NCBI RefSeq assembly: GCF_000499385.1
Contig: NW_013654529.1
Span: 1 to 64,000 of the forward strand
Direction of reading: 5' to 3'
Source of the DNA: Eimeria necatrix
Lineage: Eukaryota > Apicomplexa > Conoidasida > Eucoccidiorida > Eimeriidae
DNA: 64,000 nucleotides
Shown here: one piece after another, positions 1-64,000 of the stretch
Layout of the letters: the number at the start of each line of letters is the position of its first letter
How positions within the stretch are numbered: position 1 is the first letter of the stretch
Translations under genes and position numbers: made by a program
Notes under the pieces: generated by a model
The model's input: only the letters and a program-made list of their open reading frames with translations
The model's database searches: none
What the model was told of the DNA's origin: nothing

Positions 1-1
1 T

Positions 2-285
2 GAAGTGGAATTAAATTCAACATAACTTCAACTTGGATTGTTTTTTGAATTGAATTTGACTAATTCTGAGAGCTTTCTGCAGCAGAAGTGGAATTAAATT
101 CAACATAACTTCAACTTGGATTGTTTTTTGAATTGAATTTGACTAATTCTGAGAGCTTTCTGCAGCAAAAATGGAATTAAATTCAACAGAACTTCAACTT
201 GGATTGTTTTTTGGTTTGAGTTCGACATTCTGGGGGTTTTGTGCAGCGAAAGTGGAATTAAATTCAACTTTCCACTTTTCGCATG
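2..285. repeat. 83-bp minisatellite, about 3.4 copies
   Basis: Copies begin near 2, 85, 168 and 249 (spacing 83, 83, 81). The first two are almost identical and later ones decay. Each starts with GAAGTGGAATTAAATTCAAC and ends near TTTCTGCAGCA. The last, partial copy reaches into the 3' end of the eL14 gene: the stop codon at 264-266 lies within repeat-like sequence. Confidence 0.9.
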
Positions 286-1352
286 CGCTTGCCCAGCTTG
301 CTGCGCACGGCCTGCGCGCGCTGCTTGCGCGCCACCATCAACTTGAAGCGCTCGAAGTCCGTCAGCGCAGCCCGCCGCTGCTTCGCCAGTCTTTTTCTTC
401 CCCAAGAAGTCTCGTTGAACTTTTCAATTATATTTTCTTTTTCCAGCGCTTTGCGCAAAGTCACGCTGCGCACTCCGTGCGGGATCTTCAGCCGCAGGTC
501 CGTCAGCGCCACCCGCCGAATGGGAATCGACTGCCGCTGCACTCTGCGCGCAACCCGCCAAAAACCCAAAATTGAACCCAAAAATGTGCTTTTTTCTCGT
601 TTTTCCGCCTTTATTCAAGTTTTAAAAGCCGCTAAAAGCTGGAATCCCGAAAAAAGCGAAAGTTTCTGCACAATTCCCGCGAAAATCCGAAGACAAACGG
701 CTAAAACCTGCACTTCGCAGTTCAAATCTTGGCCCAGTTCTGCACTTGCTGAAGGGCTGCGGCCAAACTCACCCAGTGACGCCGGCGCCGTCCACGAGGA
801 TTCTGTTGCCGTCGATGATGTCCACCACGATGCAGAGCTGCAGAAAAACGCAAAAGCGAAACTTAAAACATACAAAAATAAGAAAAGTGTTGCAATTCCG
901 ACGCACACAGCCACGAAGGCCCCGGCTGCAGAGCTGGAGGCGAAAATATTCCACTTTCGTGCAGTTCAAGTGGCTGCCGCCGAGTCCACAGCGCAGCAAC
1001 GCGCCAAACTGCTGCGGAGATGTTCCCATAAGCGAAAACAGACTGCAGCCTTCAAAACTCCACTAAATTTAATTTTAAATTCACGGAAAAATGCGCAAAT
1101 TGCGGGCAAAAAGGCAGGCGCGCAGCGCCGCCAGCCCGCGCCAGCCCCCACACTCGCGCGCGGGAGAAAGGCTGCAGCGCGCCCAGAAAGGCGAAAGCTG
1201 GGCGAAACTGTGTTGGAAAATGAAAAGAATTAATTTAAAAGGAATATTAAGGGGTAAGACGAAGGACTTGCGCTGCGGACCTTGCCCTCGTCGGGCCCGT
1301 ACTGCACAACGCACAGCCGGCCAGGCTCGATGAACCTCCTGAAGAGCGCCAT
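264..1352 (-). CDS. RPL14: 60S ribosomal protein eL14, three exons
   Basis: Structural protein of the large cytosolic ribosomal subunit. Exons on the minus strand: 1352-1281, 837-773 and 543-264, joined by GT-AG introns in phases 0 and 2, giving 417 nt (138 aa), the normal length for eL14. Exon 1 encodes a KOW-like start with FIEPGRLCVVQYGPDEGK. Exon 2 encodes VVDIIDGNRILVDG, matching the family segment IVDVIDQNRALVDGP. Exon 3 holds the basic tail with LTDLRLKIPHG and ALTDFERFKLMVARK, the eL14 signature. The ATG at 1352 is the only start that gives the conserved N-terminus. The stop at 264-266 sits at the edge of the 83-bp minisatellite. Both introns are free of CAG repeats. The family call follows from several aligned motifs and is secure; splice sites are inferred. 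Confidence 0.93.
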
Positions 1353-2847
1353 CTTCTCCGCTTCGTCTTCACTTCTTTTCCTTTTCGAAAATGCGCGCCT
1401 CCGGCAGTTTTTTCTTCTGCATGTTTTCCAACTCGCGCGGCAGATCAGCAGCGCCAGCCCGCGCCTCCCCCCATCGCATGCCCACGAAGATCGCCTGCAT
1501 GCAGCCCCAGAAACCCTTCAACAAAGCCCCACTCCGCTCCGATTCTTGCATTTTTTCAAGTTAAAAAACAATTAAAACTATAAATAAAACGAATAGTTCT
1601 CAGGGAAAAGATGCGGCTTCGCAGCAATATCTCTCGGCCCAACTTCGGGTTTTCGTGCAACCCGAACACACCCTCCCTGCAGAGAGAAACTCGAATTTCT
1701 GCAGCACTTTTGCTGCTAATTTCATTCAAACTTGTTCAAGTTTCTCATATTTTTGTTGGCCTGTAAGGACTTTGCAAGATCTGCAATGATTCTATCGATT
1801 CCGCCTAGCCGCAACAACAAGCTGGGATCCAGGATGGCCCAGCAGGTCCATTCCGAACGTTACAGCAATAAGAATTGGTTTTTCTTTTGTTTTTCTGTTT
1901 TATTTGGATTGAAGTGCTAAATGGTATTCATTTTAGAGTTCTAAGGAGCCCTGAATCACCAAATATGGGGAAAAGTTGGGAAAAAGTGAACGAGTTTATA
2001 AGCTAGAAAGACCGCCATGGCCACAATAAGAAGTATTTCCTTACTCTAATATAGACTTAGCAAGGCTATATATATAAAGCACAGCCACGGGGGAACACGG
2101 GGCTTCGCCATACTTTACAGATCTAGCCAAAGACTGCATGCACTCAGAACTTTTCAACATAACAATTAATTTCTCTGTTTCCTCAGTAGCTGCTTGTTCA
2201 AGGAATTAAGAATGTTTTATATTTATAAGAGGCTTTCTTGGCTTTTCTTCTTTTTGAAAATAGTCTATTAGCTGTCGGTGTTGCAGTTTGCCACGAGAAC
2301 AGGAAAAGGTGGTGTTGAATAACTGGAAGTGCTCGAGAAGAATAAAAGTGTTTAAAAATAAGAAATGGGAGTCCAACTTGGAGTTTTTTGTTGAAAAAAC
2401 AATTCCGTTCAAAAGAATATATTTTGGAAAAAGGTATTTCAAGTTGTTTGCAAGTGCTGCATGCCTTCTGCAGGAAACTTGAAAGCAAATAGTGAATTCA
2501 AATATTTCAACAAATAAAAGTAAATAATGAATTCAAATATTTCAACCACTAAATATAAACCCGAAATGTCTCAGCCGCTAAATAGGATGTCTTTCAACTG
2601 AGTTCATAAAGCTTTGGATTTGAACAGCGAGAGTTCTTGCAAAGTTGCAGAATTACTTTATTATTTATTTGAGTTTATGTTTCAAATTGCATAATTACTT
2701 TAATATTTATTTGAACTAAATTTGATGAAACAAATAAAGATGAATCTTTCACCCTGGCTTTCTGGCCATTCACCTTTTTGTCTGTTCAACTCCCATTCAC
2801 TGAAGCAGTTCAGAACAAATGATTGGCCATTTGGCAGCAGAAAAAAA

Positions 2848-2924
2848 GATTTAACAAAAGAATAAAAGATTTAACAAAAGAATAAAACATTTAACAACAG
2901 AATAAAACATTTAACGGAATAAAA
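2848..2924. repeat. 20-bp tandem repeat, about 4 copies
   Basis: AGATTTAACAAAAGAATAAA occurs at 2848 and 2868, followed by ACATTTAACAACAGAATAAA at 2888 and a truncated copy at 2908. It lies in the AT-rich interval with no gene. Confidence 0.85.
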
Positions 2925-2996
2925 GACTCAACAAAGCTGCTTTTTCGCAGATCTAGGCACCCGAAAGCCCGCCAAGTTGCAGAGAAAGTGCATGCA

Positions 2997-3038
2997 AAAG
3001 ATGAAATTCAGGACTTTCAAGTCCTGAATTTCATCTTT
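2997..3038. repeat. perfect 20-bp inverted repeat with 2-nt spacer
   Basis: Arm 2997-3016 (AAAGATGAAATTCAGGACTT) is exactly complementary to 3019-3038, with only TC between them. Either strand would fold into a 20-bp stem. No coding frame or mobile-element ends were seen around it. Confidence 0.95.
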
Positions 3039-3969
3039 ATGAACGGAGTCAAACTATTTGAGTTCTTCAGCGATTTATTAGCAGCAAAATGAGGGGGAAA
3101 GTGCAGAATAAGACAAAGTCTGCAGCCCTTGGAGTTGAGTTTGCTGCAGCAGGCAGCAGCAGGGTGTGCTGCAGCGCAGCAGCTAGGCCAGAAACTTGAA
3201 CTGCGTAAGAGCGAACTCGCGTGCATGCAAGCCAAGCCCCGCAAGCGAAGACAATAAGATCTGCTAGGCAGCAAAGATATTTATAATTGCATTTCGAAGA
3301 GGAATTTAAAAAGAGATTATGCACAAGTTGCAGCGGCTGCGAAGAAAGTGCTTTCCGCTGCAGCGGCGCGCCGCGGCTCTTCCGCGGGGGTCTGGGGGCG
3401 GGTTCGCGGGCGGCTTTCGCCGATCTCCGCAACAAACTCGCTAAATGGAATAAATTAAATGTTTTAATTGGAATTTTGGACTTGAAATTGAAGTCGGCGG
3501 GGCCGAATCGGGCTGATCGGGGTGGAGCTCGCTGCCGGCAGCTGCAGCCCGGCGATCTGCCGCGTGTTCGTGAATTTGCACAGCTTGCGCGGCGCGCGGG
3601 CGCTGCTGCTCCGAAACTTCATTGTCCTTCGGTAATTTCCTTCAAATAAGATTTGCTTTTGCCTTTTTGGGTGCATGCGGGCTTGGGAGGCGCGAAGGGG
3701 CGGCGGCGACGGCTGACTGGGTGGCGCCGCTGGAGCTGCGCACAGCCGCGGCCACGCAGGGGCTTTTCCGCGGCTCTTTTCGCCGCTGCTGCTGCATGTC
3801 TTTTTCCTTTTTGCTTTTTGAAACTTTCGGACTTCAACTGCGCGGCAGTTCGCGCCGAAGCGCCGTCGCGGGCTGAGCGCAGAGTCGGCGGCGCCGGGGC
3901 GGCCTCGCGCACTGGGGTGTCTGTACACCGCGCAACCCTTGGCTCGCCGCAGCAGCCCCCCCCCTCCAC

Positions 3970-4006
<37 letters not shown>

Positions 4007-4031
4007 CCCTCTCTTGCAAAGCAACCCCCCC

Positions 4032-4073
<42 letters not shown>
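3970..4073. repeat. two (AGC)n tracts before the KDEL-receptor-like start
   Basis: Runs of AGC at about 3970-4005 and 4033-4072, separated by a C-rich stretch, end 8 bases before the ATG at 4081. They probably lie in the 5' untranslated region or promoter. Confidence 0.85.
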
Positions 4074-4080
4074 GGGGAAG

Positions 4081-4546
4081 ATGGGTCCGCCGCTGCAGCG
4101 GTGGGCAGTGCTGCACGACGCGCTGAACTACTCGACAGCCGTCTTTTGGCTGTTGGCGTACGGGGCGGTGCTGCAGAAGGTGCAGCGGGAGCGCAGTGCC
4201 TGCGGAGTATCATTTCAAACTTTGTTTGCTCTTGTGGTAGTTGAAGTCAGTAATGTGTTGTTGATTTTGAGTCTTCTGGCCTTCCACGGCAAGCCCTTTC
4301 ACCTGGACTTCTTTCTGGTGGACTGCACTTCTGCGGCTGTCTCCATTTGGGCCTTCGTGCATCTTTTCCGCAACTTCAGGACTTCTTACGAGCAGCAGCG
4401 CGACAGCTTCGGCCTCAAGTATTTGCGGCTGCTGCGGCTGCGCTGCTGCTGCGCTGCTGGCCACCTTTGCTGCCTCTACTTGCTGTCTTTTTTGCTGTCT
4501 TTTTCCATGTTTTTGCTGCGCCGCTCGCCCCACGCGGCGCTGGCCC

Positions 4547-4581
<35 letters not shown>

Positions 4582-5030
4582 GTGGCTCTCGGCCTGCTGC
4601 TGTCCCTCTGGGAATGCTTCAATGACAGTGTCTTGGCCCTCGCGCTGCTCCCTCAACTCCAAATGTTCTACTCCAAAAGGCCCCGCAAAGTTTCCCATTT
4701 GCTCGGCACTTTTGTCGCAATGCTTTTCTGCGCCAGAGTCCTCGCCTTCCTCTACTGGTGCGGTGTACATACACCCCAGACGCCCTCCGCACTTGTTTCT
4801 TTTCTTTTCTTTCCCTTTTATTTCCTTTTCTCTCCCTTTTATTTCCTTTTCTTTTCCTTTTATTTATTCGCTTTTTCTTTTCTTTTTCTTTTTAAAGCGC
4901 TTTCAGCTTTTGCATGCAGCTCCGGCTGCATGCAAAAGTGCAGACGCGGTGTACGTACAGTGCACTTGCGTGCGCGCGTTCCATTTGGAGTCGCTTCCAA
5001 GCTCCCTTTCTGCATTCCGCTTTATTTTAC

Positions 5031-5061
<31 letters not shown>

Positions 5062-5265
5062 TATTATTATTATTTTAATTTAATTTAATTTGTTTTCGTT
5101 TGTCTTCGCAGGCTTTCGTTCCCGCTGTTCCACCGCAGCGAGCCCACGGGCCGCGGCATTCACCTCGCCACTGAGGCTCTTAACATTTTAATTTTGTTGG
5201 ACTTTTTGTATTATTACGTCAAGGCCAAACTGGCCGGCCAGGAGGACATTGCCTTGCCCATTTGA
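4081..5265 (+). CDS. ER lumen protein-retaining receptor (ERD2/KDEL receptor)-like, two exons
   Basis: Multi-span membrane protein of the early secretory pathway; family members recycle KDEL-type ER proteins from the Golgi. Exons 4081-4757 and 5112-5265 join in phase 2 (TG|G) to give 276 aa, longer than the usual 210-220. Family-like features are the repeated hydrophobic spans, the FRTSYEQQRDSFGLKYL segment (compare FKATYDGNHDTF in ERD2), ALLPQLQMF after the fifth span, and a C-terminal LLDFLYYYVKAKLAGQ matching CDFFYLYITKVLKG. The extra length comes partly from a run of 10 Ser encoded by AGC repeats (4549-4580) between membrane segments. The intron (4758-5111) holds a near-palindrome 5 nt after the donor, a ~100-nt pyrimidine tract, a hairpin and an ATTT/ATT repeat. 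It could be a divergent ERD2 paralogue rather than the main receptor. Confidence 0.8.
4758..5111 (+). other. repeat-packed intron of the KDEL-receptor-like gene
   Basis: From the donor: near-palindrome GTGTACATACAC (4763-4774), a pyrimidine-rich tract (about 4793-4892), a 14-bp inverted repeat (4907-4920 against 4925-4938, spacer TCCG), another near-palindrome (4949-4960), then (ATTT)n and (ATT)n (about 5026-5088) before TCTTCGCAG. The reading phase across the intron supports its boundaries. Confidence 0.8.
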
Positions 5266-5283
5266 ACGCCAATACATCCCCCT

Positions 5284-5465
5284 GCATGCATGCATTTGCA
5301 TGCATGCATGCATGCATGCATGCATTTGCATGCATGCGTGCATGCATGCGTGCATGCATTTGCATGCATGCATGCAGGGTTCGCATGCGTGCGCGCATGC
5401 TGCATTCGCATGCATGCATGCATTTGCATGCATGCAAATGCATGCATGCATGCAAATGCATGCAT
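5284..5465. repeat. (TGCA)n array with TGCATTTGCA variants
   Basis: Dense runs of TGCATGCA are interrupted by TTTGCA and GTGCA units. It lies 20 bp after the stop of the KDEL-receptor-like gene, probably in its 3' untranslated region. Confidence 0.95.
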
Positions 5466-5581
5466 GGATTGGGGAATTGGCAGTTGTGTGGAACTTTGTG
5501 TTGACTGAAGTGCGAAGTGAAGTGCCGGTCTTTTGCTGGCTGAGTTGGGCGCAGCAGAGCCGGTGCGTTTCAAGTGCTGCG

Positions 5582-5593
5582 GTGTACGTACAC
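5582..5593. repeat. palindrome GTGTACGTACAC, copy 1
   Basis: Perfect 12-bp palindrome, extended to 14 bp as GGTGTACGTACACC at 5581-5594. Near copies with CTGTACATACAC and CTGTACGTACAC follow at about 5726 and 5920. Intergenic. Confidence 0.95.
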
Positions 5594-6660
5594 CCGAGCG
5601 GGGCGGCCCCACGGGGCCGCAACTCCGAAAAACTGTCACCTCCAGTGGAAGTCATTTCTTTTGTTCTGCACTTTCGCAAACTTCGGCCAGACGAAGGTGT
5701 TTCAAGTTGTGACTTCACGACGCACTGTACATACACTCCAAATGCGCTTCCAATGCACCTTTCGACACTTCAAATGCGCTGCAGACAGATCTGCTTTAAA
5801 TGCTTTTAAAAGCCTTTTAAATACAATTTAGAAAGATGCTTTGGATGCACTCTGGATGCCCTTTAGACAAGCTGTAGATACACTCCAGACACACTTCAGA
5901 TTTGTGCACTTGGAATGCACTGTACGTACACTTGGGATGCACTTTGGGTACACTTTGGGTTCATTTTAAACACACTTTAGGTTCATTTTAAACACACTTT
6001 AGATTCACTTTAAATGCATTTTAAATGCATTTTAAATGCGTTTTAAATGCATTTTAAATGCACTTTTAATGCAGTTTAGATGCAGGATTTTATTTTAACT
6101 CTGAGACACTTCGCGCGAGGCCCCCCCCACCTGAGGTGGTTGGCGGCGGGAAGGACCCGCGGGCGGAAGCTGCAGTTGGGAGTTAATTTTGAATGATTTT
6201 GAAAATAAAAGTGAAAATAAAGAATTATAAATTAATTTAAAAGTAAAAACAATTCAAATGCGAAGGAAAGCGGCGGTCAGCAGCTGCTGAGTGACGCCAG
6301 CGACTGAGACGATCGGAAACTTGAACGGAGCAGCCGGGGGAGCTGCAGGGGGCTCCAAATCGAAAGCCGCGAACACTTTTGCAAACTTTGCAGAATTATA
6401 AACACAAAAAAAAGAAAAAAGAATTAAAACTGAAGAAAAATATAAAAGAATTCTCCGCTGTCGCGCGGCCGACCGGCACCGACGACGGACTGCATGCGCG
6501 GCTGCGTTGGAGTGTACAGACAGCTGCGCAGGCCACAAAGTGTCTTTTGGAAGTTAAATTTGCTTTTGAAGCTTCACTTTGTCCCCAAGTGGAATGCTTC
6601 GCTTCGAGGGGCAAATCTTTTTCCCTTTTTTCCACTTTTGCTGCAACTTCGCGGGCAAAG

Positions 6661-8421
6661 ATGGCGGCCAGTCCGCGAAACTCGCCCTGGCTTTCCCTGC
6701 TGCTCCTCTTGGGGCCATTTTTTAACTTCGGCGCCTCCCCAGCTGCCTCTCTAGTCCCTGGAATGGGCCCTACGGTAACACCTCACTCCCCAGGGGCCCC
6801 CCAGCCAGCTGGCCCACAGAATGGCCCGCGGCCTCAGCCCCCAGGGGCCCCTCAGGGGCCCCCCAGGGGCCTCCCAGGGGCCTCTCGTGTGGCCCTGGGG
6901 GCCCCCAGGGGGCCCCGGAGTGGCGCGGCCAGAGACCCTAGAGCAGCTTTGAACACTACGACCGAAATATCACTGAGAGAGGAATATCACTAAGGGCGAA
7001 ATTTCACTAAAAGGGAAATTTGGCTAAGTGCAAAACATCGCAAGTTGTGAAATATGGCGAAGACCTTTTTGCTGTGCTGTGTGCCGTTTGCACGACTCCT
7101 CACGGGAATGCCACTAAGTTCAAAACACACTGAGTTCAAACATCGAAATATGGCTAAGTCCTTTTCGCTGCATGCATTATGAGTGTTTACTACCACTCAA
7201 GCGAAATAAGCCTAAGTCCCAACGAACTTGAAAAGCTGCAAACGCGGAAATGCGACTAAGTCCTTTTGGCGCGAGCTCTTTGAAATGCGCCTGAGTCCAC
7301 ACTACGAAGAGTCCACCCTTAAATAAAAACAATAATAATAGTAATAACAACAATAATAATAATAATAATAATGACAATAATAATAACAATAATAACAATA
7401 ATACTAATAATAACAACAATAATAATAACAATAGCAATAACAATAATAATAACAATAATAACAATAATAACAATAATAACAATAATAATAACAATAATAA
7501 TAACAATAACAATAATAATAATAACAATAATAACAATAACAATAAAACAAATAAAACCCGAAAATTCGGCTAAGTCCTTTTCTGCGGACTCAGGACTACT
7601 CCGCGGGCCAGCGCGTGGCCGTGCAAATCTCTTCGCTGCAATCCGCCCAGGGCATTTTGCCAGTCGACCCTTTTGGCCCCAACCTGCCTTTCTGCCGGTG
7701 AGACCGCCAAGTAAGAAGTGCCGCATGCATGCATGCATGCATGCATGCATGCATGCATGCATGCATGCATGCATGCATGCGTGCATGCGTGCATGCATGC
7801 GTGCATGCATGCGTGCGTGCATGCATGTGTGCATGCATGCATGCATGCTTGTGTGCATGCGTGCTGCGTGCGTGCGAGCGTGCGCTACTCTTTGCTTCCT
7901 CATGCATGCATGCATGCATGCATGAATGCATGCATGCATGGTGCATGCATGCATGCATGCATGCATGGTGCATGCATGCGTGCATGCATGCATGCGCTGC
8001 TCGTTGCCTTTGCTCTTTTGCATGCATGCATGCGTTGCTGCTTGCGTGGCGTTTAGTGTGTGGATTTAATTATTTATTTCTGGGGCTTTTTTGGGACTTT
8101 TTTTTTCCGTTTTTGTTCATTTTTGTGGCCAAATGGACTTCTGAATTTCGCCTTTTGATTTATTTTGTTTATTTCTTTCTGAATTTCGCCTTTTGATTTA
8201 TTTTGTTTATTTTTTTCTGAATTCGCCTTTTTGATTTATTTTGTTTATTTCTTTCTCAGTCCGCAAACGACAGAAATTGAAGAAAACAATTTGGGCCAAA
8301 TGCTGATGGCAGATCGCGTGCAGAATTCGCTGTACGAGGTGGGCCGTTTTGTCTTGTTGAAATTTGCGCAATTTTGCGGGATTTTTGAATTTCTTTTTTT
8401 CTTTTTCTCAACTTATTCTGC

Positions 8422-8481
<60 letters not shown>

Positions 8482-8974
8482 CTTTAATTGCCTTTTAGAT
8501 CTACTTTTTGAAGAACTCTTCTTGCAAAACCCTCTGCAAAGATGTGCCTCTCACTGAAGAGATCAAGCAGCAGCTGCAGCGGCTCGTCAGGGACAAATAC
8601 ATGTTCCACGTGTACGTACACCCCACCGCCCCTTTGCATGCAAAGTTGCATGCAAAGTTGCATGCAAAGCTGCATGCAAAGTTGCATGCAAAGTTGCATG
8701 CAAAGTTGCATGCAAAGTTGCATGCAAGTTGCATGCAGATTGCTTCTTGAGTGTGCCCGTGTTGTGCAGCTGGGGTGTACGTACACCTGAATTGCGTGTG
8801 TGTCAGTTTCCGTTTTAAGAGCAGCAGCAAAGTGACCAGTGGACCACTGAGCAGCACTTTCTTCTTTTGAAGAATATTTGATCTTTTTCTCGCATTTGCT
8901 GCAAGTGCATGCAAGTGCATGCAAGTGCATGCAAGTGCATGCATGCAGGGGCTGCGGCCGCCGCGCAAAGCCCC

Positions 8975-9018
<44 letters not shown>

Positions 9019-9627
9019 GCAGGCTGGTGGACCAGCTCTACGCGCTGCAGCTGGTCCACCGCGCCAATGGGACCAGTGGTTACAACATCGGAGTCCCCGT
9101 GGGCTTCGAGCGCGAGGGCCGCATTTTCATTTACAACCATTACCGAATAATAGTCCATTACCACGGAGACGCGGAGGACAAAAAGCCAGCCGTAGGCCTC
9201 AGCCCCCACCTAGCTAGCTAGCTAGCTAGTAGCTAGCTAGCTAGTAGCTAGCCAGCTAGCTAGCTAGCTAGCTACCTAGCTGGCTAGCTGGGCAGCTGGG
9301 TCTGCAGCCACTGGTGTGGCTCGCTGAGCACGCAGCTAGCTAGCTAGCTAACTAGCTAGCTAGCTAGCTAGCTAGCCAGCCAGCTCTGCAGCCAGCTAGC
9401 TAGCTAGCTCTGCTCCAGCTAGCTAGCTAGCTAGCTAGCTGGCTGTGGCGGAGGGAGGGGGCAAGGTGAAGTGGTTCTGTGGCTTGTTGTTTGAGCAGAG
9501 ACTGTTCAAACTGCCGTGGGACTCCGAGACTCCGCACTACCGAATAGTTCGGCTGGAAATAGTTCCGGTGTCTGTACAGCACGAGCTGGACGAGGCGGGG
9601 AACTTGCTGTGCGGGCTGCAGGACGGC

Positions 9628-9678
<51 letters not shown>

Positions 9679-10793
9679 CAGCAGCAGGACTCTGCGTGGA
9701 CTCCGTTTTCCTCGTTTCCAGCCTTCAGCTTCAAGACTGAAGAGGGGGAAGCTGCGGACATCAGCGAAACCGGGCCGGACCCGCTGTACTTGAGTTTTTC
9801 TTACGACGTGGTTTTTCGGCGAAGTCCGATTGGCTGGAGCGAACGCTGGGACATTTACCTGGCCAACGCGCGAGACCGGCCGCTGATCCACTGGTTTTCA
9901 ATAGTGAATTCGCTGGTGGTGCTGCTGCTGCTGTCTGCGCTGGTGGCGATGATCTTGCTGCGGGTGCTGCACCGGGACATCAGCCGCTACAACGACTTGC
10001 TCGCGGACGAGGAAGACGCCGAGGAAAAGGGCTGGAAACTTCTCCACGGAGATGTTTTCCGAAAACCAGCGCATGCAACTGTTCTCGCGGCTCTCACGGG
10101 GTCGGGAATGCAGGTGATCCGCCGCCGCAGCCCGCCGCGCGCCGCCGCGCGCCAACTTGAACTTCACGGAAAGTTCCCGGAAAGCTGCGCTAAATGAAAG
10201 CTTTCTGTCCCCAACAACACTCTTTTGCAATTGTTTTCCCTGCAGCTCGTCGGAATGGCTTTTGTCACCGTCATTTTCGCGGGTTTGGGCGTTTTCTCGC
10301 CGGCGTTTCGCGGCAGTTTGCTCCAGGTGCGCAGGTGTACGTACACCTCAAATCCGGTGTGCGGTGGCGCCTCTCCTCCTCAGGCTCTCTCTTTCTGCAC
10401 TTTTGTTGCAGTTGCCACTCTGCTGCAGTTTGTTTTCTTTTTAATTCTTTTTTCATTTTTGAAAAGGGCTGCTGCGACTTGTGGACTCAGACGATGCTGA
10501 TCCTCTGGACAGTCATGGGGGCGGTCGCTGGGTACACTTCGGCGAGGATGTACAAACTCTTCAAGGTTGGTCTCGTCTCCCGCTCGGAGTTTAGTTTATT
10601 TAATTTAGTTTATTTAATTTAGTTTATTTAATTTAGTTTATTTAATTTAGTGTTAGTTTTTTTAATTTCGTTTTATGGACTTAGTTCATTTAATTGAGAT
10701 GAATTGCAGCAAGCTTTAAGAGCAACTTGAATTGCTTCCCCTGCGACCCCACGGCTGCAGCGGCCTGCTGCCCTGCAGAGTGCCGCTCCCAAG

Positions 10794-10841
<48 letters not shown>

Positions 10842-11478
10842 GCTGCTGCTGCTGCTGCTGCGCTGCAGTCTGCGAACTGGAAGCTGACGACTGTGCGGAC
10901 GGCGCTGGTGTTTCCCGGAGTGGTCTTTGGCGTTTTCTTTTTCCTCAATCTGCTGCTGTGGGCGCAGCAGTCTTCTGCTGCTGTCAGCTTCGCCGGGCTG
11001 CTGCTGCTGCTGGCCCTTTGGTTCGGCATCAGCATTCCCCTCGTCTTCCTCGTGCGCTCCTCTCTGCACTTATTTGTATTATATTTATATTATCTATATT
11101 TGTTTATTATGCACTTATTTATATACATATAAGTGTACATTTATATGTAATATATATTTGTTTATTATATATAAGTGTACATTTATATATAATATGTATT
11201 ATATATGTATATATAAGTGTACGTTTATATATCATATATTCTATATTTGTTTATTTGTGTACTTATATATATGTATTATACATTTATATGTATATTATGT
11301 ATATATTTGTGCATTTATATGCTTATATATGTATATATAATTATACATTTATATATATACTCTAGGATATATGTTTATTTATATACTTAGACGCATATAT
11401 ATATATATGTATATGTGTATATGTACTATATATGAGCTACTTCTAGAGGTATTATATATAATAATATATATATATGTA

Positions 11479-11509
<31 letters not shown>

Positions 11510-11828
11510 TGCATTGGTGTATATATATAGGCACATATAAATGCATTGGTGTATATATATATATGCATTATATATATATATATATATTATATATATATAG
11601 ACATATGTATGTATATGCATTGGTGTATATATATATATATAGAGAAATATATATATGCATTATATTTATATTGACTATATATATATATATATATATATCT
11701 ATATATATATGTAGACATATATATATATATGTAGACATATATATATATAGATGCATTGGTGTTAGATAAAACTAAAATGTGGAAAAGAATATTCGAAGTG
11801 AGATGGCCAGATGAGGGGGCGTTTGGCT

Positions 11829-11869
<41 letters not shown>

Positions 11870-12451
11870 TTGTGTTTGTCTGCAGGGCGCGTACTGCGGC
11901 TTCAAACAGCCCGCAATATCCATTCCCGTTCGCATCAACAAAATCCCAAGACAAGTCCCGCAGCAGCCCTGGTTCATGCACCCTGTTCTTTGCTCCTTGG
12001 TCGGCGGGGCCCTTCCCTTCGGGTGAGCAGCAGCAGCAGCAGCAGCAGCAGCAGGTGCAGCAGCAGCAGCAGCAGGTGCACCAGCAGCAGCTGCTGCAGC
12101 AGCAGCAGCAGCAGCTGCAGCAGCTGCAGCAGCAACAGCAGCAGCAGGTGCACCAGCAGCAGCAGCTGCAGCTGCAGCAGCAGCTGCAGCAGCTGCAGCT
12201 GCAGCAGCAGCAGCAGCAGCAGTAGCAGCAGCAGCTACGTACACTGGGGTGTACGTAGACTGGGGTGTATGCACGTTGGGGTGTATGTACACCTGGTTGC
12301 GCTTTCAGGGCGATGCTGACTGAGCTGTTCTTTCTTTTTTCTTGCATATGGCAGCACCGCTTTTACTATCTCTTTGGTAAGCAGCAATTTGCATAATTTT
12401 TTGTTTGCTTTTGCTTTGCTGCTGCTGCTGCTGCTGCTGCTGCTCCTGCTG

Positions 12452-12521
<70 letters not shown>

Positions 12522-12922
12522 AGAGAATGAGATGTCCATTATATTATATGTTAAAATTATACTTTTGCTTTCGCCTTTCCAATTGGCATGCTTACTGCAT
12601 GCAGGCATGAACCAAAAACTTGAAAAATTAAAGCAGTTTGGCGTGGCTTGCATGCGCTGCGGGCTGTTGTTTGCTGCAGGCTTTTTGTTTCTGGTTTTGA
12701 TTATTTTGTGTGTCACTTGTGCTGAGATCTCCATCACTTTTGTTTACTTCCAGCTGGTGTGGTGAGTAGTTCAGAAGTTCTGCTGCAGCAGCTGCAGCAG
12801 CTGCAGCAGCTGCAGCAGCTGCAGCAGCTGCAGCAGCAAAAGAGTCCTTGCGGAATCCCCAAACGCCGCAGCAGCAGCTCTCGCGTTGCTGCTGCGCCTT
12901 CGCTTGACTCCTCCCCCGCTCC

Positions 12923-12973
<51 letters not shown>

Positions 12974-13997
12974 GGTGCAGCGAGAACTACAACTGGTGGT
13001 GGCGCTCCTTCCTCTGCAGCGCCACCAGCGGAGTGTACGTGATGCTCTATGCCATTTATTACTTCCACTCGCGACTGAGTTTTTCGCACACGACCGGCAC
13101 TTTAGTTTATTTCGGATATTCCTTCATTATGGCCTACGCCTGCTTCATACTCACAGGTACTCTGCAGTTGAATATTTATATATTGAATATATATATATTC
13201 AATATATATATTCAATATATATATATATATATATTCAATGTATATATTCAATGTATGTATTCAATATATGTATATGCAATATATATGTTCTATATATATG
13301 TTCAATATGTATATATATTCAATATATGTATTCAATGTATGTATTCAATATATATATTCAATATATATATTCAATATATGTATTCAATATATGTATTCAA
13401 TATATGTATTCAATATATGTATTCAATATATGTATTCAATACATGTATTCAATATATGTATTCAATGTATGCATTCAAGATATAAAGAAGTATGTTGAAC
13501 AGTATATTCAGGATTTGCATCTTTCCAATTTTTCACAGAGTCGGAGTCTTATGCAAAGAAAGTATATTTAAAAGTATATTCAAAATTTGCATCTTCCTAA
13601 TTTTTCACAGAGTCGGAGTCTTAACTCTAAAAAGTATATTTAAAAATTGCATCTTTTCCAATTGTTCGCAAAGACAAAGTCTTAACTCTAAAAAAAGTCC
13701 ATAAGAAAGTATATTAAAAATTTGCATCTTTTCTAGCTTTTCAAAAAGCCAGAGTTTTAACTTTTCTGGATTTAAAGAAGGCCAGAATATTAAACCAAGA
13801 AAGAAAACATGAAAGAAATTTGCAGCTTTTTGGCTAAGTGCGAAGCTGGTTGCTTGTTGAAACATTTAATTTGAAGTCCCAAAATAAGTCTTTTTCTTCT
13901 TAATTGAACTTTTGGCATTTTGTTTGCAGGCGCCGTTGGATTCATGGCTTCGTTTTTCTTCCTTCGGAAGATATATTCATCAATTAAAGTTGACTGA
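6661..13997 (+). CDS. transmembrane 9 superfamily (nonaspanin, TM9SF/EMP70) protein, 14 exons
   Basis: Endomembrane protein with nine membrane spans, known in the family for Golgi/endosomal trafficking. Exons: 6661-6774, 7594-7697, 8260-8338, 8499-8611, 9023-9191, 9499-10113, 10246-10326, 10467-10565, 10869-11051, 11886-12022, 12309-12376, 12680-12761, 12981-13156, 13930-13997. All phases close, giving 2088 nt (695 aa). Order: signal peptide ([16 protein letters not shown]), luminal domain with [29 protein letters not shown], the first membrane span, [35 protein letters not shown], and a C-terminal KVD like the family's COPI/Golgi KxD signal. Exon 6 carries a poly-Gln insertion (9629-9687) in the luminal domain. 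The exon 4 donor lies inside the GTGTACGTACAC palindrome, and most introns carry a different satellite. Family assignment is very secure; exon 1 is the least certain. Confidence 0.95.
6962..7576. repeat. dispersed 14-18-bp element resembling CGAAATATGGCTAAGTCC
   Basis: At least ten diverged copies at irregular spacing in intron 1 of the TM9 gene, for example near 6961, 6981, 6998, 7014, 7049, 7145, 7201, 7244, 7290 and 7558. Typical forms are GAAATTTGGCTAAGT, GAAATATGGCTAAGT and GAAATGCGACTAAGT. Copies are not in tandem; unrelated sequence and an AAT repeat lie between them. Confidence 0.8.
7323..7553. repeat. (AAT)n/(AAC)n tract in TM9 intron 1
   Basis: About 230 bp of AAT and AAC units in irregular alternation. 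It produces long Leu, Ile or Val-rich open frames by composition only. Confidence 0.95.
7724..8040. repeat. (TGCA)n array in TM9 intron 2
   Basis: Long (TGCA)n runs with TGCG interruptions and TGGTGCATGCA variants, beginning 26 bp after the exon 2 donor. The array consists of overlapping TGCATGCA octamers. Confidence 0.95.
8141..8259 (+). repeat. 38-bp tandem repeat carrying a 3' splice-site pyrimidine tract
   Basis: Three copies start at 8141, 8179 and 8217 with CTGAATTTCGCC, each ending TTTGTTTATTTCTTTCT or close to it. Where a fourth would start (8255) the sequence becomes CTCAG, the acceptor of TM9 exon 3. Confidence 0.9.
8418..8482 (+). repeat. (CTG)n tract upstream of the TM9 exon 4 acceptor
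   Basis: About 65 bp of CTG with a few CTA units, 16 bp before the acceptor CCTTTTAG. Confidence 0.95.
8610..8621 (+). repeat. palindrome GTGTACGTACAC, copy 2, across the exon 4 donor
   Basis: Exon 4 ends CAC GT and the intron starts GTACGT inside the palindrome. Phase requires this: GT|G encodes Val in the conserved HVLVDQL segment. Confidence 0.9.
8635..8738. repeat. 12-bp tandem repeat TTGCATGCAAAG, about 8 copies
   Basis: Each unit contains the palindrome TTGCATGCAA. The array follows the splice-site palindrome in TM9 intron 4 by 13 bp. Confidence 0.95.
8775..8786. repeat. palindrome GTGTACGTACAC, copy 3
   Basis: Perfect copy, 14 bp when extended (8774-8787), in the middle of TM9 intron 4. 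Confidence 0.95.
8897..9018 (+). repeat. TGCATGCAAG 10-bp repeat followed by (CTG)n at the exon 5 acceptor
   Basis: Four to five copies of TGCATGCAAG (about 8897-8948) are followed by (CTG)n at 8981-9018, which runs straight into the acceptor CGCAG at 9018-9022. Confidence 0.9.
9209..9441. repeat. (CTAG)n tetranucleotide array in TM9 intron 5
   Basis: About 230 bp of AGCT/CTAG units with interruptions such as CTGGCTAG and CTCTGCAGCC. It begins about 17 bp after the exon 5 donor. Confidence 0.95.
9629..9687 (+). repeat. in-frame (CAG)n encoding poly-Gln in TM9 exon 6
   Basis: The tract encodes about 15 Gln followed by EQQQ in the luminal domain. Coding homopolymers of this type are typical of Eimeria. 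Confidence 0.95.
10333..10348 (+). repeat. palindrome AGGTGTACGTACACCT, copy 4
   Basis: A 16-bp perfect palindrome containing GTGTACGTACAC (10335-10346). It begins 6 bases after the exon 7 donor GTGCGC at 10327. Confidence 0.95.
10589..10655. repeat. 14-bp repeat TTTAATTTAGTTTA in TM9 intron 8
   Basis: Four to five units follow the exon 8 donor within about 25 bp. Confidence 0.85.
10796..10868 (+). repeat. (CTG)n at the TM9 exon 9 acceptor
   Basis: Two CTG runs split by a C form the whole pre-acceptor region and end CGCTGCAG at 10868. Confidence 0.95.
11060..11757. repeat. AT-rich dinucleotide/TATATG satellite in TM9 intron 9
   Basis: Nearly 700 bp of (AT)n with repeated AAGTGTACATTTATATAT-like and GCATTGGTGTATATAT-like motifs. 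It is followed by a (CAG)n tract (11828-11870) before the exon 10 acceptor. Confidence 0.9.
12028..12232 (+). repeat. (CAG)n/(CAGCTG)n tract in TM9 intron 10
   Basis: About 200 bp of CAG with interspersed GTG, CTG and CAC, starting 5 bp after the donor GTGAGC. CAG orientation is found here at the donor side of the intron, away from the acceptor. Confidence 0.95.
12236..12293. repeat. tandem cluster of degenerate palindrome copies
   Basis: Four consecutive near copies spaced about 16 bp: TACGTACACTGGG, GTGTACGTAGACTGGG, GTGTATGCACGTTGGG and GTGTATGTACACC. They sit between the CAG tract and the exon 11 acceptor. Confidence 0.85.
12417..12522 (+). repeat. (CTG)n/(CTC CTG)n tract in TM9 intron 11
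   Basis: About 105 bp of CTG with interspersed CTC, about 40 bp after the donor at 12377. Confidence 0.95.
12780..12975 (+). repeat. (CTGCAG)n and (CTG)n in TM9 intron 12
   Basis: Repeated CTGCAG-type units at 12782-12837, then (CTG)n at about 12925-12975 abutting the exon 13 acceptor GGTGCAG at 12980. Confidence 0.95.
13165..13485. repeat. 13-bp satellite TATTCAATATATG in TM9 intron 13
   Basis: More than 15 copies with point variants. Because 13 is not a multiple of 3, frames repeat every 13 residues and stay open by composition. Confidence 0.9.
13490..13770 (+). repeat. 60-75-bp imperfect tandem repeat, about 4 copies, TM9 intron 13
   Basis: Each copy has AGTATATT, then TTTGCATCTT, a pyrimidine stretch, and a block related to CACAGAGTCGGAGTCTTA. 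The first two copies carry an intact TTTTTCACAG. Confidence 0.85.
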
Positions 13998-13998
13998 T

Positions 13999-14039
<41 letters not shown>

Positions 14040-14358
14040 TGTGCTGCTTCGAGCCACGAGACAGCAGCTGCAGCGAAAGCTGCAGCAAAAGGGCTGTTTG
14101 CAGCGAAGCAAATAAAGGAATTTGTTTTCCTGGATGTTCATTGTTGAGAAATGAAAAGAAAACGGCGAAGTCGGGAAGAAGTCGCTGGCCGCGACACTTT
14201 GTACTGACACATCCCCTCAGTGAACAGAATCCAGAATATAAAAAGATTTAAAGTTCGAAAAAAGTTTAAAAGAAAATAACTTGAATTAAAACAATTGGGA
14301 TTTGTGTCCAGCAGAAAATCGGGCGCGAGATGTCGACCTGTCGACCCCTTTGCAGCAC
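13998..14358. other. convergent intergenic space between TM9 and MND1
   Basis: It contains a (CAG)n tract at about 13998-14040 immediately after the TM9 stop, and otherwise nothing I recognise. It should hold both 3' ends. Confidence 0.6.
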
Positions 14359-14368
14359 TTAATCGTCT

Positions 14369-14413
<45 letters not shown>

Positions 14414-14494
14414 CCTGTCTTGTCCCAGCCATCGGGTCTGCGTCGCGCACAGCATGAGGCATGCACGAAACATTGCAGCGGGGGAAAAGCAGCA

Positions 14495-14539
<45 letters not shown>

Positions 14540-15516
14540 CAGACTGGCGGAGCGTACAAGTCGAGCAGCTGGTCGATTTGGTCTTCGGGAACCCCGAGGC
14601 GGCTTCTGGTGAACTGGCCTGAAGTGATCAATGGTTGAATTAAATAAAATAAATAAAATAAATAAAATGAAAAGACTTTGCATCTTGAAAAGCCCACGAA
14701 TGATGAATATGTTGTCTGTCCAGCGGTCTGTGGCGGCGCGGGCAAACGAAATCTCCTGCTGCAGCTGCTGGAACTGCAGCAGGTCGCAGCAAGAAGCAGC
14801 ACGAGTCTCTTCTTGCAGCACTCGAAGTTTCTGTTCGAGTAGATCTGCTTCGGCGAGGAGAGCCTCTGCTGCTGCAGCCTGTTGAGAGCAGCAGCAGCAG
14901 CAGCAGCAGCAGCTGCAGCAGCGCTGCGGAGGCGAACTCGAATTGCAACTCACTGCAGAAGCCAGGGACTCCAGATCTGCTGCTGGGGCCTGCAGGGCCA
15001 GCAGCTTCGCCTTTTGTTCTCTGAAGGCTGCGCGTGACTGCTGCTGCAGCAGCAGCAGCAGCAGCAACGAATAGCCCACCTCAGGCTCCGCAGTTCTGCG
15101 TCTTGCTGAGCGAAAGCTTGGCTCTTAAGTGCCCTGACGGACTATTGAAATAAATAAACTTCTTAGTTGTTTCAAAATGCAAAAACTGCGCGCGATGCGG
15201 GCAGTGGGGCGGCACTGGTAATACCAAAAGACTGAGGAAGCAGCGACCTTGTCAGTTTGAATCAGATTTTCGTCGAGCAGCATTTTGACCGCGTCTTCGC
15301 GGAAGTTTCAATTTCATTCGTGACCAAAAAAGGAAAATTAGAATCCAATTGAATTTTGAAAAGACAAAAGGGCTGACCTTTCGCTTGCATGCTTCTGTAA
15401 CCTGCTTTTTCTGCCAGTTTCTCGATTTCCTTCGACCCGAAGAAAGAATCTGAATCCAGCACGAGCTTGTGCAGCGCGAGGAGCTTGTCCTCTGAAGTCT
15501 GTTTTGGTTTCACCAT
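14359..15516 (-). CDS. MND1: meiotic nuclear division protein 1, seven exons
   Basis: Partner of HOP2 in meiotic strand exchange with DMC1/RAD51. Exons (minus): 15516-15402, 15294-15216, 15133-15080, 15020-14954, 14878-14698, 14618-14558, 14437-14359, all in phase, giving 636 nt (211 aa) against 205 in human. Features: N-terminal winged-helix-like start MVKPKQTSEDKLLALHKLV, LLDENLIQTDKV, a coiled coil, the family hallmark ATDRWTDNIFIIR, then RLGVPEDQIDQLLDLLPDGWD aligning to the human KFGFEENKIDRTFGIPEDFD. The C-terminus continues through an Ala run encoded by GCT repeats to DD-stop. The GT...CAG boundaries of that run could instead be a short intron. Exon 2 has an alternative donor 9 nt earlier (15225), also in phase. 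Introns carry CTG tracts. Confidence 0.92.
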
Positions 15517-15954
15517 TTTCGTGACAGTTTTATTTAAAATTGCAAATAGAAAGTAGTTTCCAAACAGAGCAGCGTGGGTACGCGTTTGCACTGGCAGCTG
15601 ACGGAAGCAGCAGCTCCACCTTGAGCTTCCCTACGGTATGCAGACACTTGCTGCTTTCTGCTGCAGCTAAAGCAGCAGCAGCAGCAGCAGCAGCAGCTGC
15701 TGCTACGAAGCACACATTAAGACCTCTTCACGAAAAATTGTGCAGCAGACAAAAGAGTTTTCGCTCAGCAGAGTTGTGAAGCGACGGCGCCGCACACGCA
15801 GCTAAGCCCAGCAGCTCGTGCCGCCGCAACAACAGCTGCAGCAAGCAGTTGCAGAAGCTGCTCAGCAGTTAAAAAGACAAGAATTATATTTTCCGAAAGC
15901 CAAGTGACTTGCTGGGCAGCAGGTTTCAATGCTTGTTCAGCGAATCGCTGATGA
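15517..15954. other. intergenic space between MND1 and the methyltransferase
   Basis: A short gap on the minus strand containing a (CAG)n tract (about 15668-15705). No further gene seen. Confidence 0.6.
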
Positions 15955-18049
15955 TCATGGCCGAGAAAATATTGCACAGAAAAAGCCATCCATCCCGTGT
16001 GAGGTCGGAAGTGAGTGGAACGGCGGTTCCGTCAACACCAGGCCATGTTGTTGACAGAAAAACTTAGCCTGAAATGCCATTAAAGAAAGACAAAGACGGG
16101 AATAAGTGTGTTTGCCATGCATTTCGCCTCAAGTTCATGTTTTTCTTCTGGCTGAAGCGATGCTCTGCGCGCTGCTGCCTACGGAAACACCATCACTAAG
16201 GAAATACCTGGTGAACGTTTTCCTCGTCCAAGATGCTGCAAGTGATGTAAACTATTTTCCCTGTCTTGGGCTTTGCGTATTGAAGGGCGCTGCTGAAGAT
16301 GTGCCGTTGCAGTGCAACAAAGTCCATGAGCTGCAAGTGCAAGTCACACGTGCAGAACACCGGGTCACCCGAGCGAAAGCTGCTTTATAAACAAAAAATG
16401 TGTCCTTATTTGCGCAAAACATGCATTTAAAAAGCATATTAAGTGCGAGTTCCAAACATTCGCCACCAGCCCACCTTCTCGTCTTTATATTTCCACTTTA
16501 TTTCGGGATTTCGCCGCAGCGCGCCCGTTCCGGAACACGGAACATCACAGACAACCTGCACAGAATGCCGCACAGAGCGTGAATAGATAAAGCGGAATTA
16601 AAAAAAGCAAAACTGTTGCAAGCGGAATTAAAAAAAGCAAAACTGTTGCAAATTTCATGTTGGGCTGCGTCAAGAGAGGAATGCTGCAGAGAAAGCTGGC
16701 GGCAGCAGCAGCAGCAGCAGCAGCAGCGGCAACCCCCGCACCCAGTCCACTGCCCCAACAAGTTTGGACAAAGTGGGGTTTCCCGGCTCGAGAATGGTGT
16801 AGTTTGTAATTCCCGCTCTTTTGAGCCTCTTCTTCGCCTCCTGCAGCATGCGTTCCCGCACGTCGTGCAAGTAGATCTTGCCCTTGTTCATCATTTGCGG
16901 GCCAAATGCCAAACTCTTTCCTCCGCTGCCTGCGCAGAAGTCCAAAACTTTGTCGCCGGGCTTTACCTGAGAGGCAAAAAGACAAACAAAGCCCTCCACT
17001 GGAACTGTCACCGCATGCAAAGTGGAGGAAGCCACGCACACTGCGCTAGTTCTAGTTTGCCAAGTTCCCAGGCCTCTTCTAGAAAGAAAACAAGCATTAA
17101 GGCAATCCATGGGAATATATTTGACAAATATCTTATTTTTATTCCGAAGTGAAAACCCACTTCAACTTTAAGAGCTGCCAGCTGACTGGCCTCATCCTGG
17201 ATCTCGAAATACCCCCTATGGAACTCCGGCAAATCGCCAAGACGTTGGCGCTGGGGGAGAACCAGCGCGTAAGGGGAATTGGGGCTTTTTTCTACTGCTA
17301 TGCCTGCAGCACCCCGCAGCAGCAGCAACAGCAGCAGCAGCAGCAGCGTGGGATCAAACTCATGTAGTACAAAAAATATTTTGATAAAATGCATTTAAGA
17401 TGCAGCACTCAACATGCAGCTTTTTGCTTCTCTAGCTGCGGTGGTGAGTCGCTGCTGCTCCGAAAAGACTCGCCTTTGTTCAAAAGGTAGTTGTAAAGGC
17501 GGTCGCGAGTTATGGCCAGAGTGTTCGTCCGCAGGTAAGTGGGGGCCTCTTCGTTCAGCGTGTTGCAAATATGAATGGCTTTGGCCGTGCCGTAGGCGTT
17601 TTGAATGCGATTGAATAAATCGGGTGGGAAAGAAGTCCGCGTTGAAGGCGGCAGCTTCTCATTTTGCGTCTGCAGCTTCCATCTGAAGAGAGCATTCAAG
17701 TTTCCAGTGAAGACTCTGCAACGAAGTTGAGTCTTCAGAGTTCAGAAGAAAGAAACATCAATTACAAATCCAGAAAAACGCCAAGTCCGAATTACCTGTC
17801 CGAGACGAAGTAAGTGCGAATCCGGCTGGACCAAGAAGCGGGCGGCGGGGTCACATGGTCAAGGAGTCCTTTCCACTTGACGATCTGGTAGATGTGCTGC
17901 GTAATGAACTTCTTGTCTTGGCTGCCGACACTCTTATTGCATTTGTAATAGTGTCTCAAGAACAAGTCCAGAGGCAGGTGGCCAGTGGTGTGCGGCGCGT
18001 AGTATAGCTGGAGGGCTTGTTCAAGGTGCCTGACGCGGAAAGCATTCAT
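15955..18049 (-). CDS. NSUN/RsmB-type RNA cytosine-5 methyltransferase, seven exons
   Basis: S-adenosylmethionine-dependent RNA m5C methyltransferase. Exons (minus): 18049-17796, 17715-17414, 17303-17161, 16966-16760, 16555-16475, 16330-16208, 16068-15955, giving 1224 nt (407 aa). Residue landmarks: a NusB/RsmB-like helical start (1-90), GYFEIQDEASQLAAL, SAM motif VLDFCAGSGGK near 240, motif IV CDVPCSGTG with Cys near 309, motif VI ITCSILDEENVH with the catalytic Cys near 360, and C-terminal MDGFFCAIFSRP. Both family cysteines are present, so it should be active. The start at 18049 yields a family-like N-terminus. An intron (16556-16759) contains a CAG tract and an exact 30-bp duplication. 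Whether the target is rRNA or tRNA cannot be told from sequence. Confidence 0.92.
16591..16650. repeat. exact 30-bp tandem duplication in a methyltransferase intron
   Basis: The 30-bp unit starting AGCGGAATTAAAAAAAGCAA at 16591 is repeated without change at 16621. Confidence 0.95.
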
Positions 18050-18922
18050 TGTGCAACTCTTGCCTGCACAAGCCCGGGCTGTTCAGGCGGAAAGTGGAGG
18101 CTTAGTCTTCACTAATCCCGCCTCCTCCATGTCGCTACGCCTTTTAAATAACACGCACAATATACTTTTTCATATTTCAACGAGAAAGAGGCCCGGGTGC
18201 AGTCTGCACGCTGCTGATCGAGGCCAGCTAGAGCCCTACAAAGCGAATGAGGAATCCCCAAACAGTTGCCTAGCAGTTAGCCGGCCTGTAAACTAGATAA
18301 ACCGTATTCCTCGTATCTTTGTTTTCCCATACGGTAAAATAATGCAACTCTATTAAGTCGATGATTCACTGGCTGCCATGGAGGCTGAACCTTGCATGCA
18401 TTGCAGGCTCGTATCTTGACGAAGAGGCGCTGACACTGCAAATAAATTAGTTTTTTAACATTGATATAGCTGTTTTATTTTGAGTCAGCTCATTTAGTGC
18501 GTGGACCTTGGACTTTTCCGCAGCTTATCGACCCTCCGCATTGCAAAGCGGTCTCGGCCACTCTTCGCTTCATGTCTAGCACAGAGAATACAATTTCTCC
18601 CTGCCACTAAATAGGGTTTTACGCGCTACCCTTCAACTGTTGGCTCTGAATCTTTAATACTATCCGCAATCGCAGCATGAGTGGCCGAAATCCAGAGCGT
18701 ACTGCTACTCGTTGGCTAACTGGTGCTGGTGCTGGCTGCTTGCGCTGACATACTGGAGTCCCACCAGCCTTCTTCTTCTTCACTTCGAGATAGCCGCATG
18801 CAATAGTGTCGAAGGGAAGCGGCGATAAACTCTTCTGCGGCAACGAAGGCGAAAGGCTGGCCCCCAGCGTTGCCCCTTGCACCGCGCTGCCCGAGCACTC
18901 CTGCGCGTTTCGCACTTCGAAA
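18050..18922. promoter_or_regulatory. divergent intergenic region, methyltransferase and elongin C
   Basis: About 870 bp between two genes transcribed away from each other; both promoters should lie here. I see no recognised core element. An in-frame upstream ATG for elongin C lies at 18806. Confidence 0.5.
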
Positions 18923-19090
18923 ATGCCGGCAGAGAATAATGCAGAAAGCAAAGAAGGAAAGGACTGTGCAGACGATGTATCTGCAGACGCTGTCTGTACA
19001 TCTGCGGGCTTGGGAGAACCCTCTTCTTCCGTTTCGGACGCGCCGCTCTCCCCTGCCTCTGGCAAGTCGCCGCCGCGGAAGCAAACTCCC

Positions 19091-19125
<35 letters not shown>

Positions 19126-19411
19126 CGTGGTGCATCTCATAAGCAGCGAGGGGAAGCGGGTGGACGTGCCTCTGAATATTGCCAAGGAGTGCGAGTTCTT
19201 GGAACGCATGCTCGCGGGCAACTTCACAGAAAGCAAAACGAGAGAACTGAACCTCCCCAATATCAGATACAACATACTGTGCAAAGCAGTGGAGTACTTG
19301 AAACGTAGATACCAGTGGCGGGAGGAGGGGGGGGCCCCCCTTGAGTTTGAAATCGAGCCTGAGATAGCTGTCGATCTCTTAATTGCAGCCGATTACTTAG
19401 GAATGAAGTGA
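18923..19411 (+). CDS. elongin C (SKP1/BTB-POZ fold), single exon
   Basis: Adaptor subunit of Cullin-type ubiquitin ligases or the elongin complex. The 162-residue frame has an acidic low-complexity N-terminus, an Ala run encoded by GCA repeats (19088-19121), then the elongin C core: HLISSEGKRVDVPLNIAKE, FTESKTRELNLPNIRYN, ILCKAVEYLKRRYQW and the ending FEIEPEIAVDLLIAADYLGMK, matching human [20 protein letters not shown]. The core is about 95 residues, as usual; the first 65 residues are an extension. I chose the ATG at 18923, but the same frame is open to an ATG at 18806. There are no introns, unusual among its neighbours. Confidence 0.9.
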
Positions 19412-20310
19412 AGCTCGCGCATATTATGAACAAATTATGAACACAAACAGCCTTTTCCTTGAGTCCTTAGCTGGGGCAAATCTGAATAAGGTTTCCAGAC
19501 CTGCACGCCTCCAGCTAGCCCGAGAATCGGGCGTTTCCGTGCGAAGACGAACAGCCTTCGCGCACTTTACCATTTGGTTTTTCCTTTCGACAAACTCACA
19601 TGCCTTAATTTTGCATGCGGCCTTTCTACTCTTTTCGCGCTGTTTGCCGCAGCCCTGTACGACTGCAGTAGAATTAGTTCGTTCTCTTCACTCTAGTATT
19701 TAGCGAAGCGCGAAGATAGTGCAAATTGCATTCGCCGCAGGGCATTTTGCTCCCCTACTTCTGGGAAGTGATGTGTGCACCAGAATCCAACTAGTCCTGT
19801 CCTGCTTTCGACATCATTTCCTGCTCTTTGCCCCTCCAAGACCCAGATTTCAACACAAGTGCGTGCAAGTGCGCATGCATGCATGCATGCGTAGTCTGCG
19901 TGCATGCAAGTATGCATACAAGAATGCGACGGCGTCGCACACAGCCCGCTTGCGTTCACGTTTGGCTCAGTACTGCGACTTCTCAGTGGAAAGGTCCCTC
20001 TGAACGGGAGTGCACATTTGCAGAATACTTACTTGACAGAATGCATATAGAGAGGCTTGTATGCGCAGCAGCAGCAGCAGCAGCAGCAGCTGTTGCTGCA
20101 GCAGCAGCAACGGCTACAGCTTCAAGTCTTGTGATCGTCTATTTCACTACAGAGGCAGTAGTTGGAGCTCCGCCTATGCGGAGCTCGAGCTACTTCTGAG
20201 TTAAGTGTAGCACGGCGAAAAAAAAGGTACATAGGACCTGCAAGGTCACTTTTTGCAAGTTATTCGAAACTCAAACCGTTAAACGATGTCCCCCACTGGA
20301 GGGTGGAAGA
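19412..20310. other. convergent intergenic space, elongin C and phospholipase
   Basis: No gene recognised. It contains a short TGCATGCA cluster (about 19874-19917) and a (GCA)n tract (about 20067-20110). Confidence 0.6.
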
Positions 20311-23300
20311 TCACAACTGCGTTTGAATTCGCCGGAAGATCCCGTGAAGCACATGGCGGACTCCAGTGAGTGGCACTAGGGTTTCGAACCCTTCATCTGT
20401 TCGTGACGACAGGTGCTGGCGCCCGAGCAATTCGAGCATGTCAAATGCATTGTCCTTTGACTTTTGTCTCGCTTTAGTCCTTGGGGAGCTCATTAGCCAA
20501 GCAAGGAAGGAGCGACGTCTTCCGGCCCCTCCCATTCCTCCTTCCAACCTCAGCAGCGCTTCAGCTTCCTCTGTAGCCCCCAAAGCCTCGGTAGGGGCTC
20601 CTGCTGCTGAACCGGGCGTTCCAACCTCGGCGCTGCAGTTGCCTGCTGTCGCTGTTGCAGCTGCTGCTGCAGCAGCATCCTCATCAGGTTTCTCTGGCAA
20701 CTGTAGCGAGACATCGCCGTTGTCCTTGCTGCTGCAGCTTGCTTGAGGCTGCTGCAGAAAACACTTTCCAATACGCACAAGGGCAGAGTCGGAGGCCCTG
20801 ATGGGGCCCCTTTCGTCTCCTATTGTGTGACTTATAAAACGAGCTCCTGCGTTTTGAATCCACTTTTTGCAAGCCGCCGTTTGGCGAGAGACAATGCGCA
20901 AGAAGGACTGGCTCTGCTTTTGAATGAGGTTGGCCGAGCGCAGGATGTCAGCCAGGCGTTGTATGTCTTCTTTGTTCCGCTTTTCTTCAACAAATCGTTT
21001 GGCTGCAACTTTAAGTGATTCGAGTCTTTCCTTTGAAGTCTCGTCGATGGGCATGGCGTCGATCACGGGATTGAAACGGAAGTAGGCAGTAGGCGGTAGC
21101 AGATCTTGCAACAGTTCGTGAATTGCTTCTGTGTTTGTTGCTGCATTCACAAGCTGGTTGAAAACACCATCCCAGCCTGTGCGTGTGTCGCATCTCTCTG
21201 GGGCGCACTGACCCGTGCCAATGCTCACTACCACCTCAATAGGCACCCCCGGATACAAAGCCTTCGCCTCAGCGATCGCAACAGCCGCTGGGTTGTTGGC
21301 TAGCAGCGCCCCATCCATCAGCAGCTCACCCCCAATCTTCTTGCCGCTGAAAAACCCTGGCGCAGCAGTCGTTGCTCGCAGCGCATCCTTCACTCTCACA
21401 CAACAAGACCCTTCATATTTTCCCCCACTGGGCTCCGCAGCCTCGCTGGAGGCAAGGGCGAGCGAAGACGGCCACCGCAGCACCCGCGACACAGCGCCCC
21501 CCCCCACCCTGTTGCTGAAGAGCGGTGAATGAAAGCCCGCAGAGGCTGAGCCCCTTGTCCTGTGGGGATAGTTATAGTTTCGCCAGATCACCAGCTTTGC
21601 AGGGCTTGTGGACACTTTTGTCGACAAGCAAAAGACCTTGGGGGCTGCTGTGTCCGCAGCAAAGTCAATCATTCGTGTATCGCCGAACGCCCTCTGCAGC
21701 AGCGACTCCCACAGGGTCTCGTCGTAATAGGCCTGGCGCACGACAAGCCGTGCACCCGCCACAGCTGCAGAGTCTTTAACAAATATTTCATGAATTAAAG
21801 TGTCATATAGAGCCTCAAGTTCGTTGGCTGTGGCTTTTTCCAACCCCAAAAGCAGCGCCACCACCCCTCCTGTTGAGGTGCCACAGATGATGTCGAACAC
21901 ATCACTCAACTCTCGGCCCACAGCTGCTGCGATCTCCTTCAGCAGCGCAACTGTGAGAACGCCCCTAGTGCCCCCCCCGTCTAAGGCCAGGATCCGCAGC
22001 CCACGCTGCCCCGTCACCCGCGGCTGCCACCGCGGCTGCCATCCCAAGGCAGCTGAGAGGATAGTGGCCAGACGCAAGGGCCTCGCGTGTTTCAGCAAGA
22101 CCCTCTTGTGCCTTTCGCCGGGAGGCAGCAGCTGCGCCACCTGCAGCAGCTCCACCTCTGCTGCTACCCGCAGTGCGGACTCGCCTGCGCAGCTCGAGGT
22201 GGGGCGCGCTGCTGCTGCAGCTGCTCTGCAGGCGCGAGCTGCGGGGGCCTTAGTTGAACAAAAGTCAATAACTTGTTTGAGCGCTGCATGCAGTGATCTG
22301 TACTGCTGCAGCCCCTTGAGCAGGCTTTCATCCCTCGTGCACAGTTCATACAACAAATTCAAAGCCGCAATTTGCTTTTTCTCCCGCATTAGCAGATCTG
22401 TCGCCTCACTCGCCACACCCCTCCCAAACCCCCCCCACCAGCTACTTTTGTTGCTGTAGGGAGCCAATATAGCCGCTGCAAGCCCCTTATCAAGCTCGCT
22501 GGCCCCTGGCGTGCCACCCGCTGCTCTGCTGCTCTTTAGCTCGCGCGAGAGCTTCTCAAGTACCCCCAAATCGTCGCTGCGAAGCAGCGACAACAGCGTC
22601 TCAAGAGCCTCCAGCTGGAACGCGCTGCTGCTGCGGGTTGCTGCCTTCAGCAGCGCGCCCACGGCGGCGGGCTGCACTGCAGCCTGAAAGGCTGAGGAGC
22701 CCGTCAAGAGGCAGAGGGGTGTGAAGTGCAGCTTTTTGTTTTGTACTGTCACTCCAACTGAGAGAGAGTTGCTGCTAGAGCTGTTTGTCTCATCCAATTC
22801 GTCTGCAGCAGAAACAAAAATGCTGCTTCCCTCCCCCTTCTTACCCCCTGGCGGCTCCGAAACTGTGGCCATCCCCAAGACGCCCCACCTGGGCGCCGCG
22901 CCGCCCGCGGGCTCCGGCCACCCTATGTGCAGATCCTGCAGCAGCTGCAGCAGCTGCGATTCAAGCTGCAGCTGCGGCTGCTGCTCCAGCTCGAGCTGCG
23001 GCTGAGTGCCACTCCTCTCCGCATGCACGGCCTGCTGCTGCGCAGAAAGGGCTCTTAGGCGCTCCGTGACCTTCTCCTTCATTGCTGCTGCCACTGCGTC
23101 TCCAAGCACAGCAGCAACAGCTGCAAAGACCCCCCCGTTACCGCCCGCCAGGCAAATTGGCACCCAAAAGACGCCTCGGTTTGTTTCCTGCTCTGTCTCT
23201 TTTGTGTCGCACTTATTCCTGAGGCTCCTGCTGCCAAACGCTGCAGTGTACGTACACTCCAAAGGCGCAGTCAACAGCCGCACGACATCCAGCCAGTTCC

Positions 23301-24151
23301 ATCTCTTTGCTGGCTCTGCATGCACAGATGAATTGCTTTTCCTCAATTTGAATTCCCCTGCTGCCTCCCTCGCCGCCCCTGCATCGCCGCAAACCCCCGT
23401 GGCTTTTCCCGCAGTAGCAGAGGGGCCACTGACACCGCTGCAGTCCACGGATTCTCTGTGGCTGTCACATTTGGGTAAGTCAGCAGCAGCAGCAGCAGCG
23501 GGGGAGCAGCAGCTTGGAATTTGGAGTTCTTTTGAGTTGAAGTGGCAGCCCCTGGGCGCCCCCGACTCTCCCGAAGGAGTTCGTCTTTTGAAGGAAAGCA
23601 GAAATGACCGAACTCTCCCCGACAGCGGCGCTGTCTGTACAGCCCCCATCCCTTCCCCCCCGGAAGCAGCTCTTTCCTCTTTGCTGCGCTGCTGCAGCAG
23701 CAGTTCCTTTGCAAAGGGGGCGTTGCTGCGCACTCCTTCGAGATGGTGCAGCAGCTGCGCTGCCAGCTTTTCTGCTGCTGCCCTCAGCAGCTGCACATCG
23801 CTCAGCGCCCTTTCTTGAACTGTTGGGTCTGCTGCACCCAGCCGGGCAGCAGCAGCTGCTGCTGCTGCTCTGCTGCGGGCCTGAAGTGCTGCTGGCACTT
23901 TTGGGCGGTTTGCTGCAGAGGCCTCTGTGCCGAGCTGCGGCGCCGCCGCCCTCCCACGCTGTGCTGCAGCAGCAGCTCCAGCAGCAGCTCCAGCAGCAGC
24001 TGCTGCTGCTGACGCTGCTGCTGCTCCTGCATGCAAGTCGGAGGGCTTTGAAGAGAGTGTCAAGCCTTCTTGATGGAGATGTGAGTTTTGGGGTTGGTCT
24101 AAAGGGGCGGAGCGCGCAGTATAAGTTGGCTCTGCTGCATGCAGCTGCTCT

Positions 24152-24183
<32 letters not shown>

Positions 24184-24770
24184 TACAGCTCCCCCTTTAA
24201 GGTGGACTCCTACATCGCTTCTGCTTCCCGCCTCCAGCGCTCCGTTGGCCGCGCTTGAGGCCTCTGCTGCAGCAGCAGAGAGGCCAGAACTGGGCAGACC
24301 TGGAGGAGCACTTGGGGCCACTTGAAAGCCGCTTTCTGCTGCTGCTGCCCCACGCTGTCTGCTGCTGCTGCTGCTGCTGCTGCTGCTATCCCCTGCAGCC
24401 ACGGAAAGACCCCCAGGGGCCCCAGAGTCTGTTGGGGCCCCTGGCTCGCCGGGGGCCCCCCAGCGCCCAGGAGCTCCTGAAGGCCCTGCCCTTATTCTGT
24501 GCAGCGCAGCCAGCAAGCCCTTGTGGCTGGCTAGCTGCTGCTGCAGCAGCGGGCCCCACACGGAAAGCTGAGTCAAAAGCTTCAAGACATTCAGCTGCAG
24601 CCGCAGCAGCAGCAGCAACTGAGTCCTCTTTGGCTCGGCCTCGCGCTGCAGCCAACGCGGCCAGAAGGGCCTCGGGCTGGGGCTGCTAAGGATGCGGCTA
24701 AGCTGCACTAGAAGCCCCTTGTCTATCAGACGCTCTACTGCGCTGCTGCTGCTGCTGCTGCTGCTGCTGC

Positions 24771-24801
<31 letters not shown>

Positions 24802-25413
24802 ATCTGGGGGGCCCTCGGACTCGTCCGGGGGAGGCGGGCTGCCCGCCAGCAACACTACAAAGGCCTTTTTTGCTGCTGCCCGCAGGGGCCCCTCAGCAGC
24901 AACAAGGGCCTGCAGGGCCCCCACAGCGACGGCCTGCTGCGCCGGGGGCCCCTTGAGAGTCAGCAGCAACTGATCGGCGACTGCAGCACAGCAGCAGCAC
25001 AGCAGCAGCGCAGCAGCAGCAGCGCAGCAAAGCTTCGGGTGTACGTACACTGCACGGCCTCGCCAACTTCAAAGGAAAACTCAGGACTAAAAGGCCAGCA
25101 GAAGTTTTAGAGTGCAGCAGCAGTTGCTGTTGGGGCTCACCCGCTGTCTGCAAATCCGGCAGGCGCTCCTCTTGACGTGCAGCAGCAGCAGCAGCTGCAG
25201 CAGCTGCAGCAGCAGTTCCCGCTGCAGCAGCTGCAGCAGCAGTTCCCGCTGCAGCAAGTGCAGCAGCAGCTCCCGCTGCAGCAGCTTGCTCCGTCTCTGC
25301 GGCGGAGGCCGCGAGTTCCCGCCTCGGCTGCTTCGTGCTTGCCCTCAGGGCTGCTGCAGCAGCAGCAGCGTCACCTTGAAGCTGCAGCAGCCGCTCTCTT
25401 TCGCTGCTGCTGC

Positions 25414-25450
<37 letters not shown>

Positions 25451-25598
25451 GCTCACGGGGGCTTTCGCACCAGAGGCAGCAAAATCTCCAGCCCCCTTTT
25501 CCTCTGCTGCAGGCGGCAGCCCCTGCGGGCCATTTGCCCCTTCACTCTTAGCGGGCAGCAAAGCTCCTGCACCCGCTTGCTGCTCAGGGGGCCCTCTA

Positions 25599-25641
<43 letters not shown>

Positions 25642-26752
25642 GCAAGGGAGCTGCGTCTGAGTCTTCTTCAGGAGCAGCAGCTTCAGCTGGGACTTGGGGG
25701 CCTTCTTTGCGGACTTGTGAATTATTTTCTTCATTTGAAGATGGCGAGTGGCAGTGCTGTGCATGCGTTTGAGAAAGTGCTGCAGCAGCACTTGTTTGCT
25801 GCCCATTAAGCGAAGCTTTGCTGCTGCTCCTCTCTGCCTCCACTGCAGCAGCAGCAGCAGCAGCAGCAGCTGCTGCAGCAGCAGCTGCTGCAGCTCCCAG
25901 AGGCTCCCCGGGTTTGCTTTCTGAAGCAGCTGGGGCCTCAGTCTGGCTCGGCAGGGGGCCCCCCAGTGCCCCCTGGGGGGCCCCCTCAGCTAATGGCCCC
26001 CCAGCCTTCTGCAGGGGAGCTGCTGCAGTGGTCTCCCCTGCAGATGGACCACTGGTCCCCCCCCGCAGCCAGCCCTTGCATGCGGGGGCTCTGCGCAGCA
26101 AGGCCCACAAGCTCCGCCGGAAGCTCTCTTGCAAGCCCTTCGCCGGGGGCCCCTCTGGCCCTTTGCATGCAGCAGCAGCGCAGCAGAGAGTGGGGGGCCC
26201 CTGGCCGAGGGGCTGCAGCAAACTGCAGCAGCGCAGGCTGGGGCCAGAGAGACTGGGGGGGCCTGCGGGGGCCTGCAGCTGCGCTGGACCTCCGGGAGGG
26301 GCCCCTGGCGCAATTGAAGGGGAACTAAGGGGGGCCCCCCCCCCTGCAGTGGACCAGTGGTTCACTAGGCCCGGCGAAACTGCAGCCAGCGGCCCCTGAA
26401 CACCGCGGGGCCCCTGGACCAGGGGCCCCTGGGGGGCCCCCCCCCTTTCTGTCTGCACTTCCCATCTTCGCTGCCACTTATTTTTCGCATTTTTGTGCAG
26501 AGAGTGGGCCAGGGGAGAGAAGACTGGCACTGGGGGCGTCTCGGGGCTAGCGGGGGCCTCCGGGGGGCCCCCCGAGGCTCGGAATGAACAAGTGGAAGTG
26601 GCGCAGAGGCCTAAGGCGAAATAAAGCCAAAATAAGAAATAATATGCAGCGCAGAGGGACTTAGGCTGCAGAGCGGTGCATGCAAAGGCCTTTGCCGGCG
26701 GTGTTCCGGGGGGCGTCCGGCGACGGCGAACAGGACCGACCGAGGCCCCCAT
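20311..26752 (-). CDS. giant patatin-like phospholipase with homopolymer-rich N-terminus, two or more exons
   Basis: Calcium-independent phospholipase A of the patatin fold, resembling PNPLA8/iPLA2-gamma. Exons (minus) 26752-25141 and 24980-20311 join in phase 1, giving about 2093 aa. An N-terminal hydrophobic segment (YYFLFWLYFALGLC, near residues 40-55) suggests a signal anchor. Residues of roughly 60-1000 are mostly Ala, Ser and Gln runs. A helical, possibly armadillo-like part precedes the catalytic domain: LRILALDGGGTRGV (oxyanion hole), GTSTGG with the nucleophile Ser near 1573, and DGALLANNP with the catalytic Asp near 1760. All catalytic elements are intact. The intron at 24981-25140 holds palindrome copy 6; copy 5 (23246-23257) lies inside the open frame and may mark another, frame-preserving intron near 23.15-23.26 kb. 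I used the ATG at 26752. Confidence 0.88.
23246..23257. repeat. palindrome GTGTACGTACAC, copy 5
   Basis: Perfect copy, 14 bp when extended (AGTGTACGTACACT, 23245-23258), inside the long phospholipase frame, where it would read Cys-Thr-Tyr-Thr. Confidence 0.95.
25039..25050. repeat. palindrome GTGTACGTACAC, copy 6
   Basis: Perfect copy in the first intron of the phospholipase gene, about 90 nt downstream of the donor on the minus strand. Confidence 0.95.
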
Positions 26753-27602
26753 TAAGGGCAAGTCCGTCGCTCATCACCGTAAAAAGGAGAAAAATTGAGT
26801 TAAAAGAACTTTTGGGATTCATTTGGATGTTTTTTTTGCAACAAAGACCACTGCTAGGGAGGGAAAGCTGGCGCTGGGCTGTCGGCCAGTGCCGCGCCGC
26901 GCGAGTGTCTCACCAGAGGCCGCGAGTTGCTCTTGTCTTTTTGCCTGGAATTACATTAATTAGAATCTTTTTGCATTTTTATTTTCAAATTAATAAATGT
27001 TAAAGAATTTTTAAATTAATAAATGTTCAAGAATTGCCACTTACTTCTTTTTCGGATTCCGCAAAGGACTCTGGACTGTCTTGCATGCGGCAAAAACACC
27101 AACACCGAGTTGAACTCGCCAGCTGGAGCCCCCGCTGTCACCCCAGACTGCTGAATTTATAATTTCTAATTTATTTATTATTAATTTATATTATTAAAAT
27201 TATATTTTATGCCACTTTAAACAGGAAATAGCCCCTGAGGTCCCCTGCAACTCCGCCTCTGCTGCGCGGCCCCGGGCAAACGAAATTCAGAAAAGCTTTT
27301 GCAAAATAATGCAACACAGCGGCTTTTCATAATTCAGAAAATTCAGTACTGGAGAACTCTATGAAGCAAATAAACAAAAAAAAGTGAACAATTGCTGTGT
27401 GGCAGTTTCAAGTGCTCCTTTGATTGCCCCTTCCCCGGCGTTTTCTTGACAAGAAACGGCGAATAAGTTGAACAGGAACTTCTCTTTAATCCAGAACTTG
27501 CAGATTGCCTTCAAGTGGTCTTCATCTCCAGCAATTCGCACTTGTTAATATTTGTTCGTTTCATTTCTTGACTAGCTGCCCAGCCCTGCGTAAAAATTGG
27601 CC
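26753..27602. other. AT-rich interval upstream of the phospholipase
   Basis: No gene recognised with confidence. A 60-codon minus-strand frame at 27359-27541 looks protein-like but has no clear partner exon. AT-rich sequence fills 26.95-27.25 kb. Confidence 0.5.
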
Positions 27603-27700
27603 GCTGCAGCAGCAGCTGCAGCAGCTGCTGCAGCAGCAGCTGCAGCAGCAGCTGCAGCAGCAGCTGCAGCAGCAGCTGCAGCAGCAGCTGCAGCAGCAGC
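27603..27700. repeat. (CTGCAGCAGCAG)n array just 3' of the acidic-protein gene
   Basis: About eight 12-bp units mixing CAG and CTG, so that CAGCTG recurs and the strand can self-pair. It ends 5 bases before the minus-strand stop codon at 27706-27708. Confidence 0.9.
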
Positions 27701-27705
27701 CTTTT

Positions 27706-28604
27706 CTATGCCTCTTCGTTGAGCTGCTCGTCTTCGGCCTCTTCTGCCTCCGCCTGGGCAATTGCATTTGCTCTTTTTTCGAGTTCTGCTGCTTCTGCAG
27801 CTTCTGCTTTTATTTCTTTCTTGTTGAGTTCCTCCTGGGCCTCCGCAATCTTCTCTTCTGCCTTTTCAAGCTCCTTTTCCTCTTGCTTGCACTCTGTGTC
27901 CGTCAGTTGAAATAAAAATGCATGCAGCGTTCACCAGCAAGTTTCAACTTCGCAAACCTTCCTCTTCTCCCCCCTCTTCTGGCTCAGCTTTTGCTTCGGC
28001 TGCCTCACTGGGCCCCTCCCCTTTCTCTTCGGCAGTTTCCATTTCAGAAAGAGAAGTTTCCGTTTCTTTGGGGCTTTCAGGGGCTTCTTTTTCGCCTTCT
28101 GGAGCTCCAAACTTGCACTGTGGGAGTTTCCCTTGGCCCTATTCCTGTGGCGCTGTCTTACGTTCTGCTTCTTCAGTCTTTTCTTCACTTTCGCTGCCCT
28201 CTGTTGTTTGCAAAAAATAGACTCGTGCAGTTAGTGCAAAGAAGCCGTAGCTGCAAACCTCCGTCGGGTTCAAGCGCGTGCAGATGCGCCTTAACTGAGG
28301 CAAGCACAGGAGACCCTGAGGAAAAAATAAGTTCCACTTATTTCAAAAACCTAACACGAAATCTTACAAGACTTTGTGTTCGATTCAGGCAGGTGAGTGG
28401 GAAGTCGCTGGCGCCGCGCGGCGGTGCCGCGCGAACTGCCAAATGCAACTTTCAAATCATTCTCCGCCGCAGCTCCAAAAACTGCGGGAGCTGCCCAAAT
28501 GCAAAAATACACGGAAAAACGAAACATTTTTGTTTTTTATCGAGTCTATAACTCTCACTTGGGAACGCCCGTCCAGCAGGATTCGCCCGGCGCTCTGCCA
28601 CCAT
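27706..28604 (-). CDS. small acidic coiled-coil protein, unrecognised, five exons
   Basis: I do not recognise the family. Exons (minus): 28604-28559, 28435-28368, 28315-28162, 28104-27958, 27893-27706. Phases agree at all four introns, giving 603 nt (200 aa), the main argument that it is real. Residues 1-40 are basic. A middle part reads LLCLPQLRRICTRLNPTEVC, then GFFALTARVYFLQ. The last 110 residues are very rich in Glu, Lys and Ala (EEKELEKAEEKIAEAQEEL), predicting a coiled coil. The proposed ATG at 28604 lies 8 bases downstream of palindrome copy 7. The 5' end is uncertain: an exon-like frame at 28980-28795 (SAAFRYEEGSYAVRF) could be spliced in upstream, making the palindrome coding. Confidence 0.55.
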
Positions 28605-29562
28605 TACGGAGGTGTACGTACACTCCAGGCACCACAGCCTCCAGCTTCCATATGCTGAAGGTATAACAACTTTTTCTGTTTGCGTCGATCAATTAGGTTT
28701 CTAATGCCTTCCTCGTTAGCGCCATCGTATTAGGTGGTGACTCTTTGTGCACATTCTACAATTAGTTCCGTTTTTTAAGGCATTTTAGTACCTGTATGTT
28801 GGAACCCTTCTGGACAGCCTGTCCTGCATCTGCTGCGAAGTGTCTACGAATCGCACTGCGTAGCTTCCCTCCTCATATCGGAAAGCCGCAGAAAACTCCA
28901 AATTGTGAATAACTGTTGCTGTCTTTGGTGTTTTCTGACTGCCTGTTGCAGGGGCTTGCTGGCCCTGCGATGGAGTGGTGGCCCACAGCTGCATGTGCAG
29001 TGCAAATTAGCCAGTTGGCGCACTCATTTGAACGAAAAAACATCAATTTTGACATTTTAAGAACAGAAAAGTTGAAATTTGTGCACTTTTTTGCAGCTTT
29101 AGCGCAGATCTGCAGCAGTCGGTTCGGCGTGGCCTCTGGTGTCGCGGTGGGGCCTCGATGGCCTCGACGGCGTCGCCTGCGGTGTACGCGGGGAATTGAA
29201 AAGTTCAAGTTTTGAATTTTTGTGAATTTGAATTATTTTATTATTTCTTTTGTGTGTTGGCGCTTTGAGTCCACGGAGCCGCCAACGCGCAGTGTTCCCT
29301 CTTGTTTCATTTCCCGTGAAGAACTCTCCAGCCAAGTCCGTAGACAGTCCATCCTTCTTTGGAAATTGAATCTGTTTTTGCAAAAAAGGCATTTTGCCTT
29401 TTGCTGCAGACACTTGAAGCGCTGCAGTTTCCCGCGGGAGCTGCTGAGAGCCGAAAAACTCGAATGAATTCAAAGTTTACTCCCCAATGTCTCCAAAATA
29501 AACAGCAATTGGACTTGTAGTCTCAACGAAATAAACATGCAAAAGCCACATCCGAAGCAGCT
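28605..29562. other. interval before protoporphyrinogen oxidase
   Basis: Holds palindrome copy 7 and minus-strand frames at 28795-28980 and 29099-29470 that look partly coding but fit no family I know. A divergent promoter for protoporphyrinogen oxidase is expected near 29.5 kb. Confidence 0.4.
28612..28623. repeat. palindrome GTGTACGTACAC, copy 7
   Basis: Perfect copy 8 bases upstream of the proposed ATG of the acidic-protein gene. Confidence 0.95.
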
Positions 29563-30314
29563 ATGCCGAAGGAACGCCCGCAGCCCGAAATATGGTGAGT
29601 AGGAGGCCGCTGCTGAACTGCAAGGACAATAAAGTCGATAATAGTGCATAAATGACTCAAAATATCTTTATTTAGTTATTTTATTTAAGCAAAAAAGCCT
29701 CAAAGGCTTCAAGATTGCCAATCTGCACTTGGGCTTTGCCTGCAGCGTCGTGGGGGGAGGGCTCAGCGGGCTCGCCACTGTCTTTTACCTGCGGCAGCAG
29801 CAGCAGCTGCAGCACGCGAACATAAGGCTCATAGAAGCGCAGAAGCAACTGGGGGGGGAATACGTTCAAACGGAATACGCAGATGCAGGCTTGCTGCAGC
29901 AGCTGCTGCAGCAGCAGCAGCAGCTTTCCCATGCTGATAAGCAGGGGGCTGCTGCCTCTGGCGAGAGAAATAAAGAAAAAAGAAATGAATTTGAAACGGA
30001 AAAATCGCAGAAACTTCTCTCTCTGGTCCGCCAGGTCCTTCAAGATCGCCTGCCCACGCGGCACCTCTCTGTGGCCCCTGGCGCGCTAAGAGGCAGTGAC
30101 CAGAAGGAGCATTTCTCCACTGTTGTTGGAAACTCGAGACAAACTCCTGCAGATCTTGGCAGCACTTCTCTAATTCCGATGGAGTTTGGAGCCGGCGCGC
30201 CTCACCTGCTGGCCCCCGGCGGCGGCCATGTGCTCCGGCTGCTGCAGCAGCTGCTGCTGCCGTCTCAGCTGGTTGTTGCTAGGCGCCAGGCCGCCTCTGT
30301 CTTCTCCTTGGTGC

Positions 30315-30345
<31 letters not shown>

Positions 30346-30425
30346 GTGGCTGGGACAGAGGGGCAGCTGGACAGCTCCCTTGCTACGACTCAGGCGACGG
30401 GAACATGCCACTTCGCAAGCCTCTT

Positions 30426-30466
<41 letters not shown>

Positions 30467-33281
30467 CAGCGTGGGCGGAGCAGACCGGGGCTGTCAAGGC
30501 TGAATGTGCTGATGGCCATTTTCGCTGGCCTTCGTGAAAGCTGCTTAACTAAAGAGGCAGTTCGCCGGCGGCAAGCCACGGGGGGACCCAACAGTCCAGC
30601 AGCAAAAGACATGTCAGTCGCTGCCTTTGCTGAGCTGCACTCCTGTAAAGCCTTCTCCAACGCGGTGCTGCTCCCCGCCTTCAGCGCCTGCAGCTATGCA
30701 GGTCAGCTGCAGCCCATCAGGCTGAAGTCCACAGGAGTTGCGCTCGTTCCCAGCAATGCAGCTGCATGCGCAACGGCAGCGCCATCTGTGTACAGGACTG
30801 CGAGCAGCCACATGCAGGGCTGCAAGTGCAGCTTGAAATGCTATCTGTTTTTGCTAGAAGAAAGCGATTCGGATTCCGTGACACGGAACGGAGTTCAGCT
30901 TTCCTTGCTGAGTTCACTTTTCAGCAGTGCACCGTCAGAAACCTAATTATGTTCGTTGGCACAGTGTCAGTGTCTTGCGCTCTTCAGGAGATGCGGCGGA
31001 GCTGTCTGCTGCAGCGTATTTCCCAAGAGCATGGCTGCTGCAGCAGCAGTACGGCTCGTTGCTGCGTGGCTGCCTGGCTGAGCGTCGTCTGGCCCGTAAG
31101 AGAGGGGCTCAGAAAAAGGAGAACAGCCCCTGCAGCAGCAGCACCATTGACAGCAGAGACAGTAGCTTTATTGATGGCGGAGGCCGCATAGTTCCTGTCG
31201 AAGGCTGCAAGGCATTTCCGAAAGGCCATGAGGCGGTGCAGCGAATGGCCACAGAAGGGGCCGGCGTGTTTACGCCGGTCGGAGGCATGCGACAGGTAAT
31301 TTCTTGACCAAATAAGAGAAAACTCATATTAGAGACAGCTACGTACGCAGCAGCAGCAGCAGAAGGAGTATCAGCAACAGTAGCCTCGGTGCCGTTCTGC
31401 TGGTTAGTCTATCCCACATTGCATTTTTGTCGTCCAGCTGTTTGATCTTGCAGCTAGTTGAAGCGCTGAAGAAAAGCATTATGTCGCCGTCTAGTCAGGG
31501 TCCTCCTGTTTCTGTGGTATTGGGCTCGCCAGTTGTGCGCATTGAGGCACTGCCTAGCGCTGGAGCCGGTGAGGGGAATGCAGCTGAGGTTGTCTGCGAA
31601 GACGGGGCCCGCTATCCGGCAGACGTCATCATCTGTGCGATGCATCCCCATTGTTTGGGGCGCATTCTGATGCCTAGCGAATGCGGGGAAAAATTGATTA
31701 CTTCCTGTGCAGCAGAGAAGGGAGCCCCCCAAGAGTCAGCTTGTGGAGCTCCAGGCGGCAGTGACACCACACAGCTCAGTCATGCAAAGCACGAAACTTC
31801 AGGCCTGTCCACAATGGCGAACTTTTTGACGTCGCTGCCTTGTGCCTCGTGGATTACTGTGCATGCTTTTGGCGCCCATAGCTCGCGGCGCGCGTCCTCT
31901 CTAGGAAGGGGGTGCGTCTACAGCCCGTCGCAGCTGGATGAGAAGGCTAGCCCTGCCCGGCCGCCGTTTCCATCAGAGGCTGCAGCGAGAGCAGCGGCTG
32001 ATGAGGACATTGCAGAGGCACTCAAAGGGCTTGAGGCGTCTCTACAAGCTGCACAAGATGCTGTGGTAGTGGCTGAGTTGCAGCTACCGGGGAATCTTTT
32101 CCCTCATCTTCAGGCTGCCGCCCTTGCAGCAGCAGAAAGGTTTGACAGAAACGCCGTTGCTTGGGCTACCAAGGCTGAGCTGCTCCACGTTCAAGCTTCA
32201 GTACGCGTCCAGCAGATTGAGGCACTTGTGAACCGCATGCAGCACCTGCTACTTCCACTGCAACGGCTACTGCACCCCCACAAGCCTTCAGGCGAACAGC
32301 AAGAAGAGAGAGCTGCTGGGTTGCTCGCTTTGGGCCTCTTGATCTCTTCAGCAGAGGAAGCAGTGACGCGTTTGCTGCTGCGAGAAGGAATCATCTTGGC
32401 ATCGGACCGCCTGGTTATGTGCTCTCGTCTCTTACCGCTAGCCGAGCTTCAATGGCCTGTGACAATAAGGCATACGCAGAACTCTCAAGACGTTGCGCAG
32501 CCGAAGCAGCTGCTAAATCTTGTTAAGCAATTCGAGAGCCTCCGCTACAGACACTGGGGAGATCTGCCAGTCACACATGCGGCTCTGAGTGAATTAACGA
32601 ACGAATCACCGCCAACACAGGCGATAAAGGGGGAAGAGCTTGGGCAACCTGTGGGGCAGTCCACGACAGCTGCCGCTGCATCTGTGGGGCTTGAAGGCGA
32701 CAGTGTGGAGCCCTATTCATTTGCGGATGCGCGCCTTGACTTCCACAAGCTTAGGGTTCGGGTAGCGCCGTGGCTCCAAGTAGTCGGCGCGTCAGGATCT
32801 CTGAGGTTAGTCGCGCTCGTTTCATTTTGACATTTGGGATGGAAATACCAGTTAGATCTGATATCATTTTCCTTTAGAGGCAATGTTTTCAAGTTATGCG
32901 CTGCGGGTCCGCAGCGAATGGGGCCCTGGGGCACGGGTGAAGGACGCAGCCATCCTGGCGCACCAGATTGGCCGGCGGTGAGTCCCTGGTGCACGAGCAC
33001 CTCCACTCTGCAACAGCTGCTGTAGCGTTGCCCTTCAGCGGACTATTTCCTCAGTAGCACCAGCCTCTAACGCTAATAATGCCCTCCACAAGAAGTTGAC
33101 CCCGTTAATTCAGTTTTTGCTGAGGAGTTTGGCCATTTGCTGTACTCTTGAATCATGTTATTTGTGGATACCTTTCAGGTTTGCTGCCTTTCCAAGCGTC
33201 AATTCGGAATCTTGCGCGGATTTCGTCTCCCGCCTTAACGGAGGCTGGCTAGATGGCGCAGCAGGGAAGATTGCAAAGTGA
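29563..33281 (+). CDS. protoporphyrinogen oxidase, about six exons, 3' end uncertain
   Basis: FAD enzyme that oxidises protoporphyrinogen IX in heme synthesis. Exons: 29563-29594, 29746-30701, 30988-31295, 31454-32805, 32878-32977, 33179-33281. The N-terminus has the dinucleotide-binding motif CVVGGGLSGLATVFYL followed by LIEAQKQLGGEYVQTE. Further family segments are FGAGAPHLLAPGGGHVLRLL, AAAYFPRAWLLQQQYGSLL and, near the end, WLQVVGASGS. Long insertions of Ser, Ala and Gln interrupt the FAD-domain exon. The first four exons are in phase. The last two agree with each other (ending RVKDAAILAHQIGRRF) but not with the phase of exon 4, so one splice site is wrong or a base is miscalled near 32.8 kb. 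Family call is good; the C-terminus is not. Confidence 0.8.
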
Positions 33282-35103
33282 TCTTCTTGATGGAAGGGTC
33301 CTAGATCTGCCAGTTTGGAAGATGTAGCATGCATCTACATTTATATCTTCACCACTGCTCTCGTAGGACTTGAAAATTATTAGATTGTGACGAAATTTTC
33401 AAGCGTAGAAGTGAGGCAGATTAGTGGGGAAGATTAAACTTGCGGCTTCTTTGCTGGAAACGGAGATTGTAGGCCGCTCAATTAGCATTTCACAGATGGA
33501 ACTCACAGCAAAGTTACCACTAGTTGCGTGCCACTTGAGAGTATCTACCCTTGTGGTGTGTAACTATGGTGTGGTTCAATGCAGCTGTTTCCCGTGCAAC
33601 GAAAGACCGGCCTGTCAAAGGCTGCTTTGCGCCTGGTAGATTCCTCTTTGCTGCAGTAGGCGTACAGCTTATTATGATTAATTTCAGCTAGCTACAGTGG
33701 GCGTTACTGTCACTTGCTTGGCTGAGGATATTGCAGCCTCTTGGTGTAGCAGTTGAGGCTACCGCTGACCTATTTAAGTGGGGATCCCTGAGTTTGGCGA
33801 GGCAGTGCAGACTAGCGTTATAGTCCTGCACAGAGAGTAGGTTCCTCGCAACACGTTTTACACAGTGGACCAGGTCGCCAGTTGAACTCCCCACGAGGGG
33901 ACCACTAGCGCCTACACTAAGCAGCCCTCCTAAGCGATCTATAAAACAAAGGCATGCAAGCTACTAGATTACGGTGAAGGGAAGACGGGGCCACGGCTTT
34001 GAAGGTCTTCGCTAGCCTGTTTGCTCAACAATTGGCATTCAGAGGCACCTGGTGCGATGCAAAAACAACAAGTATCTTTTTTCATTGCTCTTCTGTAGAT
34101 TCAAGGAAGTGATTAAGAGTCTTGTTCTACTACGTAATGGGACAAGAATTCTCCATGCCAGCAAAGTTGGTCGAGTGACCTCCTGCGCCGGTGCCCCCTT
34201 ACTGACTCAAAAGCAGCAGGGCAGTCTAAGCCATGCACGGGCAAATATTATTGCGTTAGCTATGAAAAAGTGTATTAGCATTCATGCTGATAGAGCAGAG
34301 GCTAAAACTTGGCAGAACATCTGCCATTTCCGACAGTGAACAGCAGGCCCGCCTTCAGCCCCAGACCAATGGGCAGCGGTGAGAGTAGCGGGTCAAGTCC
34401 ACTTTGTGAGAGAAGGAAACTGGTAGTTTTTCCTTGGCATATTTTTAATTTCTGTTTCAAATTATTAGGCGAATTTGGACAAATAATCCGCTGAGGCCTT
34501 CATAATATTAAGCAGTGCTGTGTAATGCAAGACCTTCCCATTATTTGTGGTAGTTTTCCAGTGTGCTTGTCTCTGTCCCTACTAACACTTATTGCAAAGA
34601 AGAGGCGATATTTACAAAGTGATTCGCCGAGAGTCAGTACTCTGTTTGGTGATGGAAAGGTGACGCCTTAGTTAGGCCTTAACATGCGCCTGCGCGGCTA
34701 TGCTCTCCAACGCGGAGCGATCAAGTGATATTGTGGGGCTACGAGCTTCCACCCTCTCCAAAGGAACATCTAGGAAACAAATTGGAAGCAAACCTAATCG
34801 CGCCGTAATCACACTCCGAAGCTACCTCGGCTGCGGACGACGAAGAGGCCTGTCAGTGACGTCTTTGGAACTGAAGCGGCTCACAAATGAACGAGTTGCA
34901 AGCCTGGCAATTCTGTTTGTGAGATAAAAATTCCAGGCTATTCCTGGAGTTCCACATTGCAAGGTCTGGCCTTATTGGATGCCTGGCTTGATCATCTTGT
35001 GATAATATAATCAATTGCTCTTGCAGGCGGCCACGTTTTGGGCAGGCACTGCTTTGCAGGCCAACCCCAAAGCCGATCAGACTCTGAAGTGACGGTAGGA
35101 AAT
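33282..35103. other. repeat-poor intergenic interval
   Basis: About 1.8 kb between two plus-strand genes with no trinucleotide tracts and no protein-like frame I can assign. It presumably includes the myosin promoter. Confidence 0.5.
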
Positions 35104-38100
35104 ATGTCTCAGCAATTTTGGGTACCTCACCCTACAGAAGTTTGGGGCGTCGCAGTGGAAGTCGATGGGCAAAGTTACAAGCTTTGGAAGGCATTTGATT
35201 CGGAGACAGATCCAAACAATCTTGTTTTCACGCCTAAAGCAGAAGATAGGCCAAGGGTTAAACCAATAGTAGACCCAAAGGGGCTTCAAGGTAACACATC
35301 TGAACACAAGGCATGTGCTTCCTATAAAAGAAAGACCCCTGTTGCGCGTCCGACGAGCCTCATTGTAAACGCGTTTGTACGACGGTTTTCAAGCTCAAAA
35401 CCCGGTCTTTGAGGCTTCAGGTAATGCAAAGCTTTTACTCTTTCTCCGTGTATGCCACTTGCGAGTCTTTAGGCCTGGACAACATATGCGACCTTTCAGA
35501 TGTGACCGAGGCGTCCCTGTTGCAGACCTTGCGACAGCGTTATAAGGAAAGGCAGATCTACACTAATGTTGGGCGCATTGTGCTTTCTTTGAACCCATTC
35601 GAGTACCTTCCACTCTATGGAGAAACCACCATTTCTCAGTACATGCTCTGTCCCGACCCGTATACTCTGCAGCCGCACATATACCAAGTATCTGCGGCGG
35701 CCTTGCAGAACCTGAGCGAAGAGGGGAAGCCGCAAGCAGCGTTGATCACGGGGGAATCTGGTGCGATTGAATGCCGAGAATGCAGAGTTGCCTTACAGCT
35801 GTCGCTCTTCTTTTGTCCCATCAAGCAACAAGCCACGATGTGTACTGATGTCTAGCCCCCTAGCTTGCACTATAATTTTCGACAGAAGGGCGGCTTGTAG
35901 AAGTGACAGATGCTAATTTTTGCATGCTTCACATGCGACAGGGGCAGGAAAGACGGAGACGACGAAGTTAATTTTACAGTTTCTCGCAGTTGCGGGGGGA
36001 AGTGATGCGGGCTGCAGGGAAGAACCTGAGGCAGGCACGATCCAGCAACGGGTCCTTGAGGCAAATCCTGTTCTGGAAGCCTTTGGCAACGCCAGTACGA
36101 GCCGGAACCCAAACAGCAGCCGGTTCGGCAAGTGGATCGAAGTGATATTCAGTGAAAAATACACAGTTACAGGTCAGTCTAGCAGTGGGACTGTGAGGCG
36201 TGATCTCCATTAATGCATCCCCACGATTGCTTATATTATCCATGCTATTTTTATTCGAACATTGGCCACTGTAAAATCATTGTTTCTTTTCACATATTAG
36301 GTGCGCGAATAACATCTTACCTTCTCGAGGTCCCACGTGTTGTTGGGCATGCCGAGGGTGAGCGCAACTATCACGTGTTTTACCAAATACTAGAGGGACT
36401 CAAGGACAGTTTAAAGGGACTTCAGGGTCAATATCAGCTAGGCACGGATCCGGCCATCTTCAAGTATTTGCAGCCCTATCTACCCAGCAAAACGAGTACG
36501 TCCACCAGCAGCATGTACACGGATACGGCGTTACATAGTAGACAGTTCGACACGCACGTCGTAGCTCTCTCCCTCTACTTGTGAAAGGTTTGCCTTATAC
36601 CATATATATTTCTGTAAATTTCTGCAGATCTCCCATGTTCACTTGTTACATGGGCATTCTCTTGATTGGACAGTCCTGTCTGTTCATGCAGCGCACTGGC
36701 ACAGCTTTTCTGTTTTTTTGCTGTTCCATGTGATATGCCGCTAAACGCTTTCAGTCGAAGACGCTGAAGGTTTAGAGGAGCTGAAGCACGCGCTTCAGAC
36801 ATTGGGATTCCGGGCTGCACAGCAAAATGACCTTTTTTCCGTTGTTGCAGCTGTGCTGCATCTGGGGAACGTTGCCTTCATACCTCGCAGCGTACGTTAG
36901 ATTAAACCCAGTTCTTTGACCTTGACTGGGAACGTTGCTCAGTTAAGACGCTGTCGAAAATAGTTTGGATTGTAGTTTCTGGTCCGCCTGATTCATGTAA
37001 CATTAATGCATTCCCTGGCGCGTGTTCTATGGGCCTGTGGTAGCAGTGTTACTTCATCGAGCCAGATCAAATTTGTTGGTTTGCCTTCGCACAACCACAT
37101 TTTCCATACTCTTACCAAGAGTAAACGAAATATGGTTGTTGGCATGCCAGGATGGTGGCGAAGAGGGTAGTACAGCTGACCCCAGCACAGCAGCAAATCT
37201 GTCCAATGCGGCTGCTCTTCTTGGTATTCCTGAAGGTGTAAGGCTGTCAGAAATGCTCATCAGCTTCGCATGAAGGCAACATTGTAGCTCCTTACGCAGC
37301 CTACGGTGTAGAATGGGCAAGTTTTGTTCTGCGTGCTTCCAAGAGCGACTGCGTGCCTTTTGACTGCTCAGAACCTTCTGGAGATCCTCGTAACGCGCTC
37401 ACTGAAAACTGGGAATGAAGTCATTAGAATGGCGTTGACTCCAGCTAAAGCAGTTGCAGCGAGAGATGGATTTGCTCAGTTGGCTTACAGCTGCCTTTTT
37501 TCGTGGCTCATTGCCAGAGTGAACGAAAGCTTGCAGCCGACGCAACCAACCCAAGTGCGTGAAAACTTGCTATCAAAAGATGAGGATGAAGAACCGGCGA
37601 ACAGTTCAGATAGCCCCTTAACATTTTTAGTGGTCCAAACAATCCAAAAAGGCCCTACTGAAAGCTTTCGTACTTTGGTTGTGAATCTTGCCTGTTCTGC
37701 AGGTAGAAAAGAATGTTGTGGGTATTTTGGACATTGCGGGTTTTGAAAGCTTCAAAAATAATGGCTTTGAGCAGCTTTGTATTAACCTTAGCAATGAGAA
37801 ACTTCAGCATCACTTCAACCAGGATATTTTCTTGAACGAAATTTCAGATTACAAGAAGGAAGGGCTTCACGACTTGAAGCTGGCTTACACCGACAACGCT
37901 GATGTTCTTGATTTGATTGAAGGCAAAGGTGGTGAGTAAAAGTTGACGCAAGCAGATTCTGGGAACTTGGCATGAAAGACGCCGCACGGGTAGTCTTTCA
38001 TGTGCATGCCAACTCGGCGCTGCTGCTTACTTTACCCAGGGATTTTCGCCACACTAGACGAAGAGTTGTTTGTTCCTAAAGGGTCGGAGCAAGGCTTTGT

Positions 38101-41100
38101 TGCGAAGCTAGCCAAGAGTAGGGCGAATGACAAACGCTTGATCCCAAACAAGTGGGTGCAGCAAACCGTAGCAGTAGGATAATGCCTTGAGCAAGGATTG
38201 ACAAGGAGCCTTTATTTTCTTCGAATCCCGTGAATTGAAATGTTCGAGGGCCGTGGAATAGAATTGACTCACGATCCTAGCGCCAAAATGAGGGGGCCTT
38301 CCGTGAATGATCCTGCTTACAGGGCCTCCGGCTCGCTGACGTTCACTGTTTGTCACTATGCGGGTAACGTCATATACAATGCAGATGGATGGCTGCAGAA
38401 AGACCAAAATGCTTTGCCAGCAGACGCAGTAAACCTCCTGTTATCCTCCTCAAATGAGATCCTTGTCCAGGCGGTACGACTTGTCACTGAAGCCTCTGCA
38501 ACTCAGAACGTCAGCAAAGGGAAAGGCAAAAGCACTGTGGGTATGTCTCGTCTTTTCAGTCACTGTCGTAATATTCGTAATTGCAGTTGCTAGTGCTTCT
38601 TTTGCTACTGTTGCTGTTTGCCTTTCCCGTGACCCACAACGTTCACTTTCCGGTGCACCACAAACTGCCTGATATGTGTTATATGCAGCTTCCGAGTTCA
38701 AAAGGCAACTCAGGGACCTTATTTGCCGAATAGAGCAGACCAGCACGCACTATGTTCGTTGCATTAAGCCGAACAAGCAACATACCCCGCTGAGCGTTTG
38801 CTCACATGATATTTTGAGCCAACTCATTTGCTCTGGTGAGTTGACGTCCTGCAATAGCTCATTCTACTTACTTCAGCATTAAAAAGTACAGTATGGCATT
38901 GCTCGGTGGTGAACCTGATGGTTTTGTTGGTAAGCAGTTGCAATGTGCGGCTCAGGTGTCATGGAGGCCGTGCGGATCCGAAAAGCAGGATTTGCTTTGC
39001 GGCTACTGCATGCAGACTTTGTGTCTCGCTATGGTATCTTAATGGGCAAGCAAGCAAAATCACTGAAAGCCATGCAGCCGAAGGATGCAGCAGAAATGCT
39101 GGTGCGGAAATGAACGCGCAAAGGCGTCGAGCATGTGTAAACAGGCAATGCAGACTCGCCTGCATCGTTACACTACCTGTATGAATGGACTGGCTCCCTG
39201 GTTTTCCTTGCGGGCAGGTTGCTCACCTCAGGAACACAATGGGTCTTACTTCTGAAGCGTGTCTAATTGGCGCCTCGAAAGTGTTCTGCAAGGATACGGC
39301 GCAGGACGCCCTTGAATCCAGTCGGTGAGTTGTTGCTCAGTCCGTAACTCTTTATATTTAATACATCCTTCCTAGCTCCTAGCTCGCCGGTAGACTCAAG
39401 GAAGTTTTGCCTTCCGCTGTGTCTAAGCCTCCAGTCTTTTAGCTTATGCTTCATGTGATTTTCTGAGCCCTTTTGTTAATGACTTCAGGCGTATTTCCTT
39501 GGCAGCTCCCGCAACTTTGATTCAGAAACATGTCCGCGGTTTCCTCGTCCGTCGCCGCGTGGCGGAGGTGCTTGCGCTGAGCCGTCAGCTTCGCGTGTTT
39601 GTTGTGGCCATGGAGGAAGCGAAAAGGCAGGGAGGCTCTTTCCTTTCTCCAGCTCCAGTTTTCTCGGAAGCGCCGAGTCCTCAAGGATTAAAGCAGAAGT
39701 AAGCGCTACAAACTACTTGGGAGGGGAGCAATTTCGCAGACAGCATGCACGCCTGAAAGTAATTACACTTCTGGTGTTTTCGCATAATTCAGGTCAGATG
39801 ATCTGCATACATTGATAACGAAGTGCGAAGCCCTAGGGCCGACGTTGGAGCCTCCAGTGCTCTCGAAAGCGAAGCGCGCCTTTACGAAGATGAACAATGA
39901 AGCTCTAGTTACACTGTGAGACAACCAGTGCCAGTCGATCTCCAGAAAAAGGGCATCATTGACACTGGCTTTTGCAATGTCAACAGTTTTGAGTAGAAGC
40001 GTAAAGCCCCTTACAATGAGTAGACTAACCCTATCATCGTTGCAGGCTGCTGCAGAATAGGGTTGTTTCCTAGAGACGACACTTCACTTTTGCAAATTTT
40101 TGGAAATGCGGAATTTCTGAATTTGCGGTTGTTTTACCTTCGATGTGTATGTATGTGAAATTCGATATGTGTGTTTAATGTGAAATATGCAGGAAATTAG
40201 AGTCCGCGATTGCGGAAGCCAATGACGACGTCGGTCCTGTTGCCGATCTGCTGCTCCAAGCTCAGGACAAGGGCATAAGCAATGCCACTACTGAGCGCGT
40301 GTGTTCTAATCCCAGCATCCCCGACACAAAACTGAGCGTCCACAGCTGCTTGAGTAAAGGTGTCCCTTACGAACGTTTGCCTATTAGGTAGTGCTAGCAA
40401 GTTTGTTAGATGCATTGCATATGGACACATATCGTCGCAGTTGCGCTTCGTTCCGTCTTAGGCTGAGGCAGTAGTTAGCCGCTTGGAGGCGGAGCATGCA
40501 CTTTTGGCCGATCTGGCACCGGCACTGGAGTCCCGCGACACCTCTAAGCTAAAGAAGCTCGTATCTCAAGGGCAGAAGCTAAAGGCAAGACTTCTAACTG
40601 TTTCATCGTTCTGGATTTCCAAAATATGCCTGCGAGCCTGTTTAAATATTTCATCCCATTAGAGCTCATGTGGATTGCCTCTTCATACTGGGTTTGATGT
40701 GCTGTTTTTTTTTTCATTACTACATGCCAGGCGTGTATCTGCCTTTGAAGCTGTACTAGTTTCTCATTCTGTTTTCAGACAGCGGAAGCGTTCCGTCTAA
40801 CCGAACTAAGTGAGTTGGTCAACTGTGCACAAAAATTGCTTACCGCTTCATCAAATGAAGACTACAAAAATGAGCAAGCCCAAGCCGAGTTGGAGACTTC
40901 GCTCACGAAAGCACAAGAGCTCCAGAAGATGAAGTCTGCCCGCACTTTGCAACAAGAAATCCTCAGACAAGTAAGACTCTACAAGCGAGTCCTAATGCGC
41001 TCTTGTTGGCCAGGGATGCAAAGACCAGTGAGTGCTGCAGGTTTCTTCTGTATATGCGGCAGCATGCCATAACGGAGCGCTCATTGTGTTGTGGTTTGGA

Positions 41101-44100
41101 GCCTGCCCGCAGACAGTAGAAACCTGCGTTGCCGCAGACAAGCGGAAGAGCGTTGTTGCAATCAATTCATTGACGTATTCGAAAGACTCGTCAAAACTTG
41201 AGAGTACGCTATTTTGTTCCTTGCTCTTGATTAATTTCGCCTTCATTTGCATGTGTGCACTGCAGCAGCGGTTATGAATTCACCTGGAAGTAAGTGTTAC
41301 TGGCTGTGCAGAAAAAACGGGAAGGCCAATCAAGGCTCGCCCACGGGACGAGTCGCCAAGTGCGTCCGAGTGGAGCGACAGCGACAGCGAAGATGACGGC
41401 TACTACTCTCTTTTTCAAGGTCTGAGAGATGCGCAGTTACTGGCTGCATCTTTCAGTGGATTAGGGGACACTGACGGACAGCATATAGCAGCAGTCTGTG
41501 CTATTATTCAAGCAGTAGCGTTTTCAGGGAAACAGCCTAACAAATGGCGGCGAAGCACTGTCTTGGGTATTGATAGTCGTGAGTTTGCTGCTGCTTGTGC
41601 CTGTGCTCCTGCGGCTGTGGCTCTCGCAGTGCCTGCCTCCGCAAATGAGCGCCTTGCATCAGAAGGGGCATCTCAGAGAGACTATATGCACAAATATCTG
41701 AGTGAACTTACACGTGCAACAACACAATGTGATGCTAAGACACTGGAATTCCTGCTGTCAAGGTAGGCCTTGACTTTTCTGCCGCTTTTCGCTGGTTGAT
41801 GCCACCATAGTTGACCGTTGTAGGCGACGAGTAGACTCAAAAGTACAACACTGTCAAGCTTTAAATTATTATTAAAAGCTTAAGTCCTAGCAACCGCACA
41901 ATGGATGTTGGTACTTGCTCACCTAAAGAATCAGTCAGAGCCGGCTAGCTTGCCAAGTTACCCTAGCGAAATTATTCCACAGCTTTAACAGGGTGAAATT
42001 CTTTTGGGGGTAAGCAATGCGCATATGACAGAACCAGAAGGCTTGTTGCGTCGCAGGGCCAGTGAGGCTGGCATATCTTCAGGCCAACGTGAAGTGCTGG
42101 TGGCCGAGCAGCAACTGCGCAATCTAGCGGATCGTCATTGGCTCGAATGTGAACTGAAAGAGTGTGTCATTCTTTTTTCTTGGGGGAGTGTCTCAAGTGC
42201 AGACGTTACTCGCCTCTCTAACCTGATCAATCAAGCGCTTGTAACCCCTGGAATCAACGCGGAAATTCTTCAAGCTGCTGAAGCTACAAAAAATGCAGTG
42301 GCGGAGCCTGAAATCAGCACCCCACAGCATGACGACCCAGCTGGGCTATATTCCTTGGATACCTACCCAGACTTGGCAATAAATATTGAAATTAAAAAGA
42401 CAAAAGTAAGTAAAGCTTTTAGACAAGGACTCCAACGAGCATCTACACAGCCGCAAGGAGAGACAGGTTTAGTGCAGCTGCGCCGGGCGCTGTTTCTTAT
42501 GCAGAGTGCGTCTAAAGTGGCTCGTCTCATGCTGCAAAGGGAGGCGCTTCTCTCCTTTCAGAGTGATGTCCTAACGGAGCCTTTGCTTGAGCTGCCAGAC
42601 CCGTTAAAAAAGGACGGCCTTGCAATATTTCGCAAGCTGCAGTGCCTCATGGGGGACAGATTTTCTGTGGGGCACAATTACTCAATGGAACTCATTAAGA
42701 CAGCCACAGCTTGTGAACCTCTGCGAGATGAAATGTATGTACAGCTGCTAAAGCAGTTGAGGAGGAATACCAACAATAGAAGCGTCTTAAAGGGGTTCGG
42801 TTTTCTTGCAACGCTCTGCGAGCATTGCCCTCCTTCTCCTGCGCTAGAAAGATACGTGAGGCAAGCTCTGGAAGTGTACTTGGGCACGAGCTTCGCACCG
42901 ATCGGTGGGCATTCTGTACTTGATGGAGACAGCAAACATAGAAGCTTCATGCAAGCACCAACAGCTGCTGCAGGCGCCATTTATGACACAGAGCTGCAAA
43001 GCATATGCGCTAGGGGACTTCGGGCGCTCGAGGAAAACAATGCTGCAAATCGACACGAAGAAAGCGCCAAAATGCCGCGCAAGTCGATTTTCGAATTCCA
43101 GGCAAGAATAATAGTTATGTGACTGTGCTTGCCTTTTGTATGCGTCAATAATAGCCGTTTCACAATAGGCATCATCAGTAAGTTGCGTGCTACACGAAGA
43201 GTACACGTCACCCATTGCACGAGCGAAATACGAGCGGCTGCATGGGCACTGTACTGAAGTTACGAGAGTAGGCCCAGTCGTCAAAACACAAGTACACGAC
43301 TTTCAGCTTGACCTTGTTTTTGCTGCCTTTAGATCTTTCTTGCTGACGGCTCTCGGAGACGGGTGCCTCTGGGACTACAAGCAACCGCCGAATCTTTGTG
43401 CCGCAGCACTGCGTCTTCCCTGAGCATTCACAACAGTGACGAATGGGTGAGAGTGGAGAATAATCCACAGTTTTGGCTCCAGCCAGTGAAGAAAACTGCA
43501 TATTTGTACAAAATGCGACAGTGCATCAAACGAAGCGGTACTCGGTTTGCTTCCTAAAATTCATTGGGTCAACAGGCAATCGCTGAGCTCCTACCAAACT
43601 ATTTGCTAAAACCATGCCGCTCTGGAATTGAGACAACGCCTTGCTACAGACTGTTACCTCAAGAAGAACCAGTGCTACCCCTCGTGGAAAACGCTAGCCG
43701 ACAGGTGCGAATAGACAGTGTTCCTACGTGGATTTATCCATCCAGTGTCTGTTGAAAGTGGATGGACAAACACTCACTTTCACCACACACTGGTGAAAGT
43801 GAGTGAATGCCTTTGTTGCTTGGTCTTTAAGTAAATTTGCTTGTATCTGTGTCACGTTGCTGTGGGACATTTTCAACAATTTCAGGTGAAGCTGATGTTC
43901 AGGAGACCATATTTACGTTTACGGGAGAACATTGTGCCCCATCCCGCGCACAGTCGCCTAACGTGCCAACAAGCTGTAGCTGACTACATGTATTACCCTC
44001 TCGAAGAGCCTCCCGAGCTTGTTGCAGAGATTGCGTGAGGCTATAATCGAATATGGTGTTGGCTCCAATCGGTAGAAATTTGTTCTTGTGATGGGCAGGG

Positions 44101-45731
44101 CTGCCGGTCCCTAATTGCTTTAGGTGTGCTTGTTCGCGTCCCTTATGCTCTTACGCCTGATCAGGGCAAAAATTTGGTGGTTGAAGGCGTCAGCGCAAAA
44201 TCGGAGCACTGTACGAGGAGGAGCTAAGTGGCTGACTGTTGCCGAGCACATTCCTGTGAGGCTTCAGGGGAATCTACCGCCACATCGATGGGTGGCTCTG
44301 TTTGAACAGTACGCGCAGGATCTGGAGCCGGACGAAGGAGAACTTGTCAAGATGAATAGCCTTTTCTCGACAATGAAGAAGCTAAAGGCACGTTATGCGT
44401 GTTATGTATAGGCCACGGGATTGCTTGTCTTCCCTTTGTAGTGGCTTATACTTTTACGCGTAGTGAAGCATGCAACAGCTTCGCATTATAATAAATTGAC
44501 ATGGACGCAAAGAAGCATAGGCATATGAAGCACCGACGAGTATGCACATACAAGCACCTGTTGATGTGCAGCCATGCTTCGTTGTCTGTTTCCTCATATC
44601 TCTACCATTGTGTTGCGTTAGGTGTTCGGCGGTTCGTTTTTCCTCTGCGATCCATTTGAGCTGAAGCTTTGTCATATCGAATCCTTCCCTGAAGTTTTTG
44701 CAGCTATTGCTGCGGCAGCTGGCTGCAGTTTGCCGAGTGAAGAATCAGACGCCTTTAAAGAGGCTCGGCGCACCATCCAGGACCTTATCGACAACAGCTT
44801 GCATACACTATTGATGCGAGCAGACAACAGAGGAGCCTCGAGGTTGCCGAGGCTACTGTGCCCGTGCGCACACCGTTGGGGCGGAAGGATGCAAAAGGGC
44901 TTTAACAACAACTCAGGCGATATTCAGAAGAAAAAAAGGGTGGTCAGTCTCGCGGGGAAGTGCTGGATTGGATTTGGTGAAAGCCGACTCGTCCTGCAGG
45001 CCGCTGAACTTTGTGAAGATGAACCAGCGCAACGTCAAATCCAAGGCCTCGCTGCCGCCTTTCACGATAAAAGCATCAGCTCTCTTCCAGAGGAGGTATC
45101 AACACCCGCATTCGCTCTAGCGTGTCCGTACAAGCCTTGTTTTTTAATTAACAAGCATTTCCACTGAGCAGCGCATTCTACTTCGCACTCAAGCGTGGTC
45201 TCCCCCAGTTGCGTGTAAGCAACTTGTTCCATTAAAAACGCATGTACGCTACGCGCATTTTGGCCAAAATCACAGGAAGGACACCATTTGCGTGTCCGTG
45301 TAATGGGTTTTCCCTCGATAAAGAACAACCGTGAACTCCTTCCCAAAAAGATATTCACTGCACTGTATTTTGCTATGCTCTTCGTCTATCCTGCGCCGCA
45401 GCTGACAGGGGCATTCGCAGTTGATTGTCAGGGGTCACTACCAGATCTATTGATCCTGTTCATAAAAAGCGACCAGCAGGGACCTCGATTGTGCGCATTT
45501 GTGACGCAGGTATGCAGATTTCGTGTCTTTACCTGTTCTCCATATGTCTGGCTAACCACATTGAACATGTGTAGATTCCTGTCCCCTGCACCTGTATCTA
45601 AGGAAACTGCCTCAGCTTCTAGCAAGTAATACTGACGAATTTTGAACTTTCTGTTCCTGGTGTGAATGCAGGCAGATGCGCGGTATCTGCTGCAGTACTT
45701 GCAAATAATCTACCCTCACATTAAACCTTGA
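35104..45731 (+). CDS. unconventional myosin with MyTH4-FERM tail, many exons
   Basis: Actin-based motor. Checked exons: 35104-35290, 35473-35760, 35942-36172, 36301-36537, 36755-36891, 37151-37235, 37346-37554, 37703-37931 and a last exon at 45672-45731; later ones are approximate. Motor landmarks: SH3-like start with [16 protein letters not shown]-loop [12 protein letters not shown] split by an intron at 35761-35941, [10 protein letters not shown], switch [10 protein letters not shown], and [11 protein letters not shown]. An IQ motif ([14 protein letters not shown]) is near 39.54 kb. Short helical exons follow between 39.8 and 41.0 kb, an acidic linker (41.3 kb), a MyTH4 domain near 42.4-42.9 kb ([13 protein letters not shown]) and a FERM region to the stop, with [13 protein letters not shown] at 44.3 kb. 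The architecture resembles the apicomplexan class XXII myosins, from memory. Introns are short and repeat-free. Confidence 0.88.
43771..43805. repeat. perfect 15-bp inverted repeat, 5-nt loop
   Basis: CACTCACTTTCACCA at 43771-43785 pairs exactly with 43791-43805, loop CACAC. It lies in non-coding sequence of the FERM part of the myosin gene. Confidence 0.95.
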
Positions 45732-46705
45732 CAACCCGTCGTGTTTGTGCATAAACACTTCACAATCTTTCTTCCGTTTATTTGTGGACCACATGGTGAG
45801 CCCGGCAGCACTAGTTTCAAACAAGTTTACACATGCGCAGCTGTGAAAGCCAGACGCACCTGCCGCCCTGTCACTGTTTCTTACGTTTCGCATGAAGCTG
45901 TGCGCGGCACAAAAATGCCGCACCCGAAACTAGCCTCAAGCGGCCGCACCAACCAAACTAAAAGGAGCCAAAAATCGCTCTGCTGCATATTTGTTGCATA
46001 AGAATTTATCTTGTCATCTCAAAATCCCCGTTGCCGGAGCTTTCGGGAAGTGAACATAACTCCTCAGATCTCTTCACTTGATTCCAAAACCAACCGTTAA
46101 GTCAGCAAAGGATTCGCTTCACATGCAGGCAGCACAGCGTCTTCAGGCGCGCCGTTTGCACGCGTGTCAGATGCTGCGAATTCGAGAGCTGCAGCGACAG
46201 CACTCAAACAAAAAACCGCATCAGGTGCCCCTTCCACCCCATGTAGCTGCTCCTTAGCTCGTTTGTTCATTCTGTCACGCTATCATAACAATTTCTTTAT
46301 ATTTCTCCCCAAAGTTCGCTTGCCTTCAATTCCAAATCCCGATTCAAACGCATCTTCACACTCCCCTACTACTTTCTCTGCCATGCCTCTCCCACAACAC
46401 CACTGAGACTCCCGCGCTCTCCTCGCCACTTGAGCAGCCGCGAAAGCTGCGTCAATCCTTGAGAGTTCCTCCACCCTTGCTCTGAAATAAAAAGCATGCG
46501 CACGCACAAAGCAAACGCTAAACGAGTATCCAAAAACGGTGCATCAGTTGTTCAACTGCAGTTGGCCTGCCAACTACTGCGCAGCCGCTGTGCGCGCGGA
46601 AACCAAAACCTAAAATAAACGCGCAGTCATGCAGTTGCGAGTACTTGTACAACTTTAGTGTCCCTCTTTCTTATGCACGTTTGCAAATTTACGCATGCAT
46701 GAACG
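45732..46705. other. convergent intergenic space, myosin and TRM10
   Basis: No gene assigned. A minus-strand frame at 46283-46490 preceded by TTTATTTCAG is exon-like but TRM10 already ends at 46706. Confidence 0.5.
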
Positions 46706-49100
46706 CTACCGTTTCTTTAATATTCTTTGTTGTTTTCGACCGAAGGACCCTTGCATGCGATTTGGAAGCACAGCCGCGAGAGCTTCTCCCCAGTTTCTGT
46801 TTTTCAGGAAAAGCATCAAAGCTTCCAGCACAGAGTTTACGTTCAACACCACCCGCTGTTTCCCAGGCAGAAACGTCTGAGTTAACGCATAGGCAAAAAT
46901 GCGACTAAAAATACATGCGAAGCCATTCCAAGCGAAAAACCAAAACTTGAGAGATGCATTTACACCGTCTAAGCAACGGAAACGGCTTAAGGACGGGAGC
47001 TTCAGTGTTCACAGACCTTGAACGGTAGCTTCCGGCACGTCAGACCGAGCTCTTCTGCCTGTGAAAAGCTCAAGCCCTGAAACAAACATCGGCACAGCTT
47101 TGCTCCTTTTGCGCTGCTGGAACTGCTTGTGCGTCTTAATGACGCTACTGTTGGTGCTATTGCTTCTGGTGTTGCTGCTGTGGTAAAGAAAAAGATATTC
47201 TCTCACTTTGCTGATAGTTCTGTCTACTAAACCCCCAATAACGAAAACCTTTGAGGGGTCGACATCCAACAACTCCTGCAAAATGCCACAAGTTTTGGAC
47301 CGTAAGCCGCTAGCTTTTGAAACAATGGGAGTTGCATCTAAATCAAGCCCAACACAATTCCTCATGAGCCCTATTGCTCAATAACACCAAACTCTAAACC
47401 TAATACTTGAAGGTGTTCCATCTGTTTTGTAGTAAGCTGACCTCGGAAGCATCCGGCGAAAGGACAACTATTTCATCAGGGGAAAAACACTGCCAGTAGG
47501 GTTCCTCGTGTCTGTGCACCTGAACAACAAGCAGTAAACGTAAGCCCCAAACTTGCACCCAAATCCAAGCGCAGAGCAACCTTCTCGACAGTAACAAACA
47601 TCTAATCACAGTGTGCTCCGCCCCGCACGAAAGGCATCATCTGGCAAGCACGCATCCGCATCACTATCCTCTCAGCAGCAATAATAGTAGCAATACCAGC
47701 AACGGTGAAAAGATCCAGTGCACTTACCAGCCAGGAGCTCCCAGCGAAGAGGTTCTCGCATGCAACACGGCATGGACTGCCTTCAACGAAGGAAGAAAAA
47801 TGAAGTTGAATCTGTGCAGCAGCAGAAACAGCATCATAAAGGCGGCAGCAGCATGGGAGTAGCTCAAATACATTTTTTGTGCAGGTAAGCATGATAAAAA
47901 TACAGAAAAACCTACTGACAACCGCACCTTTGTGTCCTTCGCCCTCTTCACGTGGTGATAGCTCAGAAACAGCTGCTTGGCGAGGCTCCGGATTTCCTAA
48001 AAATATCGGCAGCAAAAGCAGAAGCAAAGACAATATGCATTTCTTGCATCTGGTGTCTCCTTCCTAGTCCTCCTTCACTGTTCATGGCTCTGCACCAACA
48101 GCAGCAGTGGCCAGGCGATAGCTCCGCCAGCGATAACCCCACCACCAGCTCACTTTGTCTTGCATTGTTGAATCAAACGAACAATTGAAGCAAATCCGAA
48201 CTCCATTCTTCATGCACTCCTCTAGATGCACCTGGACATTCCATGACGTAGCAACAGCTGCAGTACCAAGATATTCTCCAGTAGCGTCAGAAAGGCACGC
48301 CTACCAAAACAAAGGTGCTGTTTCCCTACCCTATCCTTGGATCCACGCGTTCAGTCATAGTCTCACACTGGTCTAAAATATCACTACCCAAATGCGCGCG
48401 GCTGTCTACAGTTCCCCGTTGAGGCCTCAACTACCCACCTGGAATGCTTCTTTCTCCTTTTGCAGCCGTTCCTTATGGGCCTTCATAGCGGCCGATTTAT
48501 CCTCTGCGGAAAATAAAACAGTACCCACCAACACTGAACTATTTCGTGTAGATTCTATTCACTTGTCTCTACAGTTGGCGGTGCCTCCAACCAGTTAAGG
48601 GTCTCCAAATCTATTTACTGCCTTCGTTCCTGCTGACACTACTGCTGTAGTCGCAGTCTCTTTCAGTCGCAGTCTCTTTGATTTACTCTCGCACTTTTTG
48701 TGATCATGGAGGTAACAATCTCACCACTAGAAACAAGCCCTTCAAATACTTGCTCGTTTCTTTTCTTCCGTCGTTTTCTTCTCTCCTCCGGCCGTTGTTG
48801 TCTCTTCTTTTGACGATAATTTTCGCGCGTGAGCAGCTTCTTCTGAGATCGAGGAAGTCGCCGCTGCTCATGCTCTTCACGCTGCTCCTGGTACCCCTCC
48901 CCCCGTTCCTGTTGCTCCTCCTGCTTCTCCCGCTGCTGATGCTCCTGCTCAGGCGCCTGTTGCTGCAGCTGCTCCTGTGGTTGGCGCGCCTGCTGTGCAT
49001 TCAGCCCCCCTTCTGCTGCTGCTGCAGCCCCTGTCGCGGCTGCAGCAACATCAGTCAGTGCTAGGTCGTCTTTCTTGGATCTAGGCAGGCCCCGTTCCAT
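46706..49100 (-). CDS. tRNA (guanine/adenine-N1)-9 methyltransferase, TRM10 family, eight exons
   Basis: SPOUT-fold enzyme methylating purine 9 of tRNA. Exons (minus): 49100-48725, 48503-48439, 47996-47928, 47811-47728, 47519-47442, 47275-47207, 47076-47017, 46876-46706, all in phase, giving 972 nt (323 aa), normal for the family. The N-terminal exon is Gln/Glu-rich, then strongly basic (RPEERRKRRKKRNEQ), typical of TRM10 N-termini. Catalytic-domain landmarks: IVVLSPDASE, VFVIGGLVDRT (the SPOUT knot signature), SQAEELGLTCRKLPF and VVLNVNSVLEALMLFL, ending KKR-stop. The start is uncertain: the same frame is open upstream to 50654, and a different, Pro/Gln-rich frame (49061-50767) overlaps the first 40 bases. 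Confidence 0.92.
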
Positions 49101-50767
49101 GCCTCCAGTGCTGCTGCAGCTGCTGCAGCTGCTGCCGGGTCCTGCTGCTGTTGAAGCTGAAGCTGCTGCCTTAGCTGCATCTGCTGCTGCAGCTGCTCCT
49201 GCATTTGCTGCTGCGCAGGGGATGCTGCGTACCACAGATGCTGCTGCTGCTGCTGCTGTTGTAGGAGCGGATGATAGCAAGTAGTCTGCATCATGGGGTC
49301 CATGTAAGCACCACTTGCTGCTGTCGGCCAGATGCTGCTGCCGTGCAGCAGCAACAGCTGTTGCTGCTGCTGTTGCTGCTGCTGTGCAGCAGCAACCTCC
49401 CACATGGAGCTCTGCAGCTGCATTGCCGCTGCTGCTTGCTGCGGGATATGTGCACCTGTGGCTGCCGCAGCTGCTGCCACAGCTGCAACCGCTGCTGCAG
49501 TGGGTTCCTGCTGCTGCTGCAGGAGCAACTGCTGCTGCTGTTGCTCCGGTGTGGGCGGAGGCCACGACATCAAGGGCTGCTTCGCAGGCGGCGTCTGCGG
49601 GGGCTTCGCAACAACCGGCACTGCCGGTACTGCCGGCACTGCCGGTACTGCCGGCACTGCCGGCACCGTCTGCACCGCCGGCACTGCCGGCACTGCCGGC
49701 ACCGCCGGCACTGCCGGCACTGCCGGCACCGCCGGCACTGTCGGCATAGCGGGCACTGGCGGCACAGTGGGCACTGGCGGCACTGCGGGTACTGCCGGCA
49801 CTGCTGGCACTGCCGGCACCGGCGGCACTGCCGGGACGGGCGGGACTGCGGGGACTGCCGGTTCTGGCGGGGGAGGCGGCGGCGGCGGGGGCGCAGGCAC
49901 GCACGGCCTCATTGGCGTGGGCAGCAGCGGCGGCAAAGACCCCAGCAGCCCCTGCTGCTGCGGAATTGCCCTGGGCAGCAGGGGCGGAGGGGGCGGTGTC
50001 GTTGGGGGAGCTGGGGGAGGCTTCGGCAGCCCCATGAGGTGCTTCGGCGCAGGGCCCATGAGAGACGGCTTTTTGCTCGCTGCTTGTGCTGCTGCAGCAC
50101 GGGGCAGCAGCCGACCTCGGCCAGGACTCAGTGGAACCCCTTCCGTCGCAGCCGCAGCAGTCGTGGCCGAGAGCACTGGCTGGGCCTTCAGCGTCTCCAG
50201 CAGCGGCGGCAAAGGCACCTCGCCCTTGCTCGTGCTGCCGCACACCGGCTGCTGCTGCTGTAGGTGCTGCTGCTGATTCAGGGCGCCATAATGCAGCAGA
50301 GGGTTGGGGGGCAGCGGCAGCAGAGGTGGCAGATCTGAAGGGTTCTGTGGAGGCGCCCGGGGGGCCGTACTCTTCGCTTGCTGCTGTTGTTTCTGTTGTT
50401 GTTGTTGCTGTTGCTGCTGCTGCTGCTGCTGCTGCTGAGCATTGGCTCTGGCGCAGGACGGAGACGACTGGGACGTCGCTAACTTCTTGTGGGGTGGAGC
50501 CCCCTCCTCTGTTTGGGGACAATTCGGTGTGTCTGCTGTTGCCGGTGAGTCCACAAGTGCTGCTGCCGCAGCCGCTGCTGCTGTTGCTGCTGCCCGTTGG
50601 TCCCCCTCTCTCTCCTCCTCCGCTTCCCTTTCCTCCTGATGTGGCGGTTGCCATCCGGGTCCCCCTTCGTGTGTTGCTGCCTCACAGGGGGCTCCCCTGA
50701 CAGGAAAGAGCTGGTCGAGGCTTTGGGTGTCGCTGAGCAGTTCGGAGGTGAGAGAGAGCGGCAGCAT
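49061..50767 (-). CDS. Pro/Gln-rich low-complexity protein, unrecognised
   Basis: A 568-residue open frame starting at the ATG at 50767. It has a charged start, Gln runs, proline blocks (PPPAPPTTPPPPPLLP, APPPPPPPPPP), about 25 Val-Pro-Ala repeats from a 9-bp satellite, then Gln/Ala-rich sequence with a more specific patch (YMDPMMQTTCYHPLLQ). No domain recognised. The stop lies 39 bases inside the proposed first exon of TRM10 in another frame, so it may be a separate gene, or the N-terminal part of the TRM10 protein if a base is wrong in the repeats. A second long frame on the same strand (48663-50654) is Ala/Ser/Thr-rich and probably open only because CAG repeats contain no stop codons. Confidence 0.5.
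   Translation of the reverse strand: MLPLSLTSELLSDTQSLDQLFPVRGAPCEAATHEGGPGWQPPHQEEREAEEEREGDQRAAATAAAAAAAALVDSPATADTPNCPQTEEGAPPHKKLATSQSSPSCARANAQQQQQQQQQQQQQQQKQQQQAKSTAPRAPPQNPSDLPPLLPLPPNPLLHYGALNQQQHLQQQQPVCGSTSKGEVPLPPLLETLKAQPVLSATTAAAATEGVPLSPGRGRLLPRAAAAQAASKKPSLMGPAPKHLMGLPKPPPAPPTTPPPPPLLPRAIPQQQGLLGSLPPLLPTPMRPCVPAPPPPPPPPPEPAVPAVPPVPAVPPVPAVPAVPAVPAVPPVPTVPPVPAMPTVPAVPAVPAVPAVPAVPAVPAVQTVPAVPAVPAVPAVPAVPVVAKPPQTPPAKQPLMSWPPPTPEQQQQQLLLQQQQEPTAAAVAAVAAAAAATGAHIPQQAAAAMQLQSSMWEVAAAQQQQQQQQQLLLLHGSSIWPTAASGAYMDPMMQTTCYHPLLQQQQQQQHLWYAASPAQQQMQEQLQQQMQLRQQLQLQQQQDPAAAAAAAAALEAWNGACLDPRKTT
49616..49860. repeat. 9-bp minisatellite GCCGGCACT, about 25 copies
   Basis: Tandem 9-mers (GCCGGCACT with GGT, ACC and GGC variants). 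On the minus strand in the Pro/Gln-rich frame it reads Val-Pro-Ala repeats. Confidence 0.95.
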
Positions 50768-51627
50768 TTCCTTGCTTATTCAGTTCATGCCTGAAGTGGC
50801 CAGTGGTCCAGAAGGGACAGCAGGGGTGCTGCAGTTCTCAAGTGTACCACGAAGAGACGAGAGTAAGACAAGCTAGAATGCGTGAGACGGAGCGGCCATG
50901 CGGACTGCCTTGCTAAGCCCCAGATTCGGCCTCTTGCAGCAGAGCAAAACTACCAACGAAGAAGGCAATCAAAAGCAAATAATAGAGCCCCTGAGTTGGG
51001 TGAAACACTGCAATAGCTGCTGTTGAGGGCCAGTACTACGCTAGCCCTGTTAAGGGTGGCTCGCCGCTCTTTCGGGAAAAGGAAAAAGGAAGCTTGAAAA
51101 CAGAAAAAAAGAAAAAAAGTGAAAAGAGAAACACGAGACAGACACTCCGATACGCTGGTCGCATGCAAACACGAACGCCCAGATTACTAGTAACTGAGCA
51201 AAAGACGGTTGTCAACGGACTGGAGAGCAACGTGGGGTGCAAACGTCGATCCCCTGAGCCGATGCAAAGTAATGAAAAAAGCAGCGGGATCCTTTTTTCA
51301 CATTCTTTTATATAGTTGGAAAGCGACTCAACCGAGCTTTTCCGTTCTGACTATCGGCTTGGGGCTGCCCGCCCAGCTGAAACCCCACCCCGCATTGCAT
51401 GCGGTCCGTAATCTAACTTGCGATTAATGTTAGCTAAACATGTCTAGCTTCACTCATTTGTTGTTCTAGCTGGCCATATAGCAGAAGGGCAAAAGACGAA
51501 GTCCGCATTGCAGTAGCACCCGGGCAAACTTGGGCGCCTTAGCGGCCCCAGAAGGACCGGTCACGGTTGGCGAGCATAGACGGGAGATTGCCGATTGTTT
51601 GGTTGCTTCTTTAGTAACGAATTGACA
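50768..51627. promoter_or_regulatory. divergent intergenic region
   Basis: About 860 bp between the minus-strand Pro/Gln-rich frame and the plus-strand L1-domain gene. Both promoters should be here. No specific element recognised. Confidence 0.4.
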
Positions 51628-53345
51628 ATGATTAAGGTGAAGAAGAGGAAGAACGGGATCGCTGCAGCGGCGAAGCCACTTCCTGTTGATACACCTGAGG
51701 GAAAACACAAGGCAAAGCGAATTTCTAGTGCACCCGAGTCACTTCCATCTCCTTCCCAACCTCGGAAGAAGGCTAAGAGCACACATACCACTGCCGAAAA
51801 AGCCAAGGCCCCCCCACAAGCACCGGCAGCCTCCGCGCCCAACGTAATCAAAATAGGGAGTGGCGGCGTTGTGGACTGCCAGGCTTTGGAAAAGGCGGTG
51901 AAAGCACTATGCCGGCATGTGCAAAAGCTTCAGGAGAAAGAAGAAGTGCAAGATCTACTTGCCATGAACAGCGGTCCCACAGTTAGTTTGATGTTCTCTA
52001 CGCAGAATATACCTGTCACGCAACGGATCTATCCCCATCTGATGTGAGTTTCGATTTCCGAAGTCTTCTTTTGACATCAAATCATAGCAGCCTGAATTGG
52101 AAAAGGTTTTGCAGCTTCACTTGGGACTCTTTTGATGATGATGATTCCTAATGCATTTAGCACTATTCTAACAAACAGGTATTCATTCACGTGAGCATGT
52201 ACTGCTTGCATTATGCGATTTCTTTTTGTGTGTCTGCTATCGTGTGTTTAGTGAGTTGCCCCACAGCCCTTTGGGTTCAAACAGTGAAGTATGCCTGATA
52301 GTACGCGACCCCCAGCGCAAGTGGAAGGACCTCGTCGCCTCTCTCCCATCCTTGTCCTCGGTTTCAAAAGTTATTTCTTACAAAAAACTGCCGAAGAAGT
52401 TTCCACAGTTCGCAGACCGCAGGGCTCTCTGCGCTGCGTACGACCTGTTCATTGTCGACACCAGAATCAAGGAGAAAGCGTACAGCAGTCTTGGCAAGGT
52501 GTTCTTCGCAGCCAACAAGTAAATAAATGCACAGTTTGAGTCAAGTGATGCGTGCGCCTGCTTCTGTTGTTGGGAACTACAGCTATCTGCTGTGCTTGAG
52601 GTTGTGTATGTTAGTTTACTTGCAGCAGCAGCGGTCATAAAGTTGGCGTAATGTGCATGTTTAGTTTTGGCGTTGCACTTCTGTTGCGCAGCTATAGCAG
52701 TAGAACATATCCGGCTCTAGTTACCTGTCAAGCAATTGGCGGTATGGGGAGTGAGACAAGTGGGTTGTTCTAGAAAACAGCTGGTTTTACAGTTTTCTTT
52801 TCGTGTCCTGTGTGAACAGACTACCGCTTCCCATTCGCGTTGGGTCGACCACACTGGAAAGAGAAGTGGGGAGAGCGCTGCGCAGCACAGCGCTGGTGAT
52901 TAAACGAGGCCCTTCCGTTGCTATTCGCATTGGCAGGGCCTTGAGTAACCCTGACCATCTTTACGAAAATGCAGTGGCAGCCATCAAGGGGGTGTCAGAT
53001 TTCTTCCAAATGAATCATAAGTGGAAAAATACGATCACAACTATTCATATTCAAGCCACCAATACACCTGCCCTGCCAATTTACCTGCATCCCAAGTACG
53101 CGGAGGCCGCAGAGTACTACAGGACTACAGCGCCGCCTGCCAACAATGCAGAGCCGAAGAGAGGCGAAGGTGAAAAAACAAAAACGGGAAAGGAAAAGGC
53201 GTCGGCAGTAGTCCACAAAGTTAAAGGTGATCGCAAGATAAAGAGTGGCGCTGCAGTAAAAGAGGGGAAAGACAATGCAAGCAAAGTAGTCAAGAAGTCA
53301 ATCACCAAGGACAAAAAAGAAAAGAAACACAAATCGAGGCACTGA
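51628..53345 (+). CDS. ribosomal L1 domain-containing nucleolar protein (RSL1D1/UTP30-like), three exons
   Basis: Likely ribosome-biogenesis factor carrying an L1-fold RNA-binding domain. Exons 51628-52043, 52252-52518, 52820-53345, in phase, 402 aa. Residues 1-80 are Lys/Pro/Ala-rich with nuclear-signal-like KVKKRKNG and RKKAKS. The L1 core follows: ALEKAVKALCRHVQKL, EVCLIVRDPQRKWKDLV, KLPKKFPQFADRRALCAAYD, FIVDTRI, LPLPIRVG, then SNPDHLYENAVAAIKGV and TITTIHIQATNTPALPIYLH. The tail is Lys-rich (KDKKEKKHKSRH), as in RSL1D1. Introns are short and repeat-free. It is not the ribosomal protein uL1 itself, given the basic tails and sequence. Confidence 0.9.
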
Positions 53346-54551
53346 ATGCCTGCTGCCTACTTGGCCAGCCTTTGTCTAACATGATCATGAACTGCTCTTG
53401 GCTCCCTTAGCCTTGTCGGCTTCTTTAAAGTATATTTTGCTGCTTGGCTGATAACACGGAGAGAACAGGTCTTAGTTCTGGAGGGGAACCAACGATTATG
53501 TAGTGGAAGTTTCTGTCGGAACGCACTTTATTCTTGCGTAAGAGTCTTCAGATTGAATTTCGCCTGACTCGCTGGTGTAGAAGGGAAGTGCTTCTGGTTG
53601 CAGTGAGTGGAGTGTAGCATGAGGTGGCGAGAACGGAGAGTGAAGGAGGCGGGAGTAGTGTCGGCAAGGAGCATTTAGTTTGGTGGGGGGGTGGCTTTGG
53701 CTAAACGAACCAAATTATTCATTTTATCCAATACTAATGAAGCGACTGGAGCTGGCAACAGTGGGGGGACAATCCGAATAAGTCCAGTATAATAGTGTCT
53801 GCGTTGATGTAGGACTAGCCGCCGTTTATCGTTGAAATTAATTCTTAAGTCTGAAATGTGGCAATATATTTAGCGAAGTTGGGTTCACTGGCGTGGCTGC
53901 GCAAGCCTGCTACGTTTTCACGGGCACCACCCGGTGACCACTGGTCCCGTCGGCTGGCTTAGGCCAGGTGAGCGGGCATTTCACTTTCACTCTTAAACCC
54001 GGCGAAAACTCTTGTTGTTTAGTTTTTACAATATACTTTTTTAAATCGCACTTAATTTGGAGAAATAGGCATCAATACCGGAAGCTTCCCTGGCGACGTG
54101 TTGGCACCGTCTGCTTCTCAAGACACGCAGTTCAACGCAGCCGTCAACTTTGGGCTTAAGGTCTTTATTCCAATTTCCTGCCCAACATATAAAAGAGAAT
54201 GGGACCTGCAGTAAAGTCACAAGAAGCCTCTGGCGTTCAGGCTGCCGTAGGACCGCACAAGTGTGAGACATGTCTAAGAAACCCGTTAGTTTTATGGGCT
54301 TCCGCTGCACTCCCTCTTTGAAACCCCTTCAAGAAAGCGCTTGAATAAATGCAAAAGGACCAGAATTTCATACAATTAGAATGCGCACAGGGAATGCGTT
54401 GACGCGAAGGCGTTAGTGGCGTTTTTCTTGGTGTTATTGATGAAGCAGCGCAGCGTCCGTAAAGTGACCAAGAGCTGGCCATGGAAGCATTTGCTGATGT
54501 GGTGGTTACAGCATTGGACTGTGTATCTAGACGACGTGTCGAAAAATTCAT
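53346..54551. other. repeat-poor intergenic interval
   Basis: No gene recognised. The 5' exon of the acyl-CoA dehydrogenase gene may lie in the last few hundred bases. Confidence 0.5.
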
Positions 54552-57099
54552 GTGCGCTTGCGCCTTGCCGGTTCAGTGTTGGATGGCATATCATTTCTGG
54601 AGATCAATAAGGACTTGTCTGCCCGCGAGGAACAGCTGCGACAACATATACGAAACGTCTGTGAGAAGCAGATCCGTCCCATTGCTGCTAAGCTGTGGCA
54701 TTCATCTACATTCGAGAAGCGCTTCATTCAAGCGTGTAAAGACATGGGACCTGCAGGGCTACAAATTAAGGGGTTTGGTGAGCCATACCCAGCCTTCCCA
54801 CTGGCTGGTGTCTGAAGATCCCCCGCTGGCCTTCCGGATTCTTTGTTTGTTTTAATTTTTTCTTGCTGGATTTCCACCTAATTGTTCTGTCATGCGTAGC
54901 TTTAGTTTTAACACCCAGCGTGCACCTTTAGTATTGCATGTTGGGCGTTCCTCGTTTTCCACTGTTGCTGCGTAGGCTGCGCAGGTTTGACAAACACGGA
55001 GGCTACTTTGGCAGTGATGGAGATGGCGAGAGTGGATGCATCTTTGGCTACGTTTGCTGTTGTGCATTCGGGGCTAGCTATGCGCTCTATTGCTGTAGCA
55101 GGGACCCGAAAGCAGCAACAGCATTGGCTCCCCCAGGCAGGCTCCCACCCTCCCCGCTGCTGTGCTTCATCTCTTTATTCACATGCATTGTCTGCATCAC
55201 GTTTGGTTCCTGCAGTCCCCATACACGGAACACGAATATAAAAAATCAGTTGTATGGATAGTTGCCCCGAGTTGAGCTGCACCTGTGGCACAGATGGCCC
55301 GCTGGGAAAAGATCGGCTGTTTTGCCTTGACTGAACCTGGACACGGAAGCGACGCTGGGGGCTTGGAAACCACAGCAAAACGGACTGAAGGTGGCTACAT
55401 TTTAAATGGAAGGAAACGGTGGATTGGCAATGCAACTATTTGTGATGTGGCGGTTGTGTGGGCGAGAGATCTAGACACGGGAAAGATCGAAGGCTTTCTC
55501 GTGGTATGTGTCGTTTGCGAAACTTGCTGAACATGATCCTGTATTCAGAGTTTCACTTGGAAGGCAGTGATAATTTCACGTTTGGGCAACTTGTGCATTA
55601 GTGTAGCAGCCTGCACGTGGATGCATCCTGAAACGCTCTCCTTCTAAATAACTACTGACCCGGTTTCTGTCATTTTGTTCTTTTGATCTTAAGGAAAAGA
55701 GCTTTAGCGGCTTCAAAACTGCTGCAATAAAAGAGAAAGCATGCCTCCGGAGTGTAGAGAACGCCGACATCTGGCTGAGTGATTGCTTTGTTCCTGATTC
55801 ACATAAAATGAAGCCTGGCGGATTTACGGGCAACACCAAACTTGTACTTGAGTCCTCACGGGCCCTGGTTGCAGCTGCTTGCTCGGGACTACTGATGGGT
55901 AAGTCCATTTTGACTGAATGTCGGCCGTAGCGGGCACTACTTGCTTCCCCTCTAAGCTCATTTCAATTATGCCACGAGGGGCAATGGGCAGCAACAGAAG
56001 AACAGTGACAGCACTGGTTCAACAGTGGTGCTGTAAGGCTGGCCGGCGATTACTGTTGAATGCACGCAGGAGCATACGATGCAGCTCTGCAGTATTGTAG
56101 TTCAAGACAGCAGTTCGGAAGGCCTTTGACGGGCTTCCAACTCGTGCAGGAAAGGCTTATGAGAGCCATAGGGCTCGCTCACGTGAGCGGCGCAGCAAGC
56201 ACGTTTTCACAAGCAAAGCATCTAGCTCTATTTCACTAAATTGTAAATACAACTATTGAAAGTGCAACCAGTGCAACTTGTTGCTCTCAAGACAATTCCG
56301 CCACGCCCAATGCAACGATGTCCACACTCTGTGCGGCATCATTGCTTATTACAGTCACCATTCATTATGTTTACGTAGTGCACAGGCAGTGCACATGGTA
56401 GGATATCCACAAGCTCAATTATGCATTTGATTAATGTGCATGCCTCCCAATTTTCATGTTTCTGCAATTTCTTATTTTGACAATATGAATCGCTTCAGAA
56501 CTGTTCCTACTTTTACCAACGTGTTAAGAAGTGATGTACAGCATGGCTGCTGAGATTTGCATGATATTCATGCAGGGTTGCGTCGCGTTGTCTATTAATA
56601 TGGCGAGACGGATGGACGAGGGTCGGAACTCGATGGCTCTTGTGGCTCTTGTGAAGGCCACAACATCTCGACTAGCAAGAGAGGGAACACAGCTCTGTCG
56701 AGAGGTGATGGGTGGAAATGGTATACTGCTCGAGAACGGCGCAGCCAAGGCCTTAGCAGATATAGAGGTATGTAAATGCTAGCGGCCAGGACCGTTGAGT
56801 GTTTGACCAAAGGCCCGATTGTTTGGTGCGTGCACACACAAACACACTAAGGCCAGAGTCGAGCCATAGACGTAGCCGTTTCTGAACTTTTTACTTGCCG
56901 GGGTCCGCTTGCAGCCTCACTCGCTGCAATGCCCTGCCATGACAGAGGTACTGGGTGACTTATTAGCCTGTGGCACTGTTCTGCCTGCCTCTGCTCACTC
57001 TACGTTTGTTCATAGGCTATGTACACTTACGAAGGAACGTACGATATAAATATGCTCATAGCTGGACGTGCAGCTACCGGCATAAGCGCATTTACTTGA
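54552..57099 (+). CDS. acyl-CoA dehydrogenase/oxidase, plant ACX4-like, at least seven exons, 5' end incomplete
   Basis: Flavoprotein of fatty-acid beta-oxidation, closest in remembered sequence to Arabidopsis ACX4 and glutaryl-CoA dehydrogenases. Exons: (54552)-54777, 54985-55136, 55294-55503, 55694-55898, 56070-56182, 56576-56767, 57016-57099, all in phase. Motifs: [38 protein letters not shown] (FAD/substrate loop), [46 protein letters not shown] and [17 protein letters not shown] with the family Glu in TYEG. The intron after 55136 starts with GC (CAG|GCAGGC) and ends with AG, keeping phase 0. The base at 54552 is GTG and a stop lies upstream in frame, so the true start is probably in an upstream exon I could not find. 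Confidence 0.9.
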
Positions 57100-58653
57100 T
57101 TATCATTCGTAGGTACGACAGTACCCAATGACTCACACCGGCAGTTCTGTCTTCTGTACACTGGGTACAGTGGGCCGTCCAGGAAGGAGGACCCATTGCT
57201 TGAAAACTTTTATTTATCATATTTCGAGCGCTACCTTGGCGTACAAGTCCTGCTCTTTAAGCTATATCTGACAAGACATATAGTGCTGAACGATTTTCCT
57301 CGATGTCAGCATGAAGTGCAACAGCAGGATAGAAATCATAGGCTCTGTACTGTTTAGTGCTCCTGTGAAAGCAGTCATATTTTTTGCGTTCTGTCCCACA
57401 CGATGTATTTGGGGGAGTTTTTTGAGTATTTCAGTATTTAGTCATTCAACAGAGTACACTGGTGAAGAAAGTATCCACTAGCATCTCAATTTGCAGAGGC
57501 TGGATTGAGGCCCTCGCATGAAGGCAAGAGGACAGCAGAGTCGAAGGATAAATGCATCATCAGCAGCCACTACTACAATACTGTGGAGCTTTCGCACCAT
57601 TGATTCCTTATTGAGCTACTCAAAGTCGCACGCGACTGCAAGAAGGAGGCGCAGGTGGCCCCATGAGAGGAGGCTTCTGGCCTGCTACCATGCTTCCCTT
57701 GAGAAGCTCTGGGAGGCCGTGATACTTCATTACTTCATTTCTATCAATACAACGCATCTTGCTTTCAGCTGCAGAACTTTGGGTTATAACTGCAGTCCCG
57801 TTGCTATGCCCAGCGAGCACCGACTTCTAGGTGTAACCGTAGGTTGGGTGCACGCTAGTGAGACATGAATTTACAATTTTTCAAGTCTACATAAGTTTGT
57901 ATATGCAGCCTTTTCCGCTTTTACGACTTCGTGGATATGGCTAGTAATTCTTGGTGTGTTGCAAACGTTATAGATAGAGCCAGGTGACGCCTGAGAAACA
58001 CTAGGCAGGGCCATTCCTGTCCATTGCTCAACCTTGAAGGACTTGCGGTTTTAACACTCTGTGCCAATAATAATACTCAGACCGCCGTGAAGGGCTTCCG
58101 TATTCTTACCTGAATGCGCTCAGTGGAAGGGACCCTTCCTGCTTTCACCACACGGCGGCAAGAGCTGGCCTCAAATATAGGCCCTTCTGTCATTACCGCC
58201 CTCATTTTCATATCAGCTTAAATTAAGAAAGCAAAAAACCGCCTTAGTTGTGGCATTCATAAGTGGCGGTCGTCATGACACGACGAGGATGCTGGCATGC
58301 GCAGGTCTATGCCGCGCTACTGGCATGTAGTATGCAATTCTGATAATAACCGCTGATTGTCACGCTTTGTTTCAGCATATATTTCATTTAACATGATCAT
58401 ATCCTATTAAAAGGCAGATTATTTGTGGAACCCTTATAGAACTGTTTATATGGCATCACTAAAGTTTGAGAGATTGGAGCCCATCGACAAATTGGCGGCC
58501 CAGCGGTGGGACACACGACAATGGACCATCAGTGGAGTTTATACACTATGATGAGCCATCTGTTGTGCATGCATAATTGTTTTCTTCTTTATATCATTTT
58601 TTCTGTCATCTCAAACTTTTGGGTCTCACCCTTAGTTCTATTTCGTCAACAGG
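57100..58653. other. repeat-poor intergenic interval
   Basis: About 1.5 kb with no frame that resembles a known protein and no satellites. Contains nothing I can name. Confidence 0.5.
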
Positions 58654-60236
58654 ATGCCAGGGCCTGAGGTGTTCCTGAACATCTACAAAATACACGGCTC
58701 ACCCGATTGGTGCTCCCCTTGTGGTCTCTACCACACGAGTAAGGACCTGCTTAAATTCAAGGGTCTTATTTGTATCCTGGCTGTTGCATTTTCTACGGGA
58801 TTTCCCAGCTTGCCGCCCTTAACTCTCCGCGACCCTGAATCTTGGTGCCTCATCGAATTAGAGCTCATTCCGCTACAGCTGGCCTAGCGTGAAGCTCTGA
58901 TTTTATTAGGGAGGAAGGGCTCTTTGTTGTGGCAAAGAAGCTTTATGGAGGCCCCTCGTGCAATTCCCCCATTTGTTGTTGGTGTTTCTCACCTGCACTG
59001 GTCATACGATAATACAACCGGCACAAGTGATGTGTAGGTGCCGAACTCGTCCACATCATGCTGCAGTACAGAAGTAGCGCAATGCAGAAATTTTGCTAGT
59101 CTATCTCATTTGTCTTTGGGTTGTGTTCTATCAGGCGTGCAAATTGGGGAGCTAGAGTACAGTTTCGGGGAGGATTCCGGAGTGATGTGCTCTGAACACA
59201 ATCCTCGTATTGACGGCATCCACAGCTTTCTGGATGGGACGTACGAATACAGCTTACATATGGGCGCCTGCAATTTGTCGGTTCCTGAGCTCCACAAAGT
59301 CATCTCAAGCCTGCAGAAATCCTTTCCTGGCAGCTCTTACGACCTCATACGAAACAACTGCAACCACTTTAGCGACGCCCTTCTCAAGTCCATTGTCGGC
59401 AAAGGAATTCCTCCTCATATTAATCGCGCGAGCAGATACGGCCAGTGGCTAGGGTAAGGCTCAGCAGAGGTTCTCAGCTTTGCTGTGCGTTTTCTTCTGT
59501 ATCTAAGGAATTATTCTCACAGGAGAGTCCTCACGCATGAGCAAGGTTCACGCAGCAGTTTAGCTGGTGATGTTCTAATTTTTATTTTACACAGTAGTAG
59601 CGGAACGACCCCTCTGAAGGCTCGGATAATGTTGTGCTCTCTAGTTCAATTGCTCACTGCAGGCTTTTCAAGCGTACATTTTCCGAAAAGTGTTTATTTT
59701 TTGACTATTGAAAAGTAAAACGCGCCCTCTAGTAATGGTTGGCTGCTCGCATCCACGTCTTGCTTGAATATTACTGTTGGGACTGGCTTGTAACTGTAGT
59801 GGACCCGGATAATTGTGTTTTGCCGCTTCTTAGCTACCTCTTCTTTCCTGTATATTCGCCTTGTCGTATGTTAGTTGCATACATACTGCGCATTGATATG
59901 CACAGGCTCAGCTTGTCGGGCTCGCAGTTCCTTGCACTCAGACACGCTGACTCGCCTGTTCTTTAATCATGATGCTCTGCCCTTTTTTTCAGTTGCCTCC
60001 TGCCTCAAAGTAGTGGAAACACCTCAGAGAACAATCCCAAGACTCTCAGCTCAGCACCAAGCGAACTTTTTACGGGAGTATTTGGCGGTCAAGGCCACCG
60101 GCTAGGTGGGCCGCAGGGTGGCGGCATAGGGGAGTACGGCATTGGGATGGTTAAAAAGCTTATCTACATGGCCAATTGTTTTAAGCAGGAAGCTCCGAGT
60201 ATTGACGATGAGTTCGGAGCCGAAGGTGAGGGCTAA
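58654..60236 (+). CDS. PPPDE/DeSI-type deubiquitinating or desumoylating isopeptidase, three exons
   Basis: Thiol isopeptidase of the PPPDE (DUF862) family. Exons 58654-58738, 59135-59453, 59993-60236, in phase, giving 215 aa, near the 194 aa of human DESI2. The start VFLNIYKIHG matches VVLNVYD of the family. The catalytic His lies in CGLYHTSVQIGELEYSFG and the catalytic Cys in YDLIRNNCNHFSDALL, followed by GKGIPPHINRASRYGQWLG. The C-terminal 80 residues are Gly/Ser-rich with a short hydrophobic patch and no recognised domain. Both catalytic residues are present. Substrate (ubiquitin or SUMO) cannot be told. Confidence 0.92.
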
Positions 60237-61675
60237 GCCTTTTCGGGAGTCAGGGTATTTCACCTCCTTGTTACAGATGTATGGCTTTCCTTAGATTGTA
60301 TCCCTTTGAATTTATTCTGGCTCTCTTCCTCTTGCTATTACCTCAGGATGCCGGAGTAGTCATTCATTTCTCTCCGAAGCGGCACAAGATCGTATGAGAC
60401 GGCAACTATCGCACAAAAGGTCCTTCTGTTGAGGTCTATCCGTTGCAGCAATTGGCCATTTGCCTTCGTGTAATTTTGCATCGATGCTGTCGCGAATTCC
60501 AGCTTTCAATTCGTGTATGGGCCCGCCTTTGCAAAACAAGAGGCAGATTGCTCCTCTGGTATGCCGGGGCACTGCGCCATCTTCAATTTTTGAACTGGTG
60601 GAACGAGCAGCGAAACCCTCACTTCTAGGCCGCCTCCGTTTTTTACAGAAAACTCCTCAAACATTTTGAAGAGTTACATTTGAGCAACGGCTAGCCGCAG
60701 GAGGACGTGAAGATAACACTTGATAAACAAAGAAGCAGAATGGCCTCACCGAGAGGAATGGTCCCCTTTTGTAGCCTGCTCGTAGATTTTCGCACTGTCG
60801 CTTTCTGTGGCAGTTCAACACGGCGTGACGACATTTCTGTATCTGTCCAGAGGTTTGCCACAGTTTACAATTATGTTCCTCTAAACTTTCTCAAGGTGTG
60901 TAGGATCCAGCAGCTCTGAACATGCAGCACACTAGTGAAAAAGCTGTCGTGAAAAAGCTGTAGTGAAAAAGCTGTCGGTAGCCAACAGCGTACTGTAGCG
61001 TTGTTGCCTTCCCCACAGTGCCGGAAGCCTGGACTAAAATATTATCCTTTCTTAGCTTTCAGTAGTAAATAACTTGATCTAAATATATGCAAAAGTGGGA
61101 CACCCTTGACCTCTAACGTCAGGCAGTGCGGGGCAGCAGTTCCCAATCGTACAGAAGTGCCTCAAGCGCGAGTCCGGCAGGCACCTATACACGGGAGCGG
61201 CTACATATATATTAATTGAGATGTATACCAGCACCAGAAAGCCGAAACATTAATTCAATTTATATCCACCTGGGGAGAAGCACTAACAGGCGTATAGGGC
61301 CAAGAGGGCCAGATCAGAGCAGAGGCACCTGTGCTGCGATTGTGTGGAGGCGGAAGCACTGATGTTTCCATTGTCATTCAAATAACCAGAACAAAAGTGA
61401 TATTAAAGGTCCAACACTTCAATCTAGGCGCTCTAGATCCACAGCGGGGTAGGGGACTGGCAACGGGTCTTCGAGTCTTACTGTTGCGGCGTCACATAGC
61501 AGTACGCGCAGCTTTGTAATTTATGAAACGAAACTTGTCTTAATCTCGTTAAAGCTGCCAAACCATTATCTTTTTCCTCTTTTCCCCGTATGATCGCGGG
61601 GTTTACGTGAGGAAGCAAAGCACATTGCAGAAGGAGAGGGGCCCCCGGGGGCCCCCTGTTGAATTGAAGGGCCTC
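60237..61675. other. repeat-poor intergenic interval
   Basis: No gene recognised. It contains three tandem copies of a 14-15-bp GTGAAAAAGCTGTC-like unit at about 60934-60977. Confidence 0.5.
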
Positions 61676-62914
61676 ATGGCCTCTTTGATTGCAGCAGCAC
61701 TGGCGCTGAGGGCCGCTGCGGGCCGCACTGGTACTGGACCTCTTGCAGCAGCACACGGGCACTCCTCAGCGCAGCAGACAGAGAAGCAGCTGCCGCAGCA
61801 GCAGCAGCAGCCGCAACCACGGAAGCCACGGCTCCAACGCGGCGAACAAGAGCAAGAGGGACAGAGGAAAAGGAAACAGCAACGGCTCAATCAGCAGCAA
61901 CAAGAAAAATCACAGCGGCAAGGCCAGCTGCAGAAGGAGCAACATCAACAAGGGCACCAGCAGCAACAACGTCACCAACAAAAGCAGCGGCAGGAACAGA
62001 AGTACCAACAGAAGCAGCAGCATCCGCAACAGCAGTCACTCCAGCAGGAGGCAGTCAATGCCGCTGCAGCACACGGATTGAAACGTTCCGCAGATTACAG
62101 CGACTGTGGAAAGCGGAAAAAACGCAAAGGACGAGGGGCGCCAAGGGCTGAAGCTGCTGTTTCCGGCACCCCAGCTGATGTGGAGCATGCACAGAATGTG
62201 CATGCAGTAGCGAGAGTGCAGCAACAGCAGCGGAATGGCCACATAGATCGTGACCAGCTCCAGGTTGCAGAGGAGCAACCCCTGGCGCAACAGCGTATTC
62301 CGCCGCTGGATCAACTGGCGCCACCGCGGCAGCAAGGACCATCACCATCTCCCCAACAGCAGCATAAGCCTGAGCTTGTGCAACATAAGCAACTTATACA
62401 CCTGACGTCACTGCAGGCAGAGTCACAGGAGCAGCAGCAAGTAGTGAAGCAGCAATGCCTGCAGCAAGTGCTGCCACCGCACAAATTTCAAGCTGAAGGG
62501 CAGCAACTAAAGCAGCAGCAGGAGCATGGACACAATGATACGCTTCGACAGGCACAGGGCAGTGCACAGCGTCCAATTCCTAGGACCTTAGACCCCTCAC
62601 GGGGACTGTGTATCGACCATCAGCAGCAGGTACAACAACAGCGAGAGCTACAACAGCAAGGACAGCAACAGAAGCAACAGCGGATAGAGCAGCAACAAGA
62701 TTTCCAAGCGCAGCTGTGTAATCGTGGTCTCTTCACCCCGCAGCAAACGGAATCATTGCAGCAGGGTTTGCTGTTATTCCAGCAGGAAGCAGCAGCAGCA
62801 CCTACGCCAGCAGCAGCAGCAGCAGCAAGAGGCAAAGCAACAGTACTGCTTCTGGGAGCATCAGCGAGGCGTTTAGCGGCTGTCGCACCGCGTCTAGCTG
62901 CTGCATTCTCGTGA
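61676..62914 (+). CDS. Gln-rich low-complexity protein, unrecognised
   Basis: A 412-residue open frame from the ATG at 61676, in frame with sequence open upstream to 61607. It starts with an Ala-rich hydrophobic stretch (MASLIAAALALRAAAG) that could be a signal peptide, then about 350 residues rich in Gln, His, Lys and Arg, interrupted by a basic nuclear-signal-like patch (KRKKRKGRG), and an Ala-rich end. The CAG repeats are highly degenerate (CAA, CGG, AAG), unlike the pure tracts at 4-28 kb. No domain recognised. It could be non-coding repeat decay that happens to be open. Confidence 0.4.
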   Translation: MASLIAAALALRAAAGRTGTGPLAAAHGHSSAQQTEKQLPQQQQQPQPRKPRLQRGEQEQEGQRKRKQQRLNQQQQEKSQRQGQLQKEQHQQGHQQQQRHQQKQRQEQKYQQKQQHPQQQSLQQEAVNAAAAHGLKRSADYSDCGKRKKRKGRGAPRAEAAVSGTPADVEHAQNVHAVARVQQQQRNGHIDRDQLQVAEEQPLAQQRIPPLDQLAPPRQQGPSPSPQQQHKPELVQHKQLIHLTSLQAESQEQQQVVKQQCLQQVLPPHKFQAEGQQLKQQQEHGHNDTLRQAQGSAQRPIPRTLDPSRGLCIDHQQQVQQQRELQQQGQQQKQQRIEQQQDFQAQLCNRGLFTPQQTESLQQGLLLFQQEAAAAPTPAAAAAARGKATVLLLGASARRLAAVAPRLAAAFS

Positions 62915-63804
62915 GACTTTAGGTGTTGCATTAAGTCTTTGGAGCAACAACCGGTGTAGGAACTCCATCTGCCTGAAGTGATGGTATTGGGACGTCACTT
63001 TGTTTGTGTATTATGTCTGTTTCTTTAGGCGACGTGCAGCAGACGTTGCTCAGCATTACGGCATCGGTAACTCAGACAATATGCACTTCCGGTGTAGTCA
63101 CGACCCTAGTGTTGCTTTTGAGCCCCTTTCCTCTAGCTAGCATTACCTGGCTTGCTTCTATATGTTTGTAAATGGAGATGTTCCCACTGCATTCCTATGA
63201 GCGCACCTGTTGTTGCTGCTGCCTCTGCTTCTTGCGTTTCTGCGGTGCAGAGGTTGATCCCAAGGCAAAACAGGGTCTATGTGCTGGCTGTGGCGTTCCT
63301 TTGGTGCCATTTCTGACATCATGCATATTTACGCGTCCCCTTCCCCGTGGGTCTTTTCGTCGCCGAAGTGAGCACGAGCTACAGGCAAATTACGTTGTTG
63401 TGCCTCTAGGGCTTATTCCGGGTATATTCCGGGGGTATTTACATTTCGAAGTTGATTGGAGTAATCTTTGAATTGGTCCCGAACAGCGGAGATGGCTTCA
63501 CTTGGGGGAATGGGGATTAGCGGTATCAGCTACTGCTGCTGCTGCTTGTATGCGTCGCAGTGAATCAGTGCACAAAAGAGCATCTGATGCTACAGCTTCA
63601 GGCAACGGTTCCTGGGGGCCAAGTTCCTCCCTATGCTGTTGAGGCAGTCAGGCCTCTCGCCGTCTCCTCATCTATGGTAATAATTATTAGGTCCTGCTCC
63701 TAAGCATTATTGGGCGTCTTTGGGGACAAAGACGGGTCTACCAGTCCTAAAAGCTCCGCAGAGCATTCGAGGCCCTCAATGGTATGCGTGTTGTTGGTTG
63801 TGGC
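62915..63804. other. interval with a small Cys-rich frame
   Basis: A 99-codon plus-strand frame at 63172-63471 has several Cys (CGAEVDPKAKQGLCAGCG) but no recognised family. Otherwise nothing assigned. Confidence 0.35.
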
Positions 63805-64000
63805 ATGCCGTCAGGTGTCAGTGTGCAAACTGTGCGGCCACAAAGCCCAAACTCCCACTGGGCAGCTAAGACACAAGGGGAAGGCACAGCAGCAACAGCA
63901 GCAGTTGCAGCAGACCCTGCAGCAGCTGCCGCTGGACAGCGCGGCAAGAGGATCAAATTTCAACCAGCAGAAGAAGTCTCGAGAGAAGAGGAGATCTACT
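63805..64000 (+). CDS. partial frame at window end with an RVxF-like motif
   Basis: Uninterrupted from ATG at 63805 to the edge. An Ala-rich stretch is followed by GKRIKFQPAEEVSREEEIY. KRIKF fits the protein phosphatase 1 docking pattern [RK]-x-[VI]-x-[FW], a short and weak motif. Family unknown; continues beyond the window. Confidence 0.35.
   Translation, partial: MPSGVSVQTVRPQSPNSHWAAKTQGEGTAATAAVAADPAAAAAGQRGKRIKFQPAEEVSREEEIY

Follow-up and report, generated by a model that had tools for sequence, protein, structure and literature searches.

A recurrent 12-letter palindrome in repeat-rich DNA of Eimeria necatrix, possibly the core of a dyad for a homodimeric DNA-binding protein

The 12-letter palindrome GTGTACGTACAC, with the core TGTACGTACA, recurs in the window (the whole stretch of 64,000 nucleotides analyzed here, from E. 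necatrix contig NW_013654529.1) and in the window's own 44.0-Mb assembly, where 2,933 perfect copies were counted against 6 of the reversed word. We propose, with a probability of roughly 0.45, that it forms the core of a dyad some 22 bp long for a homodimeric DNA-binding protein, with the coccidian PFG counterpart as the likeliest candidate, and that this element was greatly multiplied and probably has a role in sexual-stage regulation and nucleosome positioning. The center of the element matches a word by which genes of the female sexual stage are marked in malaria parasites. Should the core prove to be the coccidian female-gametocyte element, candidate regulatory sites of Eimeria could be read directly from sequence by the thousand, and the PFG homologue would become a testable candidate protein; the oocyst, the transmission stage, arises from gametocyte development. 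In the open-access literature searched, GTGTACGTACAC occurred in a single unrelated paper, and no pairing of "Eimeria" with TGTACGTACA was found among the matches listed.

The sequence-only reading had described seven perfect copies in the window, and all seven were located exactly where it had placed them (Table 1); 100 dinucleotide shuffles of the window each contained none. Its near copies at 4763, 4949, and 5920 carry one mismatch each, and the one assigned to 5726 begins at 5725 with two mismatches. The degenerate tandem cluster was recovered as well (period 16, 3.6 copies). The span from 31 to 64 kb, in which no copy had been seen, held zero perfect copies, three words with two mismatches (36494, 41702, and 45122), and a variant core, TGTATGTACA, at 42734. 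At the TM9SF splice site, the exon ends at 8611 and the intron, beginning GTACGTACACC, has its last base at 9022; the join 8611/9023 is in frame and reads HVLVDQL, with HVIVDQL in the counterpart from E. stiedai (host, rabbit), whose protein is the closest TM9SF protein (79%), in keeping with an Eimeria origin. Of the copies placed in the window, three (5582, 5725, and 5920) are upstream of TM9SF and the others lie in or near introns, one being probably coding.

Table 1. Copies and variants of the palindrome in the window.
Position	Strand	Feature	Remarks
3917..3928	+	asymmetric variant GTGTCTGTACAC in GGGGTGTCTGTACACCG	
4763..4774	.	variant GTGTACATACAC	near end of matched part of ER-lumen-receptor gene, intron likely
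4949..4960	.	near copy GTGTACGTACAG	186 bp after 4763 site, intron likely
5582..5593	.	perfect copy	between ER-lumen-receptor and TM9SF genes
5725..5736	.	variant CTGTACATACAC	143 bp from 5582
5920..5931	.	near copy CTGTACGTACAC	195 bp from 5725
6512..6523	-	asymmetric variant core (TGTACAGACA at 6513)	upstream of TM9SF gene
8610..8621	.	perfect copy	5' splice site of TM9SF intron (tblastn with E. stiedai protein)
8775..8786	.	perfect copy	inside the TM9SF intron that starts at the 8610 copy, 165 bp from 8610
10335..10346	.	perfect copy	8 nt into TM9SF intron (~10327-10490)
12236..12292	.	degenerate tandem cluster	last unit 12281-12292, 16 nt short of exon starting 12309
23246..23257	.	perfect copy	probably coding (CTYT), less likely intronic, weakly conserved linker of patatin-like protein
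25039..25050	.	perfect copy	probable intron of minus-strand patatin-like gene, upstream of conserved AVADQLLL
28612..28623	.	perfect copy	

Across the genome, copies with at most one mismatch numbered 5,134 against 205 for the control, and perfect sites exceeded all single-mismatch neighbors combined (2,201), an excess that could alternatively reflect recent spread. Copies were located in introns, intergenic DNA, one splice donor, and occasionally exons, and tandem arrays with many unit lengths contain the element; when an array was translated and used as a protein query, none of the 79 candidates gave a match with E up to 10. The data support a concentration of the element in repeat-rich sequence. 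Fourteen contig starts picked irrespective of copies (L011-L024) held 17 perfect copies against 8.0 predicted by the genome mean, L005-L010 and L025-L028 having been picked for holding copies. Richness in CAG was not sufficient, as L011 had 85 CAG runs per 5-kb bin and no copies, and three window bins beyond 30 kb with 8-18 CAG runs had none.

In full, the element is a dyad that spans about 22 bp and approximates 5'-YTSRGG-TGTACGTACA-CCYSAR-3'. In 55 non-redundant sites, the arms carried information as far as position 6 or so, and matching from arm to arm was not in excess at positions 1-6 (lowest P 0.085), so that the compensatory change of a selected RNA hairpin or cruciform was not seen there; position 8, which is outside the conserved part, was the sole one of 12 arm positions to reach P 0.016. 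Because the arms vary independently, a dimeric protein fits better than a hairpin. The half-sites are modular (GTGTAC or GTGTCT) and abut with zero spacer, the spacer in the sequence sample being 0 bp in 81 instances and 1-4 bp in none. In the genome, the mixed-half form GTGTCTGTACAC was found at 1,649 sites (6 for the control) and double CT halves at 101 (4 for the control), the latter lying below the independence expectation of about 232 obtained by arithmetic from the genome counts. The word GTGTANNTACAC was counted 4,194 times against 42, and among the 50 of its sites listed, all eight non-CG centers were CA or TG. The genome counts, the independence of the arms, and the differing flanks support the earlier proposal of dispersed targets for a DNA-binding protein rather than one satellite; the genome-wide count in particular is not close to expectation.

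In the available portions of PMC10945693, PFG of Plasmodium is described as having no recognized domain, binding the ten-base word TGTRNNYACA, and recruiting AP2-FG; mutation of this word abolishes PFG binding, and E. tenella is reported to have a homologue of PFG. The consensus accommodates TGTACGTACA and the CA/TG form, which made up 92 and 16, respectively, of the 114 TGTRNNYACA words in the sequence sample, but not the 1,649 sites of the GTGTCTGTACAC form, in which the R at position 4 fails. In the mechanism proposed here, one subunit would occupy each half-site, GTGTAC or the weaker GTGTCT, with additional outer contacts, and since the halves are obliged to abut, the dimer would be rigid. 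Among candidates for the recognizing protein, a coccidian counterpart of PFG would be the most likely. Its sites would have multiplied to several thousand in repeat-rich segments, including introns, intergenic DNA, splice-site edges, tandem arrays, and some exons, where bound sites would probably regulate sexual-stage genes and help to set nucleosome positions.

A preference of neighboring copies for a spacing of about 145-230 bp was moderately supported. Collapsed nearest neighbors in the sequence sample fell 14 times at 143-203 bp, never at 82-142 bp, and twice at 204-264 bp, and in 4,000 runs with jittered positions a count of 14 was reached once at most. Isolated pairs from contigs C1-C99, taken from the first 50 sites listed per search and classed by eye, numbered 21 (143-203 bp), 6 (82-142 bp), 8 (204-264 bp), and 6 (326-386 bp), and these became 14, 6, 8, and 6 (P 0.028) when the contigs of the first sample were removed. 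Pairs with an intervening copy or a visible variant core were dropped by eye from strings of 80 letters, in which some hidden variants may remain. Strong support was obtained for copies riding the crests of a G+C oscillation of about 175 bp: around 30 isolated copies, G+C was 0.66, then 0.45 (~95 bp), 0.58 (195 bp), and 0.47 (295 bp), a contrast matched by 0 of 2,000 control sets, and autocorrelation maxima appeared near 170-175 and 340 bp. Since moving-average detrending may create lobes, the autocorrelations were rerun without detrending and with masking, on segments with fewer than 2,000 N (thus omitting L005, L009, L010, L014, L016, L020, L024, and L027).

The preferred spacing and the G+C phase together suggest nucleosome phasing, and spacing of nucleosome length with such an oscillation would let chromatin structure be read from sequence alone. 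It is possible, if doubtful, that some dimeric protein of another kind mainly phases nucleosomes or organizes repeat-rich segments and that gene regulation is secondary. The nearest-neighbor excess and the G+C alternation are in line with this, but the spacing bias weakens outside the first-sample contigs, and the oscillation is present, though weaker, in copy-poor segments and is abolished by masking in two copy-rich ones (L007 and L028). Equally speculative is a combined scheme in which a PFG-like dimer at thousands of repeat-rich sites would fix nucleosomes in arrays of about 175-190 bp, and long-term positioning would have imprinted the matching G+C oscillation with the element on its crests, a sexual-stage regulatory site of apicomplexans thereby having turned architectural in Eimeria. 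Pairing of intron ends was weakened as a cause of the spacing, the L007 interval 8115-8281 being mostly coding (dynein) and the copies at 5582-5920 intergenic. The organism of PDB entry 7k58 is Tetrahymena.

Tandem arrays of many unit lengths and the surplus of perfect over decayed copies would suit a selfish or mutational expansion, in which a self-complementary word seeds tandem duplication or gene-conversion spread and has no present protein function; this is unlikely, as the flanks differ while the arms are constrained for about 6 bp on each side, a discrete alternative half-site exists at the mixed-half sites, and one coding copy (dynein) arose by substitution without insertion. The link to ApiAP2 proteins made by the sequence-only reading is plausible in kind and holds for the GTGTAC in each half, which contains the GnGTAC core of AP2-G-type domains (Plasmodium and Theileria; PMC12190761 and PMC4537280, in the portions available), and AP2-domain matches in the genome numbered 22 above the Pfam cut-off and 29 in total. 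Nevertheless, a dimer site of the AP2-G type unrelated to PFG appears rather improbable: the AP2-G probe word GTGTACAC was at background in the sequence sample (2 seen, 1.1 expected), GTAC is missing from the GTGTCT halves, and TGTRNNYACA fits better. An RNA-level element, with intron ends paired via the palindrome or a hairpin assisting splicing, would account for the intronic copies, the copy at a donor, and the cluster near an acceptor, but is very unlikely and was rejected as the main reading because the conserved arm positions do not covary (55 sites) and intergenic and coding copies exist. Least probable is an origin from a single transposon or introner, whether as its terminal repeats or as its fragments, in spite of the many dispersed and sometimes paired copies. 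In a blastn comparison of the flanks of 49 independent sites, the best 25 of 151 matches were all telomere-like or CAG repeats, the interiors of the 15 pairs listed seem unrelated by eye, and neither the flanks nor the dynein copy supports the transposon fragments considered earlier.

Among known systems, the Plasmodium consensus has TGTACGTACA as one of its instances, and both are two-fold-symmetric words; however, the Plasmodium word allows any NN, whereas in the present genome NN is CG or CA/TG with few exceptions. In Plasmodium the sites are upstream of genes, whereas many of those described here are in introns, some in exons, and others in tandem arrays. Unlike the Plasmodium element, the present form has extended flanks, a CT half-site version, and several thousand sites. 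Young et al. (2005) reportedly printed the form TGTANNTACA. The AP2-G motif shares GTGTAC with each half, but strong enrichment here is confined to the abutted inverted dimer. TGCATGCA, an octamer known from apicomplexan genomes and a target of AP2-EXP-type domains (available portions of PMC6631176 and PMC3505466), is likewise a palindrome over-represented in repeat-rich Eimeria segments; it is, however, another word, and the present dyad is longer and more rigid. Further background literature comprised PMC4797266, PMC3734150, and PMC9394825. HIP1 (GCGATCGC), the highly iterated palindrome of cyanobacteria (PMC4390886, available portion), is similarly iterated genome-wide far above chance, but it is a bacterial 8-mer linked to DNA methyltransferases, whereas the present element is eukaryotic, has modular halves, and forms a dyad about 22 bp long.

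The seven perfect copies of the 12-bp palindrome GTGTACGTACAC described in a sequence-only reading were all found at the positions it gave, its near copies proved real, as did its tandem cluster, and no copy appeared in shuffled windows. In the 44.0-Mb assembly (1,148 contigs, of which the window is contig C888), GTGTACGTACAC occurred 2,933 times, against 6 for the same word read backwards, which served as the control. With up to one mismatch the counts were 5,134 and 205, and the perfect copies therefore exceed all 36 single-mismatch neighbours combined (2,201). GTGTANNTACAC totalled 4,194 sites against 42 for the control; up to 1,261 of the 2,201 neighbours have a different centre, and all eight non-CG GTGTANNTACAC sites among the 50 matches listed carried CA or TG there. 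The 10-base core, TGTACGTACA, ranked third among palindromic 10-mers by 1-kb bins occupied, behind two CAG-type words, in loci partly picked because of copies (the window and stretches L005-L024 of the same assembly). GTGTACGTACAC is not a chance word. The known apicomplexan palindrome TGCATGCA was seen 151 times with 24 expected, an about six-fold excess (order-2 model; window and L005-L028).

Site architecture was analyzed in a sample comprising the window and L005-L028 (263,302 called bases), which held 92 copies of TGTACGTACA, or 55 once neighbours within 100 bp were removed. The dyad extends past the core on both arms, reading outward C, C/T, C/T/G, C/G, A/G, and G/A, with little arm information past position 6. 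No excess matching between the arms was found at positions 1-6 (lowest P 0.085), and among 12 positions tested, position 8 gave P 0.016. The arms vary independently of each other, which fits a dimer reading each arm separately and not a selected hairpin. The half-sites are modular: GTGTCT replaced GTGTAC on one side at 820 + 829 sites (control, 3 + 3) and on both sides at 101 (control, 4); because independent halves would give about 232 double-GTGTCT sites by our own arithmetic, two weak halves are disfavoured. The half-sites abutted with spacing 0 at 81 sites in the sample and with spacings of 1 to 4 at none, while the overlapping form GTGTACAC, an AP2-G probe word, stayed at background level. 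Contact between the two halves must be required. Such a dyad would be recognized by a protein, and the sites may have a regulatory role.

The collapsed nearest neighbours in the sample numbered 14 at 143-203 bp, 0 at 82-142 bp, and 2 at 204-264 bp; with jittered positions, no more than 1 of 4,000 runs reached 14 at 143-203 bp, and 0.1-1% gave 0 at 82-142 bp. Among the matches listed, isolated pairs in contigs C1-C99 numbered 21, 6, 8, and 6 at 143-203, 82-142, 204-264, and 326-386 bp, respectively, or 14, 6, 8, and 6 without the contigs of the first sample (P 0.028). The raw whole-genome pair counts, tandem arrays included, were 243, 212, 172, and 127 in the same bins. The preference for 143-203 bp is probably real, yet these two sets of counts make it softer than the sample implied.

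Around 30 copies without another copy within 600 bp, G+C fell from 0.66 to 0.45 (about 95 bp), rose to 0.58 (about 195 bp), and fell to 0.47 (about 295 bp). No control set showed so large a contrast, whether among 2,000 matched for local G+C or among 2,000 matched for locus as far as possible. With simple repeats masked, along with 100 bp around each copy (24 segments from the window and L006-L028, each with fewer than 2,000 N; 192,674 bases remaining), sample-wide G+C autocorrelation peaked near 170-175 bp and again near 340 bp, with later maxima small and irregular. Before masking, the contrast was positive in 23 of the 24 segments, far exceeding block-shuffled sequence. The oscillation, with a period near 170-180 bp, persists away from the palindrome and is weaker where copies are scarce. 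It looks like an imprint of nucleosomes on base composition; a nucleosome repeat would be the natural reading of both regularities, and the sites may help to phase nucleosomes. A literature search on Eimeria and nucleosome positioning turned up a single unrelated paper.

Gene structure was worked out for a few genes, TM9SF by means of the E. stiedai protein and exon joins, with the following placement of copies.

Placement of palindrome copies and tandem arrays
Feature	Position	Location	Basis
Copies	5582, 5725, 5920	Between ER-lumen-receptor gene (PF00810) and TM9SF	
Sites	4763, 4949	Probably in intron of ER-lumen-receptor gene	
Copy forming the 5' splice site itself	8610	TM9SF gene	E. stiedai protein mapping and exon joins
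Copy	8775	Same TM9SF intron as 8610	
Copy	10335	Begins 8 nt into a later TM9SF intron	
Degenerate cluster		Ends 16 nt ahead of a TM9SF exon	
Copy	23246	Patatin gene, probably coding	
Copy	25039	Patatin gene, probable intron	
Perfect copy	28612		
Tandem array keeping palindrome	L028:2391-2938	Contig C21	
Tandem array keeping palindrome	C37:216051-216435		
Tandem array keeping palindrome	C113:34090-34705		
Tandem array keeping palindrome	C259:18844-18895		

Protein relatives assign the window to Eimeria. Its TM9SF protein is 79% identical to the E. stiedai relative, and homologues of its patatin-like protein were found in E. media, E. stiedai, E. intestinalis, E. magna, E. flavescens, and Cyclospora. 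The E. stiedai homologues of these two genes (window 8252-13994 and 20311-25068) are Esti_001927 and Esti_001923; they share one contig of 620,291 bases, and the neighbourhood therefore seems conserved. A TM9SF protein recorded under the pika Ochotona princeps, 76% identical across 65% of the Eimeria query, may be Eimeria contamination. Window 29645-32830 contains parts of what is probably a flavoprotein (NAD_binding_8; weak Amino_oxidase), and 41989-43122 contains parts of a MyTH4-domain protein.

Copies track CAG-rich sequence: of 36 five-kb bins, 28 had two or more CAG runs, and these contained 50 of 51 cores (Spearman 0.57, P 0.0002). A high CAG content is not enough by itself, as copies are absent from some CAG-rich bins. 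This placement is reminiscent of the feature-rich segments in E. tenella, as described in the available text of PMC3505466.

As the sequence-only reading had held, the palindrome is no single satellite. The copies are very probably not all fragments of one transposon. Their flanks count against such a source, as does a dynein heavy-chain (DHC_N1) copy outside the window, at C4:28280; it codes for VYVH and its alignment with outer-arm dynein beta (7k58_B) has no gap, so that it arose without insertion. An RNA hairpin is a poor explanation of arms with no excess matching at positions 1-6. Selfish or mutational expansion is possible; tandem arrays of many unit lengths are present, and a recent spread could account for the predominance of perfect copies. 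The palindrome-keeping arrays have unrelated spacers and differing units (e.g. about 17, 22, 25, and 45 bp). An asymmetric-form array at C22:77185-78112 contains at least 30 copies of GTGTCTGTACAC on one strand, mostly 17-20 bp apart.

A binding site is a much surer reading of the palindrome than a site for PFG, the candidate suggested by the motif and a reported homologue. The available text of PMC10945693 describes TGTRNNYACA as a ten-base female-specific cis-element of Plasmodium berghei, occupied by PFG even without AP2-FG, whose own binding depends on PFG; mutating it reduces PFG binding to background. PFG is described there as lacking any recognized domain but having two regions that are conserved; homologues are reported from Toxoplasma, Eimeria tenella, and Vitrella. 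AP2-G-type domains favour GnGTAC in the available texts of PMC12190761 and PMC4537280, and the genome gave 22 AP2-domain matches above cut-off. The ApiAP2 link proposed from the sequence alone stands in part: each half of the palindrome contains GnGTAC, but GTGTACAC is not enriched in the Eimeria sample. Because of these two features and the fit of the core TGTACGTACA to the TGTRNNYACA consensus, a coccidian PFG-type dimer is the favoured binder, possibly alongside an AP2 partner. The sample contained 114 words of this Plasmodium element, 92 being TGTACGTACA and 16 the CA/TG form.
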